Shown in pieces: positions 1 through 47,069 of a stretch of 47,069 nucleotides of DNA. Source of the DNA: Ectocarpus siliculosus (taxonomy: Eukaryota > Sar > Phaeophyceae > Ectocarpales > Ectocarpaceae); NCBI GenBank assembly GCA_000310025.1, contig FN649740.1, forward strand, positions 1,302,261 to 1,349,329, read 5' to 3'. The translations under genes were made by a program, and so were the position numbers. Below the pieces are notes generated by a model, which saw only the letters and a list, made by a program, of their open reading frames with translations, did no database searches and was not told where the DNA came from. The stretch's first letter is position 1. Each line of letters opens with the position of its first letter.

Positions 1-83
1 TTACCCCCCCCCCCCCCGCCCCGCCCCCGCCCCCCCGGATTATCTGTGCTGTATGACGTTTTATCGCGAACTCAACCGGACAG
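1..83. other. contig-edge sequence and intron end
   Basis: The first 40 bases are almost pure C with scattered G and look like a contig edge. The remaining bases up to the AG at 82-83 are probably the end of an intron of the MiaB-type gene. Confidence 0.5.
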
Positions 84-150
84 GTGTTGAAGAACATGCG
101 AAGGGGCTACACCATTACGCGGTACATGCGCATCATCGACCGCATCAGGG

Positions 151-187
<37 letters not shown>

Positions 188-3102
188 TTTCTTTCATTAG
201 CATCGACCGCGCTAACCGTCTGACCAATGAAAAGACGTCAGTCTCAGTGCGGTGGAAAACCCAAAATGCTTCTATTGGCCACGATCTGGGATCCTGTGAC
301 CAAGCGTCGTGGGGGAGTCTGCGCTACCCTCCGGATTAAGACAGATACCGTAACAAAAACAGCGTTGCGTGTGTGAGGGTAAAGCCCGCTGCTTTCGTCG
401 TTGCCATGTTATGGCATGTTACTATTTTCCACTGTACCTGTGCTTGCACAAAGAAGGCGGGAGTTACACTGCTGCTGCTGTCTCGCCGTCGGGTCTGAGC
501 CTGACGTAGCTGATGCCGTTGACGCTCTTGCTGTGGTACTGTAGCTTCGTGTGTTGTGTTTGTTGCCCCCGCCGACAGCGTCAACTCTCACCGTCCCTCT
601 CTCTCTCTCTCTCTCTCGAAGAAACTCAGCCCCGGTGCTGAACGCGGCCATTTTACTGCTGAATTCTATGTTTCACCCCCCCGCCTACATCCCGACTCCG
701 CAAAAAATCGTGCACGGCCGATAGAAGTTCACGTGTTGATGATCTCCATCGTGTCCGTCGTTTCCCCCCTCTCTTCCGGGTTGGCAGCTGTCTCCCGACG
801 CGGCGATCACCGGGGATGTGATCGTCGGCTTCCCCGGTGAGACGGAGGAGCAGTTCCAGCACACGCTCGACCTCATGGAGCGGGTGAAGTTCGACAACCT
901 CAACACCTTCAGGTACTGCTGCGATTTTTTGGCCGAAGTGCACGGCGGACTTTGTTAGGTTGTAAGGTTGTAAGGTTTCACATGGGGTTTGCTGGTGGCA
1001 GAAGATTTTTTTAGATAAATCCGCAGGACGTTCTTCACGCGTGTTGGCGGAGAGGTGGGTGATTGGAGTACCGGTATTCAGTTCTAAGGCATGGTGCGTG
1101 CGACCTTTGTCACTCACTCCGTTAGACTGCTGTCTCGTGTCTCCCTCTCTCAATTTATCTCTGTTTTGATCGTCTCTGTGGTCCTCGCCCCCCCCCCTCT
1201 CCTCCCCCGTCTGTTTGTATGTCACATTGTCCTTTGATCATTTTCCTTGTCCTCTTCGCTGTTGCGGTATGTCACTGCTGTGCTGACTCACCCCATTCCT
1301 TTCTCTCCGGGAAATTAACATGTTGGTGACCCCGCGTCCATCTACAGCTACTCGCCGCGACCCAACACGGAGGCTGCCCTGTGGGAGAATCAGGTCCGTT
1401 CGCTTGGGAGGGTTTGCCTCGGTGAAAGGAGTATATATATAATACATTGTATAATAAGTATATATATTTTTTGTTCAGGCTCACGCGTGCGGAAAGACAA
1501 GAGTGACTCGCCGGCTGTGGAGAGAGTGTTGCCGTGGCCTTCGTTTTTGTTTTCCACCTGTTGTGAGGACAAGCTTGAGGAACGAAAAGAAAGATCCCAG
1601 TTCCGTTCCTCCTCCCGATTCCTCTGTGTTAGCTTTTCTCGTGGGACGATGACGCGGACCGGACCACCTCTAGAGAGAGGTTGGTATGAGACCTTGCTCA
1701 GACTTTTCCATAGCTACATTCGACACGCATGGCGCTTGGATGTGCGCCCTCCCGTTCATCCCAAGAGAATTTTCGTGCCTCCCCCCTGGCTTTCTTTCCC
1801 ATTCCTCCCATCTTTCGATCCCCAAAGGATGAAGAAAAACTAGAAAACACTTCATTTTCACGTACTTTTCCGTAGACCTCGGTACAATCTGTCCAGAGTA
1901 TGTGCCACTGATTTTTATCTATTTGTAATTTGGCAGGTGCCGGAGGATGTGAAGGCAGACCGGCTGCAGAGGGTGATGCGTCTGGGCTGCACGCACGCGC
2001 AGGAGAGGAGCGATCGCTACATGGGCAGGGTAGAGGAGGTTCTCGTGGAGGAAAGAAACCCCAAGAACGCTGCTCAGGTATATATGAAACCCTCCACGCT
2101 GCCAACAGCGTCCGTGTTACTTCCTAGTAGTTTATGGCAGCAGCCACGCGGGTGCATGACACCCTACGGGAACAGCCTCCGTCTTACTTCTAATTTGTAG
2201 TGGCAGCAGCAGTTACACTGCTTTGTGATTCTACGGGCATTTGCTACGAGAGAAAAATATGTTGTTGCTAGAACGTCTTCAGGCTGAGGATGCGCGGAGA
2301 TGTTCTCGTGTCTGCTTTTTGGATCCTGTAGGGCGTCGGTTACCGTCTCCTTAAGGACGCACCGTTCCTATTCCTAGAGAGAGCAAAGCTGGGCAAGATG
2401 CAGGATTCCTAAAGTGGGCGGCAAGGCTTGACAAAACGTAGATCGGTCGTTTGTTTTGCACTTTCCACGGTGAGTTGTTTGTTGCAGTGTCGTACTTGAA
2501 CGTCTTGCTCCAATTTACGTTCAACCCAACGTTGGTATGGTCCTAAGAGCGTCACACTACTCTTCTAGGGCGTGTTACTGGATAGGTCGTCTACATCGCG
2601 GCACGCTTACAGCCGAGCCCTGACCCCCCCCCCCCCCCCACCTCTGGCCAAGTTCCAAGCTGCACCTCCCCGGTTTTGTGGGAACAAGTCGGTAGGAACA
2701 CGACCCTATCAATGGACATTCAGCCCCAGCATTCCACAGGTCGATGCATGACACGATCAATGCTTGTCGAAACGTCCGTGGCGGGTATATTGCGTGGACG
2801 AGTGGGGCGATGTCAGAACGTGGTTCAACAGTGATTATGGTGGTATCGCAAAGCGCGCGAACGAAACGTCATCACCAACAACGCGTTTCCGCGGCCTCGG
2901 TCATGAACGGACAAGACTGCTGACCCAACCAACGACTCACGCCGCTCGCTCTTTCCGCCAGGTAATGGGGCGAACACGTACCAACAGGCCGGTGTTCTTG
3001 AATGGAGACATCGGACAGCTCAAGGGGAAGCTCATCAAGGCAGAAATCACAGAGTGTCGCCCGTGGAGCTTGACGGGTGTCGCGCAGGGAGAGCCGTACT
3101 GA
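84..3102 (+). CDS. miaB: MiaB-type tRNA-2-methylthio-N6-isopentenyladenosine synthase, C-terminal part (5' end outside window)
   Basis: This is a radical-SAM iron-sulfur enzyme that adds a methylthio group to i6A37 in the anticodon loop of tRNAs. Five exons join in phase: 84-152, 788-912, 1348-1393, 1937-2077 and 2962-3102, giving 173 residues ending in TGA. Visible family signatures are VLKNMRRGY, then [17 protein letters not shown] of the radical-SAM core, then [18 protein letters not shown]-terminal TRAM domain follows ([36 protein letters not shown]). The CxxxCxxC cluster motif and the N-terminal UPF0004 domain must lie to the left. The YSPRPNT..ALW and [13 protein letters not shown] signatures resemble cyanobacterial and plastid MiaB more than mitochondrial CDK5RAP1, so a plastid role is inferred. 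All four introns are GT-AG; the first starts inside a GT microsatellite. Family assignment is firm, subtype and location less so. Confidence 0.9.
153..186 (+). repeat. (GT)17 microsatellite forming an intron donor
   Basis: Seventeen uninterrupted GT units begin at the first base after the GAG codon that ends the first visible MiaB exon, so the 5' splice site lies inside the repeat. Any GT unit could in principle be used as donor. Confidence 0.9.
198..258. repeat. dispersed 60-bp repeat, copy 1
   Basis: This stretch in the first MiaB intron matches 11889-11949 at roughly three quarters of positions by eye. Shared blocks include TTAGCAT, CCGCGCT, AATGAAAA and CAGTCT. Both copies lie in the same orientation. 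The family is unknown. Confidence 0.6.
597..616 (+). repeat. CT microsatellite
   Basis: A short run of CT dinucleotides lies in intron 1 of the MiaB-type gene. No coding role is seen. Confidence 0.8.
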
Positions 3103-4262
3103 ACAAATTTGTAGCCTTGAGGTTGTGTAGTACTACAAGACACGAAAAAACACTTTGAGGTTGTGCAGTAAATAGGAGGCACGAAAAACGGTTTGAGGCT
3201 GCTTAGTAGGCGACGCGAAAAACGCGAACCAGCTGCGGGCGTGCTTGTGCTGGGGTGCGCCCGCGCCTTGCGCTGTTTAGACACACGCCCACGTGCCTTT
3301 TAGTTTGGAATGTCTGCTATCTTAGGCGTATTCTTGTGTGGGGCGGGTGTCTTAGTGCGTGCTCTCTTACTAGGCGAAACGCGCCCGCGTCCATGTCTTG
3401 AATAGTAGGTGAATCTGGTGGAGCTGTAGTCCATGTAGTGAGTGTGAAAAGCTGGAGGGCCGGGGTGGCAAGTAGCTTTGTGCGCCGCGGTTTTCAATTA
3501 TACTATATCCAGTTAAAAAATATTAGAAAACCCCTCTCTATAGGCTGGAGCACATCAACGACCTCCTCGCTGGTGAAAGCTCACACGGAATTATTTTTAG
3601 ACGATTCTTTGTTGCTGCCGCCAGAAGCTTTGTGTTGTTGTCAGCTGATTGATATCCGACAGTCGATGATCTTCCACCATCACTGCTGTGTAGTCGGAAG
3701 ATAATTTATCCCACAAGATGAAAATGGGCGCCGGATCAACATCTACAAGGGGCAGTAGCATGTTTTGTCTTGGTAGATAATGACGTTCTCGCCCGTTGAC
3801 CGTAAGAGTACTTGCGTGGCTTCCTCCTCTCATGGTGCCTCGCGGGATTTTACCCCCCCCCGCCAACAACAAAACATAATGTTTGAGGAACTGGGAACAT
3901 GTGCTTTTGAAACTCTCCGCGGTTTGGTTACTTGTTTCGGCGCCTCAACACAAGTCTTCTCCTACAATTTTTCTCTGCCAACGACCACACAGGGGTGCGG
4001 GCGCGCGCCATTCCCTCTCCTTTCTCCATGAGAGCAGAAATGAAAGCCCAACACCTATTGCTGTGCATGTCATTACTTGTGTGCACAAGGGTACCCTTTT
4101 TTTACAAGAATTACCCATGGGGTGGGGGGGGGGGGGGCTCTTTGCCTCTCGGAGATCTGCGTCGGAGATTGCCCTCGCAAACACGCCGCACATTGCAGCG
4201 GCAACGGCACATAGTGTGTACGAGCTCTTGTGGCCGCGTCCTCAGTCTCCAAGGTTCACAGG
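3103..4262. other. intergenic, no gene seen
   Basis: This holds the probable MiaB 3' untranslated region with its tandem repeat and the upstream region of the next gene. A 14-base G run sits at 4124-4137. Open frames here have no recognisable similarity and no convincing splice structure. Confidence 0.6.
3117..3226 (+). repeat. three tandem copies of a 37-38 bp unit in the MiaB 3' flank
   Basis: Three adjacent units start near 3117, 3154 and 3192. Each opens with TTGAGGTTGTG or TTGAGGCTGC, carries an AGTA block and closes with CACGAAAAA or CGCGAAAAA. They begin 15 bases after the MiaB stop codon, so they are probably transcribed as part of its 3' untranslated region. Confidence 0.8.
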
Positions 4263-5446
4263 ATGGTACTCAAGCCGCAGACAGTTCGAAATTGGAAGCT
4301 CTTGACTGGAGTAGCGTCGGCGGCGACGGTATTCCACACCGTATTTCGTGTGGACTACGGACCTCACGACCACTGCTTCACGGGGGTAAGTGCCTGTGGT
4401 ACGGCGGTGCCATGCTGCCGCCGCTGGTGGCGGTGCCGCTGTTGTGGCTGCTGCTGTGTACACCTTTCTCCCTGGCAAGTGTGGTGTGTCCCAGCACGCT
4501 CTTTTTTCTTTGCTCTCTCTTTCTGTGTGTGTGTCTCTCGTGGTGTTTGCTGTCCACAGCAGTAGCTTTACCTTGGGGTACATACCCTCTGTCAACTGGC
4601 CTCCTTATGCTCAACACAGCAAGCAAGCACTGCTGCCTAAGCACGGTTGGTGCTGCAGCCGTGGAAAAACCAAGTTTCGTCACACTGATGCCGTAGCCTA
4701 TCCTAGCAGGTTCATGATCGATTTCATGTTATTTGTCTGACGGAAGGTGTTTGGACCGTATTTTTACCCTTGCTGTCAACTCCATGAATGGATGCGTCGG
4801 TGGTTTCGTTGCTACACAGAGTATTTTTCCGACCCCACGCACAACAACCCGCGCGCTAGCTCAGCAGTTGATGCGGGTTTTCGTGTTCTAGGTACCAACA
4901 ATTAGTGTGTGTGGTATCTTGATAGACTAGACCATGTTATTCGCCAGCAGATCGGTGCAGACATCCTCCGTGTCTGCATGTAGATCATTTTACGTACAGT
5001 AGACCCAGGATACATGCTCTCCAGTTTGCTTCCGCCCGAAGGGTATCTGGAGGTACGGCAGCAGTACCTCCGGTGAGTGCCATTCCGGGTCTTGTGCATG
5101 CCCCCCTCCCGTTTGTTTTACCCGGCCATGATGCAAATGCATGAAGCCCTCTCTTCGTTCGATCCACCCCCCGACAGAGGTTTGGCGTGTCGACGCCTGC
5201 TCTTTGCTTTTTTGTGTTGCTCACAAACGCCTCGCCCGCCCCTCCACGTCCCACAACTGTTTTCTCCCCTGCTGAGACCAGGTCCAACGGTGGTACAACG
5301 AAAAGGTGGACGCTTTTTTAGGGATTGGACCGTCCTCACCATCGGAGTCCAGCGCGTTTTCTTATCAAGAGACAGGGGGTACCGGGGTGGAGGAAGGAGC
5401 TGGGCGAGATCGACAAGCGGACGAGAGAAGCGCTGTCCGGAGATAA
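4263..5446 (+). CDS. small putative single-pass membrane protein, function unknown
   Basis: Two exons, 4263-4385 and 5282-5446, join in phase 0 with a consensus GTAAGT donor and a CAG acceptor, giving 95 residues ending in TAA. The N-terminus has a positively charged start (MVLKPQTVRNWK), then a weak hydrophobic helix at about residues 13-28. A GPHDHCF motif follows, and the exon join runs straight into QRWYNEKVDAFLG, a plausible amphipathic helix. The last 40 residues are acidic, Gly/Ser-rich and probably disordered. The continuity across the splice is the main argument that this is a real gene. I do not recognise the family; the size and layout would suit a small mitochondrial or ER membrane protein, but that is a guess. 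A possible extra exon at 5000-5072 has good splice sites but does not fit the phase. Confidence 0.55.
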
Positions 5447-7735
5447 CCTATGTTGCCACGGGGGACAGACTCCCCATCAAGGGCGTGAATTTAGCGCTTT
5501 GTGATTTACTGGTGGAGAGTGTTTCAGGGTGCAGCTCGGGTGCCAGGACGAGCGGTTGCCTGACAGCGGGTGCGACAGCACAGGGCCTAGCAAACGTGAC
5601 GAACGGGGTCGCAACGCTTTGCGGGGTTATCGTGCACCAGTCGAGGAAGGAAAGGGGCGAAAAGGATGCGACCATCAGCAACGAGTCGGGGCTGTCTACT
5701 GCTACGGCAGACTTGCCGGGCAGGGTAAATAAAGTGTGTATCGCGTAGTGAGGACCGTAGCGTCGCAGCAAGAAACGTGTCGAGGCGCGTCGGTTTGCAT
5801 ATGGGCAACAGGCACTACTCAATGCGGCCGCACACGTGCCCAACTGGTGGTCTTTCTCTGACCTCGACCGTGCCAGCACACCCAGGCGCAAATACCGGGG
5901 GATGCAGTTGGTTCCAAGCTGGCCGGTGCGTGTTGGCGGCGTTCTGTTTCGCGTCGTGGGTTTGACCTACCGCAGATGGCAAAGGACGCGTATTCTAGCA
6001 CACTGCGGTTGGTCACTTCGCCCGGCCCTCTGTTCCGGCGGTAGGAGATCCCCTTGGAAGCAGTCATGCCTGTCGTAAACCCTGCATCTTGTAGCCCCCC
6101 CCCCCCCCCTCGCCGCCGACGACATTCCGCAAATCGGAATTTTGGATGCAGGGGGCTCGTAAAGTGTTGTTCCCACCAGACATCCACAAGTTGTAACTTG
6201 CTTGTCAACCAAACTCGACCCGCCCGTAAGGGATGCTTGTGGGTCGGTCAAGAATTCTCCGGTTTCAGTTAAAAACGTTTTTCGGTGATCCGAGTCGCTC
6301 CCGCGCGCGGTCTACGGCAGCAAGTACAGCCTCCGCGAACGCTCTGATTGCCACTATGCCACTACACACAGCAGTCAAGGGTTAGGGTTGGGGTCCTTGG
6401 TACATTCATGGCATGATGCGTGCATGGGTGATGGTGCACGCACAACACAACCCAGGCGTGCCCTTGTATTGGAAAATGCCCAGGGGTGGGCATAGGCGGT
6501 CGGTTGGGACGACCGTGGACAGAGGAGCCCGACGTAAGGACGGCTTTGTTGTTGCGTGGGTTCTTGCCTGCTGCCTGGAGGGTGAGTTCTGCGCACTGCA
6601 TGCTCTTCAGCGAAGCCACAGGAAGCGAGCCCTTCAGGCGAGAAGAGTCGACAGTTCGGCCGTGTGAACGGGATCAATTCAACCATCTCCCGTACGCGTG
6701 TTCACGAAGTGGGCGCCTTCAGTTAGGAATAGGGCGCGGGCATTTTCCTTGTGGTGTTAGCGACCAGTCTGCGCTGTGGATTACTCTCCCCGTTACTGGC
6801 GATATTGGTTGCACTGGGCGACTCAAACGAGATGCCCGGGCAAAGAAAATTTATCTCGGCTGCATCATTTGGGAAACATACTTTGAAGGCTTGTAGGTGT
6901 ACTTGTACGGGCCTTGGGCACCGAGCGCTGTCAAGCTTGTCGGATTCAAGAGCAGCCGACCAGACGTTATGAAGTTTCCTAACACCCCGTTCGAAACGTG
7001 CGGCTCGAGTCGACGCTCATGACGTCGCGGTGCAGGTCGTTGCATTGATGCTGGGTTCGTTGGCTAAAACCAGAGCTGCAGGAAAGGAGTCATGCCACCC
7101 ACACCACTCGCTGCAGGGGAGAACTCTCGGACGCTAAGTTAGGTTTGTCTCGTAAACAAACTAATAGTTGCACCCAGAAAAAAATGAAACCGGTCCGGCC
7201 GACACTCGACATGGCGACGTGCTCGCCCGTTGCCATTGAGATGTTACAAATTTGGTTCTCCCTAACATCCTTACTATGCGGAGCCAACATGACACACACA
7301 TGGCGAACCCTAACGGCACAACAATAATAAAAACACCCTTTGCTCCCAGACCAACGGGAAAACGCACGTATCTTCCGCAGCAAAACGCTCCGAGCTACAA
7401 CACAACACCCAAACGCCCCAAAAGAAAGTAAGTTGGGCCAAAAGTGGTAACATGCGAGCGACGGCCCGCGGTTGTCTATGCATGCAAACACAAGGGTTGA
7501 ACACATTCGCTTTGCTAGTATTTTCCTCTTTCTACCGTACACTTCCCGTAGATCAAAAGACTAGATAAAACGTTCTAGTACCTGACTCCACGATTTTTCT
7601 ATGAGAACCGACAAGAGATATCAGCAAGAACCATACAACAACGCAAGGCGAGAACTTCTTGTTTGCTTACAACAAGTCTAACTGTGAGCACAATCTCAAT
7701 CAACGGATTTCACCAGGAGTACGCGCCCCCAAACA
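5447..7735. other. intergenic between two genes, no gene seen
   Basis: This 2.3 kb lies downstream of the small plus-strand gene and downstream of the minus-strand USP gene, so it holds both 3' flanks. It contains a 15-base C run (6095-6109) and a short telomere-like GGGTTAGGGTTGGGG stretch near 6379. Several open frames of 60-150 codons occur, but none shows a family motif or paired splice sites. Confidence 0.55.
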
Positions 7736-10700
7736 TCATCTCGCGTGTGCGCTCTCCAAAAGGCGATAAAACAGGACATAGGCCGCCGCCCCTCCCACTC
7801 GCGACGTGCTGACCGGACTCACGCGTGTGTCGTCGAACGTGTGCCACTCCCCGGTCGTAACTCCGCTATTACCACTATCGCCGGATCTGCTTCGGCAGTG
7901 GGCCGTGTAGTGTCCCCCGTGAAGCCCCCCCATGTGGTTGCACACCGCGTAGAGCTCGTACAGCGGGGGGGGTTGTCCGCCGTTACCGCCGCCGCCGCCG
8001 CCCGTGCTACCTCGAGACGTGCTCCTCGTGTGACTACTGTTTTTCGCGCCGCCGCCGCTGCTTCCCGAGGAAGAAGGGCGCGCGGCCGGAGTGGAGTACG
8101 GGACGAGGTCAAGCTCCGACCCGATCGGAAAATCGACCGCCGTCGCTAGCTTGGTTCGGCTGGTGGAGCTGTACTGGAAGCGCTTGAGGTGGATGACGAG
8201 GATGGGGGGGAAGCGGTGGACGGCCAGCCCCTTGGAGCTGCTCCGGCGCTTGCGGCACCGGGTGCACACCGGCCGGTTGTCCCCGTCGAGCGTCTCTTCC
8301 GTGCTGAAAGCCCGGAGGCAATCTTCCAGGGTGGTGGTGGCTGCGCTCGTGCCCCCGAAGGCCGAGCTGCTCTCCCCTCCCCTGCCCCCTGAGCTGTGAG
8401 AGCCCCGGCTGTTCCTCCCGCCGTAGCCCCCCCCCTCGTCTCCGCCCCGCCCTCCTGCTGCCCCCGCTCGGCCACTGCCGCTGGGTAGCGGCACCGAAAG
8501 ATCGAAGAAAGGGTCGAAACAGAAGCTAACGTTGCCGCAGGTCAGGCAGGAGATGCGGCTCTGCAGCTGGCCGCAAAACATGCCGGTGATGTCGCTGTCG
8601 TTCCTCGCGCGGTGCTGGGCCCAGGCCCTATCGGCCTGTTGCTCCGCGGTGAGCCTCGAGATTTGTTCGTCCGTGAGCTCTTGGTTCACGGGCGGGGGCG
8701 GGGGCGGCGGACCGGAGCGCTGCTGTTGCTGGCGATGGCGCCCGCTTGCTCCTGCCCCGCCCTCGATGTGTGGTTGCTGTTGAGGTGATGTCTTCGCTCC
8801 TCGTTGGTGGCCATGGTGGTTTTGCCCACCACCACCACCACCGCCTCGCGTGTTGAGGTCCTCTGCCATCCCGTCCAAGAAAAAACGCAAGAACTCCTGT
8901 GTTCGCGTTGGTTCAGCGAGCAAATACACGGCGCCGCAACGGGTTACCGTTTGGCTCGGGAAAGAATAGTACAGTAGCAGTGGGGAAAAGTGCGAACCGC
9001 GCAAACCGGTGTATCGTCATGTTTGTGTTAGTGTATGTCTTAGGTCCGTTGGGTATGTGCTTCCAATATGATCAAAATATGTTGGTACGTACCGCAATTT
9101 CCGCCGCCACGCTTTTGAAACCGCTACCCTTTAAAGATGGTACCACATGACTACGATCCTCGAGGGTCCCACGCATCGACCTTTAACACAGTTCCTGTTG
9201 ATTTTGTCCCACCTCGGGGGCAACTAGAGGAGCCAAAAAAGGGGACGCAACACACCTGACAATCTTGTTGCCCGTACCCGGCGAGATGCGGTGCATACTT
9301 ACCGATCAGTCGTTTCACCTGCACGTGATCGTTGAAGAAACGGAGAGGGAAGAGAGGGAGTACTGTTCTCATTCATGGCATGGTGTACGCAAATCGTGCT
9401 GGTTAGAAAGAGGGTTTTCAGTTGTTGTGTTGTAGGTTGTGAACACAGAACCTACGCTCCGACGGGTTCAACTGAATATCTGCGTTAGGGTGAAGCATTG
9501 AATAAAGCGTATCGTATGGTCATGTGTAAGCGTAAAGTGCGCAGCAGGATGCACTCCTCAGCACCCTCTTTGAGCCCAATAGCCGGAGGAATTCTCTAAC
9601 GCGGCACACAGAGCGCGATGGACGACAGAGGAAAGGCTGCTAAATGGCAGACAGTAATTTCTCGGAGTTCGGAGGAATCCCCAAGGGCAAAACATTGGTT
9701 TGGAGCACAGGCAGAGACACACGGGTTGCCCTGGGTTGAAGCGATTGTATACAAACCCTTCGTCACTGTAGCACTTCACGCGAAAAGATTCCGACCTGCG
9801 CGGGAGATACGTTGGAGTGGGCAGGTGACGCCTCCACAATGGCTACCAACTCCCCGAACGCCTGCGCAAGAGCTCCGTGGGTCGGGCTTGCGGAGCTGTG
9901 GCTGCCGAGACGCTGCTCGCTGTGCCCATATCTGCCTCTAAATAGGTCGACGAGGGCGTCAGTGTGCAGCAAGCACTGCAGGCACGCGTTCATGAAGCAC
10001 GTGTTTCCGAGGTTTTGCAAGCCGACCAGGCACTCCCTGTTGCCGCTCCTGCTGCTGGTGTTGCTGCTGCTGTTGCGCGCGGCCCGTCCTGCTGCTTCTG
10101 AATCACTCTGGAGACTGCCACCGGCTCGTCTTCTAGATGTGGCGACGTCGCCACCGCTGTTGTTGCCGTTGCCGCCGGGCGTGACCCGCCCCCCGGAGAC
10201 ATGATGCCCGGAGGGGTCCACCCGGCTACCCCCAGACGACCTCGATGCGCCGACGTAGGCATGCTCCTTGTCGCCGGGTTCATCTCTGTCGCTGTTGATG
10301 TTTCTGCCGCTTCTATGGCTGCCGGTGTTGTCGCGGTCGTCGTCGTCGTCGTTTCTGTTGTTGCTCAATCGTCCCCCCGTTTCCTTTCCAGGCAGGAGCC
10401 CTTCCCCTATCTTACTCCTCCCCTCCGCTTGCGCCCCTCCACCATGGCTGCTGCCGCCTGGTAGGTCTAGATCCCGCCCGTGTCTAGCCGATGACGGCGT
10501 ACAACCTGGGTCTCCGCGGCCACCGGATCCCCCTCCACCTCCTCGTCGTCCGCCTTCCGGTTTATCCTCGGCTGGATTGTTGCTGATTTCCGGGCCGTCT
10601 ATGGAAGGCAAGCAACGTTCGCCCTCCGTGGATGCCGAGGTCGACGGTGCCGTCGACGGGGACGCCCTCACGCTCCCCCTGGCGCCTAGCCCGGCACCAC

Positions 10701-11736
10701 CGCTCCTGCCCCCGTCGTGGTGACGGTAGCCGTCCCGGTGTCCACCCCCCCCGCCGCCGCCGCCGCCGCCTATTCTACTGCCGGACGACCGGCGACTGTT
10801 GTCTTCGTTTTCGTCTTCGTGGTCGCCTCTTCGGTTCGTCTGCCCCCCGCGGGAACCGTGTCGCCCATGAGGTACTACCGCGTCGCCGTGCTGAAAGCCC
10901 GGTTCCAGGTATTGGCTGCCAGAAGGGCAGGAAACAGCACGGGCGGAGGAGGACGGGAGTCTCCGCGGTGTAGTATCTGAGGGCATGTGATCCTCGGCCT
11001 GGTTGCTACTGGTACTCCCGCGCCTGAGGATGCTGCTGCCACTTTCGGCGGCGGCTGTTGCTCTCCTACTATATCTACCGTCGGTGGCGGCTTTACCGCT
11101 GCCGGCACCCCCAACCCGCATGGAGGAGCGTGTGGGGGCTACCTCTCCTCTTCTGTCTGCTCCCGAACCCCCGGCCATTCCCTTGTCAGCCGCCCCTTTC
11201 CGGTGGCCTTGCCCTGGAGCACTACCACGAGGGGCTCCCAAGCTTCCTGTCGCTGAGGATTCTGCTGCAGACGATGCCGCCGGCTCGAACCGCCCAGCCT
11301 CGTAGGAGGCGATGCCGCTGCTGCTGCCACTCCGGCCCTTAGGCGGAAAGGCACTCAACCCGCCTTGTCGCTGCCTAACCGACGGCGGACGCGAGACGGG
11401 AGAGGAACCGCGCGGTTGTGCCGGTTCATGGAATCCCCAAGAATGCGTGGCTGTCGTCGCTGGCATCGAGCCCAGCTTCCTGCTTTCTTCGGCCGGACTC
11501 CCCCGCCTCTGCTGCGGGCGCGCTCCGCTGATGCTAGCGTTGGCCTCGCTGCTGCGTCTGAGCCTATCCATGCCGCTGTGATGACCGCCATGGAGCGCCT
11601 TTCGCAGAGCGCTTGGTCGGGCATCCATCCCGGGAAGGTTCTCCGATCCATTTTGCAGCTGTTGCTGCAGTCGATGACCGCTCGACCTATTTTCATTTTG
11701 CCGCAAGGGTTGTGAATCGTGACTGGAATACATCAT
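7736..11736 (-). CDS. ubiquitin-specific protease (USP/UBP, peptidase C19) with long disordered N-terminus
   Basis: This thiol protease removes ubiquitin from proteins. Three exons on the minus strand, 11736-9796, 9318-9256 and 8896-7736, all join in phase 0 and give about 1,054 residues. The first 570 or so residues are Ser/Gly/Arg-rich with poly-Gly tracts and look disordered. The catalytic domain then starts with the Cys box GLQNLGNTCFMNACLQ (nucleophile near residue 580). The QQD motif in YGQQDCQEFL crosses the exon 2/3 join. A CLTCG ... CTRCRK zinc-ribbon pair and HLKRFQY follow. The His box is GGLHGGHYTAHC (His near 997), and WHTFDD supplies the third catalytic residue near 1023. All catalytic elements are present, so an active enzyme is expected. 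A poly-Gly, Gln and Pro insert lies within the domain between EFLRFFLDGM and QISRLTAEQQ. Closest in layout to USP2/USP21/USP8-type domains; substrate unknown. The start is the first ATG of the open exon and could be spliced upstream. Confidence 0.92.
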
Positions 11737-14303
11737 CGTTGGTACCCACCATCATTGGAGTGTAAAGTAGTTGCTTGTACATCCAGCTGTGGCTTGAGCA
11801 GCAGGATATTACTCGAAATGCTCTCTGCATGGACTACGCAACCGACATGGGCGGGTTGACGTTTGAACTCTGTGCGTTTTTTTTCTATTTAGCATTGGCC
11901 GCGCTCACCGGCTGACGAATGAAAACACTCCAGTCTTGTAGCGGGAAAAAATCCGAGCACCGTTTCTTGTCAGCGGGCTCCCCCGACAGGGGGGCCGCGG
12001 AGGAGAGAGTGGGCAACAGGATCCAATCTCTGGGTTCAAGGAACTACATGTAAGGTACTTGCCCATCTACTGGAAGAGTACTCAATATCAGTACTTAGCA
12101 TTCCGCGCCTCGACGTTTACACTACAGCAGCTCCTGTGCTGTGCATACAACATCATAGTAGTAGACCTGCAGCTAATTGTTTTCTATCCGACTTCTTTTG
12201 GTTCATTCCCTGTGCAAGTTCGTATGTTTTTTTAACGCTGATGCTACTGCGGTAGTCTACTGTGTCCCGCCGCCGTCGCTTGCAACGGACAAAGTGGGTT
12301 AGAAATGATTGTTTTAAGAACGATAGACTAGATTGAGACGTTGGTTCGAGAGAGAGCACAGTGCATTCTAATTTGAATGTTACATGGTACAGTAACCCTG
12401 TTTTGCGTCGATTGAACGGGCCGGTTGCACCAAGGCCGCAGCATTAGTCTACAGGCAATGTAGGTGGTGACACCACATAACACAGGTCGGAGACTGGCCG
12501 TCCGCCAAATATCTACCGCACAATAGTCTATCAGTGGCCATAGCCAAGCTATGTAGTATCTCTACAACAACCGATCGCTGCGTTGGATCGGTGGAATACA
12601 CGGGGCGGTACCGTTTGCTAGCGCAATAGGCCGATGAAACACAGTTAGAGCAGGTCGCTCATCCCTCGCTTCATCTCCTCAACGCACCTTTTCAAAAACC
12701 CTGGGAGAGCAACAGGCTGGGTGGTCGATGCTCGTCGTCGGGTGTCCCCGCGCTCGTCTCGAATTTCCCCCCTCTCCCCCTTCTCTCCAGGGTAGGAGGT
12801 TCTTCCGAACATCCGACGGGTACGCACCGCGTATACAGTGGGAGAGAGAGGGGACAGGTCTCTCGCGCCGTACCTGGTTTCTCTGCTTACCTCTTTCTGG
12901 TGCGGCGAAATTGTTGTCGGTTCGACATTGACAAGTGGTCGGTTGCTCGGTTTCGGTTTCAGATTGAGAGAGGGAGAGGGGTGAGAGAAGAGAGAAGAAG
13001 AGAGCGCGCCTCTCACTCCTTTCTCTCTCTCGTGCCTGATGCTGCAGATCTCGTTTACACCCCGGGCGTACCCACCACACCTTCGGGGCAGTAGGCCGGG
13101 GAGGTGAGGTGAGGTTCTGATAGTCTAATTGGCCCAGCCGTGACCCATGCTGTTTATCTTTGAATCTGCAGCAAAGTTTTGTAGCGGATGTCAGCAACAC
13201 ATTATTTAGGAGGCTGACTACACATAATACGTAATACAAGCACAACTTCTTGCGTACATAATACAGCTGTCTACAGCAGTACATACATGCTTTTCGCGAT
13301 AAACGACTTTTTTGCGCATGAGTTCACCCACTCGATCCCGTCGATTACTTCGACCTTCTCAAGGCTGACGGTGCCTTCATTATTATTGTGGGGGTCCATC
13401 AGATTGTAGGTTTGGCAGCACTGACCAACTCCCAACCTCTGCCCCCTGTATAGTCTTCGCTCGAGCTCGAGTTCGAGTAGTGTTTACACATTGCATACAT
13501 GTGTGACGTGGACTTAACATGCACATCTCAAATCTCGATCAGTCTCTTAGATCCTGCCAGCATGCGAGAAAGAGCTGATGAAGGGGGGAGTACAGAGGTC
13601 ATGGCTTGGCGAGCAACCCCCGCGGACAGGTGGCTTCGCCCAACCCCATACTTTTGCATCCAAGAACCCGACCATAGCCTGTACCAGGACCTGCAGGACT
13701 GCTGCTGTCAACAGCATCACATTTTACGCCTTTTCTCAATACAAAGCATATATTTTTCTCTCCTTGTTGTATGCTACATTTTGTAGGCAAGCATGCAGTA
13801 TGCTAGTATTTGTTTGCCAATTGTTCGCGACCAAAAAAATGTCTTACTCTGTCTTCGACGCTCGTTTTTTGGCCAAATACCGTAGGGGGCATAGTCGATA
13901 CCACACCCTGGACCGATTTTCAAAGTTAGATTACAGTACTCTGCGAAATGGTGAGATTGGAAAAATCTTGTCGAGGGAATTTATTTCAAGAAGAATTTCG
14001 GCACCGTATTTATTTGTCGTCGAGTGATCGAGCTTAAACAATCGGCCAAGGGAGCGCGGGATCTTCCACAACCTACGGCATGCTATTTTCGCAACATTTT
14101 GGTCGAAATATTCATATTCCCAAATAATCTACAAGTATTCGTTGCTTTTAAGCTTTTCGACCCCAAGAATAATGGCGTAAATCCGCATTACATTTCGACC
14201 TGACACAAGCACAGCAGCAGCCCCTCTTATCCACAACAATCAACCATGCTCGTACGCCAATCCAGCCTGCACACCATAAGGTCATCGACTACCTATCTAA
14301 TCG
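11737..14303. other. divergent spacer between USP and cyclase genes
   Basis: The 2.6 kb between two divergent start codons should contain both promoters. I see no clear TATA box or other core element that I would assign. One copy of a dispersed 60-bp repeat lies at 11889-11949. A minus-strand frame ending near 12645 has a plausible C-terminal-looking stretch (GFLKRCVEEMKRGMSDLL), but I could not find exons to join to it, so I do not call a gene. Confidence 0.5.
11889..11949. repeat. dispersed 60-bp repeat, copy 2
   Basis: This matches 198-258 in direct orientation with about fifteen substitutions and small gaps. It lies about 150 bases upstream of the USP start codon. Confidence 0.6.
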
Positions 14304-17300
14304 ATGGAAGCATCAGAGAAACCGGCAGCGGAAGACCGGGGCAAGGAGACCACCGCTGCCGTCGCCGAGGGCACAGGCATCGATGACTTCGACGACTTCG
14401 ATTCCTTTCTCGAGACCGTGCTCTCTGACTGCGATGAACCCGGCACGGCGGCTGTCGCGCAATCAGCAGTAAAACCTAGCGGTAGCAACCCCGAGAAGGG
14501 CCACGACCAGCAGGATGCAAAGGGTCAAGAAGGAGTGAATGGGGACGACCCTCGAGGCTTTGCACCGGGCAGCGGAGGCATTGTCAACGTACCATTGACG
14601 GCAGCCGATATGGAAAGCACTTGCACTACAGGTACGCCTCCCAGTTTACGCTGTGATTGTGCTTATGGTCCCTCTACTTGCGTGTACCGTCCTGTTGGCA
14701 CGATTAGACTTCTCGCCGGTCGTTGTTTAGCCCCGCACGAATGTTGCCAAGGGTTGCTTGAAAGCCGGTGTCGAGCGTTCGTACATATTGTCAGTGGGAT
14801 GTTTCTGCATGGTCGTTCATCTCGGTTGCGACGTAAGACTTACCACCGCAGATTGATATACACAGTGAACCGTAGTAAATAAAGCTTAGGCGATCGGATA
14901 CGCATTCGTGATCAATCGCCTGGACAGGCGGAACATCAGTGAACGGCCTGGTCTGCTGCCCCTACCAGAAGCACCTGATTGAGAATGCTCGAGCTACAAC
15001 GATGAGGAACTTAAAGCCGCACTTACTGTCTCTGGCAGGTGTTTAGTAACTCCAAGCACGACAAGTCTAGTATTCAAACAACGAAACTCACCGAACCACA
15101 CACACCAGCCCAACCAGAAAAACATCACATGTGTGTTATGCAGGCAACCCTTTCTTTCCCGTACTTTCTCCCCGGCTAAAAACGATCCGCACCGTCCCGC
15201 GACACGGCCCTCCTACTACCGCAGACACCGACAGCGACGACCACCACAGCTCAAACTCTCTGCATGAATCGGACTCCTTCTTTCCGCTCCCCCTGCCGAC
15301 GGCATCCTCTTCTTCTGCCTCCCTCGCTGTCGGTGGTCAACGGAGCGTTAGCGCGACCTCGACGGCAGCGGGCTGGGGGGGACCGGCCAACAACAGGGGC
15401 AACAACAGCAGCAGCACGCAGTCACCCCAGCTGGCCCTCTTGTTGCCGTTCGTGCCGAGGCTTGTGAGTGGCGTTGTGGAAGTAGGCGGCCATTTAAGAG
15501 TCAGTATGCACGCATTTATTTTCAAAACGATGGGTAAACAACAAAAACGGAGAAGATTCAAGAGTTGAATAAAATCGATAACTAGGGCGGCGAAACACCA
15601 CGGGGGCGGACGGGTTGGGCCAACTAGGTTGAAATGCATCAATGGCATTTCTTCCGACGTCCGGTTCAATTCCCCAATTCCTTGTGCGTCGTATCTCCAC
15701 TCATCCAGTCGTTCCTCTCTCTGCCCTTGCGTTCTAATCACATGTTGGCCATGCCATGATCCGGTCAACTCTCCTCCCTGCCCACCTTCTCTGCCGCCAA
15801 TCTTGTTATGCTTCCCGTACCGCACCTCACACCCCTTTCCTGCTCATTTTCATTCCGTGGTACTACAGGTTCTTCAGATGTTTAACACGGACGCTCCTCA
15901 GATGCCGACTGGGCCGATGCACATGTTGCTCGACGCCGCCGTGGGACTTTTCGACGTGTCAGGTTTTTCCAAGATCGCAGATCGCCTGGAGAAGGAGGAG
16001 GCTGACGGCGGCAGCACGGTACGTGTCGACACGTGTGCATATGAATTACTCATCGTTTGAACATCGTACGGCATGGGAAAGGAGGTTGACGTTCTATGGT
16101 TGGTACACCAGGTAGGTTTGGTAGAGTGCAGGTTGATAGACCAGGAGAGTGGCCGCCACAGCCGCCGCCGCCGTAGACAGCACCTCCGCCGCTGCCGTCC
16201 ACGCCTGTAACGTAGTATCTGCCTCCGCCGCCACCGTTGTAGTCTTTCATCCCTAACACGTGTCCTTCACTCGCCCCTCCACCCTCAAAGCTCCCCCTCT
16301 CCGATGCTGTCTGTGGGTGCCCTTTTAGAGCGCCGTTGAATCCGAGGGGGTGGCATTGCGCCGCAAAGGTTCGATGATGCCGAGCCAGAGCATGAGCGCC
16401 GACCGAATGAACAAGACGTTGTCCTCTCGTCACAGCTCGGTGGTTTCTGGTCTGGGCGAGTCGGGGTCAGTATGTTAACAACGCGGCGGTGTTCTGGCAC
16501 CAATGACGGATGCACATCAGTACTTTGACCCCCGTTTGGACGAAAACTGTTGGATGCAATACCTATCAGAGTAGCTCTCGAGCGCTGAGAATTTCATTCC
16601 CCCAAGCTAAACGTTCACAGACTATTTATTTTCTGTTCGCGCATTTCTGGACACGTTCTCTTAAGGCGCGATGCGAGACCCACTCGACTCCGGGCACTTT
16701 TCGGCATGAGTATGGCGCTGGGTGGGCGGATGGGGGAGTCGAGGACCAACCTTAAGAAGGGTTCGGCAGCAGAGCGGCTTACCGACTACCTCAACTACAT
16801 TCTCGGTATGTTGAGCGACAAGCACTTGCATAAGAGTAGCGTGCGCTGATGTAGATAAAAAAAGTGAGGAAGTATTCCGTGTTAGTGATACGTTCAGAAT
16901 TACTGTAAGCGCTATGATTTGGCTTGTTCTTAGCTCGATCGATTCCGCCCAAGGCGGGCTTGAGTAGACTATATGTCTCTCTACGTCATCGCCGGTGAAA
17001 ATCGGTTGTGCGTTTGTTTCGCCGGAAACACGTCTTGCTCGAGACGAACAGCGTATGCATATCATTGATGGAGAGAAGATCAGTTTGAGTTTGTGTTGAT
17101 TGGAGAAGCATGCAAACGTCGATGGCCGACACTATGGTGACGAATATAGACAGGCTGATTAGTCACGCATGATCTCAAGCAGGCCAACTGTATGCGCACT
17201 TCCCTGTTTCCCCAAAAACTGTTTCTGCGGCGTTTTCTGCGTTTGATACCCCGGTCTTTGCCGAGGAATCGGGACGGAGAGAGATCTCACTCGCCCCCGC

Positions 17301-20300
17301 TTGTTGTCGGTGTCTTTGTCACTGCTGTTCTTCGTCTTCTTCTTACGTTCAGGCCTCTTGACAGATACAGTGGAAATGCACGGGGGCGATATTCTCAAGT
17401 TTGCCGGCGACGCCATAATCGTGTGCTGGTCTCCCACCAGGGAACTTGGCATCGAGGTTTGCGAAGGGGGAAGGACAGTGTTAGCATCAGGCTTAAGACG
17501 GACTCATTCCTGGATTTTTCTGGTAGAGGTTGGGGGTTCGCTCGGCGGGTTGGTGATCGGGTAGCGGTGAGAGTGACGGTCATGGCAATTGTAGGGCTTG
17601 TGGGTGTTCGGGTGAAGACTTGAGTTTAGGGTTGGCGAAAGCGTGTCTAGGGTTGGGATCAGGGTCAGGGCTCGGTCAAGACAAAAAAATCATGACACGA
17701 TATGTATCAAGTGAAGATTTGAGTTAGGGTTGATGAAAGTGTGTCTAGGGTTAGGGTCAGGGTCAGGGCTCGGTCAAAACAAAAATCGTGACACGACATC
17801 ACGAGAGCGACGATGTAAGAAGTGACGGGTACTGAAACACGTCTCGTGGTAGGAGGAGGCCTTGATATTCAATGACAACGGACCGCATCAAACGCAGTGT
17901 TCAACGTGATGTAGCTCTGGAAAGATAGACATTGTCGTACGCGATTATGATGTGTGTGCTCGACCCCGTCCTTCTCTCCCGGCCCTCAAAACGCCCGTTT
18001 TGCTCAACCACGAAACCTGGTAGCTTTGCTGTCAATTGTGACCGGTTCACGACTGTAGAGAGAAAGTCTGCAGCGAGATCGTAACGCGAAAAAGAGATGA
18101 TAAACCGATCGTAATACCAGAGGCAAACAAGTGTCGTATTGCGTATTGTAGAACGTGCTCTCCCTCCACTACAACTCGGGAGCACCAGTGGCACACCTGT
18201 GGGATCAGAAGGGAACGAGATCATTCACACTGCAACAAGTGTTGCCGGGTTTCGTAGCTGCCTCAATCCAATAGGCCATAGATGTCGACGTGTGCGAGTC
18301 AAAGACCACATGAATAACCTTTGGTCTTATCGTCGGTCGGCTTGTTTTTCTGCCGCTCTGCCGAAATCATGACGTGATGCATGCGCATGACATCATTTAG
18401 CCCAGCGAAAGGATTAGCACCGGGAAACCTGGGGGGGACCAGCTGGAAATCCCATGCCTCAGGGCCGTGCTGTGCGCTCGAGATGCCATGCAAACCTGCA
18501 CGCAAAAGGTGAGTTTGCTGTTTGGCTTCCTTTCGTTGGATGTTCTAGAAGGATGTGTCGGTGTCTTGGTTCGTTTTTAGAAACGAAAACTTGCACTTGT
18601 GCGGCTTTGTTCAGGATTTGCCATGTTTTCTGAAGGGCAGTGCAAACGGAACACGGAGCAGTGCTTAAACGTCTCCCCTGCCCTCCCGGGTCAAGGACGC
18701 CGGGGAAGCCGGGGAAGGCACTATTTGAAAGCGGAGGGAGAAGTCGGAGCATGAAGCCTTATTTCTGCATGCACATTACCTTCGCGCCCACGTAGCGCGT
18801 GGGCGAGAAGAATCAGTTATTCCTGGTCTCTCTCCCGGGTATCTGTTGGCCCCGACCCCGCCCAACGGCATTCCTCTCCACGTGAAGATCCAACTCAACT
18901 CCCACACTTCAGCCGCAACCGAATCGTCGTCACGAAAGATGCGGAAATTCGCTTCGGCCAAACTAAATACTTCATAACCAGTATGAGCAAGGGAAAACAT
19001 CGGGTAATACCCCAACCCGTCTTCGCAGTTGCTCAACTCTGCGGACCCTGTGATGTCGAGCCTGGGGCTGCACATTGGTCTCGGAGCCAGCAAAGTTTTG
19101 GCGGGACATGTCGGGGGCATCGAGAACAGGTGCGCAACGCCCTACACTCCACACGTACAATTTCAGCTGTTCGTTGCATTGTTGAAAGGTTGCTGTGCTA
19201 CTGACGACACACGGAGTTCTTCCTTTTGTAATCCTTATAGCAACGCCTTATCAGCCACCGGTACACCCTGGATACGTGTATGTCGCACAACGTATCCTAT
19301 CCTCCTCCTGGATCGCAATCCGAACTCAACATCTCCACAGCAGGAAACGTTTTTTGTGTCAGAAACAGCGGCGCTGCACGACGAGAGCATTGCAAATGGG
19401 CAGCGCTCGGTAGTAACCTGCTCTGGAAAAATATAGCTCGAGAAACTGACCTAGGAATGGTTGTAGGCGACCACCTAACATGCCCTGCCATGTAATTGTA
19501 AGGGCAGCTTCTATTGTGCCACTCATAAAGGGGAGAGTAGGTCTGTGGTATGTGGACTGGACGCCCTTCTCGACCTGAAGACAAATCCGGTTACCTCAGA
19601 ATTAAAAACAGTGAGAAACGTGTGGTATGTTGTTATTGTGAAGGTGGCAAAGAGGCCGCAACCGTATCGAATCGACCCCATTTTAAACAGATGTTGTACG
19701 TCGCTCTCGTCAATAATAATCGCTCGCGTGAATCAACAGGTGGGAGTTTTTCATAACGGGGGAGGCGTGTGAGGAGATGAATCGCGCAGAGAAGGACGCG
19801 AGCAACATGGAAATCGTGTTCTCGGGAGCTGTGGGAGACTGGATTCGCCGTTACAAGGGGGTGGGTGACTTGCTTCATAGGATATGCATATGACAACCTC
19901 TCCGTCACTCTGTGTGTACCACCGCCCCTTCACTCCCCTCACGTTCCCTCCCGCCTTCTCCTCCACTCTCCAGCTTGCCGTCTGCTTGTAGCGCTCTCTA
20001 TCGTTCTCTCAGCCATACTCCTCTTTCTTTGTCTGTGTTTCTGTGCGTCTCTTGTTGCTTGATTTGTCAAGCTCCTCTCTGCTTCTTGTCTGTCTGCTTT
20101 TTTTACTCTTTTGTGGAGGGTCGAATTCCAGAATCCCAGCGGTGATGGTGGCAATACTCGTCATCATGGTATGGTTACGGCCAAGAAGATATTTCAGCTA
20201 AATCGTGGGAGGAAGAACTGTATCGGCGGCACTATTATTATAAGAGAGACTAGTTGGTGGCATTACACTTCAACATTGCAGATATCATGATGACTCATGA

Positions 20301-23300
20301 TAGAGAGAGCCATCTACTACACGAAGGTAGGACTCCTCTCGTCCAGAAAGATGAGCACATAAACACTACGGTACTAAACTACGTAGTGGTGTCCACGTTT
20401 TACGGAAGGAACGTACTCCACTGAACACGAAAATGCCAACGGGCACAGTAGTTGCCTCTTGCATGCATGCTCACCCGTACTCTTCTTTCACAATGTACAC
20501 GATAACACTATTGCTCTCAGCCAAACGGGTGTGCGGCGGAACTGGCGACGGTTCGGCTGGAATCGGGCAACGAGCGCTTGGTGTTCTTGGAGTGCCCCCC
20601 AGAAAACCTCCCCCGCGTTCTGCCTCACGCGTTGTTGACAAACGACATCATGTGCAACGTGCTTAAGGTGAGAGAGGGAAATGAATGAGGTAGGAGAGGA
20701 GGGTTGGGCTAGGCACACAATATTTTCGCCTTGCAGTTAACCTACTACTTTCTGTCGACAGCAGGTGGTAGTAGTCGTCGGACTACAGACCGTCGTCGCA
20801 CGTCCGGGCGAAAATACGATGAGTTTGACGACCGAAGAGCCGACGAAGGCTACAGAGAGGGAGAGGGGGAGGGCCGCGGAAAGGGGCGGGTGGTGTTTCC
20901 TCAAAGGACGGGCAGACGTCTTTGGGAGGGAGGACAACATTCACCATTCACGACTGACTTTCGAAACATCTTCTAGGGACGTTCTCTTGCACTTCCAGGC
21001 AGACAGAGGAAATGTTTATGAGCCTGTTTGTTGATCACCTGTAGGTTGCTCTGGTTGAAACTTCTGGTGCCACCACGGTGGGTGCTGGCGCCGTTGCCGC
21101 TACGTATCATTCGGAATGAACGAATTTTGGAGAGCGAAAGTGGTCGGAAAGGGCCGAACATCATGTAGCAGTTACGTTTATGCTACGGCAAACACCATGT
21201 GTATAAGTTGCATATTCCTCATTACAAAAAATAAAAAAAGGTCTTTTGTCGTAGAAAACAGTATGCCAGTGCGACTTGTGTCTTGTACTCTTCTGTACAA
21301 CATCGTCTGTGGGAAAACATCGCCTGGCGCCCTTTGGAATTCCATCTATCAACCTTTATCTATCTACGCCATTTTTTCCGTGAAAGGCATCTACCTGCGC
21401 TGTCACCTGCATTTTTCACCTCGGCTTCTTATCATCCCTGGCCATCGCCATTGTATCTGCCTGCGACATGTACGTTGTCGAACAGAACGTACAGCACGCA
21501 TATTGTCTATGGTGTGTACTGTATCTGAGACATCTCCTGTGCCTTTACGTAATCCCGCATCTATTTGCGACATAATCGGTGTTGATGCCAGATGTACATT
21601 CCTCAGCCCGTGAAGATCAACCTCAAGGACGGCGTGGTAGAGACCGCGGGGGGCATCCGCAAAATCACGGTCGTTTTCATGGAGCTGCTTGACCTCGAGA
21701 TCGCCGTGTCCGACGACAAGGACACCCTTGATCAGGTAGATTGCGGTTTGTTCCGGAGTAGCAAACGTTCAGTGAACATCATGTAGAGCAGGGTCGAGGT
21801 AGTTGGGCAACAGACCACCACCAACTTCGATACGATTTTCCTAGACTGCTCTACATACATCGCCGGAGATCTCGCACGAGCTTCCAGCTAGCTGAAAGAC
21901 CTTTTAAAGTTGACGCCGCGTTGATCCGGGTTAACCGGAGAACCGTTTCTCGGTTTAACCGGATTCAGACAACCAGTATCTTGCAGGTTTAGCCGGATAA
22001 CCGTTTACATCGAATTACTGCTTCAAAGCTTGCTCAAAACCGCTTAACCGGAATTAATTCCGTTGAACCGGATGAAACCAGTTCACGTATCCCTCTGTAG
22101 ATGTTCATTATAGAGCGTCTGTCGTGCTGTGTTTCTGATTGAAGACTGCATGCAGCATAAAGTGCAGTTGTAGCACGATCGAACTCCGACCCAACTTTGG
22201 TGGAGTGAGTCGTTCACGATCTTGATTAATTTCTCGTTGCGCCACAGGCGTTTTGCGATTTTTGTCCTGTACGCGTATCACGGGGTGGTGTGTTAACGCG
22301 TTGCCATCGACGGATGCATGGTTGAGCGATAGACACCGACCGCATCAACGGCGCGGTTGCGGCGTGACAGGTGAACAGGACCGTGCGGAAGATCCAGGAG
22401 ACGGTGTGCCACTATGACGCCACGCTTCGCCAGTTCATCGTGGACGACAAGGGGACTGTTGCTATCGTCGTGTTCGGTCTCCCTCCGATATTTCACGAGG
22501 TAGATCGCGTCACTGTTCCCCCATCAGGATTACGCGAAGACCTTGGTCAGGATTGTTTTGTGTAGAAAGCCTGCTCTTCCTCTTGTCTGTCGGTTGTCTG
22601 TTGTCTGATGTCTGTTGTCACATGAATAAAAAGGTTCTGTCTGCGTAACATCGTCTTCAGGCGAAGATACCAAACGATTTTCGTATCAGAAAAGTTTCCT
22701 ACTGTTGTGTTCTTATCCCTTACCCAGATCATTCAATGTATGTATTGGACTTGGTCGGGTGAGGCCTCCTGCGCCGGCAGGAGGGCCTCGCCATGAAGTA
22801 ACCCTTTGGGCTGGGCGCTAAGATGTTCCCAGCCCCAAAGTGTTTGAATTATCCGTAAGTTCATGAATATAATACGTATTTTTGTAGGGAGGGTAGCATG
22901 GTCTCAAATATGTTTCTTCTCCTCTGCTCCGGCGTGTTTCGTAGACAAAAAGGGGACTAAACTAGGTAGAATCATTTTCCAACATCCTTCATGGGATATA
23001 TGACTCTTCCCGATCTCGTTCCGGAATCTGGATTCGCCTCGAACCCGAGATTACGAAAGAATTTCCGTGCCACAAGAAAATATTCGTACTTCGGGCTGGG
23101 GTCGTTTCATTGCCGCACAAAGTTTAAAAAAAATCGAAAAAATTCGAAAAACAATTCCTCGACAACCGTATTTCGACGCGCCCGAAGTGTCGGTACATTC
23201 ATGGCCATACCGTTCAGTCTGACACAAAGGAGATCTGCGGTAAACGCAGCCAGTTTTTGCCACCAGAGAGGTTCGGCAACCCGTTCCCTCGTTGATATGC

Positions 23301-26300
23301 GAAGTCGAACTTTGATTGTCACGAGAACTTCTCTTGTTGTTAGTGTTACGACCGGCATACGTATGCACGTCGAAGTAGCATGAACACAACGCAATGATAA
23401 AGGTCGTGTAGCGAATACTTTCAATAACCAAAAAAGTGTCTCAAAATATATTTTGTATGCCTTTGAAAACGGTATTCGTTGTCCGCCTGTCGTTTACCCC
23501 CTCCATATAGGATAACGCTGCTCGCGGTATCAATCTCGGGCTGAGGCTCCTACGTCAGGGAGTGCAAGCGAAAATAGGGGTCACAACCGGATCTGCATTC
23601 GCCGGAGTCATTGGTGAGTTGACAATTATGCAAGACATCCCTGTCGAGTGATGTTGCAGGTAGTGAAACCGTTCTCTGGCCAGCTTCGGTATTCCGAATT
23701 CTTCTTCGCAATCTGCCATGGAACTAGTCAGAGACGAAGATGACACAAGACACACCAAAGCCCCCCTCATGGATGGATAACCTATTTTCCTGGGCCGATT
23801 TTTCCATAGCGGGACAGGTACCGGTGGTCCCTATCTTAGCGACGTTGGGGGACACTTCACGAAACTCTTGCTGAAAACATTTTGCCGTTCGATCGCGTAG
23901 TCATATTTTCAGGGGAGATAATCCCGATGTCAACTTCAAGGGAAACCCCGAGTGGGGGATGGTAAAGTTGCACTTCACCAGCGGCGGTATCAATAGATAG
24001 CAATGGTGATCGGGGTAGCCTCTTTTCGTTTCAGAAACGCCAAATAAATCAATGTCGAGAAAAGTACCAAAACCTGGGAGAGGAGTGGAGGAGGACGTAC
24101 CTCTTTTGCGCACTACTGTAGCACTCCATGACCCATTTGGGCCTTGGAAAGCAACGAAGCACCCGCCCCTCCCGGCCTCTCCCACATTAAACTTGACTTG
24201 TTTGGAAAAAATAGAGGTGTAAAGAGAGCACCACCCCGCTCCCGACGAAAACGGCAACCAACATGTATGTTCCCCCGCCCTGAATCCTCCCAAACCATTC
24301 AGCACATGCCCATCTCCCCACCTTGTATCAAACAAGGGGCTGCCTCTCGACAAGAGTACGCTGCGGTGGGGGACGCGGTGAACATGTCTGCGAGGCTCAT
24401 GGGGAAAGCGCCGAGGAACACGGTTCTGTGCGATGCGAGCACGGCCAAAGAGGCGGAGGACGCATTTTCTTTCAAGGAAGCCATGCGAATGAAGGTTTGT
24501 TGTTGGCGTGTATATGTGTTTCGAATTGGTACGAAGAGATTGATGCAGCGGCAGTGAGAGCAGCAAGAGCGCCAAAAAACAACGTTAACGCCAGCAACAA
24601 CAGCAGTATTGCAAGTGTCTGCTCGCATGCATAGGGTGGTTGTATGGTTGATTATTCTGTCTAGTTCGCAGTAGAGCACGAGTGTTCGTTCTTGAGGTTA
24701 TATGTGCACAGTAGTGCGTAAGAAGTGGGGCCTCTGGCTTTCAAAGGACACGAGAACCAAGGCGACATTCGCGTGGGAGTTTCGTTTCTCTCCGTCTCCA
24801 TTGTTTTTCGATGTGCACAACATCCCCCTGACCAAAACGAACTGCTGGTAGTTATGGGTCCTCTTCGCACAAATATCGATGGCTACTGTAGTGTGTGGTG
24901 GTGCTAAGGATAGCATCGAAGCCTTCAACAGTTATCACCACCTACTACCCATAAACTGCTGTTGTCGACTCGATGTTTCTCTTGTTTTGTGTCTGTCGAC
25001 GACAACGACAGCCTGCCGCGTGTGGGAAGAAAAAAAAAGAGAGTATCGACAGGAGCAGACTCACTCACGGCTTTGTTCGTTTCAAGATGTAGATGTTGTT
25101 GCGTCCGGCGTATTTCACGTGAAGTATTTTCTTGCGCTGAAAACACCAACAATTCGTCACCACAAAATAATTTTCGCGGTCACACCAATGAAGATGACAC
25201 GTTTACGCCTCAGGTGAAAGGCAAGGACGAGCCGATCGCCGTGTTCGAGCCGCTCAATGCTGGGGCGGTTCTCCGCACGAAAAGCGCGAAAAACAACTTT
25301 CTTGACAGAGGGGACCACGCCGATCATCTACAGGTAGGAAATACCGTAAGCTCGCCGCTTAACTAAAAGGTGCTGAAACGTTGACAGACAACAGCGGTGC
25401 ATTCCTGGGCAACGATCATGAGTCTCCTGGTGTCTGGTGGTTAAGGGGAAGAATCGTGGCAGAACCAAAACGGTCCTATCATTTGGGTGCCTGCTGCAGG
25501 TGCGTGTTTGGAAGGTAGGTATTCGTCTGTACCCATCACCTTTTTGTGGCTCTTCGCAGAGGTAATTGGTTCCCCGAATGGATTCATTCAGACGGGACGA
25601 ACCCAACACAAGAGGCAGAAAACCATGCTTTCGAATAGACCAGGTGGCTGTTGAACCACGGAGACAAGCGTCTAGACACCTGATGCCTTGCAGAACTCTG
25701 GGCCAATCATGGCACCTTTGCCGCCACATGTCTTGCGTGGTATTTACAAGCATTGCACATGTGAGGTGTTGTGGTTTGCGTCGTCTTTTCTGTCGTGTTT
25801 TTACCTGTGTACATCCTTGAGCGGAAGCCCCGAAGATGGAGCGCTTTCGAGAATGAAGACAGGCGACAGACCAACAAGTAACCCTATACCCTATCTCTCG
25901 CTACATACATGCGCACACCTCATGTCACGCACGATGCGTCCCTCGCGTCTTCAATATTGTGGCGGCTTGCTTTCATGTGTGCCTTGAGCAAAACAGGAGA
26001 TGATGTCGAATGCCCACAACCCAGTGGGCACAAAAACGGTCCTCATCGAGGGAGAGCGCGGCAGCGGGAAAAGCATCCTTCTCTCGAAGGTCGGCTGGCT
26101 AGACTATGGCTCGCAGACTTTTGTTGCTGTGTTTTTCTTGTAATTTGTGTGTAGGTTACGTGAAATCATTCCGTTCCGGGACGCCTCGATATACACGTTT
26201 CGTTTGGTGTGGCTGCCGCGACCACGCACACACCCCTTGCACAAAGAACCTTTAACGAGGATCTGTCGCAAGCGAGGTTTAGAAAGGGGACCTTATCTCA

Positions 26301-29300
26301 CGAAAAGCCTTCCAAACACTTCACCGGCGGGTAACTCCTGACCAAGGCCAACAAGAATGCCTTTTGTTGACCATAGGGGCATATTGTGCTGTTTGTAACG
26401 TAGTTCGTCTAAAGTGCATTTGGCGAAATAGGGGTGTGCACCAGACATGACATTCGATGACTGTATGAAATTGAAGCTCAACAGGGATGAATCTATCGTG
26501 TCTCGACGAACAGGCAGTCGGTATGATGGATGGGCACGAGCTTCACACGTTCTGTTCCTCGGGAGACATGCACGAGAGGCATACCAGTCTCTTCCCATTT
26601 CGACAGGTGAGACGACTACGGCAACAACGACAACGGGACAAGCAGTAATAGTTGAGCATCGTGTAATGACACCCGCGGTGATTACCTTCGCTCCGCCGCC
26701 GCCCCGTCCACTCCGTCGAAATCCCTCCGTCTAGGCATTGCACGGATGCGAAGCTACTCGCTTGACGACAACAGCATTTATGTATCATGAACATATCTCC
26801 CCCCCCCCACTTTCTTCGTCTCTCTCCACCCACCAATCAGATCCTCTGCCAGCTTTTGGAGCTCGACCAAGATCGGCTCAACTGGTACGCCGCGGCCAAT
26901 CGACCTCCTCCCGCTACCGGGCCGTCGCCAGCGGCGGCGGCGGCGGCGGTTGCAGCGGCGGCGAGTTCAACTGCTGCGATGGCGGCCGCGGCGTCGGCGG
27001 CGGCTGCCGGGGCTGCGGGAATCGTCGAAAAGGGCGGAGAGGTGGCTTCAAGGCGAGACAGCTGTTTGTTGTAGACAATTTTATACTTAAAATGTTTGGT
27101 TGGACATATGTATGTATAGCCTTGCCTGTCTATATTTGTATGGCGTAAAAGGTGTTGATTGTTTGTTTGTTCGTATTTATCTCTGGGTGCTTTGTAGAAA
27201 CTCAAACATCGTCACCTACCACCGTGGTGTGTTTGCCAAAATAGATTTCGACGAGCGTCCACCCGAAGACGCAGCAGCATCGTCGCGGTCGGGTTGGGCA
27301 TGCTAGGAGGAGGAGGAGGAGGAGCAACGGAAGGAGGCGCGGTGGACGACGCAAATTCGGGGACGGATGGCGGCAGCGGCGCACCGGCCCTTGCTGCGCC
27401 GCAGGCGGCGCCCCCTTCTCGCAAGCGGCGCAGCAGCTGGGTATCGAATGTGCCCGGTCGAAGACGTAGCATCGACGCTGTGAGTCACCTTTCTGGGGAG
27501 AGTGCAAGGCAGGCACTCCATCAGTGACCATGATGAGTGGCCTTGGACAAGATTATGGGGTGCGTAGATACTATATGGCGACCGACCGCTCAGTGCAGAC
27601 GCTACCACCGAAGTTCGCACTCTCACCGAACTTCGCGCGATGTGCCAAACACTTGATTTCTCTTTCCAAACGTGGACGACCTTCGACAGTAGTGTGCTCG
27701 TTTGGAAGGTCGATTGTCATTCAATTTGCCACCTTTGCTCAACAGCGTTCCCCTGGAACGGCACGTCCTAGCAGTAATTCACTCGCCGTCGTTTCCCGTT
27801 GAGAAAATCGACTTGAGTCACCGCCACTCTTACTGCTGTGCTGCGGCTCTCTTGGCAGCCGAATGCCCTCAACCCCTACGAACCGACGGCAGCAAGGGGA
27901 CATCTCGTCAAGAACCCCGGGTTCATGGCGCTCATGAAGGATCCCGAGCTCGGGAAGCACCTGCCGCTGCTAAACATGATCCTGCCCCTATACAACGAGC
28001 AGGCAGCAGGGGCGGTGACGACAGGCGCACAGGTAAACAACACTAGTAAAACAAGAGCATGGCGTGTTGACTTGTTCCCCGTGTAGACTCGAGGTCTGAA
28101 GTGCCCGCGGAATGAAGAAAACTCATCGCGGGGCTTTCTCTGAAAGGAACGACGGAATAGGTCTGACAGAAGTAGCTAAACAAACTGTCGACCGCGAGGA
28201 GTGCAGCAGTTCTAACGTCATCATCCCAACACGTGTACGCATGAAGTTCGTCGAAGTTCGTCGGTGACATGATGCACGATGTGGACAGTGATAACAACCA
28301 GAAGCCCACACAGCGCAAAGTGATCGATTTCATTAACTGGCCACGTGTTGCGCTACGTGTTATGTAGGACACACATTCCAAGCTCCGGCGACTCGCCGAC
28401 ATGATCGCAGCGCTTCTTGTTCACCGGCTTGAGGCCTCCAAGATGGGAGCGGCAACAACTACCGCGGGCTACAGAAAGGTATGGTTGGGTACATCGGTTA
28501 TTTTTGAAGATGGACAGATAGTGATTCTGTTCGAAAACTGAACGGAATACTGATCAGGGCTAAAGCAGGAGGTGGAAAAGACGCCGTTTGTAGACGACAG
28601 AAACGTACGTAGGATTTTTATGGTTTATGTAGTCTTTTTGTTCAAGTTCTAACGTATGTTTGGAAGGAAGTAGCGCCAGAGCGCAAGTACTAATCTGATC
28701 TGAGCGGCACCCCTTGCCAACGAGAGTGGGTCAGAGAAAATGACTTAATCAGTTCCCTCCGTAGGCTGCTGTTGACGGCAAATTAAATTGTTGGTTAGGA
28801 CTCATTTCTTCTTTTGGTTCCGAGGATCTTCTCATTTCGTACTCAGTACTATGCACCACCGTAGAAATAGATTTTTCGCGAGCACGCTTGAGGGAAGGCA
28901 CCACCGAATCCTCCCCGCGGTAAACAATCAAGGCGTGCGCCGCAGAAGCACTCTTGTGTGACACCCTGGGTCAGAACTCTACGGTTTAGACGAGATATGA
29001 GGCAAGGGAGAAAGTGCTAGCGACGGTTGGGATGCCCAATCAAAGAGTCCACAACAACAAATCCAAAACAAGGGTCACACCTACTACGAGCAGGGTTGGA
29101 AGAAACGTAGGCCAGGGTGAACCGGTGAACCATCGGCTCTCGGGATTCCTGTCTTTCGTTGCGACGACAATTATTGAGACGGATCAGCGGTATCGCACCA
29201 TTATTCTGTTGCACGGGTTGACCACACGTTTCGGGTTAGATACGCCTGTTTCTAATCGAGGAAAAGAGGTGATGTGATGATGTTCTGCGCCACCAAGCCG

Positions 29301-32300
29301 GACCGTTGTAGTCGATTTCAACACCTAATCCACCCCCCCCACAAATCTACCGGCACATGTACTTAGTTTTTTGTTTCAACATTGCGATATTACAATCATG
29401 AAGCTGTGCGTCCAACTTCAGACGACAATTACAGAACAAGAGGCCACTCGGATCTTTCCCAGCCCCGTCAACCCACACTGCCTTTTCTGTTTTTTCGCAG
29501 TTTTTCTCCACGACGTGGAAACATCTGATTACATCTCCGAGATACGCCCACCAGTCAGAAAAACATATCTTTCCCGCCTGCGTTCCCTCTTGTCCCCGTC
29601 AAGGTATGCGTTGATTGCACCTCGGTACAATCCGAGATTGAAAAATTTCCCTCCACTTAGCATCGGCCAATAGCACATACATGAGCATACACGGGCACGA
29701 GTCGATTCATGCAGCAATGAGCGTAACATCCCTTGTCCCGACAGCGCTCATTTTTCGCGCCCCGCTTTTCTCCTCCCGCATACTTTCAACGGAGTTCAGG
29801 ATGCGGCGGTGTCCGCAACCCCGACACCGGCCAACAACATGACAAGGGCGGGCTCGGCGTTCAGGTTGGCCGCAGTCGGCGATGCCACGAAAGTGAACTC
29901 CGTGGAAGAGGGGAGGGGCTGCGGGGCGGCCATCGTTTTGGACAACACGCAATGGCTGGATCACAACAGGTACGTACTACATCGTATTTCTCTACGGTAG
30001 CTCTGGTCTGTGGTTGTTCCTCATTGGCTGTGCTGGAAAAATCGTTCGGTTTCGGCTCGGGTTGTTTGTTCTATGGTGCTGGTTTGTCAGGAGTCCGTCG
30101 ATTGGATGGGGCGCGATCGTAACAGTGATGCGTATCGATACATCGAGTTGAAGAGAACAACCATTGGCCACATAGTACACTTTGTTTTTTTTTTAAGTTT
30201 TGCACATCTTCGTCTGTGAAGACGGACAGGACTATGAGAGAGCACATGCGGTGAATGCCACGCACACGAGGAGCCACGCTGGTTTCGCCTCTTCTGACCC
30301 AAGCAAACGCAACAAAAGTCGTCGTGTCGTTGTCATCGTCGCTGCTACATGCTTGATTGACTCCACGGCTTGTGCGACGGGCAGCTGGGAGCTGATGCAC
30401 CTCCTGAGGAAAGCTCTGCCCGGGATGCTCATCTTCGCCGCCTTCCGACCATTCTCGGAGATGAACCTTAAGCACACGATCGCCCTCAAGACTGTCCCGG
30501 GAACGCTCAAGATGAACATGGGCAGGCTGACGGCCACACAGGTGTGTGCGTCTCCCGCGGAAAGGAGAGTGCAGGCGGTACGATCGATGGCGACGACTCT
30601 GATGGTGATGGCCAGGTGGTGGTCGCAGCAACGCTTGTCATGAACTCGGGGTAAAGGATTTCTCCCCCTCGAGCCGATGCACCGCTTCCTTGAACCGATT
30701 GACCAATCGGCTTTGTATAAAAGGGGTAGGTTCCTTTGTTGTACACAGAGATTGGTGGTACACGCACAAAGGGATTTTGCTCCCAGATAGCGGACTGCCC
30801 CACCACTATGTCGATTCTTACCGCTCCAGGTACACTATTGTAGCTGCTCCATCTTCGAACGGCATCGCCCGCAACCCCGTTTGACATGCTTGCCCCTTAC
30901 CTCTTGCCTTTTTGTCATGAAACGCACCAACCAGGTGATGCTCATTTTGTCCGACAGCTTCGGAGTGCAGAGGACAAGTGAAGAGCTCCTGGAGTTTCTC
31001 GAGGTACACTACCTCACACCAGTATATCCATGACACTCTTGCCGTACAACCGAACGATAAGCCTTAGGGTTCTTGGGCAAGAATAACAGCAGTGACTGGT
31101 GTACAGGGGGACCACCACACACACTGCCTCTAGAATGGAAACACTAGACTTGAACAACAAACTCAAACATGTCGCGTTTTTCGATGCTAATGTGTGTTGG
31201 CTGCCTGCAGGTAACCGCCAAGGGAAACCCTCGAGACGTGATCCACATGATGGAGGATCTTTTCAAGGAGGGGTTCGTGGAGGTTAACTTGGGCGCCGTG
31301 GTCATTCTCAAGGAACTTTCGGAGAACTCTCTCAAGATCAAGGTGGGCGCATACGTGTGCTGGCTGCGAGGATGTAGACAGCGTCATGGGGATTCAGGGA
31401 GAAACGATATTGGGGAGCGTAGCTGAGAGCTGTCTCAGGTTGTCATGAACACGTTGTTCACTCAAAAATATATGCTACGTCTCGGCTTTTTCTAGACTAC
31501 GTGCGTCGTGAAAAGAAAAGGTCATTCTACCTTTACGTTCCTTTTTCCTTTTTCCGCACCCAACAGAAACGCCTCCGGCAACTTCGACTCTTTCAATAAT
31601 CTGCATCGGCTATGTCTGCCTAAAAAAACTTGCTCTGTACTTCTATGTGCCTTGCCGCACACCACGCCCCCCGCTTCCCGTAGGATCGCAATTCGCCTCT
31701 CCTCTCTCTCACCCCTGTTCTACATATCGTTCCGGATTTCCTACCGAAACAGGATCATACTTCGGCGCCCGTGATCGCTAAGTACGACCAGTTGACCAGA
31801 GGAACGCAACAGCTTGTGCAAGCCGCCGCGGTGATCGGACAGGAGGTGGGAGTGTTTTCCTTTTGTGTTGACGGCGAGAAGAGAGAGGGAGGAAACTAAG
31901 TGGGTGGCCTCAAGGCAAACAGCCACCTTGCCGTGGTATTTCGCCAAGATCTACGATATTTAGGGTTGGGTGCTGAACTCGTGCATGTGCTACAATACGT
32001 TAGAACCACAAGGCGGTTCCAAGGAATCCTCTGAGAAGGTACCAGTACCGCCAGCAGTGCATCTCGTGTTTTAGCAGAAACCCAGCTGACCGTAACCGCT
32101 TGTTTAACGGAGGACGGGGAGGCGCATAAACACGAGCCCTTTCCGAGAGTTGGGGAGACCGCGAGAACACTGTAACGTCCTGTGATACTAGCGCCGTGCC
32201 CGATGCAGAAACAGTGGTCGGCCCTCCTAGCCACGACCAGCTCCTTCCTTTTCCTTTTCCTTTTTTCTGGTTTCAATGAATATCAACAACTTCCCGAACC

Positions 32301-35300
32301 GTGTGGATAGGTCCCCCTCGACCTCCTCGTGGACGTCCACTCCATGCTGACGCCTTCCCGGGAGAACAATCACCCGGCGACCTCATCGCCGACGTCTTCT
32401 AGTGCGTCAGACGACGCTATGGTGGCGCCCGGCTCTCCGGCCGAGGGGGGAGGGGGCGGGGGCGGGGAGAGAGACGACGTGGATGCGCAGATCAACACGC
32501 TGGTGAGGGTGGGGCTCCTGGAGAGGAGTTCCCCGGAGTCGGTGAGGTTCGTGGCGAAGTACATGGTGACGGTCATCTACGACATGATTCTGCACTCGAA
32601 GAGGCAGGACATGCACAAGGTGCGGCCTCGTTTTGTTCCGTTCAATTTTCTGTCGCATGATCTCTGAGTAATTGCAATCTACTTATCGTCTTGGTGGCGG
32701 CCATCTGAGGAAACAGTTTGCGCTCCGCAAGGAAAGCGTCCATACAATAGACTTCAATGGGCTTGGAATACTACGGGTTTCCTCCATGCTCGGCGTTGAC
32801 TTCATCACCGGAGTTAATAGCAGATTTTTTTTATGGGTACCTATGACAGCGTGGCGATTTCGATTGTAGAGAGAAACACCTTTAATGATTTTTTGTACTT
32901 AGTCTCCACTTGCAATGCGCGGGTGTCGATTCCTTCACCATCGTACCCACGGCTCTTGTGTCGAGCCTCTCTCCTTCCTATGCCCCACGCCCCGGCGCTA
33001 ACACATTTTCTTCCCATTCTCCACGTACGTGCGTATACCCGTGTCCAGGAAATCATATTGTGGTACCTGACACACAAGTCGTTTGTCGACCTAAGACCGC
33101 ACTTCCGCTTCCTTGGGAAACATGCCATGGTGAGCGATTTCTTCCGTTTCTATTTCGGAGGGGGGGCGAGCAACCCAAAACTATCGTACAAACCTGAGGA
33201 AACCCGGCCGGACATGCTGGAAACTGTTCCAATCACACAAGTCACAGAAAACCAGACAACCCTAAGATGTACCACTCTTAAGAAGCAAAAATAGAGTCTA
33301 CCGGCGAACAGAAGCCCGTTTCATGAAACAGCAAGCAACTTACCCGAGCGACGATCCGAGTAGATTCGTCAACTTCATGAGTATCCCCGAAACCTCGGAT
33401 GCCCATTTGGACTGTAATAAACTCAGGAATGTTGCTGATGTACGTACTCCGTGTACGCAGTATAAAATTTGTGCCTGCGGCAAAGAACAAACCTTCAAGA
33501 AACAAAGGCTCAGATTTCGGCGATAACTGAGGAAAATCGACTAAGGAGCACACCTCAGCCGTGGATCTTGGTCTATGTTATGACCCATGCTCGACGGTGG
33601 TGACGAAGCAAGAAGTTGAGCCTCCACCCCAAATTGACGTTTCTTAAACGCGGTCGCTAACTGTAAGGGTGGCCAAGCGTAAGGTGGACTACATTTCGGT
33701 TGCATGTTCAACCCTCGCCTCTAGCCCACCCGTACATCCATCAAAGTTGTGTACAAAAGAGGCTAGTCTCGATAAGCCTTTGAACTCTGTTCCAGACAAC
33801 AGACACGAATTGGTCCCGTCCGTGCACCGCGTGCGTGTTGAGGAGTACCACGCCAACAACCTTTCTGCACGCGTGCGTGCGCGTGCGTACGTACTACAGG
33901 CAGCGGGGGATCAAGACTTGGCCGTCAACTTTCTGGTCATGGCGGCGGAGGTGGCTATTGCGTGCGGCGACCCGACCGAAGCGCAGCTGGCATGCGGTGC
34001 TGTCACGCAGGCTGTGGACGACTCTGGCGCGTCCGGCCACCTCACACTCCTCGATCAGGCATGTCTTTGTTCCTGTTGGGGGGGGTGGGGGGGCGTACTC
34101 TTATGTTTTGCATGCCTTAGCGGTTAGACCATTGACCACGCGTCCTCGAGAGGACGGAGCATTGTTCCCACAGGACCGATCACCGATGGCCAATCGTTCC
34201 TTCCTACTTTGCCAAAGGTGGCTCAAAAATGTCTTCCCTAGTCTATCTATCCTAACGATATCACTTCCCGCCTTTTCAAACCACTTCCTATTTCCCAGTA
34301 CAGCTACCGCCCTCTCCTCTCTATTCCATGCCTCAAACATCTCCCTGTACCTCCTTCTATTTTTCCCAGCTCAGTCATGTACACTTCCCTCTCCTTTTCG
34401 TACAACTGACATTCTGCGACTACATGAACCCCGTCTTCGCACTCGGAGTCGCAATTACATTTGAACATGTCGTCTTCGTCGTCTGCCGTCCTATGTCTTC
34501 GTCGACGTTCTCGAAGGCCTATGTCCCCGGTCCTGAATTTGATCTTAAGGTTTTGTGTTCTGCATCCATTGGTCCATGTAGGTAATCCTTGAACAATATT
34601 CCTTCTTTCAACATTCCGTACACTTCTGGACCCTCGTTATCCTTGGTTTCTTTCCTTAGATTATCTTTTTCTCTCTCGGCACAAGCAACAGATACCTTCT
34701 CCTTGAACCCCTGTAGACCCTCCGTTTCCAGCGTTTCACGTCGTTTCACGTTTCCAGCGTTTCATCTTCGTCGATGTCGAACCCCTTCCATACGTCCTCT
34801 ACAACCCTGACCCATTCCGTGGGTTGTCTACCCCTCTTTTTTCTTGCCCATTTCGCCTCCCATACTATTCTCGGCATCCTCTCCTCTCCCATCCCGCACA
34901 TGCGATACTGCCATGTCAGCGTTCCTGTTGGGGGGGGGTGTACTCATGTACTCATAATCGTGCATGCCGTAGTCGTAAGACCATTGACCTCGCATCCCTA
35001 CAAAGCCGGGACGGAGCACGCCGGGTTCTCACCGGACCAGGCTTTTACATCACCAAGCGCGAAGCGCCGTGAGGCATTCGGCGAGTCGCATGGAGGGTGC
35101 GCTGCATCCTGCTAAGGGTGTTCGGCTTCTTGTGCTTACTTCCTTGCGTACGGATGATAGCTGCGTATGACTTTATTTATTTTCTGGTGCTTTCACTTCC
35201 AGAGACAGTTGTAAGCACTGTGTAACTGCCTCGAGGGTGCTTGACCATTTTAACACAACGTGGTGCGATCATCCCCCTTACGCGGAGTGAGGGTTCTCGA

Positions 35301-38300
35301 CCCCGCACAACATGATCTACTCGACCACCATTAATGGTTCGCGCAAAAAAAAAACGGAGGTAAAAAAAGCCGGTAACCTGGTTGCCGAGCTCACGAAGTG
35401 AATTGGTGTTTTACAACGTCGTTGCCAAGCGACGAAAACCCAATCCCGATGGCAAACACCGAGGGGGAGGGGGGGGGGAACAGGGGATACTTTTGCATGG
35501 TGTTGTTTTGCTACAAACACCTTTCTTATTATTGCATCATGACATTTACCATTTGTATGGCTGATTGTTTCCACAAGGTGTCTTTCGTTCTTATAGCCGA
35601 ACAACAAAATAGTATTAAATTGACTATACGCCGCCGGTTTCGAGTGAGTCGCGGAGACAGACATTGGATATAAACATGACCAAGGAAAAGTTGCAGGTTT
35701 CTGGTTATTTTTCGAGCTTCGCGACAGAAAGTCTGTTGGCAACACATGACCAACATATTTGCCAAAAACAGATTATTTGAAGGAAACAAGTACGAAGAAC
35801 GACAATAAAATACCACACAAGGCACCAAACAGTGTTGCGAGGACCAAGTTCCACCGCCCCCGGATGAAATTGATCCACAGGTGCTGCGGGAGACAAAGTT
35901 CCACCTCCTGGTGGGGCAAACCGCAATCTTGTCTCAAGACTGGGAGAGCGCTGAGATGTCGCTCCAGCTCGCCGTCGATATGTCCGGGTACATACGTGAA
36001 GTGTAAATTCAATATTGCTGTTGGTACCTTTCGTCCTGTTGTTGGAGGTAGGAAGTTACCGGAAAACACTAGCATGTGTGGTTTTGCGGTAGATCGCGGT
36101 CGACACGTCGGTGCAAGAGTTACGTTTGATCGTGTGTAGATGTGGACGCAAGGGTTACTCGTTTTTTTTCAGATAGAAATGTTTCCGCGGTCTAAAGGTA
36201 GATGCCTTTTTTTGGTTCGTTTCCCTTTGTTCCACTACTTTCTGCTTCCTTAAACTAACCCGTCGCAAACACTATGTGTCCCGATGCCGAATCAAACCCA
36301 CCTTTCAGCGTGGACAACATTCCTAAGCAGAGCTTCGCCGACAAGATATTCTCTCCGTGGAAAAATCGACGGAAGGAGGGCCACCGTAGGGGGGGAGGCG
36401 GCGGCAAGGGCACAAACCCCTATCGATGGATTGGCTACAACAACAACAACGCTGGACCAACAGCAAAGGGCAAGCTGCGAAGAACAAACACCCTCACTTT
36501 ATACCAGAGAGCCGAGCAGGCTGAGTTAAGCCACCGGAGAGTTTCGGACGCTTCTACGCAGGTATAACGTCTCTCTCTTTGACGTCATCACATGTGTTTT
36601 TCCCGTGAAAACTCCTGGCTTCTTCAATATCTCGCAAACCGTGAGGAACATACATGCAGCCGTTCTTCTATACTGCATTGCGTTAGACCTTCCCCTGATA
36701 CCCTCTCTGACGAGACGGATGCCTACTGCTTCATAGAAAACGGCGAGTCAATTCGTCAATGCATACCACGCCCCCCTTATCAATCTGGACCGCCCAATGG
36801 TCTGCACGAAAACTACAGCTACGCATGACAATCACTGCTGTGTCTCGCTAAATAGTTTTGCACTGGGGAACAGTTTTCGTTGCGAGGGTCACACAGAACA
36901 GTCCAACACGTTTGCCAGTGATTTTTTGCACTCAATGGTGGCAAAGTCTGGAAATATTCACGCGGATGCAATACAACCGGGTTTCAATTCGTGACCCTGG
37001 AGTGTAAGCAGCTTCATCTGCGGTAACAACCAATGACCCGTTGTTGCAAAACCGCTGTGTGTGTTGTATCACTCAGCGATATAAGTACCTGATGGCGCAT
37101 TGTATGTTACGCCCAACATTGATATTCTGCAGTCCGATGAAAGCACATCGCACCGCGAGGAGGTGCTGGACCTGAACAACGTGGAACGCTACGGGCCGTG
37201 CGGCGTAATGCTCAAGAAGTGCGGCAACGACGCCAAGGTAAGTCCTCTTCGTGTTCTCACATCTTCCTTGTCTTGCTCCCTCCCTCCCCCCCCCCCTCTA
37301 GCCAATGATAATGAATGACATCATTCGAAGGAAAAGCTATTGAACTGATCAATAACGCCAGATCATTGAATGTTATTCTGTTGTAGAGGTAATCCTATTT
37401 GCTGACCAAGCAGTGTTGTATGACCGTCGTATTCCCTGTTCTTGGTTTCGTGTCGTAGCGGTTCTACCCATTTGCAAGCAAGATGGTTGGCGCCCTAACT
37501 CGTCAAAGGTCGCTTCTACCGCCTACTGTTGCCAGGACGCAAAAATAGCGCCCTTGACAAACACGATCAACTTCAGTCCTTCGCCATGTGCGGGTCGATG
37601 TGTGTCCTCACTTGTTGCAACTGAACCATACGGCAAATTTCTCCACCAGCGGGTATTCTAATTGTTTGGAGTAGTACTTTTGCAACAAGATAATATTCGG
37701 GTGCAGGATGCATGCTTCGAGATCAACATTGCAGCGTCTAATGCTTCGTGTCTTTGAACTCAGCCCATTCATGATAGGAACGGAGTACCTCATCGCTGTC
37801 GTGCCGTACTCGTGATAGTATCCCTCCCTGTAGTTTGCCCCTTGCTTATGAGTGGACTGGTCAGTGGCCAGAACGGTGGTGCATAGCGTCAGAACAAGAA
37901 ACTAACAACATCAAGAACAACAACGCCAACATCTCCACGACAGATGCTGCTGGGTCGATTGAACACGTACCAAGAGGCGACGAGGAGCTTCCACCGAGAT
38001 CTCCTGACGGACAACAAGAAAATCATCCAGGCACACAATCAGGTGGGGTCTACATTTCAATGCAGAAAGCGTTGTGATGAGTAAACTGCCGTACAACTTA
38101 CCCGCTCTAACGGGCTGTTTCAGTAGAAAAGCGTCCAACAGCAGTACTACAAAGGCGAGGATTAATGTTTTTGAGGGGTGTTATTATTACGAAGACCCAT
38201 ACTAACGCCGGGAGGTTGATGTCTTGAACCTTGTCAATCTTTTGCCGCGCGGAAAACATGAGAAGGTGACGATACACGTACATGACCAGGTGTGGCTAAA

Positions 38301-38978
38301 TGGTTAAACTCAAGGACTTTACATTCACCCCCAAAGATCCTGCCTATAGAAGGAATTCCTCCTTGGAAGAAGTTTCGTTCAGATGGCGGTCATGAAATGC
38401 CGTTGAAGAAGATCACCCTTGCGGAGCACCCTCATCGAAGAGAACACTCAAATCAGACTTGAATGTCCCTTCCGTTTCCCTCAAGAAGTCTAGGGGATCC
38501 ATGGACTCCGTTCACACGGATTGAGTGGCGATACCTGTCGACGATTCTTATGGAACCAGCACGCGCCGTCCCGTTTCCCTTATCCCGACCTCCCCCTTCT
38601 TGTTGACCCGCCTCCGGTATTGTTCTCAAGATTCCACCCCCCCCGCATTACTTTGCAACGTTGATAATATGTTCTGTTCGCGCCAGAGAACACGTGTTTA
38701 TCACGCACTCTGTCTCCCTACCTTCCCCCGCCACCCGCTACCTCAACGACAAAAACATCCAGATGTTCGTGACGTCGGGGGGGATCCTGTCGGTGTCCCA
38801 CCGAACGGACCCTTCGGTGCTGCCGCGTTACTTGAGGGGGAACAATCACATGGTGATGGGGTTCAAGGACGCCAGGAACAGTCTTCGGCACCAGCAGCAG
38901 CAACAGAAGACGCCCCCTGCCCTGCAGATCGCCGTCTCCCCGCGCTTGTCTAGCAGCAACCTTGGACTTTCACGTTAG
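14304..38978 (+). CDS. soluble-type adenylyl cyclase (ADCY10-like): two cyclase domains, ATPase module, TPR-like C-terminus
   Basis: This enzyme is expected to make cAMP from ATP in the cytosol or organelles, in the bicarbonate-responsive class IIIb family. I trace 35 exons whose phases chain without a break to 1,717 residues, near the roughly 1,600 of animal soluble cyclase: 14304-14631, 15144-15463, 15869-16018, 16329-16465, 16711-16805, 17353-17456, 18443-18508, 19029-19129, 19740-19860, 20521-20667, 21592-21735, 22371-22499, 23511-23613, 24337-24494, 25214-25333, 25997-26089, 26514-26606, 26841-27041, 27198-27479, 27859-28032, 28368-28478, 29800-29969, 30385-30541, 30935-31003, 31211-31342, 31753-31845, 32311-32619, 33049-33129, 33900-34058, 35881-35987, 36309-36561, 37133-37237, 37459-37485, 37944-38042, 38763-38978. 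Residues 1-216 are Ser/Asp-rich and look disordered, and no membrane segment is seen. The weakest parts are the donor after 34058 and the 27-base exon at 37459. Domains are described in separate entries. Confidence 0.88.
15869..19860 (+). other. first cyclase catalytic domain (C1) of the cyclase gene
   Basis: Seven exons encode about residues 217-474. LFDVSGFSKIADRL carries the first metal-binding Asp (near 245). HGGDILKFAGDAIIVCW carries the adenine-contacting Lys (near 359) and the second metal Asp (near 363). LGLHIGLGASKVLAGHVGG and WEFFITGEA continue the fold as in soluble cyclases. Both metal Asp residues are present, so this half can supply the metal site. The exon at 16329-16465 adds a Ser/Met/Arg-rich insert of about 45 residues between the two Asp motifs, which looks like a disordered loop. 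Confidence 0.9.
17612..17803 (+). repeat. two tandem copies of a 99-bp unit with telomere-like motifs
   Basis: Units start at 17612 and 17711, each opening with GTGAAGA and containing TCTAGGGTT, CAGGGTCAGGGCTCGGTCAA and a GACACGA block. The AGGGTT/AGGGTC runs resemble degenerate plant-type telomere repeats. It lies in an intron of the cyclase gene. Confidence 0.85.
21927..22075. repeat. cluster of AACCGG-core motifs
   Basis: At least seven AACCG-type cores, several as TTAACCGG or GGTTTAACCGGA, occur within 150 bases of a cyclase intron. Spacing is irregular, so it is not a simple tandem array; many cores are near-palindromic. Confidence 0.7.
22582..22621 (+). repeat. short TTGTCTG-type tandem repeat
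   Basis: Four imperfect copies of TTGTCTG or TGTCTG follow one another in a cyclase intron. Confidence 0.7.
22758..22793. repeat. bulged inverted repeat, hairpin A
   Basis: GAGGCCTCCTGC and GCAGGAGGGCCTC pair over 12 bases with one extra base on the 3' arm and a very short loop. It lies in a cyclase intron next to hairpin B. Confidence 0.8.
22804..22840. repeat. bulged inverted repeat, hairpin B
   Basis: CTTTGGGCTGGG and CCCAGCCCCAAAG pair over 12 bases around a 12-base loop. As in hairpin A, the 3' arm has one extra base. It starts 11 bases after hairpin A. Confidence 0.8.
25214..31342 (+). other. STAND/AAA-type ATPase module of the cyclase gene
   Basis: Eleven exons encode about residues 702-1235. 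VKGKDEPIAVFEP closes the cyclase part and FLDRGDHADHLQ opens the ATPase module in the place of the family's FxGRxxE box. The Walker A motif is IEGERGSGKSILLSK (Lys near 766), and the Walker B-like strand is AAIVLDNTQWLDHN (Asp near 1107). SWELMHLLRKALPGMLIFAAFRP follows, as in soluble cyclases and bacterial AAA-16 proteins. The exons at 26841-27041 and 27198-27479 add an Ala-rich tract and a Gly/Ser/Arg-rich stretch that look like inserts. The module probably regulates the cyclase rather than catalysing a separate reaction. Confidence 0.85.
34060..34192. repeat. long direct repeat flanking a retrotransposon fragment, left copy
   Basis: This starts at the exon end at 34058 and matches 34911-35054. 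Shared blocks include GTTCCTGTTGGGGGGG, GCATGCC, AGACCATTGACC and GGACGGAGCA. The copies have diverged substantially. Confidence 0.7.
34193..34910 (-). mobile_element. degraded non-LTR retrotransposon (LINE) 3'-end fragment
   Basis: Read on the minus strand, split frames give KFRTGDIGLRERRRRHR, then a C-x-C-x3-C-x4-H-x4-C zinc finger with VAECQLYEKERE, the kind of motif that follows reverse transcriptase in LINE elements. A further frame carries FEAWNREERAVAVLG. Frame changes and stops break the reading frame, and no reverse-transcriptase core (YADD-type) is present, so this is a truncated, dead copy. It lies antisense inside a cyclase intron. The family name is not resolved. Confidence 0.65.
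34911..35054. repeat. long direct repeat flanking a retrotransposon fragment, right copy
   Basis: This is the second, same-orientation copy of the repeat at 34060-34192, on the other side of the LINE fragment. It could be a terminal repeat of the element or an older repeat family. Confidence 0.7.
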
Positions 38979-41900
38979 TACGGGAGGTGCTCCTCGGCGT
39001 TGGTGGTGTTTTGATTGCCGGTGTTATCGTCGTTGTTGTTTTTAACCCGCTGTTCCTGCAACCAAGGAAGAGTACCTGATGAGCCGCTACCAGCGTCAAG
39101 AAATTATGCCCCGCGAATACTCTCACCAATCCCATCCCACGCTCAGTCCTATCGATACGCTGAGTTTATCTGTCCCGTTCAACACGTGCCTCGAAGTGCA
39201 CCCCTCCAAACGAAAGATCTTAAACGTGTCTGCGTGTGCGCTCGCCATTGTGAACGGTCGAAACGGATGGACGAACCTGAGGAGATGTGGCGCAAATTGA
39301 TTCATCTTTACTTGGTATATGGGTTAGTTGCCTCCCTGGCCCTCACCCGTGGCGCTGTATTAAAAATGCTATCAAACAAACTTCACTGAGCATGGCGTAC
39401 TATTATCGGCCCTCTTCCCCGATGCCATCCTGTCGATCTTGTCGCAACGAATGCCACGTGGGGGTGTCGTTTGACTTACTGCAACCTTCTGTGCTGTGAG
39501 ACAGATGCAAGTGTACTCCTGTTGCTGCATTGGCAGGCCACACCCACTCTGACCCCCCCACCACCTTTCGTCTGTCTTGCATCACATCGGCACACACAAA
39601 TCGGTATGTGTTCGTTAAAAAAAATTGACAATAAAAATTACGGTTTCTATTCAGCATCTTTTTTAAGGCATGGTTTCAACTGGCAACGCCAAACTATGCT
39701 GTCCTCTACAAACATTGTATCCCGAACATATTTACGGTCCGTTCCATGGTTGTCGTTGTTGCATAATGCGCAGGCGATTAGGTGCACCAGGGACAGCCCA
39801 ACAGGTTAACCCAACTCGTCACCAGAGGCAATCGGAAACCAGGGGGGGCATTTGTATATTTCTTGGGCTATTGGTGATTCCAGCCAGACGGCGAAGAGAA
39901 ACCCCTCCGGCAGAGAAGAAGAATAAAAGAAGGGAGAAATGGCAGCCCCAAACCTACCCATCAGCTGTTGTTCGATGCCGAATGTGTACGACCTCTCAAA
40001 GGGTAGAGAAGCGCGGCAGGTAGTTTTTCTTTCGTTTGCTCTTTTCTGGGTAACATATTATTTTTCGTTTTCGGGGAAGCTGGAGGCCAAGTTTCGACCA
40101 GCTATAGTTTAGAAGTTATAGGGTTTTGACCATGTCCACGTTGGTGTTGCTTGTAATACGTGGCATGGTGTGTCCTATTGTCTTGATAGTTGTTGCTGCT
40201 TTCGTCAGCAGTTTGTGGTGCATTTGGCGGTGCTGCCCCAGACTACTAGCCGATAGTTTTTGTGCTATTCGTTGTTGTTCACGAATTCCAGAAAGTAACT
40301 CGCCGCCCATTTGACTACACGTACGTATGTACGCATGTGTTCCGTGCGTCCCGGGAGAGGTGACGTTATAACCCAAGGATTCATTATCGAGTGCACCATT
40401 TTGAAAGGCGATAAACCCGAACTTTGTTCTCACATTTACCCGAAACTTTTGAGAAAAAAGTACTAATTCCACAAAGTAAAGTCTGTCCAAAGAGGACTCC
40501 GGTTGAGTTGCTGATGCAATATTGGCAAATGGTTCCAAGGATAGGCAAATGGTGGAATAGCATACGCTGAGAGGGAAAATGGACCGCGCATGGACTTAGC
40601 TGTGGATTCATGCGGTTTCGACCCTATTTTTCTGTTGTGTGATCTGAACTTTGCTGATCAGAAAATATTAAGATCGCTCCTGCATGCGCTCGTACGCGCG
40701 TGGCGGTGATGCTGATCGGGCATGTCACACGAGGGTCTGATGTCGATATTGTCCGCGATCGAGAAAATACTATTTTGGACGATCTCCCGCTCTTCATTTG
40801 GGGACAACAAGACATGTTTTCCGGGGTTTCCAACACGAAACAGGATTTTCGAAGCTGCACCATTTTGATCTCAAAAAAAGAATTTTATGTCCATTCCCGG
40901 ACTTCCACAGTAGTAGCCATCGCGAGGATGTTAAGCTTAGTTTTAATTGCAAGTGCGGGTTCGTCACGTGTCTGCTGAACATACTCTACTCTCAAGATCT
41001 CGTACCAGCAGGGTGCGAGGGTGCGATTGACCCCATAGACGATACCGTAAAATCTTCTTTGCAGTGCAACTAGGAGCCAATCAGATTGACTCATTTCCCG
41101 GCGCGACGGAACGCTACCAACTGCGGAACCCCCGTCGGCACTTCTCTTGAGGAAACGGGGAATGAAATCTTGGTGAGGGCCCGGGCTCTGGGCAGGAGAC
41201 CTCATCAAACATCAAGCGATCGACACCACCGGTGTTTAAGAGTTAACAGAAAGTTTGAGGTTCCCTTCAAGTTCTGAAAGACCGGAGGGGACTACAGCGC
41301 ATCAATTCCTCTAGGGCGTTCGAGTCCTTCCCCTGAAAGCACATGCACACCAACGCGGTCGTTAGTCCTTAGTCGTGAAGGCATCGAATCAGGTATTTCC
41401 CAATTCCCTAGACGTAGATGTACACAATTTCGTTGATTTGTGACTAGTCCTTTCTTTGCGCTGGCTTCTCCGCCTCCACGAGAAATACCAGACGAAATGG
41501 CGTTCCCCCCCTACAGCTTCGCCCAAAGGAAGGATTCCTGTCTGCGAAACGCGTAACCCAGAGAGGCCCCACAGACATTTCACTGCTGTGCTGCACGGAT
41601 CGAGTCTTCACGATGACACAAACGAAAACCACAACCAAACGCAGCGAGCGATCATCTCTGCGGCACGACAAAAGTAGTCAAACTCACTTTGGATCACACT
41701 CACTCACTCATGCGCCAGCGCGCCACTATACATCCCAACAGCAACAAAGAACGAAAAGACCAATGGACGTTGTATATCTCCGCCAACCAAACCGAAAACG
41801 GATCCAGAACGTCCAAGCATACTTTTACAATCGGCAACCGACGGGTACATGCTTTCGTATTATCCCATTCGCGTCAAGGGTTCACAGCCAAACAATACAA

Positions 41901-42054
41901 AATCGACACACATCTACTACTACAAGTGATGCAGCGCACACGTGAAAACGATAAACAAGTTAAAAAGAGTGCACAGCAAATTTCAACCGGAGAGAAAATA
42001 CACAGTCACCAACAACGGACTTGTTCACGTTTCTCACCATTCCAAAGAGTAACA

Positions 42055-42175
42055 ACTTTTCAAAGAGCAGCATCAATGACAAGAGCCAACTGTGCGCGTC
42101 CATCCAAAGATAAAAAAATAATTTTTCAAGGAGCAGCATCCGTGGCAAGAGCCAGAGTGCGCGTCCCAGCACTGG
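42055..42175 (+). repeat. two copies of a 66-bp unit
   Basis: Units starting near 42058 and 42124 share TTTTCAA, GAGCAGCATC, CAAGAGCCA and TGCGCGTCC blocks. The second ends in a G run. Confidence 0.75.
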
Positions 42176-42598
42176 GAGGGGGGGGGGGGGTACAGCATAA
42201 CACACGCCACGTCCAACATCACCTCAGGGCAACTACCGCCCTCAACAAGCTGATTGCGCACCCTGACTGCCCACTGTACTAGTAATGGGTGCATATATAC
42301 TATACGGAGTGTGTTCCTTCCCAACCACCCTACACCCGGGAAAAAAATATTGCCTAATTCTCTCCGGGTGTACTGTATATTGCTCCACCAGAGCCACAAC
42401 ACCCCAAAGACGGACATGAAAACAGCAACAAAACAACAACGACAACCACATATCACACTCTAAACACCCTGAGGCTCAGCATGGTGAAGGAAACAAGGCG
42501 GTCACGGAACCCGCCTGTGCCGCTAAACAAATCTGTCGGCCAGTCAATCGACGAACGTCTGCCCTCTCTTCCTACATAAGAAAACACAAAGAGAGAGA

Positions 42599-42650
42599 GA
42601 AAATGTGTATGATGGTAGAAAATGTGTATGATGAAAATGTGTATGATGGT
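42599..42650 (+). repeat. three short tandem copies of GAAAATGTGTATGATG
   Basis: Three nearly identical units of 15-19 bases follow a GA-rich stretch. No gene is seen here. Confidence 0.85.
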
Positions 42651-43573
42651 CGACCCCTACGTAAACATGTTTTTATTACTTTGAAGTCGGTTCGGCACTT
42701 GCTCGAACACGGCCGATGAAGCTGAAGATCCTCGTCGACACTTCGTGGCTTGGAGACAACGCGGAAAACAATATCGAATTTATCACGGGCCCCGGCAAAA
42801 AAAAATGTATTGAACGAATGATGCTTTTGATTGACTCGACTTTTCCGCCTGAAATCGCGATATGAGTACCTCCTCTTGAGATACAAACGCTGCTACTGCA
42901 GCAGGAACCTTGCCAACCTCTTCGAGTTTCCTGCCACGCAGTCGAACCGCATCACACGGCGATTGGCCCACAAGACTCTGGTCAATCCCGCTGCTGGCTC
43001 GACTGCCCCGCATGCCTCGAAGCTTGCTAGACCCATTCCCTCTCGTGTTGCTTCTACGCCTCCCTGGAGCCCGAGAATCTGTCAAAGAGAATATCGCACC
43101 CTATCTCCAGCGATTGCCGGAGGCCTTGCTCCAAGCCCCGAAAGTTTCGCCATCGCGAAAGAAGGAAATTCGTGGCAGCGGTTGGTTTCCAGAACATTGT
43201 GGCCGACCAACCGCGGTGTTTGTGTCCCGCGGGCCCGGACTTCCAACGAGAACCGTAAGCTTCCTCCCATCGGTTCCCGAGACCATGTACGGCGCCAGCC
43301 CCGTTGGTTCCACATTGCTAGAAATTGTTCGTTATCAACTCTGCCGCGGTCGTAATCCAGCAGAAACCCGGATTCCTCAACAAGACCGATTCATTCCCCA
43401 CCGAATCCCATGGCCATGCAGCACTCCGGCAAATTCCGAATTCCCACAAGGCAGAGGCCTGATCCCCTGCGCGGACGTTTCACTAACCCGGGCGTGTACG
43501 AGACCGGTGAGGCTTCCATCCGGTCCCCCGTGGCCACGCAAGCGCTAGAAACGATTCCACACCAGCAGGGGCA

Positions 43574-46500
43574 TCAACCGTGGTCCTTTCCTGTGCTTGT
43601 CGTCTCGCAGACCCGGACGTCGACGAGGCCCGTCCCTTTCGACGCCTGCCGGTCTGGCTCCCTGGCCATGCACCAGTCCGGGCAGCGCTCGTCGTCCCAC
43701 GCCTTGCCCACCGTCGCGTTCCCCGGGAGGGCGGACACGGTGTCGCACTTGAGCAGCGGCGACGGCTTGACGTGCAGCGGGATGAGGGTGGCCGGGCAGT
43801 CCGTGCACAGCTGCGGCGAGAGGAGGGAAGGGGTCAAGCACGACATGACAAACGGGGGAACAAGGCAAGACCGTCACAAAATCTCATGGAATATTTCGGT
43901 TGGTCAGGTTCAAGAGATTCACGTCTCTATTATAGTTTTACCCCTGGATGTCATCGAAGCGCATTTTTGGTGGATGCACGGGAGGGGGGTGGGGGGCTCT
44001 CTCCGTACAGCGGTTAGCGAGCGCGGGGAGGTGATTGGGGGCACAAGCAGGATCAAGCTCAAGGCACGAAAAATTACTGGTATGGTACGGTCGAATCTTC
44101 GCAGGACAAGCCGGACCATTCTTGGCAAACAATCGTGGAATATTCACGAAAATGTTTTCCGACCGGCTCATGCGTTCTATGTGTGTCTGTACTGACATTC
44201 TCTCGTTTCTTCGGCATTTGGGCGACACACCAAACACGAACAAACAGTAGCAGGGACGGCAGCAGTGTCAAGCTTTGGTGTGACTTGTCAATCCTCACCT
44301 CGAAAGTTCTTGTGTCTGCCTGTCGCTCTTCCGCCGTGGAGGTGACATCCGATGAATGAGTGCCTGCTCTCTCGCGCAGAGCAGCCTTGGTACCGACAGC
44401 TCTTGTTATCAAAACCTGCGACAAGAAAGACAGGCAGTCAAGAAACCCAAAGAAGCACATCAGCGAAGCCGGCGCAAAGGAAAGAACAAAAAGAAGCACG
44501 CTTCTTTGACCGTGGTGGCTGGGGCGGGGACGGTGGAGTTTGCGCATCCCGGTGGTCTAAGGTAGTAGGAGACGAGAAAAATTGGCAACAAATAGTTGGA
44601 GAGCAAACGGCACTCGAAAATATTGGAATTAGACTGACCTGCCCACCATCCGTCACCGTGGTGACTCTGAAGTTGAAATTAAACCGAAAACGACAACCGC
44701 CGTCACTTAGACCGGGACGAAATCAACGTCATGTAGGACGAGCGCAAAGGCATGTTCATCTTGAACCCAACCCAACTACATACCGCATGTTATAGCGTAG
44801 CTCTACTCCAATCACACCATGGTGCTTGATACAGAATAAAAGACTTGGGCATTCATATCCTAGCTGGTTACTCGAAATGGGAGTGGGTTCTCCCTGAACA
44901 GGCGTTTGCGACACGTACGTTTGCGAGCATTTCGGTGACGGCGGAGTGGACCATCTTGGCCCCACCGTACGCTTCCGGGCTGTTAGGGTCGTCCGAAACG
45001 TAGTGGTAATGGATGCTGCACCCGTAGCAGCGCTCTCCGATCCGGGACTCCTCGTTCTCGAAAAGTCTCCCCTGGTACATCTGCGCAAGTGTTTCCACAA
45101 AACAGCGGCGTACATGGTTGCGGACGAGAGACTTGCATTTTGTAAAAAAAAGCAATTCCCTCGTGGTCAGATTTTTTTCCTGATTACCATGTATTTATTG
45201 CAAGGATAGCGTCCATCTCAACCAGCAGTGGCCGCTTTCGCGCAGGGACGGTCTGCTTGAAGCCACTGCAAAAATACAGCCCCCAAGATGTTCATGCTCG
45301 GGTCCTTAAAACATGCGCACCTTGTCGCTAACAGCAGTTGATGGTAAGGCCTAGCCCATACATACAGGAGAACCACCAGTAACCATATCATCTCAACAAC
45401 AAAGGCATAACCGGCCGCGCGAAAGGGGGTATTATCCTAGAGAAGACCAGCCCGTTACGGCAAGTCTGGGAAACAACACCCGGCGCGATTGTACACGTCG
45501 GCGAGCGTCCCATCGGGGGCCCGGTCAACCTTGCGTATTTGAGAAAGCACATCACTCCAAAACGGAAACGAAGCGCCGATGATGCTCCTTTTCGGACCTG
45601 TTCGGCAAGCAACGCTTGACACCAGGGTTCAATACACCCGGGAAGGGCGCTATTCAGCGGAGGTTATTTAACTAACTCACAGGGAACGCGCTCATGAAGG
45701 TCACACGGGGGTCTCGCTGCCGGTATCGCTCCATCCTCTCGAGCCCGCTATCTCTCGTTGCGGGGCTGAACTCGTTTACAGGCTTGACCCCGCTCAGAGT
45801 TGCCAGGGTAGGGTTTCCCGTGTTCCAGCCGTAGCCCTGGATGGGTTCGGTAACAGAGGACGCGTGTGAGGGGAGAGAATAACCGCTCGGTGGCGAATCG
45901 TGCATAATTGTCCAGAAACGAGAGTGGAATTCTGCTAGATCGCAAAACAACTACTCTGGATATATTGCATCACAACACGCACCCGTGTAGATAGAATAGA
46001 AAAACAGCTGGTGTATTCCTCCCCAACGGGGATGAAGAGGTATGTGAGTTACGCGGGGACACTCTCTATACCGGGATGTGTCACTCACATATCCGTAAAG
46101 CTGGTCCAACATGACGAGGGTCCCTCTCCAGCTCGAAGGAAGCGCGTCCATTAGCACCTGACGTCGAGCGGCGCGAATCGCACAATTACGTAAGTTGTTG
46201 CAGACTCTCTCTGTCTCTGTCTCTGCCTCTCTCTCTCTTCTTACCACCCCATCTGGTGCCGTCGATTACAGAATATCCTACGATCCTTGTCTCCTACACG
46301 GAGAAACGGCGATCGGGGGTCACACGATAAAACTATTCCGCGATGTAATTTCATATCGACACGGTTTCGCAATCCTATTTCCCTCGTCAGGCTGTCAACG
46401 TTATAGTCTTGTCTACAGGATCAGGATAACTCGAATCAGTGGCCGCCCGTACCCGCTTTTGCCAAGCTGGGTTGCCCAATATCTTCAGAAGCACGCCCAA

Positions 46501-46747
46501 TAAAAAACAACACACCTCCGCCTTCCGAACTACTCACGCTGATTTGCAAGTTTGGGGCCTCGTCCGAGTCTATCATGTTGGACGGGGCCCAGATCACGGA
46601 CGGCCAGGGCTTGTTTTCACGGAAGATTGTGTCTTGCAGGAACAGCTCGGCGGAGCTCACGTACGCCGCGGTGCTGCCGCTGGCGAGCTTCTCGTCGTTG
46701 CAAACAGTGGCATCATCTACCGAGGATACGGTGTACAGCCGGAGGTC
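43574..46747 (-). CDS. unrecognised multi-exon protein, C-terminal part (5' end outside window)
   Basis: Seven likely exons read leftward: 46747-46538, 46157-46089, 45931-45681, 45597-45497, 45131-44919, 44415-44299 and 43810-43574, ending in TGA. The last four chain in phase and end with GTACGT and GTGAGG donors and CAG acceptors, so they are well supported. Two upstream joins are off by one base, so a small exon, another splice site or a sequence error is likely there. Readable segments include ELFLQDTIFRENKPWPSVIW, SWRGTLVMLDQLYGY, EPIQGYGWNTGNPTLATLSG, SIIGASFPFWSDVLSQIRK, CYGCSIHYHYVSDDPNSP and a Cys-rich end (LCTDCPATLIPLHV, CPDWC). The Cys pairs and the Trp/Tyr-rich sections would suit a secreted or lumenal protein, but no signal peptide is in view. 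I do not recognise a family. Confidence 0.6.
46205..46240 (+). repeat. CT-rich simple repeat
   Basis: TCTCTGTCTCTG-type repeats lie in an intron of the minus-strand gene, just upstream of its 46157 exon. Confidence 0.75.
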
Positions 46748-47069
46748 CTGGGGGGGGGGGGGGGGGGGGGGGCCCCCCTTTATTTTTTTAAAAAAATTTG
46801 GGGGTAAAACCTTTGCCCCCCGCCCCCCAAAAGAAAGGGGTTTTTTTCCCCAAGAACCCACACCCGGGGGCAAATCTTTTTTTTTTTTTTTCCCTTTTGT
46901 TTGGGGCCGGGGGATAAAAAACCCCCGGTCCCCCCAAAAAGGCTCCCGGGGGGGAAAACCCCCAAGGAAAAAAAAAAAAGGGGTTTTGGGGAAAAACCCC
47001 CCCAAAAAATCCCCAAAAAAAACCCCCCCGGAAAAAACCCCCGGAGTGCTATCCCGGGGGTTGCCAAAA
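46748..47069. other. homopolymer-dominated contig-end sequence, probably unreliable
   Basis: After a run of 23 G at 46750-46772, the sequence is almost only short runs of identical bases (CCCCCC, TTTTTTT, AAAAAAA, GGGGG). This is unlike the rest of the window and resembles low-quality read ends. Long frames here code for Gly, Lys, Phe and Pro only and should not be annotated. Confidence 0.8.

Follow-up and report, generated by a model that had tools for sequence, protein, structure and literature searches.

On its + strand, the window (the whole stretch of DNA analysed, 47,069 nucleotides) carries a gene which is likely to encode an ADCY10 (sAC)-family adenylyl cyclase of a probable alga, with cAMP as the most likely product and with control by pH rather than by bicarbonate. 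The usual view of sAC is that of a conserved sensor of bicarbonate, for which an alga using inorganic carbon would be a natural place. Here the sequence suggests the opposite: the switch residue of mammals is missing from this protein and is rare in bacterial relatives. Since human R176 is replaced as in the pH-responsive sAC of sea-urchin sperm, acidity appears to be a likelier signal than bicarbonate.

Gene structure

The gene was rebuilt independently from splice sites (Table 1). As in the sequence-only reading, thirty-five exons chain in phase; the single long chain stands but its length is 1,708 amino acids (aa) plus a stop codon, not 1,717 residues, and no internal stop was found. All 34 introns end with AG, 33 of them start with GT and intron 30 starts with GC. 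The GC content is 0.60 in exons (GC3 0.73) versus 0.49 in introns, and stops are present in 51 of the 70 alternative exon frames. A repeat block in intron 30 adjoins the single GC donor. Two antisense open reading frames (ORFs) of this intron, tested as transposon protein, gave no Pfam match above cut-off. The window contains neither an Rfam match at gathering cut-offs nor a tRNA detectable by ARAGORN with the bacterial code.

Table 1 Exons and features of the sAC gene (positions in the window; residue numbers of equivalents refer to human sAC)
Feature	Position	Strand	Evidence
Whole gene, 35 exons, 1,708 aa	14304..38978	+	open in phase; 33 GT-AG and 1 GC-AG introns
Exon 1, N-terminal acidic/low-complexity part	14304..14631	+	splice sites only, without homology
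Exon 2, end (aa 166 onward) runs into C1	15225..15463	+	splice sites, profile match
Exon 3, C1 start; metal Asp (D47) at 15953-15955	15869..16018	+	alignment
Exons 4 (16329-16465) and 5 (16666-16805), C1 insert (about aa 240-317), then start of C1 core; start of exon 5 uncertain	16329..16805	+	
Exon 6, C1, GGDILKFAGD; K95 equivalent 17397-17399, D99 equivalent 17409-17411	17353..17456	+	alignment
Exon 7, C1	18443..18508	+	splice sites, alignment to solved sAC
Exon 8, C1; His at K144 equivalent	19029..19129	+	alignment
Exon 9, C1; R176 position Asn (AAT, 19780-19782), then Arg (19783-19785)	19740..19860	+	alignment
Exon 10, C1-C2 linker	20521..20667	+	splice sites, profile match
Exon 11, C2 start	21592..21735	+	splice sites, alignment to solved sAC
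Exon 12, C2; Gln at K334 equivalent (22431-22433); DDKG loop	22371..22499	+	alignment
Exon 13, C2	23511..23613	+	splice sites, alignment to solved sAC
Exon 14, C2; T405 equivalent Ala (24360-24362); N412 (24381-24383) and R416 (24393-24395) equivalents kept	24337..24494	+	alignment
Exon 15, C2 end, lead into ATPase	25214..25333	+	splice sites, Pfam
Exon 16, ATPase P-loop GERGSGKS	25997..26089	+	Pfam
Exon 17, ATPase	26514..26606	+	splice sites, profile match
Exons 18 (26841-27041) and 19 (27198-27479), ATPase helix followed by poly-Ala/poly-Gly insert lacking homology	26841..27479	+	no match aa 804-976
Exons 20 (27859-28032) and 21 (28368-28478), ATPase	27859..28478	+	weak match, aa 977-1033, E 0.014
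Exon 22, 36 nt	28569..28604	+	splice sites only
Exons 23 (29800-29969, Walker B AIVLDNTQWLD) and 24 (30385-30541)	29800..30541	+	splice sites, profile match
Exons 25 (30935-31003), 26 (31211-31342), 27 (31753-31845) and 28 (32311-32619), ATPase end, start of helical tail	30935..32619	+	splice sites, profile match
Exons 29 (33049-33129), 30 (33900-34058) and 31 (35881-35987), helical tail	33049..35987	+	profile match aa 1321-1487
Exons 32 (36309-36561), 33 (37133-37237), 34 (37944-38042) and 35 (38763-38978), C-terminal end	36309..38978	+	splice sites only, without homology

Domain organization and family

Judged by its sequence, the protein is composed of two class III cyclase domains in tandem (C1-C2), a STAND-type ATPase and a helical tail. 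Guanylate_cyc was found by Pfam in two stretches (E 3.4e-12). The STAND/AAA_16 ATPase directly behind C2 is marked by its P-loop and a profile match interrupted by an unmatched insert (aa 804-976); the Pfam AAA_16 match (E 1.5e-7) reached 32.5 bits, just below the cut-off of 32.6. NCBIfam gave no match above cut-off for the protein. Among 19 solved sequences found at E <= 0.01, ADCY10/sAC chains were the best four (top E 4e-17).

A profile built solely from 32 bacterial tandem ORFs, searched with Z=1 and filters off, matched the protein with E 4e-133 and 431 bits; the best of 20 shuffled sequences reached E 0.023 and the reversed sequence E 0.28. The match consists of five pieces (aa 166-236, 320-803, 977-1033, 1103-1283 and 1321-1487), the third of them weak (E 0.014). 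Homology support is thereby lacking for exon 1, for the exon 4-5 insert, for aa 804-976 (in exons 18-19), 1034-1102 (including exon 22), 1284-1320 and exons 32-35 (aa 1485-1708). In a tree of 40 domains from the window protein, the human enzyme and 18 bacterial proteins, C1 and C2 domains were split with 100/100 support. Because its C1 groups with C1s and its C2 with C2s, the protein belongs to the sAC family by descent.

The comparison with ADCY10 and the profile search place the domains in the sAC family. Of the full ADCY10 layout claimed earlier, C1, C2, ATPase and helical C-terminus are supported as parts of a single gene as far as exon 31, whereas exon 1 and exons 32-35 are without homology support. 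A "TPR-like" tail is suggested indirectly at best, through the profile match to helical tails (aa 1321-1487); Pfam gave no significant TPR match there (TPR_4, E 0.079).

That there is no single working gene, but two adjacent genes or a decaying copy, is very improbable. The terminal exons without homology and the lone GC donor beside the repeat block would fit such an arrangement; against it stand 1,708 codons without a stop, kept catalytic residues and an order of C1, C2, ATPase and tail which agrees up to aa 1487 with single-chain homologues.

Catalytic centre and substrate

In the alignment the metal-binding Asps D47 and D99 are kept in C1, and the equivalents of catalytic N412 and R416 are kept in C2. 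As inferred from the family fold, C1 and C2 would fold on each other into one active site, to which C1 would contribute both Asps and C2 the Asn and the Arg. An active enzyme is the best reading of these residues. The base-reading pair is unusual: K334/T405 is Gln/Ala, and the equivalent of K144 is His. The changes K334Q and T405A count against the best reading, since they make the choice of substrate less certain.

An enzyme with another substrate choice, making cGMP or both nucleotides, is improbable. It would be suggested by the Gln/Ala pair at the adenine-reading positions, which recurs jointly in bacteria and resembles a functional variant more than a sign of decay: among 72 bacterial rows Ala occurs at 405 in six, all with Gln at 334, and Gln at 334 in 11. 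However, this coupling was not significant in a tree-based sign test (4 pairs, median p 0.25). Moreover, guanylyl cyclases read the base with Glu/Cys, and non-standard pairs are known in bacterial adenylyl cyclases, e.g. Gln/Asn in Rv0386. The product is probably cAMP.

Bicarbonate or pH

From the mammalian-type pair of bicarbonate-binding residues, K95 and R176, the window protein has kept K95 only; R176 is replaced by Asn in an alignment which is gap-free from Gly169 to Ser190, both of them anchors common to the two sequences. K95/N176 is the genotype defining the pH-type (K/N) sAC as in sea urchin (PMC12867704, sections consulted). There, alkaline pH is reported to activate the sAC of the sea urchin Arbacia (K95/N176), whereas HCO3- and Ca2+ do not; its mutant N198R gained no bicarbonate sensitivity, so regulation is not set by this site on its own. 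R176 is described as the switch that frees D99 (PMC12250328, in excerpt). In addition, the Thr at T405, once held predictive of a bicarbonate response and a criterion for bicarbonate-responsive cyclases of class IIIb (PMC3383692, in excerpt), is absent and replaced by Ala.

The sequence-only reading had raised bicarbonate sensing as an inference; the two substitutions, an argument from sequence, speak against it. In a mammalian-like sensor K95 would hold HCO3- jointly with the Arg that follows the Asn, a positive charge close by, and HCO3- would switch the enzyme on. K95 and M418 are kept in the alignment, Ile takes the place of V167 and the Arg lies beside the switch position; but counted from a shared Gly, this Arg matches the place of catalytic R416 in C2 and not that of R176. 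A counter-example is PDB chain 1wc0, with Lys at position 95; position 176, counted from the same Gly, has Ala and the next one Arg. We take it to be cyanobacterial CyaC, reported as bicarbonate-activated; as a homodimer it permits a rough comparison only. By analogy, its pattern suggests that an enzyme without R176 may still respond to bicarbonate. Set against the urchin genotype and the missing Thr, a mammalian-like sensor is nonetheless unlikely, and bicarbonate sensing was set aside as the leading reading on the substitutions of R176 and T405. Control by pH, a behaviour extrapolated from sea-urchin sAC to the genotype found here, is preferred. The Arg right after the Asn might still serve; this was counted against the preferred reading.

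Bacterial relatives and the age of pH control

The bacterial sample comprised 72 rows of tandem sAC-like proteins, with position 176 countable in 71. Arg is rare at this position (1/71) and Asn does not occur (0/71). Two positive charges at 95/176 were found as K/R in one, K/K in three and R/H in one of the 71 rows. The statement that R or K never stands at 176 in bacteria, based on 40 rows with C1, was dropped: the wider set has R in 1, K in 3 and H in 1 of 71. A clade of alga and human excluding bacteria was neither rejected (p-AU 0.243 on 42 rows) nor demonstrated; a tree of 73 rows placed both in a polytomy. A first scan of genome contigs for relatives confirmed none of 95 stretches, and two pattern-limited scans of viral contigs likewise confirmed none.

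Because the probable alga has the urchin K/N and K/R is almost absent in the bacterial tandem sACs, control of sAC by pH may tentatively be considered older than animals and the bicarbonate-switch Arg a late gain, although we regard this as rather doubtful. If true, the step from pH to cAMP in sea-urchin sperm would be an ancient module shared with algae having flagellated gametes, with pH instead of bicarbonate as input. For animals, PMC12867704 raised the question of whether control by pH came first in this family.

Possible role

From the layout, the STAND-type ATPase and the helical tail would probably tune or anchor the enzyme. In a brown alga the flagellated gamete is, speculatively, a plausible site of action. 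Male gametes of Ectocarpus are reported to up-regulate an adenylate cyclase along with a Na+/H+ exchanger and cyclic-nucleotide channels that resemble their counterparts in sea-urchin sperm (PMC3879662, in excerpt). For Fucus, excerpts of PMC3652789 describe a male-specific PKA regulator, and an adenylate cyclase could not be confirmed in those data.

Comparison with known systems

With human and mammalian ADCY10 the window protein shares the C1-C2 pair, in which C1 carries the metal Asps and C2 the Asn/Arg, as well as K95 and an identical GGDILKFAGDA block. ATPase and helical tail follow the cyclase also in the human protein as generally described, the solved chains ending at about residue 470. 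However, identity over the catalytic part (insert and linker excluded) is 29 %, and R176, K334, T405 and K144 are Asn, Gln, Ala and His. Compared via Table 1 of PMC12867704, the Arbacia enzyme is alike in K95, Asn at 176, D47, D99, N412 and R416, but keeps K334 and K144. The 72 bacterial rows show the same order of C1-C2, P-loop ATPase and helical tail, with identity up to 31 % and with C1 and C2 pairing off domain by domain; unlike the window protein, each is a single open frame and none has Asn at 176. Plasmodium ACbeta, as described in parts of PMC3383692, has two sAC-like domains per chain and is strongly pH dependent, as predicted for the window protein, but keeps the Thr. That study was unable to test how it responds to bicarbonate, and PfACbeta has a pH optimum of 7.5 with activity falling on both sides, unlike the urchin enzyme. 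The fusions of voltage sensor and cyclase known from stramenopiles and alveolates (PMC12223298, in excerpt) are likewise cyclases of flagellated protists, but their single cyclase domain follows a voltage sensor in the membrane, and the tandem C1-C2-ATPase is absent.

Gene model and family affiliation

The sAC-type cyclase gene described in the sequence-only reading stands. Pfam returns two Guanylate_cyc domains for the spliced product (E 3.4e-12) as well as AAA_16 (E 1.5e-7) at 32.5 bits, below the cut-off of 32.6. At E <= 0.01 the protein matches 19 distinct solved sequences, headed by four of ADCY10/sAC (lowest E 4e-17) that align in C1 as well as in C2; 2w01 comes next (E 3.5e-9). Removal of the C1 insert improves the ADCY10 match to E 5e-21, the D47 motif included.

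The exons were delimited one at a time from the splice sites in the window sequence. The number of 35 exons was confirmed, while the length of 1,717 residues given earlier became 1,708 amino acids plus stop; the gap of nine residues is presumably due to splice choices that need transcripts to settle, and for the start of exon 5 at least two in-phase options are visible by eye (frame open). All 34 introns end with AG and 33 start with GT, the exception being intron 30 with GC. The introns are long (90–1,822 bases, median 533.5), and the GC content is higher in the exons (0.60) than in the introns (0.49), at about 52 % for the window as a whole. Two direct-repeat blocks in intron 30, 852 bases apart and 84–88 % alike over the reported stretches, bracket an insertion-like stretch; the first adjoins the exon 30 donor, which is the gene's single GC donor. 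Further features of the window are included in the table.

Coordinates of the cyclase gene and of other features in the window
Feature	Position	Strand	Description
Ubiquitin-specific protease	7736-11751	-	Split between a pair of long ORFs with UCH domain hits (E 1.2e-10 and 1.3e-40); Gly/Ser-rich stretches
Cyclase gene	14304-38978	+	35 exons
K95 equivalent	17397-17399		Lys conserved
Near-copies in intron 6	about 17610-17800		Two, with TAGGGTT/AGGGTCAGGG runs; telomere-like by eye
R176 equivalent	19780-19782		Asn; within exon 9, distant from splice sites
Intron 30	34059-35880		GC start
First repeat block	34060-34145		In intron 30
Second repeat block	34912-34997		In intron 30
Window end	46800-47069		Homopolymer-rich; poor sequence by look of ORF translations

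Bacterial relatives and descent

A profile search, of the kind proposed in the earlier reading, was carried out with a bacterial-only profile of 32 stop-to-stop ORFs (1,001–1,575 codons, zero eukaryotes; Z=1, filters switched off). The window protein scores 431.5 bits in total against it, in five pieces spanning aa 166–1487, of which the third is weak (aa 977–1033, E 0.014); the best of 20 shuffled controls reached E 0.023 and the reversed protein 0.28. Scored separately, C1 obtains 91 bits, C2 187, the ATPase 72 and the tail 51. Exons 32–35, which encode the final 224 residues, gave no match to this profile (E 0.085, negative score), and for the N-terminal 185 residues zero rows were returned.

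A tblastn search of plasmids with the catalytic part minus the C1 insert yielded 197 records, 18 of them with a query coverage of at least 80 %. Whole genomes were sampled with a seven-row profile reaching from C1 to the P-loop, and the counts are lower bounds because just 4 to 6 candidates per genome were scored. At E <= 1e-40 at least 3 of 398 genomes matched in the phylum sampled around an Ensifer and at least 27 of 246 in that around Nocardioidaceae (3 of the 27 with C2 only). In the phylum of an uncultured proteobacterium at least 44 of 282 matched even at E <= 1e-60, and ten of these 44 hold two or three matches apiece. Tandem sAC-like proteins are therefore scattered through bacteria; the conservation of such cyclases between bacteria and eukaryotes is the subject of a 2004 paper cited in PMC3383692. 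In two bacterial proteins analysed with Pfam (L004 and L006) AAA_16 follows the cyclase in both, and significant TPRs were found in L006 and not in L004.

In a tree of 40 domains, comprising both cyclase domains of the window protein, of human ADCY10 and of 18 bacterial proteins hand-picked to span a first tree, one branch with support 100/100 parts every C1 from every C2, and 0 of 500 label shuffles were as low as observed. Therefore, the tandem is common to alga, human and bacteria. The trees give no firm placement of the window protein beside human ADCY10.

Active site and base-reading pair

According to the alignment (human ADCY10 numbering), the window protein keeps the equivalents of D47 and D99 (metals) and of N412 and R416 (catalysis). 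In the bacterial rows, which were taken from the best-scoring places only and include near copies, these are conserved in 71/71, 71/71, 71/72 and 72/72, respectively. The base-reading pair K334/T405 is replaced by Gln/Ala. Gln at 334 occurs in 11 of 72 bacterial rows and Ala at 405 in six (L065, L030, L031, L032, L047 and L016), each time together with Gln. Ala at 405 requires at least four changes on the tree, the window protein counted, and a sign test for the coupling was not significant (median p 0.25, 4 pairs only).

The bicarbonate site

In human sAC bicarbonate is held by K95 and R176, the latter pairing with D99 until bicarbonate detaches it (PMC12250328). The window protein conserves K95 and carries Asn at 176, in a region aligned with solved ADCY10 without gaps from Gly169 to Ser190. 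Beyond mammals one or both of these positions are neutral with few exceptions, and the urchin K/N enzyme is pH-responsive and insensitive to HCO3- and Ca2+; the study concerned refers to 13 phyla and to metazoans, and its main text does not use the word 'algae' (PMC12867704). With the same K/N genotype in the window protein, the bicarbonate sensing suggested by the sequence-only reading is no longer the leading interpretation.

Among the 71 bacterial rows with C1, position 176 is Arg in one, Lys in three, His in one and neutral or acidic in 66, with Asn in none; K95 is conserved in 35, and the pairs include K/R once (L063) and K/K three times. The residue after 176 is Arg in 12 of these rows and also in the window protein, and a response to bicarbonate despite the absent R176 might be sought there. 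Chain 1wc0, the CyaC of Arthrospira, which is reported to be activated by bicarbonate, shows KFVGD and GPSVNIAAR, giving Lys at 95 and, by counting, likewise no Arg at 176, but Ala followed by Arg. Counted from the shared Gly, the Arg of the window protein matches the place of the catalytic R416 in C2. 1wc0 is a homodimer, because of which its second site is not regulatory in the same sense, but a bicarbonate response in the absence of R176 may still occur, as the less likely reading.

Comparison with known systems

In Ectocarpus male gametes an adenylate cyclase and a Na+/H+ exchanger are up-regulated, as are cyclic-nucleotide channels similar to those in sea-urchin sperm (PMC3879662). If the window is brown algal, an impression given by its GC level, its long introns and its poor-looking end, this would offer a possible context for its cyclase. 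Fucus has a male-specific PKA regulator, and the study concerned was unable to confirm an adenylate cyclase (PMC3652789). Among the papers listed, no title or opening abstract described a sAC from algae or stramenopiles together with its residues at 95 and 176, a weak negative, subscription journals being mostly outside the coverage. The window protein is a new member of the known sAC family, and its setting and genotype make an open question testable. It shares K95 with human sAC and differs from it by Asn in place of R176, whereas it resembles the sea-urchin sAC in both Lys at 95 and Asn at 176.
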